Under the pieces are notes generated by a model. That model did no database searches. It was not told the DNA's origin and saw nothing but the letters and a program-made list of their open reading frames with translations. From assembly GCF_000768705.1 (NCBI RefSeq), contig NZ_AVPJ01000001.1:1-64000 (forward strand): a stretch of 64,000 nt of DNA. Reading direction: 5' to 3'. Every line of letters begins with the position of its first letter. Positions within the stretch are counted from its first letter, which is position 1. The position numbers and the translations under genes are program-made. This DNA comes from Knoellia sinensis KCTC 19936. GTDB lineage: Bacteria; Actinomycetota; Actinomycetes; Actinomycetales; Dermatophilaceae. Positions 1 through 64,000 of the stretch are shown here, piece by piece.

Positions 1-118
1 CTTACCCGCGGCCATACTTGGGAGTCAAATCCGTGCTGCTCCTTGGAGCCAACCGGATCTGATCACTCTTGGATCTTCGCGGGGCACCCACTCTAGCAAC
101 CTTGCGGCGCCCTTCCAA
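1..118 (-). promoter_or_regulatory. Tandem leftward promoters, probably for an rRNA operon outside the window
   Basis: On the minus strand, P1 has -35 TTGGAA (118-113), a 17-bp spacer and -10 TAGAGT (95-90). P2 has -35 TTGACT (28-23), an 18-bp spacer and a -10 that begins TAAG at bases 4-1 and is cut by the window edge. Two strong promoters in a row with no start codon nearby suit a stable-RNA operon, and in Micrococcales tyrS often precedes one. The driven gene lies outside the window, so the rRNA assignment is inference. Confidence 0.5.
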
Positions 119-331
119 GCCGGCGTTTCCGCTGTCTTGTGCTGTGGGGTTCAACCCTGGGACCGGCCTACTTCGTGTGGGGCTTTTGGCCTCACCCGGT
201 GGTGTCCGTTCCTCCCTGTCGGGCTGACATCGAGAACATTAGAGGACGTTCTCGCCAGACACCAAATCGGGTGCCCGCCCGCCACTGACACGACCCCGCG
301 GCATACCGAAATTGGTTGTGCCACAACGGAT
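119..331. other. Spacer downstream of tyrS with one hairpin
   Basis: There is no convincing gene here. An inverted repeat CGAGAAC/GTTCTCG (231-237 and 248-254, 10-nt loop) lies about 80 bp past the tyrS stop and may end the tyrS transcript. It has no T-run, so it is only a weak terminator candidate. Confidence 0.35.
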
Positions 332-1591
332 CTAGGCCCTGCGGCCGGCCGCCATCGACTTGCGGCCGCGCCTCAGCAGCGCAACGGACCCGTGAAGGAA
401 GTGCTCGTCGGCCAGCGTGAACTCCGGATCGGTGACCTTCTCACCATTGATGGAGGCCCCGCCGTCACCGATGGCACGGCGGGCTGCGTTGCGCGAGTCC
501 ACGAGGCCGACCGCGACGAGGGCATCGGTCATCGTCATTCCGGGCGACACCTCTCCCCCCGGCAGCTCTGCGGTCGCGTCCCGCAGCGTGCCCGCGTCGA
601 GCGCGGTGAGATCACCCTTGCCGAACAGGGCCTCCGAAGCGGCCTGTACCGACGCAGTCGCCTCAGCCCCGTGCACGAGGGTCGTGACATCGGCCGCGAG
701 CGTCCGTTGCGATGCGCGCCGGAAGGGCTCCTCGGCGACCTGGCGCTCCAGTTCGGTGATCTCGTCCCGTGTGCGGTCGGTGAAGATGCGCAACAACTTG
801 ATCACCGAGGCGTCCTCGACGTTGAGCCAGTACTGGTAGAAGGCGTACGGGCTCGTCATGTCTGCCGAGAGCCAGACAGCGTTGCCCTCGCTCTTGCCGA
901 ACTTGTTGCCGGCCGAGTCGGTGACCAGCGGCGTGGTGAGTAGGTGGACGGACTCCCCCTCCACCTTGTGGATCAGGTCAGAGCCCGCGGTGAGGTTGCC
1001 CCATTGGTCCTGCCCACCGGTCTGCAAGGTGCAGCCGTGCGCACGGTAGAGCTCGAGGAAGTCGAGCCCCTGGAGAATCTGGTAGCTGAACTCCGTGTAG
1101 GAGATGCCTTCGTCGGAATTGAGCCGAGCGGCCACAGCGTCCTTCTTGACCATCTGGTTCACGCGGAAGTGCTTGCCGATGTCGCGCAGGAAGTCGAGCG
1201 CCGTCATGGGCGCGGTCCAGTCGAGGTTGTTGACCATGATCGCGGCGTTGTCGCCCTCGAAGTCGAGGAACGGCTGCACTTGGTCCTGGATGCGCCCCAC
1301 CCATTCGGCGGTCTGTTCCTTGGACTTCAGGACGCGTTCTGCGCTCGGGCGTGGGTCGCCGATGAGGCCGGTGGACCCGCCGACGAGGCAGATCACCTTG
1401 TGCCCGGCACGCTGCAGGTGACGGAGCACGATCAGCTGGACCAGGTTGCCGAAGTGCAGCGAGGGAGCCGTCGGGTCGAATCCGCAGTAGGCCGTGATCG
1501 GCGCGCTCGTCAGGGACTCGCGCAGGGCGTCTTCGTCGGTCGTCTGGGCCACTAGGCCGCGCCACTGCAGTTCGGCAAGGATGTCGTTCAC
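332..1591 (-). CDS. tyrS: Tyrosyl-tRNA synthetase
   Basis: Class I aminoacyl-tRNA synthetase that charges tRNA-Tyr in the cytoplasm. The 419-residue product has the usual length. The class I HIGH-type signature appears as HFGN at about residues 46-49 after the CGFDPTAPSLHFGN stretch. The KMSKS loop appears as KFGKS near residue 230, and an S4-like RNA-binding domain closes the protein (MTDALVAVGLVDSRNAARRA then GGASINGEKV). I chose the GTG at 1591 (VNDILAELQWRG) because the family begins there; the frame stays open 34 codons further upstream, but that part has no similarity to TyrRS. The start codon lies in a small hairpin, CAGGC-N4-GCCTG at 1590-1603. The gene is divergent from the phosphotransferase gene 56 bp away, and apparent stable-RNA promoters lie downstream. 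Confidence 0.95.
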   Translation of the reverse strand: MNDILAELQWRGLVAQTTDEDALRESLTSAPITAYCGFDPTAPSLHFGNLVQLIVLRHLQRAGHKVICLVGGSTGLIGDPRPSAERVLKSKEQTAEWVGRIQDQVQPFLDFEGDNAAIMVNNLDWTAPMTALDFLRDIGKHFRVNQMVKKDAVAARLNSDEGISYTEFSYQILQGLDFLELYRAHGCTLQTGGQDQWGNLTAGSDLIHKVEGESVHLLTTPLVTDSAGNKFGKSEGNAVWLSADMTSPYAFYQYWLNVEDASVIKLLRIFTDRTRDEITELERQVAEEPFRRASQRTLAADVTTLVHGAEATASVQAASEALFGKGDLTALDAGTLRDATAELPGGEVSPGMTMTDALVAVGLVDSRNAARRAIGDGGASINGEKVTDPEFTLADEHFLHGSVALLRRGRKSMAAGRRA

Positions 1592-1647
1592 AGGCGAAAG
1601 CCTGCCACGGAGAACTCGTTGGACGGTCCAGCACCTCGCCGTGTGGG

Positions 1648-2589
1648 ATGGGACCCGTGAGCGACCGCATCCACGACGACGAAGCCGACACATCCGTGAC
1701 CATCGTTCGCGCCCTCCTCGACGAGCAATGCCCGCAGTGGGCCGATCTCGAGCTGCACCAGCTCCTCACCTCGGGCACCGACAACGCGATGTGGCGAATC
1801 AGTCCGCCCTCCGGCCCCGACCACATCGTTCGCCTGCCGCGGACCGAGGGCGCGGCGGCAAGCCTGGTGAAGGAGCTCACCGTGCTGCCCGCACTCGCCG
1901 ACAGGTTGCCCGTGCGAGTGCCGACGATCGCGTATGCCGGTCAGCCCAGTCCCGTCTTCTCGCACCCTTGGGCGGTCGTCGAATGGTTAGACGGTGGAGA
2001 TGCCTGGCAGGCACGGTCCTCACTTCTCGACCCGGACACCGACGCGCTCGCCGCAGACCTCGCAGAGACCGTCCGAGCCATTGGGGCGATCACGGACATC
2101 GACGTGCCGAACCGGGTTCCCGGAACCCGCGGCGGCCCCCTGCTGCCTCTCCTGGTTGATCTCGAGCAGTGGCTCACAGACGAGCAGTGGGATGCCGCGA
2201 GGTTGCTGGACGTCGAGGCCGTGCGCAACTCGGCCGCCGAGTCGGCCGAGGCCGCCACGGCAGAGATCGTCGCCGATCGCTTCGTGCACGGTGACCTCAT
2301 CCCGGGAAACATCCTCGTCTCGGACCGCCGGCTGCAGGCGATCATCGATTGGGGAGGCGCGGGCATCGGCGACGCCGCGCTCGACCTCGTCCCCGCTTGG
2401 TCCATCCTCGACCGCAGAGGGCGGGGCGTTTTCCGTGCCGCCACTGGAGCGACGGAGACCGCGTGGCTTCGAGCCCGAGCCTTCGCCCTGCAGCAGGCCG
2501 TCGGCGGGGTCCTCTACTACGTTCCCCGTGGGCATCAGCTCGGGGAGGTCATGCGACGCACCCTGGCCCGCATCCTCAGTGACCGGTGA
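1648..2589 (+). CDS. Aminoglycoside phosphotransferase (APH)-family kinase
   Basis: A 313-residue protein with the protein-kinase-like APH fold. The catalytic loop reads VHGDLIPGNILV (Brenner-type HGDxxxxN) and the metal-binding segment IIDWGGAGIGDAALDL follows. The N-terminal ATP lobe includes MWRISPPSGPDHIVRLPR. This family contains macrolide and aminoglycoside kinases, but also many housekeeping small-molecule kinases, so the substrate cannot be named. ATG 1648 is the first start; GTG 1657 is an alternative and neither has a clear ribosome-binding site. The stop overlaps the GTG of the following deaminase gene (GTGA), which suggests translational coupling. Chromosomal housekeeping neighbours argue against an acquired resistance gene. 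Confidence 0.75.
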   Translation: MGPVSDRIHDDEADTSVTIVRALLDEQCPQWADLELHQLLTSGTDNAMWRISPPSGPDHIVRLPRTEGAAASLVKELTVLPALADRLPVRVPTIAYAGQPSPVFSHPWAVVEWLDGGDAWQARSSLLDPDTDALAADLAETVRAIGAITDIDVPNRVPGTRGGPLLPLLVDLEQWLTDEQWDAARLLDVEAVRNSAAESAEAATAEIVADRFVHGDLIPGNILVSDRRLQAIIDWGGAGIGDAALDLVPAWSILDRRGRGVFRAATGATETAWLRARAFALQQAVGGVLYYVPRGHQLGEVMRRTLARILSDR

Positions 2590-3600
2590 CTGGCAGACTG
2601 CGGCACATGGGTGAGCACACGGCATACAGGGATTTCATCGCGGGCCTGCCGAAGGCGGAGCTGCACGTGCACCACGTCGGGTCGGCACGCCCCGAGACCG
2701 TTGCTCGACTCGCGGAGCGTCACCCGGACTCCGGTGTGCCACAGGGCATTGAGGCTCTCCGTGACTTCTATACCTTCTCCGACTTCGCCCACTTCATCGA
2801 CGTCTACCTCGCCGTCGTGGCTCTCCTTCGCACACCTGAGGACATCCACCTCCTCACGTACGAGGTGGCCGAAGGCCTTGCGGGGCAACAGGTTCGCTAT
2901 GCCGAACTCACGATGACGCCCTTCACGAGCGTCCGCATGGGGATCCCGATCGAGGCCTACACGGAGGCCATCGAGGACGCGCGACGTGCCGCGGAGCGCG
3001 ACCTCGGGATCGTCCTGCGTTGGATCTACGACATCCCGGGCGAGGCCGGTCTCGACTCGGCGGACGCCACCCTTGGCTATGCGGTCGACCACGGCCCGGA
3101 GTCGCTCATCGGATTCGGTCTCGGCGGCCCCGAGGTCCCCCGCCCACAGTTCAAGGCGCACTTCGACCGCGCCCGGGCGTCCGGGCTGCGGTCACTCCCC
3201 CACGCCGGCGAGTCGACCGACGCCCAGTCCGTCTGGGACGCCCTCGACGTGCTGGGTGCCGAGAGGATCGGGCACGGCATCCGCTCCATCGACGACCCGC
3301 GCCTCATCGAGCGTCTGGTCGCCGAGCGCATCCCACTCGAAGTGTGCCCCACCTCGAACATCGCGACCCGCTGCGTCGAGCGCCTCGAGGACCACCCGAT
3401 CCGGGCGCTCCGCGACGCCGGCGTCGTCGTCACCGTCAACAGCGATGACCCGCCCATGTTCGGGACCACGCTGAACCGCGAGTACGAGATCGCCGCGGAC
3501 CTCCTCGAGCTCGACGAGCAGGGCCTTCGCGACCTCGCCACGACCGCCCTGGACGTGAGTTATGCACCAGAGGACGTCAAGGCACGAGTGCGTGCAGAGA

Positions 3601-3623
<23 letters not shown>
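2586..3623 (+). CDS. Adenosine deaminase-family amidohydrolase
   Basis: A zinc-dependent deaminase of the adenosine/adenine/aminodeoxyfutalosine deaminase family, 345 residues from GTG 2586 or 338 from ATG 2607. The zinc ligands and catalytic residues are visible: the N-terminal HVH, HAGE with the catalytic Glu, RIGHG, and the paired aspartates in NSDDP. The N-terminal motif reads HVHHVGSA, whereas true adenosine deaminases read HLHLDGS or similar. The Asp that contacts the ribose 5'-OH in mammalian ADA is therefore Val here. I infer a substrate altered at the 5' position; aminodeoxyfutalosine is one candidate because some actinobacterial proteins of this family act on it. The 3' end overlaps the convergent mpg gene by 23 bp. 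Confidence 0.8.
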
Positions 3624-6180
<2,557 letters not shown>

Positions 6181-6184
<4 letters not shown>

Positions 6185-7137
6185 CGTTGCTCACCGCCCG
6201 ACTTCTCGATGAGCCAGGACAGGACCGCCTTCTGCGCGTGCAGGCGGTTCTCGGACTCGTCCCAGACCACGGACTGAGGCCCATCGATCACCTCTGCGTC
6301 CACTTCGAAACCGCGATAGGCCGGCAGGCAGTGCAGGAAGATCGCGTCCTGCTTGGCCCGAGCCATGAGCTCCGCGCTCACGGCGTAGCGCGCGAACGGG
6401 CTCTCGGACCCTTGGCGGGAATCCTTCTCCTTCTCGAAGCCCATGGACACCCACGTGTCGGTCGCGACCACATCAGCACCGGCGACGGCCTCGTGGGGAT
6501 CCTCGAGAATCGTGACCGATCCCCCCGTCCCGGACGCGATCTCGACGGCTCGCGCGAGGACGGCCGGGTTGGGCTGATAGGAAGCCGGCGTACCGATCCG
6601 CACGTGGAGACCGGACATGGCCATCCCGAGCAGGTAGCTGTGGCTCATGTTGTTGGCACCGTCGCCGACGTAGGCGAAGGTCAGCCCCGCCAAGGTCCCC
6701 TTGTGCTCCCTGATCGTCAGGAGGTCCGCCAGGATCTGGCACGGGTGGAATTCGTCGGTGAGGGCGTTGATGACCGGGACGCTCGAATGTGCCGCCATCT
6801 CCTCGATGCGTTCCTGCCCATAGGTGCGCCAGACAATGGCCTTGGCCTCCCGCGTCAGCACCCTGGCGACGTCCGCGATCGTCTCGCGCACCCCCACTTG
6901 GGCGAGCTTGCCGTCGATGACGAGTGGGAAGCCGCCCAAGTGTGCGATCGCGCCCGCGAAGGACACCTGCGTCCGCAAGGTCTGCTTGTCGAACAGCACC
7001 GCGACGACCTCCGGGCCCTCGAGGGACCGGTCGCTGAATGGGCTCGCCTTGATCTGCGCAGCGCGCTCCAGAATCTCGGCCTGCTCCTGCGGCGAGACGT
7101 CGTCGTCGCGCAGGAGGTGCCTGACAGTTGCGGTCAT
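6181..7137 (-). CDS. argF: Ornithine carbamoyltransferase
   Basis: Makes citrulline from ornithine and carbamoyl phosphate. The 318-residue product keeps [27 protein letters not shown] and the catalytic HCLPAYRG loop. The carbamoyl-phosphate motif, normally SxRTR (STRTR), reads TLRTQ in [12 protein letters not shown]: the central Arg and following Thr are kept, but Ser becomes Thr and the last Arg becomes Gln. All other features and the operon context support an active OTCase, so I take this as a lineage variant rather than a dead enzyme. The start ATG overlaps the argD stop (ATGA). Confidence 0.94.
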
Positions 7138-8429
7138 GGGGTGGACTCCTTGGCAGACGCGATGAGTGAGGGCAACGCCGCGACGAAGAGGTCAAGTTCG
7201 TCGCGCGTGATCGTGAGTGGAGGGATGAGACGAATCGCGTTGGACGCCACCGGGTTGACGAGGAAGCCAGCCTCGCGGGCTCCTGTGGCGATCGCCGGTG
7301 AGAGGTCCGACCGGAGGACGATCGCCCTGAGGAGTCCGCGACCACGCACTCCCTCGACCTCGGGGTGGTCGAGGGCGGTCACCGCCCTGGCGAGGTGGTC
7401 TCCCACCTCAGTCACGTGAGCCAACAGGCCGTGGCCCGCGATCGTGTCCAGAACGCTCAGTCCGGCTGCGGCCACCAGCGGGTTCCCGCCGAACGTCGAG
7501 CCGTGCTGGCCCGCCGTGAGCAGTCCGCTCACCTCCGGGCCGAACGTCACGAGGGCACCGATCGGCAGCCCGCCTCCCAGGCCTTTGGCAAGGGTGACTG
7601 CGTCGGGAACGATGCCGCTCTCCTGGTAGCCGAACCAGTCCCCCGTGCGCCCAATCCCGGTCTGGACCTCGTCGATGACGAGCAGCGCACCTGCCGCCGT
7701 GGTGATCTCGCGTGCGGCACGCAGGTATGCCGGGTCCGCGACGATCGCTCCTGCCTCACCCTGGACGGGTTCGAGGACCACGGCAGCGGTCGCCTCCGTG
7801 ACCGCAGCACGGAGGGCTTCGACGTCGTTGTAGGGAACGTGCGAGACATCGGGGATGAGGGGCGCGAACGGCTCGCGGTAGGCGGCCTTGTGGGTCAGCG
7901 CCAGCGCACCAGTGGTGCGTCCGTGGAAGGCTCCCTCGGCGGCGATGATCCCGGTCCGACCCGTCCGCCTCGACAGCTTGATGGCCGCCTCGATGGCCTC
8001 AGCCCCGGAGTTTCCGAAGAAGACGCCCGACCCGGTGGGGGCATCCGCAATCTTCAGGATGCGTTCGGCGAGCTCGATCTGGGCGCGCGACGTGTAGAAG
8101 TTCGAGATGTGCGCCATCTCGGAGACCTGCTTGGACACGGCCGCGACGAGCGCCGGGTGGTTGTGTCCCAGGGCGTTCACGGCCACCCCGCCGACAAGGT
8201 CGAGATATCGCTTCCCGTCCGTGTCCCAGACCCAGGCGCCGTCACCGCGGTCGAGCACGAGTTGCGGCGTGCCGAACACGGTGATCAGTGAGTGCGTGTA
8301 GCGATCAAGCAGCCCCTGCTGCGAATCGGTGCTTGCGGTTGGCGTCATGCGGGGTCCCTGCGAAGTCTCGGAGGAGGGAAGCGGAGCGGGTCCCACGCTC
8401 TGCGTGGGCGAACTTGGTGGGGTGCTCAT
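7134..8429 (-). CDS. argD: Acetylornithine aminotransferase
   Basis: PLP-dependent class III aminotransferase that converts N-acetylglutamate semialdehyde to N-acetylornithine. The 431-residue ORF has [17 protein letters not shown], the GAFHGRT motif, [15 protein letters not shown], and the Schiff-base lysine in [14 protein letters not shown]. About 30 N-terminal residues, rich in Ser and Pro, precede the conserved start near [15 protein letters not shown] 8429 overlaps the argB stop as ATGA, and an internal ATG about 28 codons on would give the more usual family length. The overlap supports the long form, though the extra tail is unlikely to be structured. Confidence 0.95.
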
Positions 8430-9310
8430 GCGTCCTCCTCGATGAGCGTGCCGATGCCCTCGGAGGTGAAAACCTCAATGAGCAGGGAGTGCGGTTCACG
8501 ACCGTCGATGACGTGGGCCTGTGGGACACCGTTCTCGACCGCGCGAATACACGCCTCGAGTTTGGGGATCATGCCCGAGTCGACGGTCTGGAGAAGCTCC
8601 TTCGCGCGGCTCAGGGGCAAGGTCGAGAGGAGCGAGGAACGGTCCGGCCACGCGGCATACACGCCTTCGACGTCCGTGAGGACGACAAGCTTGCGCGCGC
8701 CGAGTGCCGCCGCGAGTGCCGCCGCTGCAGTGTCTGCATTGACGTTGAGCACCTGGCCTTCGTGGTCGAGGTCTGGTGCGACGGTCGACACGACGGGGAT
8801 ACGGCCGGCGTCCAGCAGGTCCAGGACGGCTTGCGTGTTCACAGAGACGACGTCGCCCACCAGACCGAGATCCTCCTCGACACCGTCAATGACGACCCCA
8901 CGGCGGCGGGCTCCGAAGAGCGCGCCGTCCTCCCCCGACAGGCCGACGGCGAGCGGGCCGTGCTGGTTGAGCATGCCCACGAGCTCACGTCCGACCTGCC
9001 CCGTGAGCACCATCCGGACGACGTCCATGACCTCGGGAGTGGTGACACGGAGCCCGGCCTTGAACTCGCTCTCGAGGCCGAGCCGGTCGAGCATCGCCCT
9101 GATCTGCGGGCCGCCGCCGTGAACCACGACGGGACGTAGCCCGGCATATCGGAGGAAGGCCACATCCTGCGCAAACGCGAGTTTCAGATCGTCGTCGACC
9201 ATGGCGTTGCCGCCGTACTTCACGACGACGAGGGCACCACGGAAGCGCTCGAGCCACGGGAGCGCCTCGACGAGGGTGCTCGCCTTCGCCTTCGTCTGTG
9301 CGTCGATCAC
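8426..9310 (-). CDS. argB: Acetylglutamate kinase
   Basis: Phosphorylates N-acetylglutamate and is usually the arginine-feedback-controlled step. The 294-residue protein is an amino-acid-kinase fold with VVKYGGNAM at the N-terminus, VVHGGGPQI, and [16 protein letters not shown] chose GTG 9310 ([13 protein letters not shown]) because it sits 7 nt after a GAGG ribosome-binding site that overlaps the argJ stop. The open frame extends 55 codons further up into argJ, but that part is low-complexity Ser/Thr/Pro and is a reading-frame artefact. This is one of the few junctions in the operon without a 4-bp overlap. Confidence 0.96.
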
Positions 9311-9317
9311 GGTGTCC

Positions 9318-10469
9318 TCACGTGCTGTAGGCGGAGTTCTCATGGACGTAGTCGTGGGTGAGGTCGTTGGTCCACACGGTGGCGGTGGCGTCACCGGCAT
9401 GAAGGTCGATGACGACGTGGACCTCACGGGGCTCGAGGTCGACGAGCGCCCTGTCCTCCCCGATGGTCGCGCCACGACAGACCTGAACGCCGTTGATCGC
9501 CACGTCGAGGGACGACGGCTCGAAGGTGGCCTCCGTCGTGCCGACTGCCGCCAGCACCCGGCCCCAGTTGGGATCCCTGCCGAAGATGGCCGCCTTGAAG
9601 AGGTTGCTCCTCGTCACGGAGCGTGCGACCGCAACCGCGTCCGCTTCGGTTGCGGCCGACCGCACCTCGACCGCGATGTCGTGGCTGGCGCCCTCGGCGT
9701 CGGCGACGAGCTGGCGTGCCAGGGAGGCGCAGACCTCGTGGACCGCGGCAGTCAGCTCATCGGGGCTCACCGCAATGCCCGAGGCGCCCGAGGCCATGAC
9801 GACGACCGTGTCGTTGGTCGACATGCAGCCGTCCGAGTCCACGCGGTCGAACGTCGACGCGGTGGACACACGCAGTGCCGCGTCGAGCGCCTCAGGGCTG
9901 ACGACGGCGTCGGTCGTGATGACGCAGAGCATCGTCGCGAGCCCCGGAGCCAGCATCCCGGCGCCCTTGGCCATGCCGCCCACGACCCAGCCGTCGCGCG
10001 CTGCAACGGCCTCCTTGGGGACCGAGTCCGTCGTCATGATCGCCCGTGCGGCGTCGGAACCTCCCGCACGCCCCAGCCCGGCCGCCGTGAGATCGATGCC
10101 ACGTTCGATCCGGTCCATCGGGAGGAACTCACCGATCAGCCCGGTCGAACAGACGATGACGTCCGTGGCGCTGCACCGCAGCGCGTCGGCCACGAGCTCT
10201 GCGGTCCGGTGGGTGTCCTGGAAGCCCTGAACCCCGGTGCAGGCGTTGGCACCACCGGAGTTGAGGAACACTGCATCGGCCCGGCGATCCCGGACGACCT
10301 GTCGTGACCACGTCACGGGCGCAGCCTCGACACGATTGCTCGTGAAGACCGCGGCAGCGTGCCGGTCGGGTCCGTCATTCACGACGAGTGCCACGTCGCT
10401 GGATCCGGACGCCTTGAGGCCGGCAGTGGCTCCCGATGCGCGGAATCCCCGTGCTGCGGTGACGCTCAC
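9318..10469 (-). CDS. argJ: Glutamate N-acetyltransferase / ornithine acetyltransferase
   Basis: Recycles the acetyl group in the cyclic arginine pathway. The 383-residue precursor is autocleaved before a nucleophilic threonine, and the cleavage motif is seen in [20 protein letters not shown] (cut between Ala and Thr of ATML). The C-terminal half holds [19 protein letters not shown] and [15 protein letters not shown]. The start is GTG 10469, forming a GTGA overlap with the stop of the ACT-domain gene; the much longer open frame upstream is argC and ACT sequence read in the wrong frame. No separate argA or argE is present in the window, in line with a cyclic pathway. Confidence 0.96.
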
Positions 10470-10882
10470 TCTCCACTCCGTCCCGAGAGGGTGGTGGAGG
10501 TGACGATGAGTCCGGCCTTGCGCCAGACTTCCATCGCGGTCGTGATCTCCGCCGCGGGTACGAGCACCCAGTCCGTGTCGAACGTCGACATCGCCAGCAC
10601 ACTGATGCCTGCCGGCACCAGTGGGGTGAGGATCTCGGCCATGACGCCGACCGCCTCGAAGGCGAGTGGACCGGCGACCTCGACGCCGAGGAAGGGGCCT
10701 TCGGTGGTGACCCCGACGGGGACCACGTCCTCGAGGCAGACGATCGACGTCTCGTCGGCAGAGCGAGTCAACGACGCGAACGGGCCACGGGACCACTCCC
10801 AGGACGGCTCCTCGCCGGAATCCAGCCGTGCGATCACAAGGGGCTCGGGGTGTGTCATGAGGTGCAACGGCACGGCGCTCAT
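10466..10882 (-). CDS. Stand-alone ACT-domain protein in the arginine operon (CASTOR-like ACT_7 type)
   Basis: A 138-residue protein starting MSAVPLHLMTHPEPLVIARL. The C-terminal half has the ACT-type pattern GPLAFEAVGVMAEILTPLVP then GISVLAMSTFDTDWVLVPA, with the hydrophobic strand followed by an FDTD turn. This matches the ACT_7 family, which also supplies the arginine-binding domains of the animal sensor CASTOR1; that relation is from general knowledge, not from a search. ATG 10882 overlaps the argC stop (ATGA) and its own stop overlaps argJ (GTGA), so it is co-translated with arginine enzymes. I infer amino-acid sensing, perhaps of arginine. No catalytic domain is attached and the partner is unknown. 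Confidence 0.75.
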   Translation of the reverse strand: MSAVPLHLMTHPEPLVIARLDSGEEPSWEWSRGPFASLTRSADETSIVCLEDVVPVGVTTEGPFLGVEVAGPLAFEAVGVMAEILTPLVPAGISVLAMSTFDTDWVLVPAAEITTAMEVWRKAGLIVTSTTLSGRSGE

Positions 10883-11922
10883 GGCGCCACCCCCGATCCG
10901 AGAAGGCCGGTGGACTCGGGCAGTCCGACGGCGAGGTTGAGGCACTGGACGGCGGCGCCTGCCGTGCCCTTGGCCAGGTTGTCGATGGCGGCAATCGCAA
11001 TGACGCGACCGGCACGCTCGTCGAGCGTCACCTGGACCTCCACGTGGTTGCTGCCGGTCACATGGGCGGTGGACGGCCACGCCCCGGGCTCGAGCAGGTG
11101 GACGAAGAGTTCATCGGCGTATGCCGCCCGCCAGGCTTCGCGGACCATGTCGGCGGTGGTGCCCGCGGCAACCCGTGCGGTGCAGGTGGCGAGGATCCCC
11201 CGCGGCATGGGTGCCAAGGTAGGTGTGAACGACACGGTGGCGGTCGAACCGGCCGCTGCAGAGAGGTTCTGCTCGATCTCGGGGGTGTGTCGATGCCCTC
11301 CCCCGACCCCATACGGCGACATGGAGCCCATGACCTCGGCACCCAGCAGGTGGGGCTTGAGGGACTTCCCCGCGCCGGAGGTCCCCGACGCGGCCACGAC
11401 CACGACGTCCTCCGCTTCGACGACACCGGACGCCAGGCCGGGGGCCATGGCGAGGGTCACGGCCGTCGGGTAGCAGCCGGGTACGGCGATCCGGGACGTG
11501 CCGCCGAGGGCCTCACGGCCACGGCCCCCGCCGGACAGCGGGAGCTCGGGAAGTCCGTAGGCCCACGAGCCGGCATACGGGGTGTCGTAGAAGGTCGTCC
11601 AGGCCGCCTCGCTCCGCAGCCGGAAGTCAGCCCCACAGTCGATGACGACCACCTCGTCGCCGAGCGCCTCCGCGACCGCCGCCGAGTGACCGTGCGGCAG
11701 GGCGAGGACGACGACGTCATGGCCACCAAGCACGTCGGGAGTGGTCTCCTCGAGCACGCGGCCACCGAGTGAGAAGAGGTGCGGGTGAACCGAACTCAGT
11801 CGAGAACCGGCGTTGCCACCGGCCGTGACTGCGCCGATCTCGACCTCGGGGTGTCGCTGGAGCCACCGGAGGACCTCTCCTCCCGCGTACCCACTCGCAC
11901 CGGCAACAGCGACTTTCAGCAT
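10879..11922 (-). CDS. argC: N-acetyl-gamma-glutamyl-phosphate reductase
   Basis: NADPH-dependent reductase, third step of arginine synthesis. The protein starts MLKVAVAGASGYAGGEVLRW, which carries the dinucleotide-binding GASGYAGG. The catalytic Cys lies in VPGCYPTAVTLAM, and KSLKPHLLGAEVMGS and GHRHTPEI follow. I chose ATG 11922 (347 residues). It lies 6 nt after a -10-like AAGACT (11934-11929), so the message would be leaderless, and no Shine-Dalgarno sequence is present. ATG 11928 adds two residues in frame and a far-upstream ATG at 11958 would include operator sequence. It is the first gene of the arginine operon, under the ARG-box pair. Confidence 0.95.
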   Translation of the reverse strand: MLKVAVAGASGYAGGEVLRWLQRHPEVEIGAVTAGGNAGSRLSSVHPHLFSLGGRVLEETTPDVLGGHDVVVLALPHGHSAAVAEALGDEVVVIDCGADFRLRSEAAWTTFYDTPYAGSWAYGLPELPLSGGGRGREALGGTSRIAVPGCYPTAVTLAMAPGLASGVVEAEDVVVVAASGTSGAGKSLKPHLLGAEVMGSMSPYGVGGGHRHTPEIEQNLSAAAGSTATVSFTPTLAPMPRGILATCTARVAAGTTADMVREAWRAAYADELFVHLLEPGAWPSTAHVTGSNHVEVQVTLDERAGRVIAIAAIDNLAKGTAGAAVQCLNLAVGLPESTGLLGSGVAP

Positions 11923-11960
11923 GTGCATAGTCTTGCATGGGACAGCAACTCTATGCAAAG
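11920..11960 (-). promoter_or_regulatory. argC promoter with two ARG-box-like operators
   Basis: On the minus strand, one imperfect palindrome reads CATGCAAGACTATGCACATG (11939-11920) and a second reads CTTTGCATAGAGTTGCTGTC (11960-11941). Both are built from TGCAT/ATGCA half-sites, as described for actinobacterial ArgR operators. A -35-like TTGCAT (11957-11952) and -10-like AAGACT (11934-11929) lie within them, so bound ArgR would block RNA polymerase. argR is the seventh gene of the operon. Confidence 0.7.
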
Positions 11961-11964
11961 ACGA

Positions 11965-12708
11965 TCACGCGAGCGGGTCGTCCGCACCCCAGGGGACGAG
12001 ACCGATCGTGCGGTCATGCTCGCCCACGCCACCGGCGCCCTGTTGGCGCGCCATGAGTGACTCTGCAGAATCGGACCCTGCCCTCACCATGCGTCCGCTC
12101 CACGCGTCGAGGTCACCTGAGGCCAGTGCGAGGACGAGAGCCGTGACGTCCCCGGGATCGGTCCACTCCGTTCTTCCGCGGTGGGCAAGCATCGACTGGG
12201 TCATGTCCGTCCGCACGACGCCAGGCGCCAGGTCGAACGCGAAGACGCCCCTTCCCTTCCCTGCCAGGTGGGTCGAACCGGTGATGCGTGCGAGGGCCGT
12301 CTTGCTCACGTTGTAGGCCGAGGCGACGGCTCCTGGCCGAACCCCCGCCCCGCTGTTGAGGTTGATGACGCGACCGTTGCCGGCCGAGAGCATGTGCGGC
12401 AGCACCGTGCGCGTCAGGAGGTAGGGCCCGAGGACGTTCACCTCCACCGTGGCCCACCATTCGTCCGGATCGGACTCCTGCAGTGGGACCTCGGAGTCGA
12501 TGACACCTGCGTTGTTGACCAGCAGGTCGATCCGCCCGTGGCGCGCCACGACATCTGCCACCCATCCCTCAACGGCCGCACGATCCGTGACCGGGGCCGT
12601 GGAGCGCGACCCGCGCTCCACGGCATATCCCGCGCCCTGCAGGGCATCGGCGACGAAGGCGCCGATGCCGCGCGACGCCCCGGTGACAATCGCGACCGGC
12701 TGAGTCAT
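11965..12708 (-). CDS. Short-chain dehydrogenase/reductase (SDR)
   Basis: A 247-residue classical SDR. The N-terminal NAD(P)-binding motif is VTGASRGIGAF, followed by LVNNAGVI, the catalytic Ser in NLNSGAG, and the YxxxK pair in SAYNVSKTAL. The substrate is not evident. ATG 12708 overlaps the pheT stop (ATGA), so it is the distal gene of the pheS-pheT transcript and ends just before the argC operators. Many actinobacteria keep an unrelated gene here, and no functional link with tRNA charging is suggested. Confidence 0.85.
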   Translation of the reverse strand: MTQPVAIVTGASRGIGAFVADALQGAGYAVERGSRSTAPVTDRAAVEGWVADVVARHGRIDLLVNNAGVIDSEVPLQESDPDEWWATVEVNVLGPYLLTRTVLPHMLSAGNGRVINLNSGAGVRPGAVASAYNVSKTALARITGSTHLAGKGRGVFAFDLAPGVVRTDMTQSMLAHRGRTEWTDPGDVTALVLALASGDLDAWSGRMVRAGSDSAESLMARQQGAGGVGEHDRTIGLVPWGADDPLA

Positions 12709-15254
12709 CGCTGCACAGCCCCGGTCCGTGAGGCGGCTGCCTTGACCGCCGAATCCCGGAGAGCAGACACCTCGTCGGTGGTGAGGGTCCGGTCCTCCGC
12801 ACGGAAGGTCAGCCGATAGGCGAGGGACTTCTTGCCCGGCTCGAGTTGGTCGCCCCGATAGACATCGAAAAGGTTCACGGACTCCAGGGTCTCGCCAGCA
12901 CCCTCCCGCAGTGCTTCCTCGACGGCGGCGGCCGTCACGCCCTCGTCCACGACGAGGGCGACATCGCTCTGCGCCATGGGGAAGGCGGTGAGCGTGCTCG
13001 CCTGCACCGTGACCTCAGCAGCGCGAGTGAGCACATCGAGGTCGAGCTCGGCTCCGACGGTCCGAGGGGGCAGGCCCAGCGCGGCGACGACCTTAGGGTG
13101 CAACTCGCCCACATGCCCCACGACCGACCCGTCGGCCAGCTCGACGCGGGCACATCGACCGGGGTGGTACGGCGCGACGGTGTCCGCCACGACGTGAAGA
13201 GTGACGGCCAACGACTCGCCGACGACGCGCGCGAGGTCGATGGCATCGGTGACGTCCGCCGGCCGACCCTCACCCCACCACCCGTGGCGGTCGCGATCGC
13301 CGGCGAGGAGCCAACCCACGTGCCTCGGCTGCGGCGGCACTGCTGCTCGAATCGCCGCGAGCGTCTCCTCCGTGGGAAGCACACCCACGTCCTCTGTGGG
13401 GGCATTCCTCTGCGGTCCGTCAAGGTCGACGACGAGTCCGAACTCGAAGAGCGCGACATCGCGGGCGCCTCGAGCGACATTGCGGCGCAGGCCATCGACC
13501 ATGGTCGCGAGGAGGCGTGTGCGCATGAGCGGCTGCTCGTCCGAGAGCGGGTTGGCCAGACGGACCGAACGCGCGACTTCGGCGTCCACGTCGAGCCCCA
13601 GGGCTGCATACCGGTCGGCACCCACGAACGGGGCACTCCAGATCTCGGAGAGCCCCTGTGTTGCAAGGACGTTGGCGACCGTACGCCGGACCCGCTGCGC
13701 ATGGGTCAGCCCCGCGCCACCGGGCGGGGTCGGCAGGATCGACGGGATGCCGTCGTAGCCGTTGATGCGCGCGACTTCCTCGACGAGGTCCTCGGCGGTC
13801 GTGAGGTCCGGACGCCAGGTCGGTGGGGTCACGGACAGGAGGTCACCGTTGCGAGTGACGTCACACCCGACGGATTCGAGAACGTCGACGACCTGGCCGT
13901 CGGAGTACTCAACACCGACGATCCGGGTGGGGAAGCCCACCGACATGGTGATGGCTGCCGGCGGGGTGGGAGAACCCACGTCCGTGACTTCGGGGTCGAC
14001 GGTGCCTCCGCCATGTTCGACCAGCAGGTCGACGGCGAGTTGCGCGGCCGCTGCCGCGAGGGCCGGGTCGACCCCGCGCTCGAAGCGTCGCGAGGCCTCC
14101 GACGGAAGCTTGTGGCGGCGGGCCGTGCGCGCGATGGTCACGGCCTCGAAGTGGGCCGCCTCGATGAGGACATCACGCGTCCCGGCACCGACCTCGGTCT
14201 CCGCGCCACCCATGACGCCTGCGATCGCGACGGGGCGTTCGCCCCCACGGTCGGTGATGAGGAGGTCTCCGGTATCGAGCGCCCGGTCCTGGTCGTCCAA
14301 GGTCTTGAGCCGCTCCCCGTCCCGGGCCCGCCGCACGACGATGGGCGCCTCCAGCGTGTCGAGGTCGAACGCGTGCAGGGGTTGGCCCAGGCCGAGCATG
14401 ACGTAGTTGGTCACGTCGACGGGTAGTGAGATGGGGCGCATCCCTGCTTCAGTGAGACGCGTCGCCATCCAGCGCGGAGTCGGCGCGCTGACATCGATGC
14501 CGCGCACGACGCGGGCCACGTAGCGGTCGCACCCGACGCGATCGCGGATGGGTGAGTCGTCGCGCAGTTCGACCGCGATTCCCTCGTCGGTGGGTTCCGG
14601 AGCCTTGGCCGCGAGCGCGATCGCCGGGTCGATGAAGGTGGCGCGGGTCGCGTGCGAGTACTCACGCGCGATGCCACGGATGGCGAAGCAGTAGCCCCGA
14701 TCCGGGGTGACATTGACCTCGACGGTCTCGCGGTCGAGACCGAGGAGCGGGATGGCGTCCATCCCGGGCCTGAGGCTGGAGATCAGGGCGTCGTCGTCGG
14801 CGAACTTGCGCGTGAGTACGAGGATGCCGTCGTGGTCGTCGCCGATGCCGAGCTCGCGCTCGGAGCAGATCATCCCCGCCGACACGTGGCCGTAGGTCTT
14901 GCGCGCACTGACCTCGAGCGGGCCGTGCGGCGTGCTGATCACGCCCCCCGGCAGGATGACGACGACGAGATCGCCGGGCTCGAAGTTGTGGGCGCCGCAC
15001 ACGATGCCCTGGGGCTCCCCGGTGCCGTTGCTCTCGCCCACGTCGACGGTGCACCAGTTGATGGTCTTGCCGTTCTTCTGCGGCTCCGGCTCCTTCGTGA
15101 GGACCCTGCCCACGACGAGCGGACCCGTCACACCTCCGGTGTGCAGCCCCTCTTCCTCCAGGCCCACGCGGACGAGGTCAGCGGCGATCTGCTCGCCCGT
15201 CGCATCGGTGGGGACGGCGACGTATTCGCGCAGCCAATCGACTGGAATCAGCAT
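12705..15254 (-). CDS. pheT: Phenylalanyl-tRNA synthetase, beta subunit
   Basis: Large subunit of the (alpha-beta)2 PheRS that charges tRNA-Phe. The 849-residue protein has, in order, an N-terminal tRNA-binding OB domain (about residues 40-150, with GIVCGAHNFEPGDLVVVILP), the B3/B4 editing region, the B5 domain, a catalytic-like core and a C-terminal FDX-ACB anticodon-binding domain (FPMAQSDVALVVDEGVT onward). ATG 15254 has GGAG 5 nt upstream. The RBS and start lie within a copy of the sequence that ends pheS, so the start is coupled to a 21-codon ORF whose stop overlaps it (TGATG). Confidence 0.97.
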   Translation of the reverse strand: MLIPVDWLREYVAVPTDATGEQIAADLVRVGLEEEGLHTGGVTGPLVVGRVLTKEPEPQKNGKTINWCTVDVGESNGTGEPQGIVCGAHNFEPGDLVVVILPGGVISTPHGPLEVSARKTYGHVSAGMICSERELGIGDDHDGILVLTRKFADDDALISSLRPGMDAIPLLGLDRETVEVNVTPDRGYCFAIRGIAREYSHATRATFIDPAIALAAKAPEPTDEGIAVELRDDSPIRDRVGCDRYVARVVRGIDVSAPTPRWMATRLTEAGMRPISLPVDVTNYVMLGLGQPLHAFDLDTLEAPIVVRRARDGERLKTLDDQDRALDTGDLLITDRGGERPVAIAGVMGGAETEVGAGTRDVLIEAAHFEAVTIARTARRHKLPSEASRRFERGVDPALAAAAAQLAVDLLVEHGGGTVDPEVTDVGSPTPPAAITMSVGFPTRIVGVEYSDGQVVDVLESVGCDVTRNGDLLSVTPPTWRPDLTTAEDLVEEVARINGYDGIPSILPTPPGGAGLTHAQRVRRTVANVLATQGLSEIWSAPFVGADRYAALGLDVDAEVARSVRLANPLSDEQPLMRTRLLATMVDGLRRNVARGARDVALFEFGLVVDLDGPQRNAPTEDVGVLPTEETLAAIRAAVPPQPRHVGWLLAGDRDRHGWWGEGRPADVTDAIDLARVVGESLAVTLHVVADTVAPYHPGRCARVELADGSVVGHVGELHPKVVAALGLPPRTVGAELDLDVLTRAAEVTVQASTLTAFPMAQSDVALVVDEGVTAAAVEEALREGAGETLESVNLFDVYRGDQLEPGKKSLAYRLTFRAEDRTLTTDEVSALRDSAVKAAASRTGAVQR

Positions 15255-15319
15255 CAGATCTCCATTCCGGCAGAGTGGGTCAGGTGCGCCAGCGGCGCGT
15301 GAACTGGGAGCGCGCGCAT
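15254..15319 (-). CDS. 21-codon ORF linking pheS and pheT
   Basis: The pheS stop and this ORF's ATG share TGATG, and this ORF's stop and the pheT ATG share a second TGATG. The predicted peptide starts MRALPVHAPLAHLTHSAG and ends MEI. Its last codons match the last codons of pheS (GAG ATC TGA), because a 19-bp segment (CGGA[T/A]TGGAGATCTGATGC) occurs at both places with one mismatch. It probably arose by duplication of the old pheS/pheT junction and would keep ribosomes coupled from pheS to pheT. The peptide itself may have no function. Confidence 0.5.
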   Translation of the reverse strand: MRALPVHAPLAHLTHSAGMEI

Positions 15320-16422
15320 CAGATCTCCAATCCGAACTGCGCGTCGAAGCGCACGTCGCCTTCGATCATGTCCCGCATGTCGCTCACGCCGGTCCGGAAC
15401 ATCAGCGCGCGATCGATGCCCATGCCAAAGGCGAAGCCGGTGAAGCGGTCAGGGTCGACACCGCAGGCCGTGAGGACGTTGCGGTTCACCATCCCGCAGC
15501 CGCCCCATTCGATCCATCCGGTGCCCTTGCACGTGCGGCAGTCGGGATCCTCCCCACGACACACGAAGCACCGCAGGTCGATCTCGGCGCTCGGCTCCGT
15601 GAACGGGAAGAAGGAGGGCCGCAGTCGCGTGCTGATCCCGTCGCCGAAGAGCTCCGTGGCGAGGCGGTCGAGCGTTCCCTTGAGGTGCGCCATCGTGATG
15701 CCCTCGTCGACTGCGAGCCCCTCGACCTGGTGGAACGCCGGCATGTGGGTTGCGTCGAGCTCATCAGTGCGGAAGACCCGCCCGATCGCTGCGATGTAGA
15801 CGGGGACTCCGCGATCCAGCAGGGTCCGTGCCTGAACGGGCGACGTGTGGGTGCGCAGGACAAGTCCACCGTCGGGAGGGTCGACGTAGAACGTGTCCTG
15901 CATCTGGCGAGCCGGGTGGTCGGCATCGAAGTTGAGAGCGTCGAAGTTGAACCACTCCGCCTCGATCTCCGGCCCCTCGGCAATCTCCCAGCCCAGGCCG
16001 ACGAAGAGGTCGGCGATTCGCTGCGACATGAGCTCGATGGGGTGCCGCCGCCCCAGAGGCCGACGCCCGGTGGGGAGGGTGACGTCAACGGCCTCCTCGG
16101 TGAGGATGCGTTCGTCACGCTCGGCCTCGAGTTCCCCCTGCCGAGCGACGAACGCCTGGTTGACGCGCCCCCGCGCCTGACCAACACGTTTGCCCGCCTC
16201 GGCCTTGGCGCTGGGTGGCAAAGCGCCGATCTCGCGGTTCGCCAAAGCGAGAGCGGACCGGTCGCCGGAGTGCGCCGAGCGCAGCGCCTTGAGCTCGTCC
16301 AGGGACACAGCCCGTGCGACGGCGTCGAGCGCGGCGGTCACCGCATCATCGATGACCTGGGGGTCGAGAGCAGCGACCTCGACCGGGTCGAAGTTCGTGT
16401 TGGGTCCTGACATGGCTTCCAC
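15319..16422 (-). CDS. pheS: Phenylalanyl-tRNA synthetase, alpha subunit
   Basis: Catalytic subunit of PheRS, 367 residues. An N-terminal coiled-coil region (about residues 1-90, rich in Ala, Arg and Glu) is followed by the class II core: HPIELMSQRIADLFVGLGWE, the motif 2 region with DTFYVDPPDGGLVLRTHTSP, FHQVEGLAVDE, and motif 3 as GFAFGMGIDRALMFRTGVSD. A Cys-rich insert CFVCRGEDPDCRTCKGTGW looks like a small zinc-binding site, as in many actinobacterial PheS proteins. It is preceded by a 98-nt structured leader and a short upstream ORF, and followed by the duplicated junction. Confidence 0.97.
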   Translation of the reverse strand: MEAMSGPNTNFDPVEVAALDPQVIDDAVTAALDAVARAVSLDELKALRSAHSGDRSALALANREIGALPPSAKAEAGKRVGQARGRVNQAFVARQGELEAERDERILTEEAVDVTLPTGRRPLGRRHPIELMSQRIADLFVGLGWEIAEGPEIEAEWFNFDALNFDADHPARQMQDTFYVDPPDGGLVLRTHTSPVQARTLLDRGVPVYIAAIGRVFRTDELDATHMPAFHQVEGLAVDEGITMAHLKGTLDRLATELFGDGISTRLRPSFFPFTEPSAEIDLRCFVCRGEDPDCRTCKGTGWIEWGGCGMVNRNVLTACGVDPDRFTGFAFGMGIDRALMFRTGVSDMRDMIEGDVRFDAQFGLEI

Positions 16423-16520
16423 TTCTCGTCGCGGGCGCGTCCGAGCGCACCCTGCAGGCTGGACTTCGAAAGGCGCCCTCGTCCAACGCTCACCTGCGTT
16501 GGGGTGCAGCCGCGCGCCGC
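16423..16520 (-). promoter_or_regulatory. Structured pheS leader with a perfect hairpin
   Basis: The sequence upstream of pheS contains CCAACGC/GCGTTGG (16483-16489 and 16496-16502), a perfect 7-bp stem with a 6-nt loop. Flanking GC-rich segments (around 16445-16470 and 16501-16508) could pair in competition. Attenuation of pheST through a leader is common in bacteria. No T-box features or run of Phe codons is visible, so the mechanism is unknown. Confidence 0.4.
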
Positions 16521-16604
16521 TCAGGCGTGCCGCGCCACCGCACCGGAGGGCACGGTAAATCGGCGCACGGCACGGGGAGTGCGAGGGGCCGAGGCGGGAG
16601 TCAT
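16521..16604 (-). CDS. Possible 27-residue leader ORF upstream of pheS
   Basis: The ATG overlaps the MFS-transporter stop as ATGA, and the ORF ends just before the leader hairpin. The peptide starts MTPASAPRTPRAVRRFTVPS and is rich in Arg, Pro and Ala with a single Phe. Its position suggests a leader peptide that could couple ribosome movement to hairpin formation. The single Phe codon does not make it a standard phenylalanine attenuator, so it may be a chance ORF. Confidence 0.3.
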   Translation of the reverse strand: MTPASAPRTPRAVRRFTVPSGAVARHA

Positions 16605-17830
16605 GGTCCAGAGCCTATCGCGCTCGCGGGCGACGACACCTCCGGGTTTGGAGCGCGCCGGCGCCTCCGGGTCTGGAGGGCGACGGCGCCGAGCACGGCG
16701 ATCACGAGTCCGACAGCCGCCGGAGCCACGAAGCCGCCACCTGCGCCCACCTCGTCGATGGCCAATCCCGCAAACGGGGCACCCATGGCACCTCCCAACG
16801 TCAACGACGAGCCGTGCCAGCCCATGGCCTCACCTCGAGCGGACGCAGGAACGATCCGCGAGGCCTGGTCGACGCTGGCCGTGATCGTGGGAGCGCAGAA
16901 CATGCCGGCGACGAATCCGAGGGCACCCAAAGACAGCGGACCAGCGGCCAGCGCCATGGGGAAGGTCACGAGAGCCAGCGCGCCCAACAGCCAGAACGTC
17001 GAGATCGACCGGCTCAACCCGCCGTAGACGAGGGCCCCGATGAGAGACCCCAGGCCCCATGAGGCGAGGACGAGTCCGATCGCCGTGGGCTCCCCCACCT
17101 CGCGCATGCGCGCGACGATGCCGAGGTCGGTGCCGGCGAGTACGAAGGTGGCCGCAGCCGCGGCAAGGCACACGGCCACAAAGGGCAGGCCGAACCACGC
17201 CGAACGCTGCGTCTGCGTCCGGGCGCCATCGTCCTCGGCGTCCCCGCGCAAGGGCAGGTCCACGAACCACAGGACGAGGCCTCCCACCACCCCGAGCATC
17301 TGAATCGCGAAGAGTACCCACCTCGTGTCCCAGAGCGATGCCGCCCAGATCGAGGTCGCGGGACCGACGATGAAAGCGAGTTCGACGGCGACGGAGTCGA
17401 GCGAGATCGCGGTCCGGCGCTCTTGGGAGGGCACCGCGGCGATGACGGCCTGGCGGACGATCGAGAAGCTCGGAATGACGAAGAGACCTGCGACGCCGGC
17501 GAGGACCAGCAGAGGCACGTAGTCCACCCACGGCGCGACCGACCAGCAGAGGAGCGCGACGAGCGTGGAAGGAAGGACGACGCGTCGCAGCCCGACCCGG
17601 TCGAGCAGCCGGCCGCGCCACGGCCCGCTCACGGCGATGGCCACGGTGGCGACCGACGCGAGAAGGCCGGCCGCGGCATACGACCGCTCGAGGGTCGTCA
17701 CCACGTGAACCGTCAGCAGGACGCCCGCCGAGAACACGGGGATCCGCACCAGGGAGCCGAGGATCAGGGCGGCGCGAAGATCGCGGCTCGCGAGGACGGC
17801 ACGATAGGGGGCGATCGACACGACCGGCAC
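16601..17830 (-). CDS. Major facilitator superfamily transporter
   Basis: A 409-residue membrane protein with about 12 hydrophobic segments. The MFS loop 2-3 motif appears as GPWRGRLLDRVGLRR, and the second half begins after an Asp/Glu/Arg-rich loop (DAEDDGARTQTQRS). The substrate is not predictable. GTG 17830 starts MPVVSIAPYRAVLASRD. The transcript reads towards pheS, the stop overlaps a 27-codon ORF, and a hairpin at 17861-17883 separates it from the histidine kinase upstream. Confidence 0.85.
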   Translation of the reverse strand: MPVVSIAPYRAVLASRDLRAALILGSLVRIPVFSAGVLLTVHVVTTLERSYAAAGLLASVATVAIAVSGPWRGRLLDRVGLRRVVLPSTLVALLCWSVAPWVDYVPLLVLAGVAGLFVIPSFSIVRQAVIAAVPSQERRTAISLDSVAVELAFIVGPATSIWAASLWDTRWVLFAIQMLGVVGGLVLWFVDLPLRGDAEDDGARTQTQRSAWFGLPFVAVCLAAAAATFVLAGTDLGIVARMREVGEPTAIGLVLASWGLGSLIGALVYGGLSRSISTFWLLGALALVTFPMALAAGPLSLGALGFVAGMFCAPTITASVDQASRIVPASARGEAMGWHGSSLTLGGAMGAPFAGLAIDEVGAGGGFVAPAAVGLVIAVLGAVALQTRRRRRAPNPEVSSPASAIGSGP

Positions 17831-17860
17831 GGAATCGCCCCTTTCCTCGTTGTTCTCTCG

Positions 17861-17883
17861 GGTGGCTCCCCGGGAGCCTCACC
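17861..17883 (-). terminator. Hairpin after the histidine kinase gene
   Basis: GGTGGCTCCC then CGGGAGCC and TCACC form a GC-rich near-palindrome (core GGCTCCC/GGGAGCC) between the kinase stop at 17936 and the transporter start at 17830. There is no clear T-run, so termination is inferred from structure and position only. Confidence 0.4.
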
Positions 17884-17935
17884 AGCCCGTCGACGCCCCC
17901 CAAGACGATTCGTCAGGCCGAGTGCGACGTTGCGG

Positions 17936-19021
17936 CTAGACGGGTTCACCCGGGAAGAAGGCCCGGACGACCGCGCCTCCCTCGATGGCGTCATCGACGT
18001 CGACCTGCCCGCCGTGAGCCTCCACGACACCTCGCACGATGTAGAGCCCGAGCCCCGTACCGGAACCACTCGGACCATGCCAGAAACGGCTGAACACCGC
18101 GCGACGCTGCTCCGCCGGGATCCCCTCGCCGTCGTCGCGAATGCTGATCGTCACTCCCTGGCCGGTCGAGCCGTCCGTTGGTTCGGCCGAAAGGGCCACC
18201 CGACCACGCCCGTGCCGCAGCGCGTTCTCCACGAGGTTGGCCACGACCTGGTCCAGACGGTCCGGGTCGGCGTAGACCTCTTCGGCCCCGGGCGCGACAT
18301 CGACACTGAACTCGACGTCTTCGTGCCCGGCAGCCACGGCTCGCTCGACGTGGCGGTTGAAGACCACCCTGGTCGACACCGGCACCTCATGGATGCGCAA
18401 CCTGCCCGTGTCGATGCGTGAGACGTCGAGGAGGTCGGTGATGAGTCGGGTCAGGCGATCGGCATCGGCATCGATCGCCTCGAGCATGGTGAGTCGCTGC
18501 TCCTCGGAGAACTGGTCCCACCGTCGCAGCAGGGTCGAGGAGAACCCCTTCACACCCGTCAACGGAGAACGCAGTTCATGGGCGATGGTCGAGATCAGGG
18601 CCGCATGGTCCTGCTCCGCGCGTCGCCGCGCCTCGGCGTCACGCAGGGCGAGAAGGATCGCGCCGAGTGGACCGGCACGACCGGCCCGCAGATAGCGGGC
18701 GGTCACCAGCAGTTCGGAACCGTCCGGCAGCTGCAGCAGCTTTTCGCGGTGACCGGTACGGATACGGAGTCCACCCCACGGATCCGTGAGCGCCCACCAC
18801 GACTCACCGTTGCGGGTCTCGAGGGGCAGAACGACCCGGATGTCGCGGCCCAGGAGTTCGTCCGCGGGCATGTCGAGAATCTGCTCGGCGCGCCGATTCA
18901 CCGACGTCACCAGCCCGTCGACGTCAGCGGCCACCAGACCATCGGGGAGCATCTGCGCCGCCGAGGACGCCGCAGAGCGCGGAACGGTGAGCACACCATC
19001 CTTGATCGACGACTCATCCAT
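17936..19021 (-). CDS. Soluble PAS-domain sensor histidine kinase, orphan
   Basis: A 361-residue histidine kinase with no transmembrane segment. A PAS domain (about residues 15-130; GLVAADVDGLVTSVNRRAEQ) precedes the HisKA domain with the phosphorylated His in STIAHELRSPLTGVKG. The ATPase domain has NLVENALRHG (N box), DDGEGIP (G1) and GTGLGLYIVRG (G2). No response regulator is encoded next to it; actinobacteria often have a lone kinase between trmH-like and pheS genes. It follows the methyltransferase gene by 18 bp and is probably co-transcribed with it. The signal is unknown. Confidence 0.9.
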   Translation of the reverse strand: MDESSIKDGVLTVPRSAASSAAQMLPDGLVAADVDGLVTSVNRRAEQILDMPADELLGRDIRVVLPLETRNGESWWALTDPWGGLRIRTGHREKLLQLPDGSELLVTARYLRAGRAGPLGAILLALRDAEARRRAEQDHAALISTIAHELRSPLTGVKGFSSTLLRRWDQFSEEQRLTMLEAIDADADRLTRLITDLLDVSRIDTGRLRIHEVPVSTRVVFNRHVERAVAAGHEDVEFSVDVAPGAEEVYADPDRLDQVVANLVENALRHGRGRVALSAEPTDGSTGQGVTISIRDDGEGIPAEQRRAVFSRFWHGPSGSGTGLGLYIVRGVVEAHGGQVDVDDAIEGGAVVRAFFPGEPV

Positions 19022-19039
19022 GCCGACATCCCACCACGT

Positions 19040-19834
19040 TCAGGCTCTCCGCGTGGCACCTGCGGACGCTGCGAGGCAGACCGTGGCGGCCATGGCGAGG
19101 TTCAACGACTCCACCCGGTCGTGGATCGGCACGCGCACGACGTCGCTGCACCTGTCCCTGATCTCGGCCGGCAGGCCCCAGGCCTCATTGCCCATGACCC
19201 AAGCGTGCGGCCGCGACACGTCCACGTCCGGCAGCAGCGTCGAGCCGACTCCGTCGGCCGCAAACGTCCGTATGCCGTGCTCCTCCAGTGCCGTGAGGGT
19301 CGCCTCGACCTCGAGTCCGGTGACGACGGGCAGGTGGAAGATCGATCCGACCGTGGACCGCACCACCTTGGGTGCGAGGACGTCGACGGAACCGTCGGTC
19401 ACGAGCACCGCGTCGGCCCCGAACGCGTCGGCACCCCGGATGACTGTGCCTGCGTTGCCCGGGTCACGCACCGCGCTCAGCAGCACGAGCAGCCTCGGTC
19501 CGGACGCAAGGACGTCCTCAAGGGTGTGGGGCTGCGTCGAGACGACGGCGAGCAGACCTTGGGGCGACTCGGTGTCGGCCATCGCGGCGAGGACCGCATC
19601 GTCGGTCTCGTGGACGTGGATCCCTGCCTCGGCAGCCTGGGCCACGAGGTCGTGATGACGGTCCGCGGCAGCGGAGGTGACGTAGATGTCGTCGACGCGC
19701 TCTGCGGCATACCGGATCGCCTCGCGCACGCCTTGGGGCCCGTCGACGAGGAAGCGACCGGTCCGTTCACGCACTGAGCGCCGGGAGAGCGATCGCACTG
19801 ACTTGACCCGATCGGATCGGACGTTGGTCAGCAC
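19040..19834 (-). CDS. TrmH-family (SpoU) RNA 2'-O-methyltransferase
   Basis: A SPOUT-fold RNA methyltransferase of 264 residues. Motif 1 is the Arg-containing DPGNAGTVIRGADAFGA, motif 2 is WVMGNEAWGLP, and motif 3 is VRVPIHDRVESLNLAMAATV, which forms the SAM-binding knot. An N-terminal substrate-binding domain (about residues 10-90) resembles the 23S rRNA-modifying subgroup. It follows rplT by 40 bp on the same strand, a common actinobacterial order that suggests an rRNA target. The exact modified base cannot be stated. Confidence 0.9.
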   Translation of the reverse strand: MLTNVRSDRVKSVRSLSRRSVRERTGRFLVDGPQGVREAIRYAAERVDDIYVTSAAADRHHDLVAQAAEAGIHVHETDDAVLAAMADTESPQGLLAVVSTQPHTLEDVLASGPRLLVLLSAVRDPGNAGTVIRGADAFGADAVLVTDGSVDVLAPKVVRSTVGSIFHLPVVTGLEVEATLTALEEHGIRTFAADGVGSTLLPDVDVSRPHAWVMGNEAWGLPAEIRDRCSDVVRVPIHDRVESLNLAMAATVCLAASAGATRRA

Positions 19835-19874
19835 GGCTCTCCCGGCGCTCGAAGGTGCGAGGGTGCCCGCAGGA

Positions 19875-20255
19875 TCAGGCGGACGCCTTCTCGGCCTGGG
19901 CCGGAACGTTGGCCTTGGCGATCTCGACGAGGGCGGCGAAGGCTGCCTCGTCGTTGACCGCGAGCTCGGCCAGCATGCGACGGTCGACCTCGATCTCGGC
20001 GGCCTTGAGGCCCTGGATGAGGCGGTTGTAGGTCATGCCGTTGGCGCGGGCCGCAGCGTTGATGCGCTGGATCCACAGGCGACGGAAGTCACCCTTGCGG
20101 GCGCGACGGTCGCGGTAGCTGTAGCCGAGGGAGTGGGTGACCTGCTCCTTGGCCTTGCGGTAGAGACGGGACCGCTGACCGCGGTAGCCGCTCGCGCGCT
20201 CGAGGACGACCCGGCGCTTCTTCTGGGCGTTGACCGCCCGCTTCACGCGTGCCAC
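19875..20255 (-). CDS. rplT: 50S ribosomal protein L20
   Basis: A 126-residue 23S rRNA-binding protein needed for early 50S assembly. The N-terminal extension is highly basic ([20 protein letters not shown]), followed by [20 protein letters not shown] and [12 protein letters not shown], all typical of L20. In other bacteria L20 represses its own operon by binding the messenger. It is the last gene of the infC-rpmI-rplT unit. Confidence 0.98.
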
Positions 20256-20297
20256 GTGAGTACTCCTTGCTGTTCTTGGACGTTCGGGTGACTCGGC

Positions 20298-20492
20298 TCA
20301 GATGCCGAGAAGCTTCTTGACCTTCTTGACGTCGGCCTTGGAAACCAGAAGGTCCTTGCTGAGGGCGCGTGCCTTCTGCGGGGTCTTCTCGTGGAACTTG
20401 TGGACGTGACCGGCCTGCTCGCGCATGACCTTGCCGGAACCGGTGACGCGGAAGCGCTTCTTGGTGCCGCTGTGGGTCTTGTTCTTCGGCAT
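20298..20492 (-). CDS. rpmI: 50S ribosomal protein L35
   Basis: A 64-residue basic protein beginning MPKNKTHSGTKKRFRVTGSG, characteristic of L35. A GGAG ribosome-binding site precedes the ATG. It is 42 bp upstream of rplT and 72 bp after infC, so the three are surely co-transcribed. Confidence 0.98.
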   Translation of the reverse strand: MPKNKTHSGTKKRFRVTGSGKVMREQAGHVHKFHEKTPQKARALSKDLLVSKADVKKVKKLLGI

Positions 20493-20564
20493 GGCTGCCG
20501 ATCTCCTTCGCTGTCGGTGCTGCGGTGATGCTGTGTGTGGTGCTGGAAATCTGTGGGCGACGCC

Positions 20565-21212
20565 TCAGGAGGCGTCGGCGTCAGCCTTGGTCGGCTCGGT
20601 GGCGGGCTCCTCGGCCGTCGCGGCCTCAGGTGCCGGTGCCTCGGCGGCCGCCGCGGCTGCGCTGTCGTCCTTCTTGCGTCGCTGCTCGGCGCGCGCCTCG
20701 GACTTCTTCTTGGTCGGCGCGAGCACCATGATCATGTTGCGCCCGTCCTGCTTTGGGGCGGATTCGACGGTGCCCAACTCGATGACGTCCTCGGCCAGCT
20801 TCTGCAGGAGGCGGAAGCCCAGTTCCGGTCGCGACTGCTCGCGGCCGCGGAACATGATCGTCACCTTGACCTTGTCGCCGCCGCCCAGGAACCGGACGAC
20901 GTGGCCCTTCTTGGTGGCGTAGTCGTGCGGGTCGATCTTGGGACGGAGCTTGATCTCCTTGATGACCGTGTTGACCTGGTTCTTGCGTGCTTCTCGGGCC
21001 TTCATGGCGGCTTCGTACTTGTATTTGCCGAAGTCCATGAGCTTGGCGACCGGCGGCTTGGCCATGGGGGCCACCTCGACCAGGTCGAGGTCTGCCTCCG
21101 CGGCGAGGCGCAGGGCATCCTCGACGCGGACGATGCCGACCTGCTCGCCGTTGGGGCCAACCAACCGCACCTCCGGAACCCGGATGCGGTCGTTGATACG
21201 AGGCTCGCTGAT
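20565..21212 (-). CDS. infC: Translation initiation factor IF-3, with an ATC start
   Basis: IF-3 controls subunit dissociation and start-codon fidelity. From the proposed start the protein is 215 residues: [19 protein letters not shown] (N-domain), the lysine-rich linker near [16 protein letters not shown], and a C-domain with the DHVxR-like [15 protein letters not shown]-terminal Ala/Glu/Pro tail of about 40 residues is typical of actinobacteria. The start is decided by AAGGAG (21224-21219), 6 nt before an ATC codon at 21212. Rare AUU/AUC starts are a known feature of infC, used for autoregulation because IF-3 rejects them. GTG 21245 is in frame but has no ribosome-binding site. Confidence 0.93.
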
Positions 21213-21475
21213 GTCGTACTCCTTGTGGTCTGAAACAACGGACACTGTCCGGACATGAGGAAAGGCTCCTCGCGCAGCGCCCGAGAAGCCTCACATCCGT
21301 CCACGAAAGCACCACAACAGACGTGAATCTGTCGTGGACCATGTGGAGAAACCCGGCGACCCTGAGGTCATCGCGGGTGGAAGCGAACTTCACTTGCGCA
21401 CTGGCCCAGCACCTGGAGGGTGATGGACACAGCCGGTCCGCCGACAAGGTTAGCAGCGCTCGGCGTTCCAACCAA
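21213..21475 (-). promoter_or_regulatory. infC promoter and long structured leader
   Basis: The minus-strand promoter has -35 TTGGTT (21475-21470), a 17-bp spacer and -10 TAACCT (21452-21447), giving a leader of about 230 nt. It contains a 10-bp stem (21312-21321 with 21328-21337, one G-U pair) and, nearer the gene, a 9-bp stem GGCTTCTCG/CGAGGAGCC (21290-21282 and 21272-21264) followed by TTTCCTC, which resembles a terminator. A TCGTGG segment downstream of the first hairpin could pair with its 5' arm instead. This looks like an attenuator for the infC operon. Confidence 0.6.
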
Positions 21476-21534
21476 TTCGACGTATGCCGTCCGCTCCCCC
21501 TGCGTTGGCGGGTCGCCCCTTGCGTCGTCCGGAA

Positions 21535-21560
21535 CGCGCTAGCCGCCCTTCGGCTGCGCG
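21535..21560 (-). terminator. Hairpin ending the his/sseB transcript
   Basis: CGCGCAGCCG and CGGCTAGCGCG (minus strand) form a 10-bp stem with one bulged A and a 5-nt loop. It lies between the sseB stop and the infC promoter. There is no long T-run. Apart from this hairpin and the infC leader I see nothing coding in 21213-21658. Confidence 0.45.
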
Positions 21561-21658
21561 CCACCTTCCAGAGTCCCTCACCTCGCCTTGTCGGGCGCGC
21601 AGTCCTTCGGTCGGACGCACGTCCCACACGACGCCACGGGGCTGCGGCTCGGGAGCGC

Positions 21659-22345
21659 TCAGGTGATGCGGAAGGCGAGTCCGTCGATGCGGGCGCGCAA
21701 CTCACCGTCGGTGGCGAGCCGCTCCCCCACCCTTGTGGCGACGGCTTGGACCTCGCTGGCGTCGAGGCCGGGGGCGAGTTCGAGGGCCACACCGAGGATG
21801 CCCTGACCGGCAGGTGCGCCCTCTTCGATGCGATGACCTCTGACGGCGTCTTCGTCGGCGACGGCGCGCGACACTCCCTGGGCCACGAAGGGGTCGTCGT
21901 GGGGTGGCAGCCAGTCGCGCTCCTGGGCGAGGGCCCACACCATGGATGGGCGCAGAGCGGTCGCGGTGGGGCCTGCGACGTCGATGACGATGACGTCGCA
22001 TCGCTCGCTGACCGCGGCCTGTGCGGCGCGGGCGGAGGTCACGGGGACGGGGCGGGCCTCAGGATCCCAGGCGGCAATGGCCGCGAGACTCGTGAAGACG
22101 GGGAGGGCGCGCTCCCCGTCCGGGGCGACGAGCGTGACTGCGGCCATGTCGGTCTTCTTGTCGACCGTGAGCCCGCCTTCGGTGCCCGTCTCGACGGGCT
22201 CCGCGACGATGGGGACGAGGAGCCTGGCCCCCTGCAACACAGTCATGAGCTGCCTGGAGTCGCCTCCAGCGATCGCCGCGGCGAGCGCGGGGTCCGCTGA
22301 GCCGTCGTCGCCGTCGAAACCGGTGAAGACGAGGTCGCGGGTCAT
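21659..22345 (-). CDS. SseB-family protein
   Basis: A 228-residue cytoplasmic protein. The middle part ([13 protein letters not shown], then [22 protein letters not shown]) matches the SseB N-terminal domain, in which a short TDMA/LPVFTS pattern is conserved; the family function is not known. ATG 22345 overlaps the priA stop (ATGA). Actinobacterial his operons often carry such a gene next to priA. hisF, which might be expected here, is absent. Confidence 0.75.
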
Positions 22346-23076
22346 GGGCGTCCGGCGACGTCGAGCGCATCGGGAAGGGTGAAGGCTCCCCGATACAGCG
22401 CGGAGCCGATGATCGCGCCTTCGACGCCGTCACCGACCATGGTCCGCAGGGTCTCAAGGTCGGCGAGGGTCGAGACACCACCGGATGCGATGACGGGACG
22501 GTCGGTCCGTGCACAGACGTCGCGGAGCAGGTCGACGTTCGGACCCTTGAGCATGCCGTCCTTGTTGACGTCGGTGACGACATAGCGGGCACAGCCTTCA
22601 CGGTCGAGACGGTCCAAGGTCTCCCAGAGGTCGCCACCCTCCTGGGTCCAGCCGCGGGCAGCGAGAGTCGTGCCACGAACGTCGAGCCCCACCGCCACCC
22701 TGTCGCCGTGTTCGGCGATGGCGTGAGCCGTCCACTCGGGATCCTCCAGTGCAGCCGTGCCCAGATTGACTCGGCGGCATCCGGTCGCCAGAGCCCGGTC
22801 AAGGGTCTCGGCGTCGCGGATCCCACCGCTCATCTCCACCTGAATGTCGAGGGTGCCCACGATCGTGGCAAGAAGTTCGGCGTTGTCGCCCCGTCCGAAG
22901 GCTGCGTCGAGATCGACGAGGTGCAACCACTCGGCACCCTGTTCCTGCCATCGCAGGGCAGCCTGGAGGGGCTCCCCGAACTCACCACCGGTGCCGGCCA
23001 CCCCCTGGACGAGCTGGACGGCGCGTCCCCCGGCGACGTCGACGGCGGGGAGGAGCTGGAGGCGGGGCGTGGTCAT
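22342..23076 (-). CDS. priA: Phosphoribosyl isomerase PriA (HisA/TrpF dual function)
   Basis: A (beta-alpha)8-barrel isomerase of 244 residues. [18 protein letters not shown] carries the first catalytic Asp, VEMSGGIRD the N-terminal phosphate site, and [15 protein letters not shown] the second Asp. [15 protein letters not shown] is the C-terminal phosphate site. In actinobacteria this enzyme serves both histidine (ProFAR isomerase) and tryptophan (PRA isomerase) synthesis, and no trpF is present in the window. The dual role is inferred from the lineage, not shown by the sequence alone. Confidence 0.93.
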
Positions 23077-23120
23077 GACACCTTCACGTGGTCGGTTGGG
23101 CGGGGCGTTGAATCAGAGGA

Positions 23121-23765
23121 TCAGAGGGATCGAACCCAGTTCTCCAGCAGGTGAAGCCCTGCGTCGCCCGACTTCTCGGGGTGGAACTGGGTCGCCGAGA
23201 GGGGGCCGTTCTCGACCGCCGCGACGAAACGATCACCGTGGGTCGCGTGCGTGACCTTGGGTGCGACGGCCGCGAAGTGTCCGGTGGGCTCGGCCAAGGT
23301 CCAGGAGCGAACGGCATACGAGTGCACGAAGTAGAAGCGCTCGGACTCGACGCCGGCAAACAGACTGGACCCCGTCGGGACCTCCACGTCGGTCCACCCC
23401 ATGTGGGGCACGATCGGGGCGTTGAGCCGCTCGACGGTGCCGGGCCACTCGGACAGACCCTCTTCAGTCGTCGCGCTGGGTTCGGTCGAGGCCTCGAACA
23501 GCGCCTGCATGCCGACGCACACCCCGAGAACCGGGCGGCCCCCGGAGAGTCGCACGTCGATGATTCGGGGGGCCTCAGCAGCGCGCATCCCGCGGAGGCA
23601 GGCATGGAAGTTGCCCACGCCCGGCAGCAGGAGTCCATCTGCGTCGAGGGCGCGCTGTCGGTCGGCCGTGAGCTCGACGTGCGCGCCGACCCGTTCGAGC
23701 GCACGGACGGCACTGTGCACGTTGCCGCTGCCGTGGTCGAGAACGACGACGCGTCGTCCGGTCAT
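23121..23765 (-). CDS. hisH: Imidazole glycerol phosphate synthase, glutaminase subunit
   Basis: Class I glutamine amidotransferase that supplies ammonia to HisF. The 214-residue product has [18 protein letters not shown] at the N-terminus, the nucleophile Cys in [12 protein letters not shown], and the His/Glu pair in [16 protein letters not shown] 23765 overlaps the preceding stop as ATGA; a GTG/ATG up to five codons upstream is also open. Its partner gene hisF is not in the window. Confidence 0.95.
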
Positions 23766-24388
23766 CGCTCGGACTCCCATCGGTGGGCGGCTTCCTCCGC
23801 GACGAGAGCGTCGAAGGCGGCGATCGAGCGGGGGCTCGGGTCAATGCGTTCGTGGGTCTCGTCCGCGCCGTCGCGGAGGAGTTCCTCCCCAGGGAGGCCC
23901 AACAGATGCATGAGCCCGACGAGCACGTCGAGCGGTTGACCGGCCGCGTCGGCAAAGTGCTCGGCAACGGCCGCCGACGTCGTCCGCGAACGCGCGCCGG
24001 CGACGTCGACGATGAGGGCTGCGGGGAGTGCAGGAAGGTCAGGGGTGCGGCGCACTCCGCGACCGGGCTCCCACACCAACCAGCGCTGTTCGAGGCGCCA
24101 ACCACGGGCCTGGACCGTGACCACGGCACAGCCGTCGATGACGAAGAGCCCGATCGCCGGGCGGTGGCGGGTCGGCACCCGACGAGCGGCGAGGATCTCC
24201 AACCCGACGTCGTAGGGAGCAGCTGCGAGCGCGCGGTCCTCGGCCAGGCACACGCCGGTCCAGCCGGGGAGTTGGCAGACACGCACCGCGGCGAGTCCAC
24301 GCTTGACCCAGCGCGCCGACGCGGCGGCACTCCCACGGACGAGGACGAGTCCGTGTCCGAGGTCAGGGGTCCGGTCAGAAGTGGCCAC
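23762..24388 (-). CDS. Conserved hypothetical protein in the histidine operon
   Basis: A 208-residue protein of unknown function between hisB and hisH. The N-terminal half is rich in beta-strand-like segments ([39 protein letters not shown]), and the C-terminal half is helical and acidic ([20 protein letters not shown]). No catalytic motif or membrane segment is visible. It starts 3 bp after hisB and overlaps hisH by 4 bp, so it is co-translated with histidine enzymes. A role in histidine metabolism is suggested only by position. I do not recognise the family. Confidence 0.6.
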
Positions 24389-24391
24389 GGC

Positions 24392-24997
24392 TCAGAGTGC
24401 ACCCTTGGCGCTGGGGATGCCGTCCACACGGGGGTCCGGTTCGACGGCCGCACGCAGGGCACGCGCCACGGCCTTGAACTGGGCTTCGACGACGTGGTGC
24501 GGGTCGCGACCCCCCAGCACGCGAACGTGCAGGGCGATGCCGGCGTGATAGGCGAAGGATTCGAAGACGTGCCGCGTCAGGGACCCGATGTAGTTGCCGC
24601 CGATGACGGCGTACTCCTGACCGGTGGGCTCGCCCGTGTGCACGACATAGGGACGTCCGGCGACGTCGACGACGGCGTGCACGAGGGCCTCGTCCAGCGG
24701 GACCGTCGCGTCACCGAATCGGGAGATCCCACGCTTGTCCCCCAGGGCTTCACGGACGGCGTCGCCCAGCACGATGGCGACGTCCTCAACCGTGTGGTGG
24801 GCATCGACGTCCACATCACCCGTGGCCTTGACCCGCAGGTCGATGAGGGAGTGCTTGGCGAACGACAGGAGCATGTGGTCGTAGAAGCGAACACCCGTGC
24901 TCACCTCGCCCACCCCGGTGCCGTCGAGGTTGATCGTGAGCTCGACGCTGCTCTCGGAGGTCGAGCGGCTCACCGTCGCGGTGCGGTTGCTGGTCAC
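24392..24997 (-). CDS. hisB: Imidazoleglycerol-phosphate dehydratase
   Basis: Manganese-dependent dehydratase of histidine synthesis, 201 residues, the monofunctional actinobacterial form without the phosphatase domain. Signatures are [30 protein letters not shown] (metal-binding His and Glu), [14 protein letters not shown] and [20 protein letters not shown] 24997 overlaps the hisC stop (ATGA). Confidence 0.97.
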
Positions 24998-26115
24998 GGC
25001 TGTCCTTCCAGGTGGTCGGGGCCCAGGGATGCGATGGCCTCGAGGAAGGCCGACGTCTCCTCCGGTGTCCCGGCGGTGACTCGAAGATAGTGGGCGATCC
25101 CGACGTCACGGACGAGGACCCCGTGGTCGAGCAGGGCCTGCCAGGTCCGGTGGCTGTCGCGCAGCCCTCCGAAGAGGACGAAGTTGGCGTCGCTCGCGAC
25201 TGGCACCAGACCGAGACCGGGTAGCGCCTCGACGATGCGGTCGCGCTGCTCCTTGATGACGTCGACCGTCGCCAGCATGGTGTCGGCGTGCCTGAGAGCG
25301 GCTCGAGCGACCGCCTGCGCCGTGGACGACAAGTGGTAGGGCATCCGGACGAGCCGGAGCGCGTCGACCAACTCGGGGTCCGCAGCGAGGTAGCCCAGTC
25401 GGCCACCTGCGAACGCGAAGGCCTTGCTCATCGTGCGGGTGACCACGAGCCGCGGTCGACCTGCGAGCAGGGTCAGCGCGCTGGGCGTGCCCGGTCGGGC
25501 GAACTCCGTGTATGCCTCGTCAACGACGATCACTGCACGGGGCGCCGCGTCGTGCACGGCCTCCACCACGTCAAGGCCGAGCGCCGTGCCCGTCGGGTTG
25601 TTGGGCGAGCAGAGGAAGACGAGGTGGGGGTCGTGCTCCGTGACCTGGGACACCGCCGAGTCGAGCGACAGGTCGAAAGGTCCGCTGGTGTCCCCGATGC
25701 CACGCAACCCGTCAATCCAGGTCGTGCCCGTTGTCGCCGTGATGATCGGGTGCATGGAGTACGCCGGCGTGAAGCCCAGTGCGGCCCTCCTCGGCCCACC
25801 AAAGGCCTGAAGCAGGTGCAGGAGAACCTCATTGGACCCGTTGCCGGCCCAGACCTGCTCCGGACTCACCGCCGTTCCGCTGCGCGAGAGGTATGCCGCG
25901 AGGTCACCTCGCAGGTCCGTGAACTCCCGATCGGGGTACCGGTTCAAACCGGGCGCCACGGCCGCGACAGCGGCCACGATCTCGTCGACGACCGCAGCGG
26001 GCACGGCATACGAGTTCTCGTTGGTGTTGAGCGCGAACGGAACGTCGAGCTGCGGTGCGCCATAGGCCGTCTTGCCGCGTAGGTCCTCGCGCAGCAGGCT
26101 CTCGATCTCGCTCAT
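24994..26115 (-). CDS. hisC: Histidinol-phosphate aminotransferase
   Basis: Class I/II PLP aminotransferase of 373 residues. [13 protein letters not shown] is near the N-terminus, then [41 protein letters not shown], and the PLP lysine in [17 protein letters not shown]. Its start overlaps hisD (ATGA), giving the order hisD-hisC-hisB. Confidence 0.96.
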
Positions 26116-27428
26116 GCCAGGTCTGGAAGGCGCGCGGTGACGGCCTCACCGTGGGCCGGGAGGTCCTCGGCGCGAGCGAGCGTCACGACGTGGGCCCCGA
26201 CGTCGCGGAGGGCAGCCTCGGAGTACTCGACCACGTGGATGCCGCGGAGGAAGGACTGCACGGAGAGTCCGCTCGAGTGGGCCGCGCAGCCACCGGTGGG
26301 CAGCACGTGGTTGGACCCGGCGCAGTAGTCGCCGAGGCTCACCGGCGACCAGGTGCCCACGAAGACCGCACCCGCATTGCGCACGCGTGCGGCCACGGCC
26401 GCGGCATCGCCCGTGTGGATCTCGAGGTGCTCGGCCGCGTAGGCGTTGACGACGTCGAGGCCCACATCGATCGAGTCGACGAGGACGACCGCGGACTGCG
26501 GACCTGTGAGCGACTCGCGGACACGCTCGGAGTGCTTGGTCTCGGCGACGCGACGGATCACGGCCGCCTGGACGGCCTCAGCCAGCTCCGCACTGTCGGT
26601 GACGAGGACCGCCGCGGCCATGGGGTCGTGCTCTGCCTGGCTGATCAGGTCGGCAGCGACGTGCTCGGGGTCGGCCTGCGAGTCCGCGAGGACGGCAATC
26701 TCGGTCGGCCCTGCCTCGGCGTCGATCCCGATGAGGCCCTTGAGGAGGCGCTTCGCCGCGGCGACCCAGATGTTGCCGGGTCCCGTGACGAGGCTGACCG
26801 GCTCGAGCTCCTCGACACCCTCGAGTCCATGGGCGAAGGCCGCCACGGCCTGGGCGCCGCCCATGGCCCACACCTCCTCCACACCGAGGAGTGCACAAGC
26901 GGCGAGAATCGTGGGGTGCGGCCACCCACCGAAGTCCTTCTGTGGCGGGCTGGCGACCGCGAGGGAACCGACGCCGGCAAGGAGCGCGGGCACGACGTTC
27001 ATGACGACACTGCTGGGGTAGACGGCACGGCCGCCGGGAACGTAGAGACCCACGCGATCCACGGGCACCCACCGCTCTGTCACGGTCCCGCCGGAGCTCA
27101 CGGTCGTCGACGTGTCCGCACGCACCTGGTCCGCGTGAACGATCCGGGCCCGTCGAATCGACTCGTCCAGTGCCGCACGCACAGCCGGGTCGAGGTTCTC
27201 GACGGCTCGAGCGATGACCTCGCGCGGGACTCGCAGTGAGTCCGGGCGCACGCCGTCGAACTTCTCGGACGCGTCGAGCACCGCCTCGGCCCCGCGGGTG
27301 GCCACGTCGTCACAGATGGGACGCACGGCCGCCAGTGCAGCCTCGACGTCGAGTTCGGCTCGAGGCAGCGTCGCGCGGAGCTCACGGACACCGGGCGCGC
27401 GTCCTCGCAGGTCGAGAACGGGGATCAT
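26112..27428 (-). CDS. hisD: Histidinol dehydrogenase
   Basis: Zinc- and NAD-dependent enzyme for the last two steps of histidine synthesis, 438 residues. [48 protein letters not shown] and [15 protein letters not shown] are all seen. ATG 27428 lies 6 nt after TAGACT (27440-27435), a -10 element that includes the glnE stop TAG, so a separate leaderless transcript is possible in addition to read-through from glnE 9 bp upstream. Confidence 0.96.
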
Positions 27429-27437
27429 GCGGTCAGT

Positions 27438-30400
27438 CTAAGTAGGGTCCTCGTAGAAGACCTTTTCGGCCGCATGTCGGGCACGACGGGCCACCCGCCG
27501 GTAGCGGTTGGCGAGTTCCTGACCGGACTTGGGGCCGAGGCCGAGGATCCGCGCCATCCCGTCGGCATCTCGGACGTCGGACGGCACGGAGTCGACCGGG
27601 CGCCCTCGCGCGAGGAGGCCGGCGTTGCGCATCTCCGAGGCGAGTCGCCACGACTCGGCCAGCGCGGACGCGTCCTCGGCGTCGATGAGTCCCTCGTCCC
27701 GCGCAGCCTCGAGCGCACCGATCGTCGACGTCGTCCGGAGTGCCGGGATCTCGTGCGCATGCTCCAGTTGGATCATCTGGGCGCACCACTCGACGTCGGA
27801 GAGCCCACCGTGTCCAAGCTTGAAGTGGGCCTTGCGGTCGGCTCCGCGCGGGAGCCGTTCGGACTCCATGCGCGCCTTGAGGGTGCGGATCTCGCGCACC
27901 TGGCCCGCGTCGAGGCCGCCCTCCGGCCACCGGAGCGGGTTGATCAGTTCGACGAAGGCCGACCCGAGATCGGGGTCTCCCGCGACCGGCGCGGCGCGCA
28001 GCAGCGCCTGTGCCTCCCAGACCAGGGACCACCGCTCGTAGTAGGCACGGTAGGAGTCCAGAGACCGGGTGAGGGGGCCGTTCTTCCCCTCGGGGCGCAG
28101 ACCCGCGTCGACTTCGAGCCTCGGGTCCGGAGCCGCGAGGCCCAGCAGTCGGATCAGTTCCTTGACGACCTCGAGCGCCTGCTCCTGGGCGGCCCGACCG
28201 TCGGCACCTGAGACCGGGTCGTGGACGAAGAGCACGTCGGCGTCACTTCCGAACGCCGCCTCGCCTCCTCCGAGTCGGCCCATGCCCACGACGAGGTGTC
28301 GGCTCAGCGGCGGTGCGCCAGACTCGCGCTCGACGGCCTCGAGGACGACCTCCAGGGTCACGTCGATCAGGGCCCCACTGAGGTCGGCCAACGCGGCGCC
28401 CAACTCGTCGAGGGTGATCTGACCGAGCAGCGACGCCACAGCCATGCGGAACAGCTCTGATCGCCGCACCGCACGGGCCGCCAGCACGGCCGCCTCCGAC
28501 CCGTCCTTGCGACGCGCGGCCGCGCGCATCCGCGCCTGCACGTCTGCCCGTGGCCTCGGCCGCAGACCACTGGGGTCGCCAAGGAACTGGACCGACTCGG
28601 GGCCCTGCTCGAGGAGGTCGGCGGCGTACCGGCTCCGGCCGAGCGTGTGCGCGAGCCGCTCCGCGGCGCTGCCCTCGTCACGCAGGAGGCGGAGGTACCA
28701 CGGAGTCGTGCCGAGCTGGTCGCTGATCCGTCGGAACGCGAGCAGTCCCGCGTCGGGATCGGCTTCATCCGCGAACCACCCGAGCATGACCGGGAGGAGC
28801 TGGCGCTGGATCGCCGCGCGTCGGCTCACCCCGCCGGTGAGAGCCTCGAGATGCCGAAGCGCACCCTTGGGGTCACGGAAGCCGAGGGCGGCGAGACGCT
28901 CACGCGCCGCCTCTGGGGTGAGTCGCACCTCGTCCGGCCCCAGACGGGCGACGGCCGACAGCAGCGGCCGGTAGAAGATGCGCTGGTGGAGCCGCCGCAC
29001 CTCGCGCGCGGCCGTGCGCCATTGCGCGACGACCGAGTCCTCGGGGTCGCGCTGATGTCCGAGTGCGCGACCGAGGCACCGCAGGTCGCCCGGAGCCGTG
29101 GGCATGAGGTGCGTGCGGCGCAGTCGGTGCAGTTGGATGCGGTGCTCGAGCGTACGAAGGAGCCGGTATGCCGTGTCGAGGGTTTGCGCATCCTCTCGCC
29201 CGACATACCCGCCCTGGGAGAGTGCTGCCAAGGCGGTGAGCGTTGTGCCGGACCGCAGCGAGGCATCGGCCCGACCGTGGACGAGTTGGAGCAGTTGGAC
29301 GCTGAACTCGATGTCGCGCAGCCCACCTGGACCGAGCTTGAGCTGGCGGTCGGCCTCCCCCGAAGGCACGTTGTCCTCGACGCGCCGCCGCATGGCCTGC
29401 ACGTCCTCCACGAAGTTCTCGCGCGAGGCGGCCGACCAGACGAACGGCGCGACGGCCTCGACGTAGGCGCGGCCCAGCGCGCGGTCCCCCGCGATCGGGC
29501 GCGCCTTGAGCAGCGCCTGGAACTCCCAGGTCTTGGCCCAGCGCTCGTAGTAGGAGACGTGCGAGTCGAGCGTCCGCACCAACGGCCCGTTCTTGCCCTC
29601 GGGGCGCAGGGCGGGGTCCACCTGCCACAACGACCCCGCAGCCGTCGAGCTCGAACAGATGCGGATGAGGTGGGTCGCCATTTCGGTGCCGACGCGCAGT
29701 GCCGTCTCCTCATCCGCGCCCTCGGCAGGCTCGGCGACGAAGATGACGTCGACATCACTGATGTAGTTGAGCTCTCGCCCGCCGGTCTTGCCCATGCCGA
29801 TGACCGCGAAGCGGCACTGGCTCGCCTCGTCGCCCACAGCGGCACGCGCGATGACGAGTGCCGCCTCCAAGGCCGCCTCGGCGAGGTCCGCGAGTGCGGC
29901 GGCTGTCTCCGACAGGCGAGCCTGCGGGTCCGGCCGTGAGACGTCGAGCGTGGCGATGCCGAGGAGCTGGCGCCTGTATTCGATCCGCAGGGCGTCTTCG
30001 GGAGTGGTGCCCTCACCCGGGCCGGAGACCGCCGCGGTGAGGAGGTCGATGCGCTCCTCGACCTCGAGCGGGAAGGCGTTGGTCACAGCACTCCAGTGCT
30101 CCGGCCGCACCACGAGGTGATCACCCAGAGCAGTCGAGGCACCGAGGACGGCGAAGAGGCGTTCGCGCGACCGACCGGGCTCACTCAGGGCCGTGACGAG
30201 CTCGTCACGGATCGACGCCCGGGCCGGCGCCCCGACGGCCTCCATGAGGCGCACGAGCGCGAGCAGTGCCTGGTCGGGATCGGCGACCCGCGACAGGGCC
30301 ACGGCCAAGCCCTCGGCCTCGACCCGCTCGCGGTCCTTGATGAGCGGGGCCAGGACGGGATCGGCCAAGAGGCTCACAGTGCGGCGAGGGTCGGCAAAGC

Positions 30401-30446
30401 CGAGCCGGGTCAGATCGCCCGGAACGGACGGCATACGGGCGCTCAT
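27438..30446 (-). CDS. glnE: Glutamine synthetase adenylyltransferase/deadenylylase
   Basis: Bifunctional 1002-residue enzyme that adds AMP to, or removes it from, glutamine synthetase according to nitrogen state. It holds two nucleotidyltransferase-like domains. The N-terminal one (about residues 200-300) has GRELNYISDVDVIFVAEP with the DxD pair. The C-terminal one (about 690-800) has GGGEAAFGSDADVLFVHDP. Helical GlnD-type regions follow each (FEFQALLKARPIAGD and VWEAQALLRAAPVAGD repeat the pattern). It begins 10 bp after glnA2, and hisD follows by 9 bp, so nitrogen control and histidine synthesis may share a transcript. Confidence 0.96.
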   Translation of the reverse strand: MSARMPSVPGDLTRLGFADPRRTVSLLADPVLAPLIKDRERVEAEGLAVALSRVADPDQALLALVRLMEAVGAPARASIRDELVTALSEPGRSRERLFAVLGASTALGDHLVVRPEHWSAVTNAFPLEVEERIDLLTAAVSGPGEGTTPEDALRIEYRRQLLGIATLDVSRPDPQARLSETAAALADLAEAALEAALVIARAAVGDEASQCRFAVIGMGKTGGRELNYISDVDVIFVAEPAEGADEETALRVGTEMATHLIRICSSSTAAGSLWQVDPALRPEGKNGPLVRTLDSHVSYYERWAKTWEFQALLKARPIAGDRALGRAYVEAVAPFVWSAASRENFVEDVQAMRRRVEDNVPSGEADRQLKLGPGGLRDIEFSVQLLQLVHGRADASLRSGTTLTALAALSQGGYVGREDAQTLDTAYRLLRTLEHRIQLHRLRRTHLMPTAPGDLRCLGRALGHQRDPEDSVVAQWRTAAREVRRLHQRIFYRPLLSAVARLGPDEVRLTPEAARERLAALGFRDPKGALRHLEALTGGVSRRAAIQRQLLPVMLGWFADEADPDAGLLAFRRISDQLGTTPWYLRLLRDEGSAAERLAHTLGRSRYAADLLEQGPESVQFLGDPSGLRPRPRADVQARMRAAARRKDGSEAAVLAARAVRRSELFRMAVASLLGQITLDELGAALADLSGALIDVTLEVVLEAVERESGAPPLSRHLVVGMGRLGGGEAAFGSDADVLFVHDPVSGADGRAAQEQALEVVKELIRLLGLAAPDPRLEVDAGLRPEGKNGPLTRSLDSYRAYYERWSLVWEAQALLRAAPVAGDPDLGSAFVELINPLRWPEGGLDAGQVREIRTLKARMESERLPRGADRKAHFKLGHGGLSDVEWCAQMIQLEHAHEIPALRTTSTIGALEAARDEGLIDAEDASALAESWRLASEMRNAGLLARGRPVDSVPSDVRDADGMARILGLGPKSGQELANRYRRVARRARHAAEKVFYEDPT

Positions 30447-30456
30447 GCTGCGCCCC

Positions 30457-31794
30457 TCACAGGCGAGGGAGGTACCGCTCGAGCTCGAACGCGGTCACCT
30501 GACCGCGGTAGTCGGCCCACTCGGCACGCTTGTTGCGCAGGAAGAAGTCGAAGGTGTGCTCACCCAGGGTCTCGGCAACGAGCTCGCTCTCCTCCATGAC
30601 CTCGATGGCGTCCATGAGCGACGCGGGCAACGGACGGATGCCCATCGCCTTGCGCTCGGCATCGGTCAGGCCCCAGACGTCGTCCTCGGTCTCCGGTGCG
30701 AGTTCATAGCCCTCCTCGATGCCCTTGAGCCCGGCCGCGAGAAGGACCGAGAAGGCGAGGTAGGGATTGCACGCACTGTCGATCGAGCGGACCTCGACGC
30801 GGCTGCTCTGGCCCTTGTTGGGCTTGTACATGGGCACGCGCACCATCGCGGAACGGTTGTTGTGCCCCCACGTGAGGTGGGCCGGCGCCTCTCCCCCGCC
30901 CCAGAGTCGCTTGTAGCTGTTGACCCACTGGTTCGTGACGGCGGTGATCTCGGCACCGTGGTGGAGGAGTCCGGCGATGAACTGCCGCCCGGTCTTGCTC
31001 AGCTGGTAGGGCGCGCCGGCCTCGTAGAAGGCGTTGCTGTCTCCGTCGAACAGCGACATGTGGGTGTGCATCCCCGAGCCGGGGTGGTCCGCCAGCGGCT
31101 TTGGCATGAAGGAGGCATAGATGCCCTGCTCGAGGGCGACCTCCTTGATGACGGTCCTGAAGGTCATGATGTTGTCGGCGGTCGACAGAGCGTCGGCGTA
31201 GCGCAGGTCGATCTCGTTCTGCCCCGGCGCACCCTCGTGGTGACTGAACTCGACGCTGATCCCCATGGACTCGAGCATCGTGATGGCCGCACGCCGGAAG
31301 TCCTGCGCCGACCCGTGGGGGACGTGGTCGAAGTAGCCGGCCTGGTCGATGGGCGTCGGCGTCTCCCCGGGACGGAAGCCCCGCTCGAAGAGGAAGAACT
31401 CGATCTCGGGGTGGGTGTAGAACGTGAAGCCCTGGTCCGCCGCCTTCGCGAGCGTCCGCTGGAGGACGTGGCGAGGATCGGCCATGCTCGGCGCACCGTC
31501 GGGCAGGCTGATGTCGCAGAACATCCTGGCCGTCCCCGGGTTGTCGCCGCGCCACGGCAGCACCTGGAACGTCGAGGGATCGGGCTTGGCGAGCATGTCG
31601 GCCTCGTAGACCCGGGCGAAGCCCTCGATGACCGAACCGTCGAAACCGATGCCCTCGGAAAAGGCCCCCTCGAGCTCGGCGGGCGCGATGGCCACGGACT
31701 TCAACGCACCGAGGACATCGGTGAACCAGAGCCGGACGAAGCGGATGTCCCGCTCCTCGATGGTGCGGAGCACGAACTCCTGCTGACGATCCAT
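30457..31794 (-). CDS. glnA2: Glutamine synthetase-family enzyme, GlnA2 type
   Basis: A 445-residue GS-family ligase whose start [20 protein letters not shown] and neighbour glnE match the mycobacterial glnA2-glnE pair rather than the main GlnA1. [13 protein letters not shown], the ATP-site [16 protein letters not shown] and the glutamate-site [20 protein letters not shown] are present. In some actinobacteria the GlnA2 type is reported to act on polyamines, so glutamine synthesis is not certain. ATG 31794 lies 7 nt after TAGGAT (31807-31802), which suggests a leaderless message. The open frame upstream is unrelated. Confidence 0.9.
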
Positions 31795-31818
31795 GGTCGG
31801 CATCCTAGGGGAGGCAGG

Positions 31819-31855
31819 GCAAGGGCCCCGGAGCGTCTCGCTCCGGGGCCCTTGC
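31819..31855 (-). terminator. Strong terminator hairpin after the M6 protease gene
   Basis: A perfect 17-bp stem with a 3-nt loop (GCAAGGGCCCCGGAGCG at 31819-31835 and its complement at 31839-31855) lies between the protease stop and the glnA2 start. It should stop transcription from the protease gene, and it leaves only about 25 bp for the glnA2 promoter core. Confidence 0.8.
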
Positions 31856-31882
31856 TCAGTGATTCGGCGTCCGCCGGTCAGG

Positions 31883-34195
31883 TCACTTGAAGCGAACCTG
31901 GACCAGCAACTCGTTGGCGTTGAACGCCTTGGCGACCGTGAGGGTCGTGCCCGTGCCGGCCACCTTGGTGGAGTGCCACGGGTTGTCGGCGGCCCAGTAG
32001 CGGTTCGGGTCGCTGTCGTCGAACGTCGGCATGGCCGGGCTCGACGGCACCTCCTCGGGAACACCATTGCGGTGGAAGGTCACCGCGTCGGTCTTCTCGA
32101 GTCCGAAGGTCGCATCGAAGGGCTGGCGGCGGTTGCCGAGCTGGCCGCCACCGTCGAACTTGATGGTCGCGGGGCGGGCGTCGACGGGCAGCGTCAGGCC
32201 ACCACCGGGGTGCGTGCGGGTGTTGTTGTCGGTGTAGGCACCGTCGGAGTACCAGACCAGCATGCCGTTCTGGTACGGGAAGCGCTCCACCCAGTCGGGA
32301 CGGGTCGAGCCCCAACCGAAGTTGTACGGGCCGGTCTTGAGACCAGCGTCGTAGCCGGAGTAGACCCGGTTCTCGGCGAGGTAGAAGTGCGAGACGCTCT
32401 TGCTGATCGTGCCGCTCATCCGGGAGAACCCGGACGCCGTCCAGCCGTTGTCACCGGACTCGACGTCGTCGGTGAGCAGGGCCGCGCCGTCAGCCGTGAT
32501 GGAGAGGTCGTCAAGGAACGCACCCTTGAAGTGCAGACCACCATCAGTGGCGTAGCGGAAGCGGACCTGGACGGACTTGCCGACGTAGGGGGTGAGGTCC
32601 CACGACTTCTGGACCCAACCGGCGCTCTTGCCGTCGATCGCGCCGAGCTCGGTCCAGGTCGCGCCGCCGTCCGTGGACACCTCGGTGTAGAGGTAGTCGT
32701 AGGCGGGCTCGATGTCGTGCTCGATCCAGGTCGAGAGCGACGCGGAGGACTTGCCGGTGAGGTCGACGGTGCGGGTCAGCGTGTTCTGCAGGTTGTCGGC
32801 CGAACCGCCCCACCACTCGGAGCTGCCCGAGCGAGGAGTGTTGTAGTTCGTCGTCACCTGCTTGTCCGGCAGGTTCACGAGGATCGCCTCTGCGGCGGAC
32901 TTGCTGTCACGGTCGGCCGGGCCGAGCTTGACGTCCTGGTCGGCGCCGAACTTGACGGTCTTGTGGTTGAGCCAGCCGAGCTGGAGCTTCTCCCACGGAC
33001 CCATGTAGCCCGGCTCGTCGCCGATGGCGTCCTTGCCGGGGTTGAGGTAGGACCCGCCGGACATGAGGGTCCAGAAGCCGGTGCCGTTGTCGCCACCCGC
33101 GGTGTCGTAGAGGTCGGGCAGTTCGAGGTCGTGCGCGAACTCGTGCGCGAAGACGCCGAGACCACCGTTCTCGGGCTCGGTCGTGTAGTCACCGATCCAC
33201 ATGCCGGAGTCGCCCAGCGGGACACCACCGAGGGGGTTGCCCTCGGGGCCGGCCTTGCCGATCATGTTCGAGAAGGCGTACCAGCGGTGCGACCAGATGG
33301 CGTCCTCACCCTGCTCGCCACCGCCGACCTCTTCGCCGACACCGGCGTGGATGGCCTGGAAGTGGTCGATGTAGCCATCGGACTCGGCGAAGTTGCCGTC
33401 AGCGTCGTGGTCGTAGCGGTCGACCTTGTCGAACTGCGCGAGGTAGGTCTTGATCTCGGCGTCGGTCTTGCCGGCAGCCTTCTCGGCTGCGTACCAGGCC
33501 GCTGCCGTGTCCTTGATGTAGTTCCAGTAGCCGTCGGCCTCGTTGATCTTGGGCGATCCGTAGCGGGACTCGTTGAACGGCACCTTGACCCAGTTGGACA
33601 CGTCACCCTTGGCGAGGAAGCGACCGTTGGACTGCTTGAGGAAGAAGTCCTTCATCGACTTCTCGGGCCCGAACATGAGGTCCATGAAGTGGGCGCGGTC
33701 GAAGTTCGACTTCCAGATGCTCGAGTTGTCGTCGGTCGCGCCCTTGTCCGCCCAGTCGCGGTCGGGCTCGGGGATGGTGTTGTGGAGCGGCCCGGCGTCG
33801 CCACCGGTCCGAGAGTCGACCTGCGTGCCGAACTCGGAGAGGATCGTGAAGATCGACTCCTCGCGGTTCACGGGGTAGGACACGTAGCGGTCCTTGGCCG
33901 CAGGCGTGCCCTTCTTCGCGGCCGCGTTGCCCTTGAGCTTGATGACGCGCTGGCCACCGCGGCTCTCGGTCGTCGCCTCGCCCTTGACGAGCTTCTCGAC
34001 GGCCTCCTTGCGCAGGGCGCGCTGGGCGTCGCCCAGGGGGTTGGGCAGGTCATCGTGCTTCTTGGCCGAGGCCTTCTGCTCCGCCGGCGGTGCGCTGGGC
34101 TGAGCCTGCGCACCCATGGGGGCGAGACTCACCACCAGGGCGGCTCCGGCCAAACCGGCCAGTCCGGTCAGGGCGCGACTGTGTCGTCGTGTCAC
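31883..34195 (-). CDS. Secreted M6-family (InhA-like) metalloprotease
   Basis: A 770-residue exported zinc protease. GTG 34195 follows a GGAGG ribosome-binding site. A signal peptide is clear: [21 protein letters not shown] then [11 protein letters not shown] propeptide with [12 protein letters not shown] follows. The catalytic helix is [17 protein letters not shown] (HExxH plus downstream Asp). The usual Gly of the M6 motif HExxHxxGxxD is Glu here. C-terminal regions (about residues 420-600, including [14 protein letters not shown]-like strands and [15 protein letters not shown]) look like beta-sandwich or MAM-like modules. No membrane anchor or sorting signal is seen, so it is released outside. 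Confidence 0.88.
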
Positions 34196-34246
34196 TGTTC
34201 CTCCGAGTGTGATCGCCCGCCAGGGGTCAGGCAGGGCCACCGCAGA

Positions 34247-34309
34247 AAACCATGTGCAATCGTTTTGCACAATGGTTTGTGGGGATTCTTTTACCTTGCC
34301 TTTACCTTC
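34247..34309. promoter_or_regulatory. Inverted repeat and 11-bp direct repeats between the protease gene and panB
   Basis: AAACCATGTGCAA (34247-34259) and TTGCACAATGGTTT (34265-34278) form an inverted repeat with one bulged base and a 5-nt loop. Next to it, TTTACCTT occurs twice with an 11-bp period (34291-34309, one helical turn). Both lie in the divergent promoter region and are more AT-rich than their surroundings. They look like protein-binding sites; the regulator is unknown. Confidence 0.45.
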
Positions 34310-34376
34310 CGAGCGTGGGACGAGGCAGGCCACACCACGAGCCCCGCCGCCCGATCACCTCTGACAGGATCGGCGC

Positions 34377-35246
34377 ATGAGCGATCAGCCGACCCCCGCC
34401 TCAGAGACGACCAACCCCTACGGGACAGGCGCCCAAGCCGCTCCCCAGAAGCGGATCCGTGTCCCCCACCTCCAGAAGATGAAGGAGACGGGCGAGAAGT
34501 GGGCCATGCTCACGGCCTACGACATGTACACGGCAGAGATCTTCGACGAGGCCGGGATCCCGGTCCTGCTCGTCGGCGACTCGGCCGGCAACAACGTCTA
34601 CGGCTTCGAGACGACGGTCCCGGTGACCGTCGACCACCTCGTCCCCCTGTGTCGGGCGGTGACCTCGGCCGCGAAGCACGCGATGGTCGTCGCCGACCTG
34701 CCCTTCGGCTCCTACCAGGCCAGTCCACAGCAGGCGCTCGCGACCGCCACACGCTTCATGAAGGAGGGGATGGCGCACGCCGTGAAGCTCGAGGGTGGCA
34801 AGCCGATGGTGCCGGAGGTGGAACTCCTCGTGCGCGCCGGCATCCCGGTCATGGGGCACATTGGCTTCACACCGCAGAGCGAGCACGTCCTTGGGGGCTA
34901 CCGCGTCCAGGGTCGCGGCGACGGCGCAGAGCGTCTTCTCGAGGATGCCTTGGCGCTCCAGGAGGCCGGCTGCTTCTCCATCGTCATGGAGATGGTCCCG
35001 GCACCCGTCGCCAAGAAGGTCACCGAGGCACTCCACATCCCGACGATCGGCATCGGCGCGGGACCGGAGTGCGACGCGCAGGTGCTTGTCTGGCAGGACA
35101 TGGCCGGCCTGCGTGGCGGACGCGCGCCGCGCTTCGTCAAGAAGTACCTCGACATGCGCACCGACCTCGGCAACGCGGCCAAGGCGTACGCGTCCGAGGT
35201 TGCCGCCGGTTCCTTCCCTGCCACCGAGCACAGCTTCGAGGAGTAG
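34377..35246 (+). CDS. panB: 3-methyl-2-oxobutanoate hydroxymethyltransferase
   Basis: First committed step of pantothenate synthesis, transferring a hydroxymethyl group from methylene-tetrahydrofolate to ketoisovalerate. The 289-residue protein has [33 protein letters not shown] (metal-binding Asp), [30 protein letters not shown] and the conserved [18 protein letters not shown] start-proximal tail of about 25 residues is Pro/Thr-rich. The gene is followed by a very strong terminator palindrome. Confidence 0.96.
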
Positions 35247-35266
35247 GCGACCGGACCAGAACGAGA

Positions 35267-35309
35267 GCCGGTATGCCGGGTGCGCACCCGGCATACCGGC
35301 TTCTTCTTT
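35267..35309 (+). terminator. panB terminator: 34-bp perfect palindrome with T-rich tail
   Basis: GCCGGTATGCCGGGTGC (35267-35283) is followed without a gap by its exact complement (35284-35300), then TTCTTCTTT. This has the structure of an intrinsic terminator for the + strand. Each arm contains the GTATGCC word that recurs through the window. Confidence 0.8.
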
Positions 35310-35371
35310 CGCAACTGATTGCCCTGTCCGGCGAGGAGCACGGCGGGCGCCGGACAGGGCAATCAGTTGCG
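35310..35371. repeat. Second hairpin: 24-bp perfect inverted repeat with a 14-nt loop
   Basis: The arms are 35310-35333 and 35348-35371 (CGCAACTGATTGCCCTGTCC then GGCG, and the exact complement). The repeat abuts the panB terminator on one side and starts 1 nt from the stop of the 69-residue minus-strand gene on the other. It may terminate that gene. The unusual arm length and perfect match also fit an extragenic repeated palindrome. Confidence 0.65.
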
Positions 35372-35372
35372 G

Positions 35373-35582
35373 CTAATCCTCGAGGTCCTCGTCGTCCCAG
35401 GTCGCGCCCTTGCCCTCCCAGGCCTTGTCCTCGGCGTCCCACTGCTCGGTGTTCTCAGCAGCCGAGGAGAGCGCGTTCCGGGCCTCGTCCTCGGTGGCGT
35501 AGGGGCCCATCACGTCGTCGTTGCGGCTGCGGTTCTCGTCGGTCTCGACCTGCTTGGTCTGGATGTTGTACCAGTACGCCAT
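35373..35582 (-). CDS. Small acidic conserved protein, SPOR-like start
   Basis: A 69-residue protein beginning [21 protein letters not shown] short segment with [15 protein letters not shown] looks like the strand-helix pattern of SPOR or related small domains. The C-terminal half is strongly acidic with several Trp residues ([18 protein letters not shown]). Similar small proteins sit beside map in actinobacteria. It is divergent from map, 50 bp away, and its function is unknown. Confidence 0.65.
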
Positions 35583-35632
35583 GCGTGTCCTCCTCGGTTC
35601 GTGGCAGCTGCAGTCTGCCTAGACTCCACCGT

Positions 35633-36496
35633 ATGCCGATGACGTACGGAAGTGTCGCTCCCGGTGAGGTCTCCCCGAGGCGTCCCGTTCCTGCCAGCAT
35701 CGAGCGACCGGAGTACGTCGACAAGGCTGCGCCCGACAAGAACCTCTCCCCCGAGGTCAAGGACGCCGAGACGATCGAACTCATGCGCGTCGCGGGTCGC
35801 CTTGCGGCACAGGCGATGGAGGCAGCTGCCGCAGTGATCGAACCCGGCGTCACCACTGACGAGATCGACCGCGTCGGCCACGAGTTCCTGCTCGACCATG
35901 GCGCCTACCCCTCGACGTTGGGCTACCGAGGCTTCCCGAAGTCGCTGTGCACGTCGGTCAACGAGGTGGTGTGCCACGGGATCCCCGACTCTCGACCGCT
36001 CGAGGACGGCGACATCGTCAACATCGACATCACGGCCTACATCGGTGGAGTCCACGGCGACACGGACGCGACCTACCTCTGCGGTGACGTCGACGAGGAG
36101 TCGCGGCAGCTCGTCGAACGCACCCGTGAGGCGATGATGCGCGGAATCAAGGCGGCGGTTCCCGGTCGACAGGTCAACATCATCGGTCGGGTCATCGAGA
36201 GCTACGCCAAGCGGTTCGGCTACGGCGTCGTGCGCGACTTCACGGGACACGGCATCGGGCGCTCGTTCCACTCCGGTCTGATCATCCCGCACTACGACGC
36301 GGCGCCGTCCTACGACACCGTCATCGCGCCCGGCATGACGTTCACGATCGAGCCGATGCTCAACCTCGGCACCGAAAAGTGGGAGATGTGGGACGACGAC
36401 TGGACCGTCGTCACGACGGACCGGCGCCGGTCGGCCCAGTTCGAGCACACGATCCTCATCACCGACAGCGGCAACGAGATCCTCACCCTCCCCTGA
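35633..36496 (+). CDS. map: Methionine aminopeptidase, type I
   Basis: Removes the initiator Met from new proteins. The 287-residue enzyme has the pita-bread metal ligands: [19 protein letters not shown] (two Asp), [11 protein letters not shown] (His), [10 protein letters not shown] (Glu) and FEHTILIT (Glu). [10 protein letters not shown] supplies the substrate-side His. An N-terminal extension of about 40 residues ([20 protein letters not shown]) matches the long MetAP form of actinobacteria, here without the zinc fingers. ATG 35633 lies 7 nt after TAGACT (35620-35625) and has no ribosome-binding site, so it is probably leaderless. The open frame in this register extends 3.8 kb upstream, but only by chance. 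Confidence 0.95.
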
Positions 36497-36527
36497 CCTC
36501 GCCATCCGACGGACGAAGGAGTCCTCC

Positions 36528-37307
36528 ATGAGCAAGAAGAGCGCAAAGAGCGGCCTGCCCCTCGGGATCGACGTGGGCGGAAGCGGCATCAAGGGCGCAC
36601 CGGTCGACCTCACGAAGGGTGAGTTCGCCGGCAAGCGCAAAAGGATCGACACCCCGGAGAAATCCACGCCTGAGGCGGTCGGCGACATCATCGACGAGAT
36701 CGTCGACCACTTCGACGAGGTCCGGGGCGACTCCCCCATCGGCATCACGATCCCTGGCGTGGTCACCAAGGGGGTCGTCCGGTCGGCCGCCAACATCGAC
36801 AAGTCCTGGCTCGACTTCGAGGCCGAGAAGATGCTCGAGGAGAAGCTCGGTCACGACATCGTGCTCGTCAATGACGCGGACGCCGCCGGGGTCGCAGAGT
36901 TGCACTACGGCGCGGCCAAGGGGCAGAAGGGGCTCGTCATCGTCACGACCCTCGGTACGGGCATCGGCTCCGCCCTGATCCACGACGGCCGGCTCATCCC
37001 CAACTCGGAACTCGGCCACTTGGAGATCGACGGTTTCGACGCCGAGAAGCGGGCGGCGTCGTCCATCAAGGAGAACGAGGGACTCAGCTACGCCGAGTGG
37101 GCGGAGCGACTCCAGCGCTACTACTCACACGTCGAGAGCCTGCTGTGGCCTGACCTCTTCGTTGTCGGCGGCGGGGTGTCCAAGGACCACGAGGAGTTCC
37201 TCCCCCTGCTCAAGCTGCGCACGCCGATCGTTCCGGCGGAACTCGAGAACAAGGCGGGGATCATCGGCGCCGCGCATCTGGCTCAGGAGTATCACGACTC
37301 GCTCTGA
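36528..37307 (+). CDS. ppgK: Polyphosphate glucokinase
   Basis: Phosphorylates glucose with polyphosphate or ATP, an actinobacterial hallmark. This ROK-family enzyme of 259 residues has [17 protein letters not shown] (phosphate 1 motif), [37 protein letters not shown] (catalytic Asp), [15 protein letters not shown] (phosphate 2) and [15 protein letters not shown] lies 6 nt before ATG 36528. It follows map by 31 bp and is probably on the same transcript. Confidence 0.95.
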
Positions 37308-37345
37308 GCGGGACGTTCCGGCTGGGCGCCGTGGCCGGGTCCGGC

Positions 37346-37531
37346 TCAGCGCTGCCGGGCGATGACCATGGCCTTCTTGGGGATGTTCTTCTCGACGTCG
37401 AACTTCGCCTTCTTGCCGGTCGTGAGTTGCTCGGCGTAGCCCATCTTGGAGAGGCGCATGAGGACGACCGGGCAGGCTTTGCAGCGCGGTTTGTCCTTGC
37501 AGCACTTCTTCTTGGCGGAGACCTTGGGCAC
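37346..37531 (-). CDS. 61-residue Cys-rich basic protein under an iron-box promoter
   Basis: A small protein starting MPKVSAKKKCCKDKPRCKAC with four Cys in the first 20 residues (CC-N5-C-N2-C), then LMRLSKMGYAEQLTTGKKAK; about one residue in four is Lys or Arg. The Cys cluster could bind a metal or an Fe-S cluster. The GTG at 37531 lies 6 nt after TACTCT, so the message would start at the start codon. An IdeR/DtxR-like operator covers the promoter, so expression should rise when iron is short. Similar small proteins occur in other actinobacteria, but I know of no function. Confidence 0.7.
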   Translation of the reverse strand: MPKVSAKKKCCKDKPRCKACPVVLMRLSKMGYAEQLTTGKKAKFDVEKNIPKKAMVIARQR

Positions 37532-37537
37532 GCGCCG

Positions 37538-37567
37538 AGAGTAGGTGAGCCTTACCTATGTCGGCAA
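37538..37567 (-). promoter_or_regulatory. Iron-box (DtxR/IdeR-type) operator inside a leaderless promoter
   Basis: On the minus strand, -35 TTGCCG (37567-37562), an 18-bp spacer and -10 TACTCT (37543-37538). The spacer holds ATAGGTAAGGCTCACCTAC (37559-37541), which matches the standard 19-bp iron box TTAGGTTAGGCTAACCTAA at 15 of 19 positions by my count, including all of AGG and CCTA cores. The overlap with -35/-10 is the usual arrangement for iron-dependent repression. Confidence 0.7.
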
Positions 37568-37589
37568 GTCCCGCCCACGGGCTGGCGCC

Positions 37590-38243
37590 TCAGCCGACCC
37601 GGAACTCGATCGCGCCCTGCTCCGCCAAGTCACGGATCTCGGTGTCGGCTCCGCCGAGTGCCTCGGCCTGCCCGAGGTAGAGATCGCGGCCACGCTCGCC
37701 CAGCAGTCCGTCGTGGATCGGGATGGCGATGGGAGGGTTGAGCCTGCGCAGGAAGCCGGTCATCTCGCGACTCCGCTGCCACGGAGCGTTGAGCGGGAAG
37801 GCGACGATGTCGACGTCACCCGGCTCTCCTTCCACGCTGTCGCCCGGGTGGTAGAAACTCGGCTCGCCCACCGCCTGGAGCACCACCCCGACGTTGGGGA
37901 TGCGTGGGATGTCGTCGTGGATGAGGGCATGGATCTCCCCCACCGGCGTCACTCGAACCCGCCCGAGCGTCGACGTGCCTCCGTGCGCGACCGCGTCGGC
38001 GCCGAGTCCCGAAATGATCGGCAGGCTCCCGGGGTCGACGAGGACGCGCGCGTCCGGATTGTGGCGAAGGAGTTCTGGAAGCCGCTGCTGGTCGAGGTGG
38101 TCAGCGTGTTGGTGGGTCACCACGATCGCGGAGAGTTCGCGCAGGTCCTCGAACCCTGGGGTGAAGCCTCCGGGGTCGATGAGGATTCGTTGGTCGGCCA
38201 TCTCCACGAGGACGCAGGCATGTCCGAGATGCGTGATGCGCAT
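37590..38243 (-). CDS. MBL-fold metal-dependent hydrolase
   Basis: A 217-residue metallo-beta-lactamase-fold protein starting MRITHLGHACVLVEMADQRI. Metal ligands are seen in VTHQHADHLD (THxHxDH), SFYHPGDSVEG and PIHDG. It resembles the UlaG/YycJ-like group with DPGG near the start, and the substrate is unknown. The frame is open 35 codons further upstream, but that sequence is rnpB (the P1 stem at 38278-38292), so ATG 38243 with GGGGAG beside it is preferred. It is transcribed in the same direction as rnpB. Confidence 0.85.
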   Translation of the reverse strand: MRITHLGHACVLVEMADQRILIDPGGFTPGFEDLRELSAIVVTHQHADHLDQQRLPELLRHNPDARVLVDPGSLPIISGLGADAVAHGGTSTLGRVRVTPVGEIHALIHDDIPRIPNVGVVLQAVGEPSFYHPGDSVEGEPGDVDIVAFPLNAPWQRSREMTGFLRRLNPPIAIPIHDGLLGERGRDLYLGQAEALGGADTEIRDLAEQGAIEFRVG

Positions 38244-38275
38244 CTCCCCACGGTATGCCTCCGGGGTGGCTCTGT

Positions 38276-38666
38276 GGGCGGACGAGTCAGTCATAAGCCG
38301 GGTTCTGTCACGTGGCCGGTTGCCCGGGTCACGCTGACGGTCATCCATCTTGGGCCACTGTTGCCAGCGGCCTCCAGCGCCCTACCCGTGTGCTCGGGCG
38401 GGCCGCCCTCGAACGCACACTGTCTGAGCTTGCTCCGGGTGGGGTTTACCTAGCCGACTCCGTCACCGGAGCCGCTGGTGGTCTCTTACACCACCGTTTC
38501 ACCCTTACCCCGTCGCCGATGAACGACGATGAGGCGGTCTGTTCTCTGTGGCACTGTCCCGCGGGTCACCCCGGGTGGCTGTTGGCCACCACCATGCCCT
38601 GTGGAGCCCGGACTTTCCTCGACGTGGTTGCCCACGCCGCGACCGTCGGACTGACTCGTCCGCTTC
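38276..38666 (-). ncRNA. rnpB: RNase P RNA (M1 RNA), type A
   Basis: The ribozyme that matures tRNA 5' ends. The ends form a perfect 15-bp P1 stem: GCGGACGAGTCAGTC at the 5' end (38663-38649 on the minus strand) and its complement at 38292-38278. The P4 signature GAGGAAAGTCCGGGCTCCAC (38620-38601) and the 3' counterpart ACAGAACCCGGCTTA (38309-38295) are the universal RNase P core sequences. A candidate -10 TATGCT lies just upstream at about 38678-38673. The length of about 390 nt is normal for actinobacteria. Confidence 0.95.
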
Positions 38667-38812
38667 TACCTAGCATAGAGGTGCCCGCCGACTCCTCGAC
38701 CCGACGCGACAGATGCAGCAAAGGTGGCCCCAGACAGGGATAAGGTTCGTATGCCTCCAGGTCCTGCACGTGCCAGGCCAGGTTGGGGGTCTGTTTCAAG
38801 AAGGGACCATCA
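38667..38812. promoter_or_regulatory. Junction between housekeeping genes and the polysaccharide locus
   Basis: This spacer carries the rnpB promoter leftwards and must carry the promoter of the first polysaccharide gene rightwards. A weak -10-like TAAGGT at 38741-38746 is the best + strand candidate. AAGAAGGGA at 38799-38807 is the ribosome-binding site of the next gene. No tRNA, repeat or integrase remnant marks the boundary. Confidence 0.35.
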
Positions 38813-40240
38813 ATGGAGTTGCAGGACTACCTGCGGACGCTGCGGAAAAGGTGGCGCATCATCGCAGCCACCATTCTTTTCACGCTGGCGGCGGCGGCGG
38901 CGTACACAATCCTCGCTCCGCGCTCCTATGAAGCGAAGACCGAGCTCTTCGTGTCCACCTCGTCAGGAGACTCCGTCCTCGACCTCGCGCAGGGCGGCAC
39001 GTTCTCGCAGCAGCGGGTGAAATCGTATGCAGACGTGCTCACGAGCCCAATCATCCTCGACCCAGTGATCCAGCAGCAGAGCCTGCAGCTGAACTCAGCG
39101 CAACTCGAGCGCAAGGTCACGACCACGGTCCCGTTGGACACGGTCCTGATCGAACTCGCGGTGCGCGACGAGGACCCAGTGAACGCCGCACGGATCGCTG
39201 AGGGGATCGCCAAGCAGTTCATCGATACGGTCGATGAGATCGAGAAGCCCGGCGCCTCCGCGGACAACCCCGTGGCAGTCACGATCCTTCGGCCGGCTGT
39301 GGCTCCCACCACACCTGTCAGCCCGTCCCCGGTTCGCAACCTTGCTTTGGCCCTCGTGCTCGGAACTCTTCTCGGATTGGGGTTGGCCCTCACGCGCGAA
39401 CTGCTTGACACGCGCGTGCGCAGCGAGCGAGATCTCGAAGGAGTTTCCGATCATCCCATTCTGGGTGGCGTCCACTACGACGAGCGAGCCGCTCGGGAAC
39501 CGCTCGTCGTGCAGGGCGACCCCCAGAGCCCGCGCGCGGAGGCATTCCGGGCCCTGCGCACCAACCTGCAGTTCGTCGATACCGAGCACAACCTGCAGGC
39601 CATCGTCCTCACGTCCTCTCTCCCAGGCGAGGGGAAGACGACGACGACGGCCAACCTGGGCCTCACCATGACCGAGGCTGGCTACACCGTCTGTTTGGTG
39701 GAGGCCGATCTGCGCCGACCCCGGCTCCTCGACTACATGGGCCTCGACGGCTCGGTCGGACTGACCAACGTGCTCATCGGGGAGGCCGAACTCGACGACG
39801 TCCTCCAGCCCTTCGGTGCGGGCTCGACGATGGTGCTCGGCGCAGGTCCGATTCCGCCCAACCCGAGCGAACTCCTCGGATCCAGCACGATGCGGGAGAT
39901 CCTGCGTCAGCTTCGAAGTCGCTTCGACTACGTCCTCCTCGATGCACCTCCGGTCCTCCCCGTCACAGATGCCGCGGTACTTGGTCGGGTCGCAGATGGG
40001 GTCATCGTGGTGGTCGGAGCAACGGTCGTGCGCAAGGAGCAGGTGGCTCGTGCCTTGGAGAACCTCCACAGAGTCAACGCACCAGTCCTTGGCTTTGTCG
40101 CCAACCGGCTCCCGACCAAGGGCGAGGCAACGTACGCCTACTACGGGGAGGGCCAGACCTCTCTTCCACCCGAGGAGCAGGAGCCTTCCCTGCGGCGCCG
40201 AGCTCAGTCGGCTAGGGCAGGGTCCTCTCGTCGGCGCTGA
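38813..40240 (+). CDS. Polysaccharide co-polymerase with BY-kinase domain (Wzz-Wzc type)
   Basis: A 475-residue membrane protein that controls polymer length and autophosphorylates on tyrosine. A Wzz domain lies between two membrane segments (about residues 15-34 and 176-194), followed by a cytoplasmic kinase. Walker A is SLPGEGKTTTTANLG (Lys275), Walker A' CLVEADLRRP (295-303) and Walker B YVLLDAPP (373-380). A Tyr cluster, TYAYYGEG at 440-447, near the C-terminus is the probable phosphorylation site. ATG 38813 has AAGAAGGGA upstream. Its 3' end overlaps the convergent phosphatase gene by 37 bp. It is a single-chain kinase as in proteobacteria and actinobacteria, not the split form of Firmicutes. 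Confidence 0.9.
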   Translation: MELQDYLRTLRKRWRIIAATILFTLAAAAAYTILAPRSYEAKTELFVSTSSGDSVLDLAQGGTFSQQRVKSYADVLTSPIILDPVIQQQSLQLNSAQLERKVTTTVPLDTVLIELAVRDEDPVNAARIAEGIAKQFIDTVDEIEKPGASADNPVAVTILRPAVAPTTPVSPSPVRNLALALVLGTLLGLGLALTRELLDTRVRSERDLEGVSDHPILGGVHYDERAAREPLVVQGDPQSPRAEAFRALRTNLQFVDTEHNLQAIVLTSSLPGEGKTTTTANLGLTMTEAGYTVCLVEADLRRPRLLDYMGLDGSVGLTNVLIGEAELDDVLQPFGAGSTMVLGAGPIPPNPSELLGSSTMREILRQLRSRFDYVLLDAPPVLPVTDAAVLGRVADGVIVVVGATVVRKEQVARALENLHRVNAPVLGFVANRLPTKGEATYAYYGEGQTSLPPEEQEPSLRRRAQSARAGSSRRR

Positions 40241-40830
40241 GGGTCAGCCCCGCCGGCTTGGCCCAGCGCTCGCCGCAGCGACGGCATCCACCGCTCGATT
40301 TGCGCCGCCATCGCTTGGAAGACTTCGGGCCCTCGTCGATACGGATCCACGATGTCCGCCTCGTCTGCCGCCATGGGAGGGTGGAGACCACGCCGCTGGG
40401 CCGCCAGCGACGCGATCTGGCCGAGCCATTCCCCTGGTTCCGTCACGGTGGGCATCTGGTCATCGGGAATGTGGTCCACGAGATCGGCGAAATCCGCTAC
40501 GGCAAAGGTGTAACGCATGGACCGCGGGTGCAAACGGGCGACCAACCCACGGTGAGCGCGCGTCGCCGTCAGCACGAGCTGGCTGTCGGCCACCATCGAC
40601 GTGGTGAGTTGGCGGGCCACGAAATCAGACGACGCGACCCCGAGCCGCTCAAGAAGACTGGCCGACAATGGGTCGATGGGAGCAGCAACCAACGCACCTG
40701 TCCCCGCAGAGGCGACGGACATGCCGTTCTGTCCCCAGATCGAGTCCAAGGAGTTCTGGAGTCGTCGTTCGAGGAACGGCGACCGACAGACGTTTCCAGT
40801 GCAAACGACAAGGATCCGGGCTGAACTCAC
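40204..40830 (-). CDS. Low-molecular-weight protein tyrosine phosphatase
   Basis: A 208-residue LMW-PTP, expected to dephosphorylate the neighbouring BY-kinase. The P-loop is VVCTGNVCRSPFLE (CX5R with the nucleophile Cys) and the general-acid Asp lies in DIVDPYRRGPE. The protein is longer than the usual 150-160 residues because of the C-terminal tail SLRRALGQAGGADPQRRRED and an inserted segment before it. GTG 40830 lies 7 nt after TAAGGT (40843-40838), which suggests a leaderless message. The gene faces the kinase gene and overlaps its 3' end. Confidence 0.88.
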   Translation of the reverse strand: MSSARILVVCTGNVCRSPFLERRLQNSLDSIWGQNGMSVASAGTGALVAAPIDPLSASLLERLGVASSDFVARQLTTSMVADSQLVLTATRAHRGLVARLHPRSMRYTFAVADFADLVDHIPDDQMPTVTEPGEWLGQIASLAAQRRGLHPPMAADEADIVDPYRRGPEVFQAMAAQIERWMPSLRRALGQAGGADPQRRREDPALAD

Positions 40831-40979
40831 AGCTCACACCTTAGGCCGAACCGTCCAGGCCACACTGACGAATGATTGCTCCGCCGCTCGCGCCGACCGA
40901 CCCTGGTCGTGGAGCTGGTTCAAGCGTGTCGGGCGATGAGCCAAGAGCTTCGCTCGACTGCGTGAGTTGCCAGTGCGAG

Positions 40980-42314
40980 TCAGTCACTCGTGCTGCCCCG
41001 CACCTCCAGCAGAATGATGCCGGCGATCCGGGTGTCTGTGGCACTGAGCCTGTCGACCGCCCTGCCCACGGCGTGCTTGGTTGACCGTCCCAGGGAAACG
41101 ACCAGAATCGCCGTCTTCGTGCGCCCCGCCACCAATGCTGCATCCGTGACCCCGGTCAGGGTCGGGGTGTCGACGAGTACCAGGTCGAATTCTCTGCCGA
41201 GCCGAGCCATGCCCACGACCATGGACTCAGAGGCCAGAAGCTCGCTGGGATTGGGTGGCACCGACCCAGCCCCTAGGACCGAGATCCGCGATCCCGGAAC
41301 GCGCTGAACTGCCTGCTCGAGCGAAATCTCGCCAATCAGGATCTCCGTCAAACCAGGGAAGGCGGAAAGTCCGTGGAATGCGTGCTGGCCGGGACTCCGT
41401 AGGTTCGCGTCAACGACGCACACCGTATTTCCGCCATCCGAGATGGTCTGGGCGAGGGCCCAAGTTGTCGCTGCACTGTCGCCCGGATGGCAGCCGGCTA
41501 TCGTCAGAATCCTCGTGGCGTGAACGGCTGTGACATAGCTGAGATTCGTGCGCGCCATGCCGAAAGCATCACGGCGAGCGCCTGAGAGCCGATCAGATCC
41601 GTTGCCTCGATGTCTCGGAATCCGCGCCAACACGGGTGCGTCGATGAGGGCGGACAGGTCAGCCTCTGAAGTCAGCGTTCGACTGAGTCGACGGCGCAGC
41701 CCCGCGAAGGTGACACCAGCGAGGGCTCCGGCCAGCGCACCGGCCACAGTGTTGACGGAGATATCGGGCGACACCTGCTCCCCGGGAGAGCGGGCATGTC
41801 CCAGAACACGCGCTGAAATAGGTGTGGGAGCCTCGAACCGAGGCCGTTCGATCTCGGCTGCCACGATGGCTGTCTGGCTGGCGATCGCACTGGCAATCTC
41901 GGCAGCCAAGGCGGGTTCTTGATTTCGTACCCGAACCGTGAGTACGACGCTGCCTACGTCAGCCTCTGCACTTGATGCGCGCCGCAACACATCGGGTCCT
42001 GCGTCCAGGCCAAGCTGCTCGATCACGCGAGTTAGCACCCTGTCGTTCGTGGCGATGGCGGCGTAGGACTTCACCCGCTCCTGGGCGAACGCCTGTGCAG
42101 TCACGAGCTGGGTCCCGTTCTCAACGCCACCTGCGACGGTCGTTTGGATGAACAGATCGCTGCGCGCCTCGTAGACCTTCGGCGAAAGCAAAGACCCTGC
42201 GACAGCGAGCAGGGCTCCGAGCACCGCACCGATGGCGGCGCTACGCCAACGGCGCCGAATGCCGTCGGCCACCCCTTTTGCAAGGTCGCCGGTGCGACCA
42301 CGCGGCTGCCTCAT
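40980..42314 (-). CDS. Wzz/BY-kinase-like protein with a destroyed P-loop (pseudokinase)
   Basis: A 444-residue paralogue of the kinase at 38813. The Wzz domain, two membrane segments (about residues 24-43 and 188-205) and the kinase fold are kept: GARRDAFGMARTNLSYV, the A'-like VVDANLRSP (300-308), GAGSVPPNPSELLAS and the B-like LVLVDTPTL. The Walker A segment, however, reads GCHPGDSAATTW, where the active copy has PGEGKTTTT. The invariant Lys is Ala281 and the second Gly is Ser. There is no C-terminal Tyr cluster. I infer no kinase activity. A role as a chain-length partner or regulator of the active copy is plausible. Confidence 0.85.
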   Translation of the reverse strand: MRQPRGRTGDLAKGVADGIRRRWRSAAIGAVLGALLAVAGSLLSPKVYEARSDLFIQTTVAGGVENGTQLVTAQAFAQERVKSYAAIATNDRVLTRVIEQLGLDAGPDVLRRASSAEADVGSVVLTVRVRNQEPALAAEIASAIASQTAIVAAEIERPRFEAPTPISARVLGHARSPGEQVSPDISVNTVAGALAGALAGVTFAGLRRRLSRTLTSEADLSALIDAPVLARIPRHRGNGSDRLSGARRDAFGMARTNLSYVTAVHATRILTIAGCHPGDSAATTWALAQTISDGGNTVCVVDANLRSPGQHAFHGLSAFPGLTEILIGEISLEQAVQRVPGSRISVLGAGSVPPNPSELLASESMVVGMARLGREFDLVLVDTPTLTGVTDAALVAGRTKTAILVVSLGRSTKHAVGRAVDRLSATDTRIAGIILLEVRGSTSD

Positions 42315-42413
42315 GCTTCTCCGTAGTCAAGTCGTGCCAGCGGGGCGTGGCCCTAATATTATGGGGGCACCCGACGGGTGGATCCACGTTCTCGAAGTGA
42401 AGGGCAACAAGCC

Positions 42414-43271
42414 GTGTGGCCTCGCCGTGCAGTGCTGCTCGCCTCCCTCACGGCGGCCGCCGGCTGCTCGGCGGAAGGAACAGACATCAGGCGAAGAGTC
42501 GACACCACACAGCTGACAGGACCTTCCCCCTCGCCGAGCGACGTTTCCTACCGTCCGGTGGCATCGACGGGATACGAGAACTTCGTCTACCGGGGGGAAC
42601 GAAAGTTCTACACCGAACTGACAGGCCGCGCAGAGATCCGGAATGCGGAAGCGTTCCTGGCACGCGATGCCTTCGTGATCGGCGGGGTCGGAGCACCCGA
42701 AAGCGGGGCGGCGCCGATCGAGCGCGCAGAGTTCTCTGCAGTGGATCGTGAAATTCATGGTCGGGACGTCTGGGCAGCGTTCGCCGTGAGAGTGATCGGC
42801 CCAAACCCCAGTGACTGGTGCTTGATCAATCAGTTCCACGACGTTCCGGACAAACAGGACGCCGTGGTGCCACCACCCTTCGGCGCGGAACTTGTCCCGG
42901 GCGGACGAGGATTTCGCATCATGGCGAGGGCTGCAGGTTCGCGCCACCACACCGCCGTGGACGTGGAACGGACGGTGTATGAGATCGACGAGTTCGAACG
43001 CGATCGGTGGCACCACTTCGTTTACCATCTCGTCTTCGAGCGAGCGAAGTCCGGTGTGATCCAGATCTGGCACAACGGCGTGTCCGTCGCCGACCTCGTT
43101 GTGCCGTTCGGCTACAACAACGAGGTCGGCCCGTACTTCAAGTACGGTGCCTACCGCGCTGCGACCAGCGGGGCGACTCACACCGAGTACGTCAACGTTG
43201 AACTCCGGAACGCTTCCCTATTGCCCCGCGTCGCCAATCCAAGATCCATCACCCCGAAGGTCGCCTGGTGA
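42414..43271 (+). CDS. Secreted lipoprotein, possible polysaccharide lyase (heparin-lyase-I-like)
   Basis: A 285-residue exported protein. From GTG 42414 it starts MWPRRAVLLASLTAAAGCSA, a short signal with an Arg pair and a lipobox-like AAGC. GAAGGG lies 9 nt upstream of this start; GTG 42378 gives 12 more residues but no ribosome-binding site. The rest is a beta-rich domain with DWCLINQFHDVPD, RWHHFVYHLVFERAKSG, IQIWHNGVSVADL and GPYFKYGAYRA. This pattern resembles the heparin-lyase-I-like polysaccharide-lyase family (PL13/PF14099), where Q-x-H and the W-x-G-x-x-x-Y-like strand are typical. I cannot confirm the family. Its place in the locus suggests it acts on the polymer made here. The stop overlaps the next start (GTGA). 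Confidence 0.55.
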   Translation: MWPRRAVLLASLTAAAGCSAEGTDIRRRVDTTQLTGPSPSPSDVSYRPVASTGYENFVYRGERKFYTELTGRAEIRNAEAFLARDAFVIGGVGAPESGAAPIERAEFSAVDREIHGRDVWAAFAVRVIGPNPSDWCLINQFHDVPDKQDAVVPPPFGAELVPGGRGFRIMARAAGSRHHTAVDVERTVYEIDEFERDRWHHFVYHLVFERAKSGVIQIWHNGVSVADLVVPFGYNNEVGPYFKYGAYRAATSGATHTEYVNVELRNASLLPRVANPRSITPKVAW

Positions 43272-43864
43272 AGGCCCGACTTCGGAAGGCACAGGTCCTC
43301 ATCAACCTGCTCCGGCTTTGGCCACATCTCCTCGTCGCGCAACAGCACCGACGGGCTTCCGCCGTGTGGGCCGATGTTGCACGATGGTGCGAGGAGCTCA
43401 CGCTCCAGATCACCGGAAACTATGCACTGGCATACCTCCTCACGGTCCACCCTGAGTTCAGAAACCTCTTCTACAGCCGCGTCGGCCCCATCGGACTGCT
43501 GCTGAACATGTGGTGTCGCCGAATGGCGACGCTGTACATCGCAACCCCGCCAGATCGGATCGGTCCAGGACTCTTCATCCAGCACGGCTTCGCGACGATC
43601 ATCGCCGCCGAGTCCATAGGAGCGAACTGCTGGATCAACCAGCAAGTGACGATCGGCTATTCGTCACGGACTGACTGCCCCGTGATCCAGGACAACGTCG
43701 TGATCGCTGCGGGCGCCAAGGTCATTGGCTCGGTGACCGTCGGTCACGACGCGGTGATTGGCGCCAATGCCGTTGTCGTCAAGGACGTCGACCCCGACTG
43801 CACCGTGGTCGGCGTCCCAGCACGGGTCGTCCGCCGGGGCAGAACCCGTGAGACCGGACGATAG
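43268..43864 (+). CDS. Hexapeptide-repeat acetyltransferase (SAT/LbH family)
   Basis: A 198-residue left-handed beta-helix acyltransferase. The hexapeptide region runs from about residue 95 (RIGPGLFIQHGFATIIAAES) through IGANCWINQQVTIGYSS to KVIGSVTVGHDAVIGANAVVVKDVDPDCTVVGVPAR, close to serine acetyltransferases. The catalytic His is in FIQHG. In a polysaccharide locus the likely acceptor is a sugar hydroxyl. The GTG start overlaps the lyase stop, so the two are coupled. Confidence 0.8.
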   Translation: MKARLRKAQVLINLLRLWPHLLVAQQHRRASAVWADVARWCEELTLQITGNYALAYLLTVHPEFRNLFYSRVGPIGLLLNMWCRRMATLYIATPPDRIGPGLFIQHGFATIIAAESIGANCWINQQVTIGYSSRTDCPVIQDNVVIAAGAKVIGSVTVGHDAVIGANAVVVKDVDPDCTVVGVPARVVRRGRTRETGR

Positions 43865-43904
43865 GCTGAGCCGCCGCAGTCCGCAGACAAGGAGCCCAAT
43901 CAGG

Positions 43905-45752
43905 ATGTGTGGAATCACAGGCGTCGCGAGGCTCGACCGCGCGCCGCTCGCACCGGGCATGGCTGATCACATGGCTGAGGCGCTCCACCACCGAGGCCCT
44001 GACGCCGCAGGGCAGTGGTCCAGCGGGTCGGTAGACCTGGCTCACCGACGGCTATCCATCATCGATTTGGATGGGTCGCAACAGCCGATGGTCGATAGGG
44101 ATGGAACTGTCTTGACGTACAACGGTGAGGTCTTCAACTACCGACAGCTCGCCGCAACCTTGGGGGGAACGTGGGGCAGCCAAGGCGATACGGAGGTTCT
44201 CCATCGGCTGGTGGTCGAGAGGGGCGTAGACGGCCTACGAGAGGTCCGGGGCCAGTTCGCCTTCTGCCACTACGACCCGCGCATCGGACGCTTGCTTCTC
44301 GCTCGTGACGCTATGGGAGTCCTGCCGCTCTTCTGGTGGACGGATGGGAACACATTCGCATTCGCCTCAGAGTTGCCGGCCCTCCTACGGGCCCTGCCCC
44401 AGCCTCCACAGATAGACGACACCGCGTTGTCGCAGTATCTGGCGTACCGCGCCGTTCCGGCACCGGCAACCCTGTGGCAGGGAGTTCACAAACTGCGGCC
44501 GGGGCACTACTTGGAAGTCACCCTGAAAGGTTCCATCACAGAGCGCCCCTGGACCGCTTCGGAACCCCATGTGATAGATGACCTCACCGCCGAGGAGGCC
44601 CTTGACCGTCTGGACCAAGTTCTGGTTGAGGCAGTCGAACTGGCATTGGTGGCGGATGTCCCGGTTGGCGCCTACCTCTCTGGTGGCGTCGACTCCAGTC
44701 TCATCTGCGCGCTCGCATCCCGCGCCCGGCAAGGTATCCCCCTGCACACCTACTGCGCCACCTTCGACGGCGCGACCGTTGACGAGGGGGGTTTCGCCCG
44801 GACGGTCGCCGATTTCTTGGGCAGTGACCACGTTGAGGTGCCCGTCAGCGCGGAAGGCTTTGTCGAGGAGTGGGACAGCCTGACAAGGTTCAGGGGCGCG
44901 CCCCTCTCCGAGCCGAACGAGATCGCCGTTCACAGGCTGGCAGAACGCGCATCCTTGGATGTCAAGGTCGTGCTATCCGGGGAGGGCAGCGACGAACTGT
45001 TTGCCGGCTATCCCAAGCACCGGTTCGCGACGGCCACGAGGCGGGCGGGGATCGTGCCGGCATGGCTACGTGGGCCCGTCCTCAAGCAGATCGAGCAACG
45101 GCTTCCCTCTGACCAGCGGCGTCTTGGCGTCGCTCTCCGTGCTCTTTCCGAGGCCGACGAATCCTCCCGGCTCCGTGGATGGTTTGCGTCATTCGACCGT
45201 CAGGAACGTGAGGCCCTGATGCGCGGTCCAATCGGTGAGCCGCCTATCGCGGGGTTGCGTGCGCACTCCCCACTGCGTGCAATGCTCCGACACGACCAAG
45301 GTGCGTGGCTCGCCGACAACTTGTTGGAGAGAGGAGACCGCATGACCATGAGCGCCTCGGTCGAGTTGCGTCCCCCGTTCCTTGATCCTGAAGTTGTGCG
45401 TCTCGCAAGATCGATTCCCGACAAGGTCCTGCTGCGGGGCGGAACCTCCAAGTGGCTCGTCAAGGAAGTGGCACGCCGCTACCTTCCTCCAGCTATCGTC
45501 GACCGTCGGAAAGCGGGGTTCCCCGTGCCCCTCGAAACGTGGTTTCGGGGCGGCCTGCGCGACATGGCGCACGACCTGATACTCGGGCCCAACTCGTTCT
45601 GTTCGGCACACTTGGACCAGACGGCCGTGCGAGGAGTCCTCCACCGTCACTCAGCCGGAAAGTCGGACGAGTCCGTCCGCATATGGACCCTGTTGTCGCT
45701 CGAAGTGTGGGCTCGACAGTTCCGGGCCGTACAGACCGAGGACCGGCGATGA
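43905..45752 (+). CDS. Asparagine synthase-family amidotransferase (AsnB type)
   Basis: A 615-residue glutamine-dependent amidotransferase. The N-terminal glutaminase domain starts MCGITGVARLD with nucleophile Cys2 and contains LAHRRLSIIDLDGSQQPM and TYNGEVFNYRQL. The C-terminal ATP-pyrophosphatase domain has AYLSGGVDSSLICALA (PP-loop) and VVLSGEGSDELFAGY. Members in polysaccharide loci amidate uronic-acid carboxyls instead of making free asparagine, and WecC in this locus makes a uronic acid, so I infer the same here; asparagine synthesis is the alternative. ATG 43905 has AAGGAG at 43890-43895. The stop overlaps the next start (ATGA). Confidence 0.85.
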   Translation: MCGITGVARLDRAPLAPGMADHMAEALHHRGPDAAGQWSSGSVDLAHRRLSIIDLDGSQQPMVDRDGTVLTYNGEVFNYRQLAATLGGTWGSQGDTEVLHRLVVERGVDGLREVRGQFAFCHYDPRIGRLLLARDAMGVLPLFWWTDGNTFAFASELPALLRALPQPPQIDDTALSQYLAYRAVPAPATLWQGVHKLRPGHYLEVTLKGSITERPWTASEPHVIDDLTAEEALDRLDQVLVEAVELALVADVPVGAYLSGGVDSSLICALASRARQGIPLHTYCATFDGATVDEGGFARTVADFLGSDHVEVPVSAEGFVEEWDSLTRFRGAPLSEPNEIAVHRLAERASLDVKVVLSGEGSDELFAGYPKHRFATATRRAGIVPAWLRGPVLKQIEQRLPSDQRRLGVALRALSEADESSRLRGWFASFDRQEREALMRGPIGEPPIAGLRAHSPLRAMLRHDQGAWLADNLLERGDRMTMSASVELRPPFLDPEVVRLARSIPDKVLLRGGTSKWLVKEVARRYLPPAIVDRRKAGFPVPLETWFRGGLRDMAHDLILGPNSFCSAHLDQTAVRGVLHRHSAGKSDESVRIWTLLSLEVWARQFRAVQTEDRR

Positions 45753-46510
45753 CATCACGTCGCGGTGCATACGAATTCAGTCGGGTGGGGACAGTCGGCG
45801 CTCATCGCCTGACGATGGAGCAGACACTTGAGGCTGTTCAGGAGCTCGTGGCATCGCCTGGTGTATCCCAGCACGTCGTGATCAACGCAGCCAAAGTTGC
45901 TGAAGCCGAGCGGAATTCGGCTCTTCGCGACGCGATTCTGTCTTGTGATCTCATCAACGCGGACGGTATGTCGGTTGTCTGGGCCAGCCGGTTGCTGGGC
46001 ACACCCCTGCCTGAGCGCGTCACGGGTATCGATCTCATGACCGCGCTGTTCGAGCGGGCCGAAACACAAGGGTGGCCCGTCTACCTGCTCGGGGCAGAGG
46101 ACGCTGTGATTCATGAAGTCGTGGATCGCCTACGGGTGCGATATCCCGAGCTTCCGATCGCTGGCTTCCGCAACGGGTACTGGTCGCCTGACCAGGAGCC
46201 TGAGGTGGTGTCCGCCGTGGCTTTGGCCGACGCCAAGCTCCTGTTCGTAGCCATGCCTAGCCCACGAAAGGAGCTTTTCGTGGCTCGCCACCGGCAAGAC
46301 CTGAACGTGGGTCTGGTTGTAGGTGTGGGCGGCTCGTTCGACGTGCTCGCAGGAGTCACCAAGCGAGCTCCCGACGTCCTGCAACGCGCCGGGCTCGAGT
46401 GGCTGTTCCGGCTGGTCCAGGAACCGCGGCGCATGTGGAAGAGATACCTCGTCGGCAACACGAAGTTCATCGGAATCGTGGCTCGCCAACGACTGAGTTC
46501 TCGACGATGA
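45749..46510 (+). CDS. WecG/TagA/CpsF-family glycosyltransferase (GT26)
   Basis: A 253-residue GT26 enzyme, a family that adds ManNAc (TagA) or ManNAcA (WecG) to lipid-linked GlcNAc. LINADGMSVVWASRLLG holds the conserved Asp, and TGIDLMTALFERAETQGWPVYLLG, LLFVAMPSPRKELFV, VVGVGGSFDVLAGVTKRAP and LEWLFRLVQEPRRMWKRY follow. No transmembrane helix is seen. A donor made by WecB and WecC is encoded nearby, so ManNAcA transfer is the likely activity. The start overlaps the AsnB stop (ATGA). Confidence 0.9.
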   Translation: MTSRRGAYEFSRVGTVGAHRLTMEQTLEAVQELVASPGVSQHVVINAAKVAEAERNSALRDAILSCDLINADGMSVVWASRLLGTPLPERVTGIDLMTALFERAETQGWPVYLLGAEDAVIHEVVDRLRVRYPELPIAGFRNGYWSPDQEPEVVSAVALADAKLLFVAMPSPRKELFVARHRQDLNVGLVVGVGGSFDVLAGVTKRAPDVLQRAGLEWLFRLVQEPRRMWKRYLVGNTKFIGIVARQRLSSRR

Positions 46511-46559
46511 GGCCGCGGCCATCTGGTCACGGCACACATCTGTCTCCGAAGGCACGCGT

Positions 46560-47996
46560 ATGTCGCGACTAGGCGCGCCGGGGATCACCGCATCGACTCT
46601 GGGTAATTACCTCGCCGTGGGGGGACAAGGCCTCAGGACCCTGATTCTCGCCAGGATGCTCGGCCCAGCATCCTTCGGGTTGCTCAACATCGCGAATCTG
46701 GGCGCCAACCTCACCGTATTTGCCGACGTCGGTACGGGCGTTCTGGCTGAGCAACGTGCGAGCGAGGCCCGCGGGAGGGGTGACATGGCCCGTGCGGAGC
46801 GAGAGTTGGTGGCGGGAGCAGGCGCGCGAATGGCATGCGCCCTAGCAGTGCTTCTCGCGTGCACGGTCGGTGCGATTGCCTTGGTAACGGCTGGTCAGAC
46901 CACAGCAGCCGCGGTGATGGGGTTCATCGCGCTCTCGGCACCGCTCCAAGGTCTCTGGATGACGGCTCGGGGCTGGCTTCGAGTCCATGGTCGCTTTGTC
47001 CTTGCGTCGTGGTGCCAAGCGAGTCAGGTCGTCGTGTGGTTGTCAGTCGTGCCCCTCGCGGCACTCCGATGGGGCCTCCCGGGGGCATTGCTCTCGATGG
47101 CGGTGAGCTATCTCCCCCCGCTCATCGTGGCGAGTCGCGGCTGTCCCGTCCACCTTCTCGTGAGACCACGGTTCGACGCGTTCAGACGACTCGTCCGTCC
47201 AGCTTCCGCGATATGGGCCGTTCTCACAGTGAACTTCGCCTTCGTCAATATTGAACAGGTTCTGGCGTGGCAGCTCCTGGACGCCACTGCCATGGGCATC
47301 TTGGCCATTGCACTCCTCACCTCGACAGCACTCATGGCTCTTCCAGACGGTGCTGCCGCGGCGAGTCACCCCGTGACTCTGGAGTCCTTTGCGAAGGAAG
47401 GGGTCCTTCCCCCTCGGTTGCCGAGTGTCATGAGGGTCATGCACGTCGTGCAGCTCTCGCTTGGGGTGCTGGTGCCCTTCTCTTGGCTGATCATGGGCAT
47501 CGTCGTCGTCGTCTTCCTCGACCAGTACGTCAGGGCGCTTCCCGCCATCGCGCTGCTGGGCGCCGCGACCTGCTTTGTGGCCATGCCCTTGGCCAGCAAC
47601 GCATCGCTCCTGGCCGTCGGTCTGCACCGCCGAGTTCCGTGGCTCATGTTGAGTGCCGGCATGGTGAAGGTCGTCGCCGCTGTCATCCTCGTACGCAGAG
47701 ATCCCTCCGTCACAAGCATTGCCGTCGCGGGCGTGCTGGGCAGCATGGTCTATGCTGCGGGGTACCTTCGCCTCGTGGCACGGGCATTCCGGCTCGGCGC
47801 GCGAGCGTCCGGGGCTTTCCTCGTGGAGTATCTCGCGGGACCGTTCGTCGTCCTTGCCCTTGCCGTTTTCGTCGTGATCGCCTCTCCTGGAGGACAGTAC
47901 GAAGGCTACTGGCAGGTGACGGGCGTTGCGTCGGCCGTTGCCGTAGTTGCTCTGGGCGCTTACTACAGGTTCTTACGGCGGAGGCGGCGCATCTGA
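46560..47996 (+). CDS. Polysaccharide flippase-like membrane protein (Wzx/MOP family)
   Basis: A 478-residue integral membrane protein with about 12-14 hydrophobic segments. The first segment, ITASTLGNYLAVGGQGLRTL followed by LARMLGPASFGLLNIANLG, is the usual N-terminal pattern of Wzx-type oligosaccharide flippases (ALGPxxFG-like). It should move lipid-linked repeat units across the membrane. ATG 46560 is the first start. Its 3' end overlaps the convergent glycosyltransferase gene by 34 bp. Confidence 0.82.
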   Translation: MSRLGAPGITASTLGNYLAVGGQGLRTLILARMLGPASFGLLNIANLGANLTVFADVGTGVLAEQRASEARGRGDMARAERELVAGAGARMACALAVLLACTVGAIALVTAGQTTAAAVMGFIALSAPLQGLWMTARGWLRVHGRFVLASWCQASQVVVWLSVVPLAALRWGLPGALLSMAVSYLPPLIVASRGCPVHLLVRPRFDAFRRLVRPASAIWAVLTVNFAFVNIEQVLAWQLLDATAMGILAIALLTSTALMALPDGAAAASHPVTLESFAKEGVLPPRLPSVMRVMHVVQLSLGVLVPFSWLIMGIVVVVFLDQYVRALPAIALLGAATCFVAMPLASNASLLAVGLHRRVPWLMLSAGMVKVVAAVILVRRDPSVTSIAVAGVLGSMVYAAGYLRLVARAFRLGARASGAFLVEYLAGPFVVLALAVFVVIASPGGQYEGYWQVTGVASAVAVVALGAYYRFLRRRRRI

Positions 47997-49057
47997 GGGC
48001 GGGTCGTCGTGAGGGTGGCGTAGTGCGCGCCGAGTTCACGAACATAGTGTCGAATCGACCGGGGCTCAACAGCCGCGAGGTTGATCTGACCAATCTGATC
48101 ACGCAGATCAGGGTCAGCGATCAGCGAGGCCAAGGCACTCGTCAGGGTCTCGGGTGCGCCACGCTCAACGAGAACGTTCCCATCAAGTCCCGCAAGGGTT
48201 TCGGGAATCGACCCCACAGAGGTCGCGACAACCGGAAGCCCTCGAGACATGGCCTCCAGCATCGAGAGCGGCTCGGCCTCCGCCCGTGAGTTCAGGGCGA
48301 ACACATCGGCCGAGTCGTATGCCGCTGCCAGATCCGCACCTCTCTTGACACCCAGCACGTCCACGATCGGGCTGGTTTCCAAAGCCCGCCGCTCCTTCGT
48401 CCCGATCTCGCCCCATGGCCCCACGAGTCGGAGCCGAACGGAGTTTCCTCGCGTGTTGAGGGTCTCGATGGCCTGAAAAAGTTCGTACTGCCCCTTGTGT
48501 GCTGAGATCTCTCCGACACACAACACAGTGGCGACCTGCCGGCGCACACGGGGCCGGGGCCGAGGTGCACCGGGAAACCCTTGAACGGGGTTGGGGAGGA
48601 TGATGATCCTCTTCTCTGCCTCCGGGAAGGCGGACAGTATCTCGTCGCGTGCCCGGCCGGACATGACCAGGAGGCACTGGGATTCCCGCACAATTCTCGC
48701 GAGGGCAGGGTGCCCCAGATGCTGCGGGAGGGAACTGTGCAGGTGACTGAGAACCGGCACTCTCAGCAGCCGTGCGGTGCTCAGATACGCCGCATCGCGA
48801 ACAAGTCCGTTGTCCGTCACCTGGAGATGGACGAGATCCGGCCGCCGGAGGAACAGCTCGGCGGCAAAACGAACCAGCGCGAACGCATGAACTCCCAGTC
48901 GCCCCAGCAACGACGATGAACGGCGACCCAAGGGCCACCACTGGTCGAACAGCCGTGTACGCGGCATGGCGTCAACCAACTCGGCCGTGTGCGTGGCTAC
49001 TCCACCGACTGCGGAACCGGGCGGCCCAGCGACGAGGACGCGCGGGTCGCGCGTCAT
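47963..49057 (-). CDS. Glycosyltransferase, GT4 type
   Basis: A 364-residue GT-B enzyme. The N-terminal acceptor lobe has VAGPPGSAVGGVATHTAELV (glycine-rich loop). The C-terminal donor lobe has LCVGEISAHKGQYELFQAIE and the retaining-GT E-x7-E motif in AEAEPLSMLEAMSRGLPVVA. It probably adds one sugar to the repeat unit; donor and acceptor are unknown. ATG 49057 overlaps the wecC stop (ATGA), so it is the second gene of a leftward pair. Confidence 0.87.
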   Translation of the reverse strand: MTRDPRVLVAGPPGSAVGGVATHTAELVDAMPRTRLFDQWWPLGRRSSSLLGRLGVHAFALVRFAAELFLRRPDLVHLQVTDNGLVRDAAYLSTARLLRVPVLSHLHSSLPQHLGHPALARIVRESQCLLVMSGRARDEILSAFPEAEKRIIILPNPVQGFPGAPRPRPRVRRQVATVLCVGEISAHKGQYELFQAIETLNTRGNSVRLRLVGPWGEIGTKERRALETSPIVDVLGVKRGADLAAAYDSADVFALNSRAEAEPLSMLEAMSRGLPVVATSVGSIPETLAGLDGNVLVERGAPETLTSALASLIADPDLRDQIGQINLAAVEPRSIRHYVRELGAHYATLTTTRPQMRRLRRKNL

Positions 49058-50295
49058 CGCCAGAGGCCGCGGGTGTCGATGACGGGTCGATTCCCAAGAG
49101 CCGAAGCGGGGATCGACCTGAAGGAAGTGTGGTCAACGAGGAGGACCACGACGTCGGCACGCTCGAGAGCGCTCTCGGCCGAACTGAGTTCGACGTTCTC
49201 GAGAGCGGCCAAGTCGTCAGGCAACTCCTCGACGTGCGGCTCGACGGCGAGAACCTGGAGACCCTCAACTTGAGCCAGAGACTTGACCACTTGACGGGCT
49301 GGGCTCTCACGTAGGTCATCGATGTCGGCTTTGAACGCCAAACCGAGACAGGCCACGACGGGTGCCGCCAGACCGGAGGTTGCGTCGATGACGTTCTGCA
49401 CGACCGCCATCGGCCGATCGTCGTTGATCGAACGCGCGGTCTGAATCAGTTTGGACTGGTCTGGCGCCGCAGCCACGATAAACCACGGGTCCACGGCAAT
49501 GCAGTGTCCGCCGACACCTGGACCAGGACTGAGAATGTTCACACGAGGGTGGCGATTGGCGTGGGAGATGACTTCCCAGACGTTCAGATCGAGCACCCCA
49601 CAAACGTTCGCCAGTTCGTTGGCAAAAGCGATATTGACGTCGCGGAATGCGTTCTCAGTCAGTTTCACCATCTCAGCAGTGGTGGCATCCGTGAGGACGA
49701 TCTCACCCTTGCAGAAGACTCGATAGAGTTCCGCCGCAGCCTCGGCACACGATGGAGTCAGTCCACCGACGACCCGATCATTCGCGACGATCTCGATCAT
49801 GATTCGCCCAGGGAGGACCCGTTCGGGGCAGTGGGCGAGATGAACGTCAGGAGTGTCGGACTGGTGGGGGAAGGTGAGATCCGGTCGTAGTTCCGACAGC
49901 CACTCGCTGATGCGTCGAGTGGTGCCCGGTGGCGAGGTGGACTCCAAGATGACAACCTCACCCCCGCGGAGCCGCGGTGCGATGCTGTGCGTGGCAGCCT
50001 CGACGAATGACAGGTCCGGCTTGTGCCCGTCAGCGAACGGTGTGGGTACGGCAAGGAGGAACACGTCGGCTTCCGGCACCTCGGTGCTGGCCCTCAAAAA
50101 GCCCGAGGCAACGGCCCCCTCAACGGCTTGATCCAAGTCGGGTTCGACGATCGGCGCTTCGCCCCGATTGATCGCATCGACCGTTCTGGGATTCACGTCC
50201 ACACCCACGACGCCGATGCGATGCGCTGCGATTGCAGCACATGTCGGGAGGCCGATGTAGCCCAAACCGATGACCGCAATCCCCTGCTCGTACAC
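49054..50295 (-). CDS. wecC: UDP-N-acetyl-D-mannosamine dehydrogenase
   Basis: Oxidises UDP-ManNAc to UDP-ManNAcA in two NAD-dependent steps. The 413-residue protein of the UDP-glucose/GDP-mannose dehydrogenase family starts with a Rossmann motif, GIAVIGLGYIGLPTCAAIAA. LTENAFRDVNIAFANELANV is the central helix, and the catalytic Cys is in GPGVGGHCIAVDPWF. CLGLAFKADIDDLRESPARQ is typical of the ManNAc type. GTG 50295 with GGGAG 5 nt upstream is preferred over upstream codons. The match to WecC rather than other nucleotide-sugar dehydrogenases is strengthened by the divergent wecB. Confidence 0.9.
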   Translation of the reverse strand: MYEQGIAVIGLGYIGLPTCAAIAAHRIGVVGVDVNPRTVDAINRGEAPIVEPDLDQAVEGAVASGFLRASTEVPEADVFLLAVPTPFADGHKPDLSFVEAATHSIAPRLRGGEVVILESTSPPGTTRRISEWLSELRPDLTFPHQSDTPDVHLAHCPERVLPGRIMIEIVANDRVVGGLTPSCAEAAAELYRVFCKGEIVLTDATTAEMVKLTENAFRDVNIAFANELANVCGVLDLNVWEVISHANRHPRVNILSPGPGVGGHCIAVDPWFIVAAAPDQSKLIQTARSINDDRPMAVVQNVIDATSGLAAPVVACLGLAFKADIDDLRESPARQVVKSLAQVEGLQVLAVEPHVEELPDDLAALENVELSSAESALERADVVVLLVDHTSFRSIPASALGNRPVIDTRGLWR

Positions 50296-50331
50296 GCGTG
50301 CTCCCGTAAGGTGCCCTTGATCGACTGGCAC

Positions 50332-50352
50332 AGTATATGGGTCCCAAACCCA
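50332..50352. promoter_or_regulatory. wecC promoter element and small hairpin
   Basis: TATACT (50337-50332, minus strand) is a good -10 about 37 bp upstream of the wecC start. It touches ATGGGT-N5-ACCCAT (50336-50352), a 6-bp inverted repeat that may be an operator for the divergent wecC and wecB genes. The spacer 50296-50447 holds nothing else recognisable except AAGGGAG before wecB. Confidence 0.4.
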
Positions 50353-50447
50353 TGCGCAGGCCGGTTGTCGACTGGTGCCGGGACACCTTCAACATCACAT
50401 CGGTCTCGTGCCGTGACACATGCACGTGAAGATCAAGGGAGCTGTCG

Positions 50448-51596
50448 ATGCCGCGGGTCATGATCATCTACGGGACACGGCCCGAGGCCATCAAGATGGC
50501 GCCAATCGTGACCCTGATGCGTGAGTCCGATCGTTTTGAGCCGGTCGTAGCCGTCACTGGGCAACACAGGGAGATGCTCGACCAAGTCAACGGGATCTTC
50601 GGAATCTCACCCGACCACGACCTCAACCTGATGCGTGCGGGTGCGACAGTTTCGGAGCTCACTGCATCCACCCTTACTGCGACGTCGGCGCTCCTTGCGA
50701 GCGTCACTGTCGACGCAGTAGTTGTTCAGGGCGACACGACGAGTGCGTTCGCTGCCGCACTCGCCGCCTTTTACGCGAACAAGCCTGTCGTGCATCTGGA
50801 GGCGGGCCTTCGCACGGGCAATCTCAGGTCACCGTTCCCGGAGGAGAAGAACCGACGCCTTATCGCACCCCTCTCCGCGCTGAATCTGGCTCCCACTGTT
50901 TCGGCGAAGTCCAACCTCTTGGCCGAAGGCATCCCGGAGCAACACGTTGTGGTGACGGGGAATACGGTCATCGATGCGATGCGTACCGTCGCTCTTCAGG
51001 AAGTGACATACAACGACCCCCGGGTCGACGCTGCCTTTGCCTCGGATCGGCGGGTCGTGCTCGTGACAACGCACCGACGCGAATCCTGGGGGGCTCGCAT
51101 GCGGGAGGCCATGTCTGCCCTCGCCGAGGTGGCCAAGCGGGCTCCCGATGTAATCGTTGTCCTACCCATGCACCGAAATCAGGTTGTGAGGGACGTTGTC
51201 ACCGCCGAGTTGGGCTCGCTCGAGAACGTGATCCTCACGGAGCCCTTGTCATACAACGAGTTCGTACACGCCCTCGCCGGGTGCTACCTCGTGATTACGG
51301 ACAGTGGGGGCGTCCAGGAGGAAGCTCCAAGCCTGGGCAAGCCCGTCCTCGTCATGCGCGACACGACCGAGCGGCCCGAGGCGGTCGAGGCAGGTACCGT
51401 CCGGCTGGTGGGTACCTCTGGGACCCAGATCGTCCGCGAGTCGATGGAACTTCTGGAGCAACCGGACGCTTACGCGGCCATGTCGAAAGCAGTCAACCCG
51501 TACGGAGACGGCAACGCCGCGACCCGATCACTGGCCGCGATCGGCGAACTCTTCGGCCTGAGTCACCGGCTCCCCGATTTCGCCCCGCCAGAGTGA
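50448..51596 (+). CDS. wecB: UDP-N-acetylglucosamine 2-epimerase (non-hydrolysing)
   Basis: Converts UDP-GlcNAc to UDP-ManNAc, the substrate of WecC. The 382-residue GT-B-fold enzyme has IYGTRPEAIKMAPIVTL, VQGDTTSAFAAALAAF, HLEAGLRTGNLRSPFPEE, VTTHRRESWG and TDSGGVQEEAPSLGKPV then RDTTERPEA, all diagnostic. AAGGGAG precedes ATG 50448. Divergent from wecC; its 3' end overlaps a convergent glycosyltransferase gene by 34 bp. Confidence 0.95.
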   Translation: MPRVMIIYGTRPEAIKMAPIVTLMRESDRFEPVVAVTGQHREMLDQVNGIFGISPDHDLNLMRAGATVSELTASTLTATSALLASVTVDAVVVQGDTTSAFAAALAAFYANKPVVHLEAGLRTGNLRSPFPEEKNRRLIAPLSALNLAPTVSAKSNLLAEGIPEQHVVVTGNTVIDAMRTVALQEVTYNDPRVDAAFASDRRVVLVTTHRRESWGARMREAMSALAEVAKRAPDVIVVLPMHRNQVVRDVVTAELGSLENVILTEPLSYNEFVHALAGCYLVITDSGGVQEEAPSLGKPVLVMRDTTERPEAVEAGTVRLVGTSGTQIVRESMELLEQPDAYAAMSKAVNPYGDGNAATRSLAAIGELFGLSHRLPDFAPPE

Positions 51597-52717
51597 GTGG
51601 ATCGACGAACGCGCCCCTCGGCCCACGCCCGCACAGCCCTTCCGTAGACCTCGACGTGCTGGTCCGCTATTCGTGTCCAGTTGAAGGTTGTCGCCGACAG
51701 ACGTCTCGCGCCGTCCTCAAACTTGGGCGTTCGATCTTGTACCAGGACCTCGGCAAGGGTGCGAGCGAGCAGGTCCGGCCGTTCCGGCGGCACCAGCAAC
51801 CCGTTGTCGCCGTGGCGGACAACCTCGGACAGGCTTCCCACATCCGTGGCGACAACGGCGCGGGCGCGTCCGATCGCCATCAAACTGACCCCGCTCTGGG
51901 TCGCGTCGCGGTAGGGCTGAACGATGACCTGAGCACGATCGAACACGTTGATGACCTCGCGGCGCGACAGGTAATGGTTGATGACCTCGAAGCGAGGGTT
52001 GCGCATCACACGTTCGCGTACAGGGTCCAGGGCTGGCCCTCGTCCGGCGATGATCGCGGTGACGTTCTGCGAGGTGTCGATCGTCTCCACCGCGGCGACA
52101 AAGTCCTCCAACCCCTTGTAGGCCTCGAGCCGACCGAAAAAGAGGAGCGTTCCCATTTCCTGAGCTGCGCGTTGCGTGTCGGCTGGCAGGGCTCCGAGCA
52201 CACCGTGGGCAACCGGTGAGACGCGCCCCCTGAGCCGTGGCGTGTCCTTGACCAAGTCCTTTACGAGTTGCGAGCCGTGAACGATCGCCCAGTCGCACCG
52301 GCGTCGATGCAGCCGAACATAGATCCCGTGGCGTTGCAGATGGTGAGCTCGGAAGTCAGTACCCGTGTGTGGCTTTGGATCGTGAACCGTGAGCACGAAG
52401 GGGTGACGTCGCAGACGCAGCATGGCCAGGAAGAACGCATCGCGCATGACCTCCTGTGCGTGAAGGACGTCAGGTCGGAAGTCCTCGACCAGCCGGACGA
52501 GTTCGCGGGCATTGTTCAAAACCGCGCGCGGTGAGGGCGCATGCTCGATGAAGCGGACCGATAGTCGCTCCGGAAGGTCGGCGAGGTACTCATCGCCGAG
52601 TTCGTCTCTGAAGTTCTGCTTCTCCAGCACCAAGAGCACATCGTGGTCTCGGGCGAGTTCGAGACTCAGGGCGAACGCGTACTCTGCGAAGTGCAGCGCC
52701 ACGTGCGCAATGCGCAT
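51563..52717 (-). CDS. Glycosyltransferase, GT4 type
   Basis: A 384-residue GT-B glycosyltransferase starting MRIAHVALHFAEYAFALSLE. Features are LHAQEVMRDAFF, FVLTVHDPKPHTG, the donor-lobe LLFFGRLEAYKGLEDFVAAV, VIVQPYRDATQSGVSLMAIG with the family E-x7-E region reduced to YRDATQSG, and LLVPPERPDLLARTLAEVL. The QSG variant resembles GT4 enzymes of O-antigen clusters. The gene is monocistronic on the minus strand and overlaps wecB at its 3' end. Confidence 0.85.
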   Translation of the reverse strand: MRIAHVALHFAEYAFALSLELARDHDVLLVLEKQNFRDELGDEYLADLPERLSVRFIEHAPSPRAVLNNARELVRLVEDFRPDVLHAQEVMRDAFFLAMLRLRRHPFVLTVHDPKPHTGTDFRAHHLQRHGIYVRLHRRRCDWAIVHGSQLVKDLVKDTPRLRGRVSPVAHGVLGALPADTQRAAQEMGTLLFFGRLEAYKGLEDFVAAVETIDTSQNVTAIIAGRGPALDPVRERVMRNPRFEVINHYLSRREVINVFDRAQVIVQPYRDATQSGVSLMAIGRARAVVATDVGSLSEVVRHGDNGLLVPPERPDLLARTLAEVLVQDRTPKFEDGARRLSATTFNWTRIADQHVEVYGRAVRAWAEGRVRRSTHSGGAKSGSR

Positions 52718-52770
52718 TCGTCCTCCAGGATCCGAGACGGCGCCCCCGAGGCTCTAGTCTGGGAGGCGAT

Positions 52771-54174
52771 GTGCGTTTTGAGAGACTACTTGACCTACCC
52801 CTCGCCCCGGGTGTGACCAGCATGTCCGCCGAACCGCCGTCCCCTCATCGAGAATCGACGTCGAGCCTGACCCTCGCCGGAGATACCTGGGGCGGGTGGA
52901 CGATCGTGATGCTCACGGCTAGCGCCTTCGCCTATGCAGTCATCGGCAAGGTGATCGACGGCAACATTCAAGTTCCCGACCAAGTGGGCCGCTTGCACGT
53001 CATGGCCGGCGGTGCGACCGCCACGTTGGTCAGCCTCGGGCTCATCGCTGCTGCCATCCTTTGCGCGGGCTTCGGCATCGTGCAAGGCCTTCGGATTGGG
53101 CGCTCACCATCCTTTTTCTCCGTCGCGATGCTCCTGCTCATCGTGTGGTGGTTCGTGGGGCTCGTCCTGCTCCGACCAGTCCAGCTCTCGCTCGATCAAG
53201 CGGTGCTCGCGGGTGCCGCAGTCGTCATGGTTGTTGGGGTCATCATGTCCCCACCCGTCGATCGGACGTTGGTCATTCTCAATGTCATCCGCGACGCGAT
53301 GGTGGCGGGTTCTCTGGCATTCAGCCTTCTTCGCCCAGCTCAGGGGCAGCTTCCGTGCCGCGAGGACAAGTGCGGTGTGTTCGGGGGGATGTACACCGGC
53401 TTCTACTTCCACGAGAACGTCGCCGCGTCGGGCGTCCTGCTGCTCATGCCAGCATTGTTGGTGGCCCGGTCCCGGCTCTACGTTCTTGCGGCAATTGCGG
53501 GCTTGGGCACCCTCGTCCTCGCCACGGGCAGCCGCACCGGGATCCTGACGTTCGTCCTGGGGGTCTTCGTCGTCATCTACGGTCAGTGGCGAATGGAGGA
53601 CGACGAGGGCGAGCTGGTCAACCCGTGGCCCCGCTGGCCGCTACCGGTCCGAGCCCTGCCGTTGCTCGCGTTCGCCGGATCGTCCTACCTCTTCCTGTCG
53701 GCGGCCGACGACGAACTGACTGGCCGCGGCGTGGTGTACTCCGGCATTCGTGACGCGATGACGGGGGCGGAGCTCATCTTCGGCGGTGGCACCGACGTCG
53801 TCGAGCGCATCTCTGGTGGCTGGGTCATGGGCGAACACGGTCAGGCTCCTCACCTCCTGGTGCATGCAGGCATCGTCGGCATGCTGGTCTTCACCTTTGC
53901 CATGGTGGCCTCGATGCTGATGAAGCACCCGACGCGCAGTCAGTTCATGGGTTTGGGCTTCCTCATCGTGGCGTCCTCGCAGTTCGTGACCGAGCCAGGC
54001 TGGGAGCTAGCGGTACGGTCGGTCGACTTCGTCAGCATCCTGATCACGACAGGTCTCATGGCAACGGGCGCTGTGGTCGCCGTTGGAAAGATCCCCAGTC
54101 GGCTGGGCAACGCCAGGGACTCGTCAGTGGCGGTGGCGAACCCACATCCTCGAGCAAGACGGGTGAGCCAGTGA
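52771..54174 (+). CDS. Wzy/O-antigen-ligase-like polymerase
   Basis: A 467-residue membrane protein with about 10-12 hydrophobic segments and a large periplasmic-side loop. The ATGSRTGILTFVLGVFVVI stretch resembles the O-antigen polymerase/ligase signature (Wzy_C), and YSGIRDAMTGAELIFGGG with MGEHGQAPHLLVHAGIVG, a His-containing loop, fits the same family. It probably joins flipped repeat units. GTG 52771 has GGGAGG 4 nt upstream; an ATG 17 codons later is an alternative. A hairpin terminator follows at 54252-54284. Confidence 0.75.
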   Translation: MRFERLLDLPLAPGVTSMSAEPPSPHRESTSSLTLAGDTWGGWTIVMLTASAFAYAVIGKVIDGNIQVPDQVGRLHVMAGGATATLVSLGLIAAAILCAGFGIVQGLRIGRSPSFFSVAMLLLIVWWFVGLVLLRPVQLSLDQAVLAGAAVVMVVGVIMSPPVDRTLVILNVIRDAMVAGSLAFSLLRPAQGQLPCREDKCGVFGGMYTGFYFHENVAASGVLLLMPALLVARSRLYVLAAIAGLGTLVLATGSRTGILTFVLGVFVVIYGQWRMEDDEGELVNPWPRWPLPVRALPLLAFAGSSYLFLSAADDELTGRGVVYSGIRDAMTGAELIFGGGTDVVERISGGWVMGEHGQAPHLLVHAGIVGMLVFTFAMVASMLMKHPTRSQFMGLGFLIVASSQFVTEPGWELAVRSVDFVSILITTGLMATGAVVAVGKIPSRLGNARDSSVAVANPHPRARRVSQ

Positions 54175-54251
54175 GACGCATCGCAAACGCGGGCCGAGGG
54201 TGTCCAGTTTGTCCATGCGGCGCATGAATACAACACGCGTCATTCAAGAGC

Positions 54252-54284
54252 CTCAGGCACTGGCGAAGGTGACGCCAGCCTGAG
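54252..54284. terminator. Bidirectional hairpin at the end of the polysaccharide locus
   Basis: CTCAGGC/GCCTGAG (54252-54258 and 54278-54284) enclose TGGCG/CGCCA (54261-54265 and 54273-54277) with a 7-nt loop. It lies between two convergent genes, the polymerase (+) and the ribonuclease (-), and could stop transcription from either side. It marks the right border of the locus. Confidence 0.55.
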
Positions 54285-54290
54285 CCCGCC

Positions 54291-55739
54291 TCAGGGGCTC
54301 ACGTGGAATGCGAGTTTCCCGGTCGCGACTTCCGCGGACTCGAGGCGCACTTCGACCGTCGCGCCGAGCTCAGCCTCGCCCTTGGCCCTGGCCACCACCG
54401 GGACATCCAGCAGCTGGACCTCGAGACCCCGGTCGTCCCGGTCGACGACCACGGCCGAGAAGGTCTCGCCGACGCGTGGGCTCAGGACGGCGGCCTCGAC
54501 TGCGTCGGCGCACATGCGCTCGGCTGCCCCGGCCACACGGTCGGACTCCTTCATGATGTCGGGAATGCTCGGCAGTGCCTCACGCACCCACCCCGGGACC
54601 TCGGCTCCGCTGCTGATGGCCTCGCAGATGACGAGTCCGAATCGGTCGACCAGACGGCGAAGCGGCGCCGTGACGTGTGCGTAGGCGTCGGCGACCGCCG
54701 CTTGCTCGACCTGCTCGGGCACTTCACCGTCAAAGGGCGTGTAGCTCGCGCCCCGGAAGAGTGCGGTCGCGTCATAGATCAGGGCGAGGTGCTTGGGGTT
54801 GGTCCGGTCCAGGCTGCGCAGGAAGTCGCCATAGCCCTGCTCGGCCGGCCACGGCGCGCCCAGGGCCTTGGCCTGCCGCCGGAACCGGGCGACGGCGTTG
54901 TGATCGGCCTCCGGCATCGTCCGAAGGATGCCGACGCCCGCGTGGAGCATCATGTCGGCGGCGGCCATTCCAGTGAGGAGTGAGATCTGGGCGTTCCACT
55001 CCTCGACCGTCCGCGGAGGACGGAACTCCAGCGTGAAGTGGCCGTCATCGCCCAGGTGGACCTCCTGCTCGGGCATCGGGAGGCTGGCCCCACCGCGGAG
55101 CTGCTCCTGACGGATCCGCTTCTCGCCGATCTCCTGCAGAAGCTTCCACCGGTCGTCCATCGCCCCGGCGTCCACCTGCTCCTGCACAGCCACGTAGTCG
55201 AAGCGCTCGACCGACGTGACCATGGCCCGGTAGACCTCGGCGCTGGTTCCCTCGCCCTCGGCATCGAGACGCATGTCCCAGACGAACGCCGGACGGACCT
55301 CGCCCGGCAGCAGGCTCGCCGCCCCCTCACTGATCTCGGTGGGATGCAGTGGGATGCGGGTATCGGGGCAGTAGATCGTCTGCCCACGGCGCCGGGCCTC
55401 GGCGTCGATCGCTCCCCCGGCCGCGACGAAGGCCGGCACATCGGCGATGGCGTAGCGGACGCGATAACCGTCTCCGTCGCGCTCCAAGTGCATGGCCTGG
55501 TCAAGGTCCATGGAGGTCGCCGGGTCGATGGTGAAGAACGGCACCGCGGTCTCGTCGCGATCCGGCAGCCCCACGGGCTTCGCAACGACGCCTTCGGCCT
55601 CGGCGATGACCTCCGGTGAGAACTCCTCGCTCACCTTGAGTTCGGCGCGAATCGCGGCGAAGCGGGCCAGGAGGGTCTCACGGACGTTCTCCGACGTCCT
55701 GTGGTCGACCGGGGCAAGACGGATCTGGGGATGAGGCAT
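54291..55739 (-). CDS. RNB-domain exoribonuclease (RNase II/R family)
   Basis: A 482-residue 3'-5' exoribonuclease of the short actinobacterial type. The RNB domain begins at about residue 60: FTIDPATSMDLDQAMHLERD has the Asp cluster that binds metal, followed by VRYAIADVPAFVAAGGAIDAEARRRG, YCPDTRIPLHPTEISEGAAS, and YTPFDGEVPEQVEQAAVADAYAHVTAPLRR. No cold-shock or S1 domain of canonical RNase R is obvious. ATG 55739 lies 7 nt after TAGGTT (55752-55747), so the message is probably leaderless. The frame is open further upstream, but only into the divergent gene. Confidence 0.88.
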   Translation of the reverse strand: MPHPQIRLAPVDHRTSENVRETLLARFAAIRAELKVSEEFSPEVIAEAEGVVAKPVGLPDRDETAVPFFTIDPATSMDLDQAMHLERDGDGYRVRYAIADVPAFVAAGGAIDAEARRRGQTIYCPDTRIPLHPTEISEGAASLLPGEVRPAFVWDMRLDAEGEGTSAEVYRAMVTSVERFDYVAVQEQVDAGAMDDRWKLLQEIGEKRIRQEQLRGGASLPMPEQEVHLGDDGHFTLEFRPPRTVEEWNAQISLLTGMAAADMMLHAGVGILRTMPEADHNAVARFRRQAKALGAPWPAEQGYGDFLRSLDRTNPKHLALIYDATALFRGASYTPFDGEVPEQVEQAAVADAYAHVTAPLRRLVDRFGLVICEAISSGAEVPGWVREALPSIPDIMKESDRVAGAAERMCADAVEAAVLSPRVGETFSAVVVDRDDRGLEVQLLDVPVVARAKGEAELGATVEVRLESAEVATGKLAFHVSP

Positions 55740-55782
55740 GCCAGCAAACCTACCGAAGGGGGCCGGCCGTAGGGTGACGCGC

Positions 55783-56535
55783 GTGCTGATCCTCCTGCCC
55801 CCCTCGGAGTCCAAGGCCAACCGCCGACGTGGCAAGGCCGCCGACCCGAGCACCTGGTCGTTCCCGGAACTGTCGGAGACCCGGGCCCTTGTAGCCAAGC
55901 ATCTGCGCCGGGCCAGTGAGTCCCCCACTGCCGCAGCCGATCTCGGCGTGTCACCAGGCCTCGCCGGCGAGGTGGCCCGCAACCTCAGCCTCGACGAACT
56001 CCCAGCCACCCCCGCCTCCGAGGTCTACACAGGAGTGCTCTACGACGCCTTGGATCTGGCCTCGATGGACGCGGCTGCACGTCGGCGAGCCAACCAGTGG
56101 CTCGTGATCGTCTCCGCGCTGCACGGTGCCATCCGTCCCAAGGACCGGATCACGGCATACCGGCTGTCCATGGACGTCAACCTGGCCGGGCTCGGGCCAG
56201 TGGCCGCCGCGTGGCGGCCGGTCCTCGCCGAGGTGCTCATCGAGGCTGCCGGGCGCGAGGTTGTCGTGGACTGCCGCAGCTCGACGTATGCCGTGGCGTG
56301 GACTCCCACGGCCGACGTCGCCGACCGCTGGGTGCAGGTCCGCGTACCGGGCGCGAGCCACATGGCCAAGCACACCCGAGGGCTGGTCGCCCGGCACCTC
56401 TGCGTCAGCGGGCAGCGGGCTCGCACGCCCGAGAAGCTCGCCGCCATCGTCGGCGAAGCGTTCGACGTGGACCTCACGCCGCCCGCCCGGCCTGGTCGCC
56501 CGTGGATCCTCGACGCACTGGCCCGTCAGGCCTGA
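55783..56535 (+). CDS. YaaA-family peroxide-resistance protein (UPF0246)
   Basis: A 250-residue protein with the family start LILLPPSESKANRRRGKAAD and the conserved VIVSALHGAIRPKDRITAYRL region; the YaaA family limits iron-dependent damage during peroxide stress in E. coli. TAGGGT (55770-55775) is 7 nt before GTG 55783, so I chose that start; GTG 55774 is also open. Its promoter faces that of the ribonuclease gene across 43 bp. The 3' end overlaps metZ by 10 bp. Confidence 0.82.
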   Translation: MLILLPPSESKANRRRGKAADPSTWSFPELSETRALVAKHLRRASESPTAAADLGVSPGLAGEVARNLSLDELPATPASEVYTGVLYDALDLASMDAAARRRANQWLVIVSALHGAIRPKDRITAYRLSMDVNLAGLGPVAAAWRPVLAEVLIEAAGREVVVDCRSSTYAVAWTPTADVADRWVQVRVPGASHMAKHTRGLVARHLCVSGQRARTPEKLAAIVGEAFDVDLTPPARPGRPWILDALARQA

Positions 56536-57725
56536 AGGGCTCCCGCCAGGGCCGCTTCGAGGTCCTCGATGAGGTCCTCGACCGACTCCAGACCGACGGA
56601 GATGCGGATCGTGCCGTCGGTGATGCCCACCGCCGCGCGAGCCTCCTGCGTCAGTCGCCGGTGCGTCGTCGTGGCCGGGTGCGTCACGAGAGACTTCGCG
56701 TCTCCGAGGTTGTTGGAGATGTCGACGAGTTGGAGGGCATTCATGACCCGGAACGCGACCTCCTTGCCGCCCTCGACCTCGAAGGTCACGACAGTCCCGC
56801 CACCACTCATCTGACGCTTCGCGAGCTCGTGCTGCGGGTGGCTCTCGAGCATCGGGAAGACCACCCTGGCAATGCCCTCGCGGGCCTCCAGGTGTCGCGC
56901 GATGGTCAGGGCGTTGTCGGCCATCTGACGAACGCGCAGGGCCATCGTCTCGAGCCCCTTGGTGAGAACCCATGCGTTGAACGGGGACATCGACGGGCCC
57001 GTGTGCCGCATCAGGTTCTTGACCGGGCCGTTGATGAAGTCGGCGGTCCCGAGCACCGCCCCGCCGAGCACCCGCCCCTGCCCGTCGATGTGCTTGGTGG
57101 CGGAGTAGACGACGATGTCCGCGCCGTGGTCGAGCGGGCGCGAGAACACCGGGGTCCCGAAGACGTTGTCGACGACGACCTTCGCACCGGCTGCATGGGC
57201 CAGTCGTGACACGGCCTCGATGTCGACGAGTTCCTGCATCGGGTTGCTCGGCGTCTCGAAGAACACGGCCGCGGCCGGCTCGGACAGCGCCGCTTCCCAC
57301 TGCGCGAGGTCAGGTCCGTCGACGAACACCGCCTCGACGCCGAACCTCGGGAGAAGCTCGTCGATGATGACGAAGCAGGAGCCGAACAGCGCGCGTGACG
57401 ACACGATCCGGTCGCCTTCGCCGCAGAGCGCAGCCAGGGCGACCCACACGGCCGCCATGCCCGATGCGGTGGCAAAGCAGGCCTCGGCGCCTTCGAGCAG
57501 GCGGAGCCGTTCCTCGAAGGTGCTCACGGTGGGGTTGCCATAGCGGCTGTAGATGAACTTCTCGACCTCGTCCTTGAAGGCTGCCTCAGCCTGCTCGGCG
57601 GACTCGTAGACGAAGCCCGAGGTGAGGAACATGGCCTCGCTTGTCTCGTCAAAACCGGTGCGCGACAACCCTCCTCGCACGGCGAGAGTCTCGGGGCGGA
57701 AGGAGCGACCGGCGCCCTCGCTCAC
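56526..57725 (-). CDS. metZ: O-succinylhomoserine sulfhydrylase
   Basis: PLP enzyme of direct sulfhydrylation, making homocysteine from O-succinylhomoserine (or O-acetylhomoserine) and sulfide. The 399-residue Cys/Met metabolism family protein has FIYSRYGNPTVSTFEERL, ASGMAAVWVALAALCG, VVDNVFGTPVFSRP, and the PLP lysine in VVYSATKHIDGQGRVLGG. GTG 57725 starts 1 nt after the rhodanese stop; the longer frame above it belongs to that gene. O-acetyl substrate preference cannot be excluded. Confidence 0.92.
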   Translation of the reverse strand: MSEGAGRSFRPETLAVRGGLSRTGFDETSEAMFLTSGFVYESAEQAEAAFKDEVEKFIYSRYGNPTVSTFEERLRLLEGAEACFATASGMAAVWVALAALCGEGDRIVSSRALFGSCFVIIDELLPRFGVEAVFVDGPDLAQWEAALSEPAAAVFFETPSNPMQELVDIEAVSRLAHAAGAKVVVDNVFGTPVFSRPLDHGADIVVYSATKHIDGQGRVLGGAVLGTADFINGPVKNLMRHTGPSMSPFNAWVLTKGLETMALRVRQMADNALTIARHLEAREGIARVVFPMLESHPQHELAKRQMSGGGTVVTFEVEGGKEVAFRVMNALQLVDISNNLGDAKSLVTHPATTTHRRLTQEARAAVGITDGTIRISVGLESVEDLIEDLEAALAGALQA

Positions 57726-57726
57726 G

Positions 57727-58137
57727 TCAGCCCTGCTTCCACGGGAGGCCGGCGACCTTCCAGCCGGCCACGTTTCGGTGTCCGGCTGCGTCGTGGGGCC
57801 CTTCGAAACCTTCGAGGACGTTGTATGCCGGTCCGAGACCCGCAGCCGTCGCGGCTTCGGCTGCAGCGATCGACCTGACGCCGGAGCGGCAGATGAAGTA
57901 GAGCGGCGTTCCCTCCCCGACGCCCGCGGCGCGTAGGTCCTGGACAAAGTGCTCGTTGATGGCTCCGTCCGGGTAGCGCTGCCACTCAATGAGAACCGGC
58001 TGGTGCTGGTCATCAACGAGCGGGATGCCCACGTAGGACCACTCGGCGCGAGTCCGGACGTCGACGAGAACGGCGTCCTGGGAGGAGGCCACCGCGGCAT
58101 GCGCCTCAGTGGGGCTGACGTCACCGGCGTAGGTCAT
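57727..58137 (-). CDS. Rhodanese-like sulfurtransferase
   Basis: A 136-residue single-domain rhodanese. The active-site loop is FICRSGVRSIAAAE with the persulfide Cys, and the N-terminal strand is AVLVDVRTRAEWSYVGIP. It lies directly upstream of metZ, 1 nt between genes, so it may hand sulfur to, or protect, the sulfhydrylation step. ATG 58137 lies 6 nt after TAGGCT (58149-58144), again a leaderless pattern. Confidence 0.9.
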   Translation of the reverse strand: MTYAGDVSPTEAHAAVASSQDAVLVDVRTRAEWSYVGIPLVDDQHQPVLIEWQRYPDGAINEHFVQDLRAAGVGEGTPLYFICRSGVRSIAAAEAATAAGLGPAYNVLEGFEGPHDAAGHRNVAGWKVAGLPWKQG

Positions 58138-58236
58138 GCGGCCAGCCTAGAAGGGCGCCACCCCGCGGGAGGTGGTGGTTCAGGGACCGGACTCGCAAGC
58201 GCCGAGAGGGGACCGGACGTCGGCGGATCACCGACG

Positions 58237-58650
58237 TCACGGTGCTGTGAGCGTCTCCGCGGTGCCGGGACCGAAATAGATGATCGCGTGGGCCCCACTC
58301 GCTCTCAGGGCTCGCCCGACCTCGAGGCGCTCGCCGAAGGAGCACGGGATGGTCACCAGCGCCTCACCTGCCTTGAGCCCCTCCTCGTGCACGAGCAGCA
58401 TGTTCTGGTCGTAGCCAAGCTGCTGGAAGAAGCGCACCAACCGCGATCGGAAACCGTGCTCCTCGCCTGTGCGGTCAAAAATCCGGACTCCCTCGTCGCC
58501 CTGCAGGACCTGAACGGCGGTCGGGTCCACGAGACCCTCGGGAAGTTCCGCGAGCACCGCTGTGATGGAGGTCGGGTCGGGCAGCAGCGCCGAGACCTCG
58601 TTCACCGGCCGGTGACGGAACACGTCGACGTTGATGTGGGGACCGGTCAT
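58237..58650 (-). CDS. Conserved hypothetical protein
   Basis: A 137-residue protein starting MTGPHINVDVFRHRPVNEVS. GGAGG lies 5 nt before ATG 58650. The sequence is mixed alpha/beta with VQVLQGDEGVRIFDRTGEEH, FRSRLVRFFQQLGYDQNMLL and GRALRASGAHAIIYFGPGTA, with no membrane segment or catalytic motif. The tail after GAHAIIYFG resembles the final strand-loop of stress-related phosphate or nucleotide binders, but that is a guess. Function unknown. Confidence 0.6.
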   Translation of the reverse strand: MTGPHINVDVFRHRPVNEVSALLPDPTSITAVLAELPEGLVDPTAVQVLQGDEGVRIFDRTGEEHGFRSRLVRFFQQLGYDQNMLLVHEEGLKAGEALVTIPCSFGERLEVGRALRASGAHAIIYFGPGTAETLTAP

Positions 58651-58713
58651 GGCTGCCTCCGCTCGTCGGGCTGCATCCCCCACGCTAGTGGGGAGAACCG
58701 TGGTCCGCTTCGG

Positions 58714-59451
58714 TCAGAGACCGGACTCCGGTGTGCGCACCAGGATGCGTCGGCACTCCTCGTGGCGGAGCACCTCGTCCTCGGGGGCGTCCTTGATGGT
58801 GCGCAGTTCGACCGGGTTGAGCTCGAGTTGGCAGCCGCCACAGCGTCGCTGTCGCAGGGCTGCAGCACCGGTGACGCTGGTGGCACGGATCTTGTCGTAG
58901 AGCGCCACGAGGTCCGCGCCGACATCAGCCACGAGGTCGTCCCGAGGGGCCTCGATCTGGGCGGCCTCGGCATCGAGCTCGGCCAGTCGCTCGTCACGGG
59001 CAGTCTCCAGCGCCGTGAGGCGATCGGTCAGTTCGCCTCGCCCGCGCTCCAGTTCGGACACGTCGGACTGGATGGCCTCGGCGCGCTCCATGATCTCGAG
59101 CTCGACGTCCTCGAGTTCGGCCTGGCGCCGACCGAGCGACTCGAGCTCATGCTGGATGGCCGTGAGGTCCTTGGCCGTGCCCACCCCGGAGTCGAGGCGC
59201 TCCTGGTCACGGGTCGCCCGTGCGCGGACCTGCTGGACATCCGCGTCGGCCTTCGTCACCTCGCGCTGCACGTCGCCAAGTTCCGTGCGCGAGCGCACGA
59301 GCTGGTCGTCGAGGAGTCGGGCCTTGCCCTCGAGGTCGGCGATCTCGGCGTGCTGCGGGAGGTTCTTGCGCGCGTGCGCGATCTGCGACAGGCGCGTGTC
59401 GAGGGCCTGGAGGTCGAGCAGCTTGGCTTGACGCGCTGGGTCGGCTTTCAC
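58714..59451 (-). CDS. Coiled-coil protein with a C-terminal zinc ribbon (C4 type)
   Basis: A 245-residue protein. Residues 1-170 form long coiled coils (VKADPARQAKLLDLQALDTR onward), and residues 195-235 hold a zinc ribbon with RRCGGCQLELNP and HEECRRILV (CxxC-Nx-HxxC type). This is the zf-RING_7/DUF164 family found beside Nif3 genes across bacteria; a nucleic-acid or regulatory role is assumed. The start GTG 59451 overlaps the Nif3 stop as GTGA. RNase HI, often next in the order, is absent. Confidence 0.85.
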   Translation of the reverse strand: MKADPARQAKLLDLQALDTRLSQIAHARKNLPQHAEIADLEGKARLLDDQLVRSRTELGDVQREVTKADADVQQVRARATRDQERLDSGVGTAKDLTAIQHELESLGRRQAELEDVELEIMERAEAIQSDVSELERGRGELTDRLTALETARDERLAELDAEAAQIEAPRDDLVADVGADLVALYDKIRATSVTGAAALRQRRCGGCQLELNPVELRTIKDAPEDEVLRHEECRRILVRTPESGL

Positions 59452-60275
59452 GGCATACCTCCGAGGTTCTCTGCCCCGACCGTAAACGTCCACGGGTCGG
59501 TGCGCACTGTGCTGATGTCGATGTCCACCCTAAGCGCTCGCCCGAGCTCCTCCCGCACGCTCGGCAACCACACGGCCTCGCTCGACCAGTGGCCGGCGTC
59601 GATCAGGTAGGGCGCGTCGCCGCGCGCTTCCTCGCGCGCCTCGAGCGCGGGGTGGTGGCGCAAGTCGGCGGTGACGTAGACGTCAGCACCGGAGGCACGA
59701 ACTGCGGCGAACTGGTCGTCCCCCGCTCCCCCGAGCACCGCCACCGTCTGGACGGGAGCATCGGCAGGGCCCGCGACCCGCAGGCCGACAGCGGACGCCG
59801 GCAAGGCGGCATACAGGGCGGTGGCGAAGGCGCCCAGCGTCGTCGGTGAGCCGAGGCGACCCACGCGACCCAAGGGTTGGTCCTCGACCAGGGAGAGCGG
59901 CACCGTGTCCGTCAGCCCTGCGGCGGTGGCGAGTGCCTCGCACACTCCAGCAGCCGCGACGTCGGCGTTGGTGTGCGCAACGTAAAGCGCGATGTCGCCC
60001 ACGATGAGTCCCGTGACGCTCGCACCCTTGGCGCTCGTCGTGGCGACGGAGTGGACGCCACGCATCAGGAGCGGGTGATGCGTGATGAGCAGGTCGGCAT
60101 GCTTCCCCCGAGCCTCCTCGATCACTGCCAACGTCGGATCGACCGCGAGCAGGATCCGCTCCACCGGCTGATCCGGGTCTCCCGTGACGAGACCGACCTG
60201 ATCCCACGACTGGGCACTGGTGGGCGGATAGAGACGCTCGAGGACGTCCACAACGTCCCGAAGGGTGGGGGTCAC
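59448..60275 (-). CDS. Nif3-like dinuclear metal-centre protein
   Basis: A 275-residue NIF3/DUF34 family protein that forms a hexameric toroid with a two-metal site. TLRDVVDVLERLYPPTSAQS at the N-terminus, LLITHHPLLMRG with two ligand His, ALYVAHTNADVA (His and Asp) and YLIDAGHWSSEAVWL fit the family. The enzyme activity is not settled. GTG 60275 is only 2 bp from the 3' end of the tRNA-Val gene upstream, and the open frame above it is the tRNA, so the message is likely produced from, or processed off, the tRNA transcript and may be leaderless. Confidence 0.88.
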   Translation of the reverse strand: MTPTLRDVVDVLERLYPPTSAQSWDQVGLVTGDPDQPVERILLAVDPTLAVIEEARGKHADLLITHHPLLMRGVHSVATTSAKGASVTGLIVGDIALYVAHTNADVAAAGVCEALATAAGLTDTVPLSLVEDQPLGRVGRLGSPTTLGAFATALYAALPASAVGLRVAGPADAPVQTVAVLGGAGDDQFAAVRASGADVYVTADLRHHPALEAREEARGDAPYLIDAGHWSSEAVWLPSVREELGRALRVDIDISTVRTDPWTFTVGAENLGGMP

Positions 60276-60276
60276 G

Positions 60277-60349
60277 TGGGCCCGGCCGGCCTCGAACCGA
60301 CGACACCCGCGGTGTAAACGCGGTGCTCTACCAACTGAGCTACAGGCCC
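60277..60349 (-). tRNA. tRNA-Val (anticodon TAC)
   Basis: A 73-nt cloverleaf on the minus strand. The acceptor is GGGCCTG with CGGGCCC plus discriminator A, the D arm GCTCAGTTGGTAGAGC, the anticodon stem CCGCG/CGCGG with loop TTTACAC (anticodon TAC, reading GUA/GUG), and the T arm GTCGG-TTCGAGG-CCGGC. The 3' CCA is not encoded. It is followed 1 nt later by a GTG start codon. Confidence 0.95.
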
Positions 60350-60444
60350 TGGACGTTGCCGCCCCAACCGTGGGGCAACGTGTCCGCCGGGCCATTGTGC
60401 CAGTGCGCGTGTGAGCTCCTGCGCGGCCGTGTGAGGATTCGGCC

Positions 60445-61413
60445 ATGCGGGTACTCGTGGTCGGCGCCGGCGCAGTGGGCCAGGTGATCGGATACCACCT
60501 GCGAGCCGCCGGCGCCGAGGTGACCTTCTTCGTCCGCCCGCGCCACGTTGACGAGGTCCGTCAAGGCTTCACCCTGTTTCCCTTGCACGTCCACTGGCCC
60601 CGAGGCACGGTCGATGCCGTGGCGCTGAGCGACTTCTCGGTGGTCAGCCGCCCCGAAGACGTTCTCGCGGAGGACTTCGATCAGGTCTATCTCGCGATCC
60701 CCTCGACCGGCCTCGGGGGCGCGTGGCTCGGTGAGCTCCTGCGCGCCACGGGCGAGGCCACCGTGGTCGTCTTTCCGACCGGTCCGGAGGACGTCGCGAC
60801 CGTGCGAGCCGCGGGTCTGCCGGAGAGCCGCACGGTCGAGGGAATGCTGTCCCTCGTGAGCTACACGGCCCCGATGCCCGGCGAGACCCGCTTTGCCCGG
60901 GAGGGCATGGCGTTCTGGTTTCCGCCACTGGCGCCGAGCCTGCTGTCAGGGCCGGCCGACCGGGCGCACGCCATCGCCACCACTCTCCAGCGCGGCGGCA
61001 TGCCGGCCAAGCGCCTTCGTGATCTGGCTCGCGTGCGCGCCTACCCGATCGCGGTGTCGTCCGTGTGGCTGCTCGCACTGGAGTCGGTCGACTGGAGCTT
61101 CCGTGAACTCTTCACAGGGCCCGCCTGCGAGCTGGCTTCCCGAGGAGTGGTGGAGGCCACCGCAGTGCTCTCCGCGGAGGGTCTACGACCGCGCTTCCCC
61201 CTCCGGGCCATGGGTCACCCTGGCGCGTTGCGCGCCCTCGTTGTGGTGGCCACGCGGATCGTCCCGTTCCCGCTCGAGACCTACGTGCGCCAGCACTTCA
61301 CCAAGGTCGGTGACCAGACCAGGGGCACGATCAGGGCCATTGCTGCGCGCGGGCGGGACGCGGGCCTGAGCGTCGAGACGCTGGAGCAGCTCGCGGACGA
61401 TTCCGCCACATGA
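60445..61413 (+). CDS. Ketopantoate reductase-like (PanE/ApbA family) protein
   Basis: A 322-residue NAD(P)-binding protein. The start MRVLVVGAGAVGQVIGYHLR carries the GxGxxG Rossmann motif, and LAIPSTGLGGAWLGELL and VFPTGPEDVATV follow. The C-terminal helical domain (about residues 185-315) is less conserved, and the catalytic Lys of PanE (usually in a KLxxN motif) is replaced by a segment with AKRLRDLARVRAYPIAVSS, so pantothenate synthesis is not certain; another 6-phosphogluconate-dehydrogenase-like reductase is possible. Confidence 0.72.
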   Translation: MRVLVVGAGAVGQVIGYHLRAAGAEVTFFVRPRHVDEVRQGFTLFPLHVHWPRGTVDAVALSDFSVVSRPEDVLAEDFDQVYLAIPSTGLGGAWLGELLRATGEATVVVFPTGPEDVATVRAAGLPESRTVEGMLSLVSYTAPMPGETRFAREGMAFWFPPLAPSLLSGPADRAHAIATTLQRGGMPAKRLRDLARVRAYPIAVSSVWLLALESVDWSFRELFTGPACELASRGVVEATAVLSAEGLRPRFPLRAMGHPGALRALVVVATRIVPFPLETYVRQHFTKVGDQTRGTIRAIAARGRDAGLSVETLEQLADDSAT

Positions 61414-61480
61414 TCGAAGGAGTCGGCGAAGCCATCACCGATGCCTCGCCCGCGGCCTTCATCAAAACGACCGCGACGAG

Positions 61481-61978
61481 TCAGGCACGGGCGAGCGCTG
61501 CGTGATAGCCGCTGAAGTCACGCCGCTCGCCGATGCCCGTCACGAGCGACCAGCGGATGACACCGTCGGGGTCGATGAGAAATGTGCCGCGTCGCGCGAC
61601 TCCGGCCTGTTCGTCGAAGACGCCGTAGGCCCGGGCGACGTCACCATGGGGCCAGAAGTCGGACAGCAGCGGGAAGAAGTATCCGTCGCGGTCGGCATAG
61701 GCCCGGAGGGAAAACATCGCGTCACAGGAAATCGTGAGGACCTGGACGTCCTCAGAGACGAAACTCCCGAGGTCGTCTCGAATCTCGGTGAGCTCGCCAG
61801 TGCAGATGCCGGAGAAGGCCCACGGGTAGAACACGAGAAGGACATGACGACGGCCAAGGTGCTCGCTCAGCGAGACGTCCTGGCCGTTCTGGTCACGCAG
61901 CGTGAACGCCGGCGCCTTCTCCCCCACGGCAAGCGCACCCCGAACCACAGGGTCCACGTTCTCCGTTGCCTTGGTCAT
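61481..61978 (-). CDS. ahpE: AhpE-type peroxiredoxin
   Basis: A 165-residue thioredoxin-fold peroxidase. FYPWAFSGICTGELTEIRDD carries the peroxidatic Cys, as in mycobacterial AhpE, which uses one catalytic Cys. FPLLSDFWPHGDVARAYGVF and GVARRGTFLIDPDGVIRW match the same type. ATG 61978 lies 6 nt after CAGACT (61990-61985), another leaderless pattern. It is next to a DUF3052 gene, as in Mycobacterium. Confidence 0.92.
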   Translation of the reverse strand: MTKATENVDPVVRGALAVGEKAPAFTLRDQNGQDVSLSEHLGRRHVLLVFYPWAFSGICTGELTEIRDDLGSFVSEDVQVLTISCDAMFSLRAYADRDGYFFPLLSDFWPHGDVARAYGVFDEQAGVARRGTFLIDPDGVIRWSLVTGIGERRDFSGYHAALARA

Positions 61979-62003
61979 GCCTGCAGTCTGCCGCAGGGCT
62001 CTG

Positions 62004-62444
62004 TCAGCGCCGACCCTTGGGGGTCACGAGCTTGGTCGCCCGCCAGCTCGGGGACGCGTTGAAGGCTCCAGCCGTGTGCAGCCCAGCGGTGCCCGAGGCC
62101 TCGTCGATCTCCGCCGGATCGACCGCGCCCGCGTCCCGGTCCTTGGGGGTGAGCGCAACGACGAAACCACCCTCTTCGACGACACCGACGAGGTTGATCA
62201 GAGCATCGGTGAGGTCGCCGTCGTCGGCCCGCCACCAGAAGACGACGGCATCTGTCTCGCCCGTGTAGTCCTCGTCCTCCAGTTCCGAGCCGATGAGATC
62301 CTCGACCGCGAACCGGAAGTCGTTGTCCACGTCCTCGTCCCAGCCGAACTCCTGCACGATCTGCTCGGCGGCGAACCCGAGGCGCTCGACGGTTCCGGAG
62401 CCGTCAGACCCCGAGTCGGCGGACGGTGGGGCGGGGGTGTTCAC
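62004..62444 (-). CDS. DUF3052-family protein
   Basis: A 146-residue acidic cytoplasmic protein (VERLGFAAEQIVQEFGWDED, AVEDLIGSELEDEDY, AVVFWWRADDGDLTDALINL, GFVVALTPKDRD). DUF3052 proteins occur beside ahpE and aceE in actinobacteria and have no known activity. The start is GTG 62444; GAGG lies a few bases upstream. It precedes ahpE on the same strand, 25 bp away. Confidence 0.85.
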   Translation of the reverse strand: MNTPAPPSADSGSDGSGTVERLGFAAEQIVQEFGWDEDVDNDFRFAVEDLIGSELEDEDYTGETDAVVFWWRADDGDLTDALINLVGVVEEGGFVVALTPKDRDAGAVDPAEIDEASGTAGLHTAGAFNASPSWRATKLVTPKGRR

Positions 62445-62451
62445 GGTAGGG

Positions 62452-64000
62452 CTACCTCTCGTCGGTGATGTCTGGGGGCACTAGTTGACTAGGAATATCG
62501 TCCGCTGTGCAACCGCTTCGCGCTATTTGGCGTGCATCGCGGGCTCGGCCCGACTCGTCGCGCAGCAACTCGGTCGCCGTCCCGACCTCGAGGTGGGCGA
62601 TCGTGACGTCGACAGGGCCCGGGGTTGAGACGAGGGTGACCGTGGCCATCTCGAGCCGGCGTTCGAGAGGGCCCTGGTGCAGGGTCATCGACTGGACCCG
62701 CGCGTGGGGTATCACCGAGACGCGCCGCCACCACCGTCCAGTACGCAGCATCAGCGAATGCTCCGACGCGGCGAATCCGTTGCGTCGCCAGCTGAGCCAG
62801 TCGAAGACCTTTGCACGCGACGACACGAGCGTCCAGCCGCCCTTCTCGCCCTCGCCGAGGGCTGCCCGTCGCAGGTCGGTCTCGGACACCGCGGGGTCGA
62901 GGAGGGTGAGGACGTCGAGCGCCTGCTCGAGCGTCCCTGCAGGGAGGACCGTCGTCTCGTGGCCCTCGCTGCCCGAGGGGTCCTGTGCAATGCCGGCGAC
63001 ATTGACCTTGCAGCGCCACCAACCGAACGGACGCCACCAAAGCGGCTGAACCATCCCGATGGCCTGGATGCGGTGCAGTGGGATCGTCGTCGTCCGCTTG
63101 TCGGTGAGTCCGTGCTGGATGCGGGCGGAGGTGCCAGTGTCGGCCAACCTGAAGTTGCCGTGCTTGAGCAACTCCTGCACCCGGTTCACCGCGACACCCA
63201 GGGCCAGTGGGCCCAGTGCCGGGAGGGCGATCGCGACGCCTGTCAGCGCCTCAAGACTCGACCCGTAGGCGGCAAGAGCGACGGTTCCGGCGACCAGGGC
63301 GACCACCCCGACGAGAATCGTGCCGCCATGCAGGATCGTGGCCACGAAGAGCCTCGAATTGGGAACCCGCAACACCTCACGACCCAGGTCGATGTCCCCG
63401 TCGTCAGCGGACGACGCCAGGCCGTCTGCGCGCGCCGGTCGGGCTTCGTCCCGCCGGCCGGCCAGGACCAGAAGCTCGCGCCGGACCTCGTCGGCCCGGC
63501 CTGCGCTGAGGAAGGCCAGCTTGAGGTTGGAGTCCCCGCCGCCAGCCGACTGGACGATGACCTGGGAGAGCCCCGTGATCTGGGCGAGCAGCGGGCGGCT
63601 GATCTCGATCGCCTGAACCCTCTCGAGCGGCACCTGACGGTGCTCCCGGAAGAGCCAGCCCTTGCGGAACTCGAGCTGGCCTCCTGTCACGCGGAACTTC
63701 GAGAACCGCCATGTGAGCCAGCCGACCAGACCGATGACGGCAAACACTCCGAGGATGACTGCGGCGGTGACAAGCGAGTGCTCGAAGAGGAAACCGATTC
63801 CATTCCGCAGCCCGTCCTCTGCGGCCTCGTCGCCGGGGTCGCTTGGTCGCTCGCCTCCACCCAGCCCACGGAACAGGTCATCGACGAACTGCGTCGCGGC
63901 ATACCCGAGCATCGCGACGCCGACCACACCGCCACGGAGGACGGGCGAGAGCGGGTGGAGGTGCTGCCACTCGTGGAGCTCAAGGTCTCGACGAGCCGAC
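62452..64000 (-). CDS. PH-domain membrane protein (YdbT-like), 5' end cut by the window
   Basis: The frame is open from the window edge, reading RRDLELHEWQHLHPLSPVLR before any start codon, so the true N-terminus lies outside. At least 516 residues are seen. Membrane segments pair up (VTAAVILGVFAVIGLVGWLT and FVATILHGGTILVGVVALVA), each followed by a bacterial PH (bPH_2) domain, for example FRVTGGQLEFRKGWLFREHR-VPLERVQAIEI and FAASEHSLMLRTGRWWRRVS. A third repeat starts near RIQHGLTDKRTTTIPLHRIQ. Function unknown; such proteins may bind membrane lipids or partners. Its stop is 7 bp before the DUF3052 start. Confidence 0.82.
   Translation of the reverse strand, partial: SARRDLELHEWQHLHPLSPVLRGGVVGVAMLGYAATQFVDDLFRGLGGGERPSDPGDEAAEDGLRNGIGFLFEHSLVTAAVILGVFAVIGLVGWLTWRFSKFRVTGGQLEFRKGWLFREHRQVPLERVQAIEISRPLLAQITGLSQVIVQSAGGGDSNLKLAFLSAGRADEVRRELLVLAGRRDEARPARADGLASSADDGDIDLGREVLRVPNSRLFVATILHGGTILVGVVALVAGTVALAAYGSSLEALTGVAIALPALGPLALGVAVNRVQELLKHGNFRLADTGTSARIQHGLTDKRTTTIPLHRIQAIGMVQPLWWRPFGWWRCKVNVAGIAQDPSGSEGHETTVLPAGTLEQALDVLTLLDPAVSETDLRRAALGEGEKGGWTLVSSRAKVFDWLSWRRNGFAASEHSLMLRTGRWWRRVSVIPHARVQSMTLHQGPLERRLEMATVTLVSTPGPVDVTIAHLEVGTATELLRDESGRARDARQIARSGCTADDIPSQLVPPDITDER

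Follow-up and report, generated by a model that had tools for sequence, protein, structure and literature searches.

A putative acquired Wzx/Wzy-type polysaccharide island beside rnpB in Knoellia sinensis, resembling the Vibrio VPS system

What a block of polysaccharide genes between rnpB and an RNB-domain exonuclease gene might make, and how it came to lie there, is the question raised by a 64,000-nucleotide stretch of the Knoellia sinensis genome (hereafter the window). We favor, with a probability of about 0.68, a locus for Wzx/Wzy-dependent synthesis of an exopolysaccharide or capsule, gained by horizontal transfer and working like the Vibrio VPS system with its lyase RbmB. The gene set probably makes, decorates, and trims an acidic surface sugar polymer.

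The locus is composed of 13 genes (38,813–54,174, ~15 kb), all of which are present at the claimed span. It is flanked on the left by rnpB (38279..38658, minus strand; RF00010, 303 bits) and on the right by the RNB-domain exonuclease gene (54291..55739 or to 56,009, minus strand; PF00773, 152 bits), neither of which belongs to the island. The Pfam support for the genes and the RF00010 match confirm the 13-gene block between these neighbors that had been described in the original prediction. The rnpB–rnb site lacks the island in all eight congeners; the gap is 36–115 bp in seven of them and holds a single unrelated gene in the eighth. The comparison among close relatives thus bears out the proposed accessory status of the locus. 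In addition, the GC3 of the 13 island genes is 0.736, versus 0.849 (sd 0.032) for 40 flanking genes. Since the site is empty in every congener and the GC3 is well below that of the neighbors, the island looks acquired. A capsule-type locus is present in most congeners of the island-bearing species. The rnpB island is an example of one species gaining a surface polymer beside the usual capsule-type locus of its congeners.

The gene wecC (49054..50331, minus strand) encodes a UDP-ManNAc dehydrogenase with the GPGVGGHCIAVDP block and a UDPG_MGDP_dh match (NF008286, 602.1 over 459), and wecB (50448..51596, plus strand) encodes a non-hydrolysing UDP-GlcNAc 2-epimerase (TIGR00236, 439.2 over 210.15; Epimerase_2). 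Because both exceed curated equivalog cut-offs, it is a safe prediction that WecB and WecC make UDP-ManNAcA, as had been proposed. In the finished polymer, ManNAcA could be replaced by its C5 epimer L-GulNAcA, as in VPS, which we consider unlikely. The VPS authors propose C5 inversion of ManNAcA to GulNAcA, and tie vpsB to the UDP-sugar dehydrogenase family and vpsC and vpsG to serine-acetyltransferase-like enzymes (PMC3901696). A Pseudoalteromonas VPS-like locus also matches wecB (51%), wecC (58%), actf (36%), and gt26 (44%), but no C5-epimerase is recognizable among the 13 island genes in the profile results.

The GT26 enzyme (45749..46510, plus strand) is of the WecG/TagA/CpsF, VpsK type (PF03808 Glyco_tran_WecG, 208.6 bits; TIGR00696, 162.3 over 69) and reached no equivalog cut-off in the profile search. 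It may use UDP-ManNAc as donor, because wecC was not found in a related locus of another genus of the same family (G210) or in four of the 12 GT26 loci from plasmids, both described below. Two GT4 glycosyltransferases are encoded at 47963..49057 (GT4 a, minus strand; PF00534, 83.9 bits) and 51563..52717 (GT4 b, minus strand; PF13692, 77.5 bits). The Wzx-like flippase (46560..47996, plus strand; eight membrane segments predicted by a simple scan) has no relevant Pfam match itself, while its 48% identical G210 homologue passes Polysacc_synt_3 (PF13440, 25.4 over 23). The Wzy-like polymerase (52771..54174, plus strand) matches Wzy_C below the cut-off (E 0.0017; 18.6 under 31.7), is 32% identical to its G210 counterpart, and has eight membrane segments in a simple hydropathy scan. 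The Wzx homologue, together with a Wzc co-polymerase and its cognate phosphatase, supports the Wzx/Wzy-type assembly put forward originally.

As stated in the original prediction, the window contains no initiating transferase (no PF02397 gene). Three PF02397 genes are found elsewhere in the genome (C1:361 kb, C1:502 kb, and C55:245 kb). The orphan gene at ~360–361 kb of contig C1 is the best candidate, but its orthologues occur in two island-less congeners, which counts against a link with the island.

Another polymer that fits WecB, WecC, and GT26 is a wall-anchored teichuronic acid, with the lyase as a wall-turnover enzyme and no released exopolysaccharide. Micrococcus luteus, a high-GC Gram-positive, has such a ManNAcA polymer, [ManNAcA-Glc]n, bound to peptidoglycan (PMC3005890); it is likened to the predicted island product by composition, not by genes. 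However, its repeat is described as a disaccharide, unlike the predicted tetrasaccharide, and three transferases together with Wzc, phosphatase, and the Wzy-like protein predict a Wzy-polymerized unit of more than two sugars. In addition, a LytR-CpsA-Psr ligase is absent among the 13 genes by Pfam, although it could be encoded outside the island. A teichuronic acid is thus improbable.

The AsnB-type glutamine amidotransferase (43905..45752, plus strand) contains GATase and Asn_synthase domains, a Cys after the start Met, and an SGGVDS motif. Its start is placed at ATG 43,905, since translation from 43,908 opens with Cys. Since the protein scores above the cut-off of TIGR01536, the equivalog for asparagine synthase (394.5 over 267.1), an amide can be proposed solely from the genetic context. 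From this context, we infer that AsnB amidates the uronic acid of the polymer. It is less probable, though a serious possibility, that AsnB leaves the polymer alone, making asparagine or amidating another target, and that the carboxyl of the uronic acid remains free. The TIGR01536 score fits such a role, as does the lack of an AsnB match in the otherwise similar loci of Paraburkholderia sabiae and B. arboris. Against it, asnB and gt26 overlap by 4 bp inside the operon, and asnB is accompanied by a gene resembling a UDP-sugar dehydrogenase in Nocardia concava, congener G005, and a Streptomyces plasmid. The Tannerella forsythia O-glycan cluster likewise carries wecB, wecC, and asnB together, and its glycan contains ManNAcA and the amide of ManNAcA (PMC6120980). 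Unlike the island, that cluster is described as serving protein O-glycosylation with no polymer, and its authors tie AsnB to another residue (PMC6120980).

Two further genes point to decoration and cutting. The first encodes a hexapeptide (serine-acetyltransferase-like) O-acetyltransferase of the VpsC/EpsC type (43268..43864, plus strand; Hexapep), which scores below both NF041874 EpsC (106.3 under 150) and TIGR01172 (91.3 under 210.65). The second encodes the predicted lyase-family lipoprotein (42378..43271, plus strand), an assignment supported by Polysacc_lyase PF14099 (59.8 bits over 29.9) and by alignments and motif positions. It carries a twin Arg and an AAAGC lipobox-like signal, as well as the motifs R-A-E, Q-F-H, and K-Y-G-A-Y; we take AAAGC to be the lipobox and the three motifs to have catalytic roles. 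No PDB relative was found by sequence at E 10, and the predicted fold has a mean pLDDT of 33. The P. sabiae and B. arboris PF14099 lyases are far diverged from it: direct phmmer gave no match to either at E 10, and the Q-x-H motif is absent from the P. sabiae lyase.

The island contains two Wzc-like proteins. WzcA (38813..40240, plus strand) is a Wzc/VpsO-type protein that joins a co-polymerase part to an intact BY-kinase domain (Wzz PF02706 plus P-loop; TIGR01007, 170 bits over 108.05), with Walker A GEGKTTT, A' EADLRRP, B LLDAPP, and three Tyr in the last 40 residues. Its gene overlaps by 37 bp, tail to tail, that of a low-molecular-weight tyrosine phosphatase of the Wzb/VpsU type (40204..40830, minus strand; PF01451, 69.8 bits); a co-polymerase and its cognate phosphatase are both present. 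WzcB (40980..42314, minus strand) passes TIGR01007 narrowly (109.4 bits over 108.05) and falls below the Wzz cut-off (21.6 under 25.5). Its Walker A reads GDSAATT, in which the Lys is lost, and its A' motif reads DANLRSP, whereas GK(S/T) is kept in all 29 relatives examined. By its motifs, wzcB is a real pseudokinase, which confirms the earlier call. The absence of Tyr from its last 40 residues is a weak sign, since 5 of the 29 relatives, with intact Walker A, also have none there.

Degeneration of wzcB could also mean that the whole locus is decaying and yields no product, with the initiating transferase lost. The missing kinase motifs and the lack of a PGT in the island would agree with this, but all 13 reading frames are open, the WecC, AsnB, wzcA, and lyase motifs are kept, and three PGTs are available in trans; decay is very unlikely.

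Pseudokinase partners have precedents. The BY pseudokinases EcpK and HfsB share with wzcB the BY-kinase fold and partnership with a co-polymerase, and are described as lacking Walker motifs and tail tyrosines; EcpK is stand-alone and serves a kinase-less PCP (PMC12004946), whereas wzcB carries a Wzz part of its own and neighbors an active Wzc. S. aureus and B. subtilis are reported to pair active BY-kinases with kinase-dead partners, on whose role there is no agreement (PMC3795738). In the capsule system of the Gram-positive S. aureus, active CapB2 and kinase-dead CapB1 coexist, recalling wzcA and wzcB, and CapB2 phosphorylates the UDP-ManNAc dehydrogenase CapO (PMC3795738). In contrast to the island, the S. 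aureus system splits CapA and CapB into separate proteins, retains the active-site residues in CapB1, and encodes the active and dead kinases at separate loci (PMC3795738). An active and a dead kinase in a single locus offer a simple system in which to ask what BY pseudokinases do.

In the favored VPS-like reading, the repeat unit would be started on undecaprenyl phosphate by a PF02397 sugar-phosphate transferase encoded outside the island. GT26 and the two GT4 enzymes would complete a tetrasaccharide by attaching three further sugars, including one ManNAcA. AsnB would convert the uronic acid carboxyl to an amide and the hexapeptide enzyme would add an O-acetyl group. Wzx would flip the unit and Wzy polymerize it under the control of wzcA, whose kinase would be reset by the phosphatase, with kinase-dead wzcB as a possible scaffold or chain-length partner. 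The membrane-anchored PF14099 protein may use beta-elimination to cleave the outer polymer at its (amidated) uronic acid residues, which would set polymer length or release the polymer. A bolder and quite improbable version joins amidation, cutting, and length control in one circuit: the AsnB-made ManNAc-uronamide, with its neutral C6 carbonyl, would permit beta-elimination by the PF14099 protein on the membrane, making amidated residues the sites of cutting, and chain length would be set by a mixed ring in which active wzcA is combined with kinase-dead wzcB, each with its own Wzz part and both from one locus. The island also raises the testable hypothesis that cleavage by the lyase is linked to amidation of the uronic acid.

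The VPS-type set of WecB/WecC, serine-acetyltransferase-like enzyme, GT26, Wzc, and phosphatase is complete in the island. WecB, GT26, the GT4s, Wzx/Wzy, the Wzc kinase, and the low-molecular-weight phosphatase are presumably roles common to both systems. Vibrio cholerae VPS (vps-I, vps-II, RbmB) also shares a UDP-sugar dehydrogenase and a serine-acetyltransferase-like enzyme (PMC3901696), and its four-sugar repeat, with amidated, O-acetylated GulNAcA, is reported to be cut by a lyase (PMC3901696, PMC11637428). VPS differs from the island in its Gram-negative host, in the glycine on its amide, and in RbmB, a predicted pectin-lyase-like beta-helix (PMC3901696, PMC11637428). The island in turn has AsnB, a PF14099 lyase, and a pseudokinase, and lacks an export porin and PGT. 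A VPS-like set (WecB/WecC/GT26/acetyltransferase/lyase) would have been brought into a high-GC actinobacterium.

The B. cenocepacia Bep locus (Bcam1330-1341) was rejected as an analogue, as 'WecB' and 'UDP-N-acetyl' are absent from the accessible text of the cluster paper (PMC3584217). The H111 biofilm polymer is reported as Gal-Glc-Gal-Man (PMC7084887).

Related loci occur in other genomes. The G210 locus matches wzcA (65%), phosphatase (53%), wecB (62%), gt4a (42%), wzx (48%), gt26 (45%), acetyltransferase (51%), and wzy (32%), whereas wecC, asnB, the lyase, and wzcB found no counterpart in the 38 kb taken; unlike the island, it has a PGT nearby and, by eye, extra OafA-like and GT2-like genes. 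P. sabiae plasmid pPs24235_1 carries nearly the full set, including the hexapeptide enzyme, in the order PGT-OPX-LMWPTP-Wzc-wecB-wecC-Wzx-hyp-GT4-PF14099 lyase-hyp-GT26-hexapeptide acetyltransferase. It differs in that it adds an OPX and a PGT to the set (as B. arboris seems to do, on visual inspection only), has a single Wzc, and lacks an AsnB match and a pseudokinase. B. arboris MEC_B345 has phosphatase, Wzc, wecB, wecC, GT4, PF14099 lyase, and GT26 in the P. sabiae order, and a Streptomyces HUAS 15-9 plasmid has wecB-GT26-wecC together with asnB. These loci, with VPS as a characterized analogue, weaken the original impression of an unrecognized combination: the type of system is already known, but none of the loci compared combines exactly these parts. 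Among 12 GT26 loci fetched from 86 matching plasmid records, wecB lies near GT26 in 11 and wecC in 8, a PF14099-like gene is present in two, and AsnB in one.

The island consists of 13 genes at 38,813–54,174, whose families were assigned by Pfam and NCBIfam searches. In order, they encode a Wzc with an intact kinase (wzcA), an LMW phosphatase, a degenerate Wzc (wzcB), a PF14099 lyase, a hexapeptide acetyltransferase, AsnB, a GT26 enzyme, Wzx, a GT4 enzyme (gt4a), WecC, WecB, a second GT4 enzyme (gt4b), and a Wzy-like protein. These families bear out the polysaccharide block of the original prediction over its full span. A strong RF00010 match places rnpB at the island edge. The strands alternate along the island, with tail-to-tail overlaps of 34–37 bp in three pairs (wzcA/phosphatase, wzx/gt4a, and wecB/gt4b), while the lyase, acetyltransferase, AsnB, GT26, and Wzx genes form a closely spaced run on the plus strand. 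What is unusual is that AsnB, a PF14099 lyase, and a second, kinase-dead Wzc occur together; otherwise the locus is of a known kind.

In our sample of nine Knoellia genomes (K. sinensis and eight congeners), the RNB exonuclease gene rnb adjoins rnpB in all eight congeners, with a gap of 36–115 bp in seven and 991 bp in one (G007). Island proteins have no match at this site in the eight congeners (E 1e-6; ~20 kb taken per site), so the island, predicted to be accessory, is indeed missing there from every close relative compared. The G007 gap holds one dehydrogenase-like gene of ~1 kb (L028 16,900–17,890), indicating that the gap has received insertions more than once. The mean GC3 of the 13 island genes is 0.736, compared with 0.849 for 40 flanking genes (sd 0.032). 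The lowest flanking value, 0.788, is reached in the island only by wzcA (0.788) and wzy (0.793). No repeats of at least 8 bp are shared between the junction stretches 38,641–38,812 and 54,151–54,300, and no integrase or transposase family scores over the Pfam cut-off among the 13 genes. The island was either gained in K. sinensis or lost from all other congeners, and gain is the simpler history. On the rnb side, the longer start of the RNB gene (55,739–56,009) is antisense to a gene at 55,738–56,535; the coding model favours the start at 55,739, and the N-terminal part has a separate match of its own in four congeners.

Relocation of a core capsule locus to rnpB is rejected as an origin, because such a locus is still present in the same genome, on contig C55. 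This capsule-type locus has its own Wzc, phosphatase, and transferase. The transferase has a 70–75% match in seven of eight congeners and the Wzc a 75–82% match in five of eight; in the G002 regions sampled, the locus was not detected. Island WzcA and the C55 Wzc are only 53% identical. Since the C55 transferase recurs in seven of the eight congeners, the island polymer would be an additional one.

WecB and WecC score above the NCBIfam equivalog cut-offs. The GT26 enzyme scores below those of WecG, TarA, and EpsA; therefore, its donor may be ManNAcA or ManNAc. In G330, a GT26 gene (51%) adjoins wecC (62%), with wecB (55%) close by. Among 12 plasmid-borne GT26 loci, hand-picked among 20 listed of 86 matches and taken with flanks of 12–20 kb, wecB is found within the fetched stretch in 11 and wecC in eight, leaving four with no wecC match. 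The large genome searches scored three to six candidates per genome, and absences from them are therefore soft. The GT26 search (E 1e-30; 396 genomes) gave a match in 29 genomes, including K. sinensis, and among 10 loci fetched from nine of these, only that of G210 (same family, other genus) is island-like. The WecC search (E 1e-80; 58 genomes) gave a match in 11, and nine of the 10 non-own loci were fetched; wecB is present in six of the nine within the 25–40 kb taken, and other island genes were not found in them, except for Wzc and phosphatase homologues in G749.

The gene combination, not recognised in the original prediction, is partly matched elsewhere: a similar locus exists in G210, the closest whole-locus relative, with wecB but no wecC match. 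A likely history of the island is that a G210-type ManNAc locus acquired wecC and asnB together with the genes for the lyase and WzcB. A literature search for ManNAcAN gave no paper. Another glycan-type region of the K. sinensis genome (C1:232,000–251,900; L065), assigned partly by eye, encodes a WbpM-like 600-aa protein, a UDP-sugar dehydrogenase, proteins resembling glycosyltransferases, and one resembling an ABC transporter.

Island AsnB carries the Cys and SGGVDS motifs and scores above the asparagine synthase cut-off. A search in 335 genomes (E 1e-90) gave a match in four, including K. sinensis, and no other island gene was matched in the stretches of the remaining three; on plasmids, neither AsnB nor Wzx has a match at the limits set. 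A scan for named relatives gave 28 pattern matches, of which one was confirmed (Nocardia concava, 52%); its neighbours are a UDP-sugar dehydrogenase-like gene, an acetyltransferase gene, and a heparinase II/III-family gene. In congener G005 (C1:832,000–851,900; L055), a phosphoglycosyltransferase (PGT), a UDP-sugar dehydrogenase-like protein, a GT4 enzyme, an AsnB (32%), a Zn-dehydrogenase/Gfo fusion, and a heparinase II/III are encoded together, a second combination of uronate, AsnB, and lyase in the genus. Including the island, uronate dehydrogenase, AsnB, and a lyase family were seen together three times, with two lyase families, a count that carries no statistic. A Streptomyces plasmid has the order wecB-GT26-wecC-oxidoreductase-asnB, its AsnB being 30% identical to that of the island. 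According to the available part of one report, Tannerella forsythia has wecB, wecC, and asnB and a glycan with ManNAcA and its amide; the authors link AsnB to a different sugar (PMC6120980).

The island lyase is a predicted lipoprotein that scores above the PF14099 cut-off. R-x-E and Q-x-H are common to it and four relatives; these five proteins also share the K-x-G-x-Y block, except for one from Sulfitobacter that has Q-x-G-x-Y. The three motifs are putatively catalytic, as in related lyase families. The B. arboris lyase has all three motifs and the P. sabiae lyase lacks Q-x-H; phmmer found no match between the island lyase and either at E 10. A single-sequence AlphaFold prediction gave a pLDDT of 33.4 and no usable fold. 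Judged by sequence matches, the lyase appears to be a rare protein, found in 2 of 39, 2 of 347, and 3 of 396 genomes (overlapping samples, K. sinensis included each time); the four matches outside K. sinensis (G014, G215, G469, and G633) are partial, at 23.9 bits or less. PF14099 genes are also present on the plasmids or chromids of four named bacteria (Sulfitobacter S223, B. arboris, B. stagnalis, and P. sabiae), two of them reached through GT26 and hence not independent of that search; the B. stagnalis assignment is via similarity to B. arboris and a purpose-built model only. A UDP-sugar dehydrogenase gene lies nearby in all four, of the WecC type (>50% identical) in three; B. stagnalis has only a 30% UDP-sugar dehydrogenase and no wecB or GT26 match. 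The Sulfitobacter sp. S223 polysaccharide plasmid (L148) has two PF14099-like genes, one for a 1,365-aa protein annotated as heparin lyase I family and the other near wecC.

Motif comparison confirms that the second Wzc is a pseudokinase, as originally proposed: at the Walker A position WzcB has GDSAATT, compared with GK(S/T) in all 29 relatives examined. Its A' motif is DANLRSP and its tail lacks tyrosine. Tail tyrosines are also scarce in some of the 29 relatives, with none in the last 40 residues of five and one in two; taken by itself, the tail is therefore weak evidence of a pseudokinase. The top identity of WzcB is 37% among the matches listed from 396 genomes. As far as the available parts of these sources go, pseudokinases of such systems are known both stand-alone and fused (EcpK paper, PMC12004946), S. 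aureus has both active CapB2 and kinase-dead CapB1, encoded at different loci, and in B. subtilis PtkA is named as active and PtkB as inactive (PMC3795738). A limited literature search, in the parts of papers available, met no published case of one locus encoding both an active fused Wzc and a sequence-dead one. The S. aureus source reports that CapB2 phosphorylates CapO, a UDP-ManNAc dehydrogenase (PMC3795738), making it a fair guess, by analogy, that WzcA may act on WecC.

The studied system that would work most like the island is Vibrio cholerae polysaccharide (VPS). In the source parts available, the VPS repeat comprises four sugars, among them GulNAcA that carries glycine in amide linkage and is O-acetylated in part (PMC3901696), and the lyase RbmB cuts it at the GulNAcA residue (PMC11637428). 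Four sugars can likewise be counted for the island (one PGT, GT26, and two GT4s). The likeness is a working analogy with shared families and is not proof of one product. Bep of B. cenocepacia was rejected as the closest relative; in the available parts of its descriptions no WecB or WecC was found, and the product is different (PMC3584217, PMC7084887).

The PF02397 search found no PGT gene in the window, in agreement with the original prediction, and three elsewhere in the K. sinensis genome. WecA was not found as an initiator; the sole PF00953 match is MraY-like, with murF- and murD-like neighbours (by eye). One PGT (C1:501,570–503,033; L022) is full-length for PF02397 and adjoins the atp operon (by eye). 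In mycobacteria, wecA occupies the position beside the atp operon. Because of this location and its presence in all nine genus members, the enzyme is unlikely to be a dedicated partner of the island and probably points to a core, unstudied glycan. A second PGT gene (C1:360,138–361,598; L020) is an orphan, flanked by a murI-like and a pncB-like gene (by eye). The PGT near the G210 locus is 44% identical to this orphan (326 bits, compared with 135 and 125 bits to the other two). As the closest K. sinensis enzyme to the G210-locus PGT, the orphan is the best candidate, still unproven, to initiate the island polymer. Its orthologues (61%) are found in G001, at the same site, and in G002, where the neighbours are a Wzc-like and further polysaccharide genes; both genomes lack the rnpB island. 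G005 has a 43% relative, and no full-length match was found in the remaining congeners.
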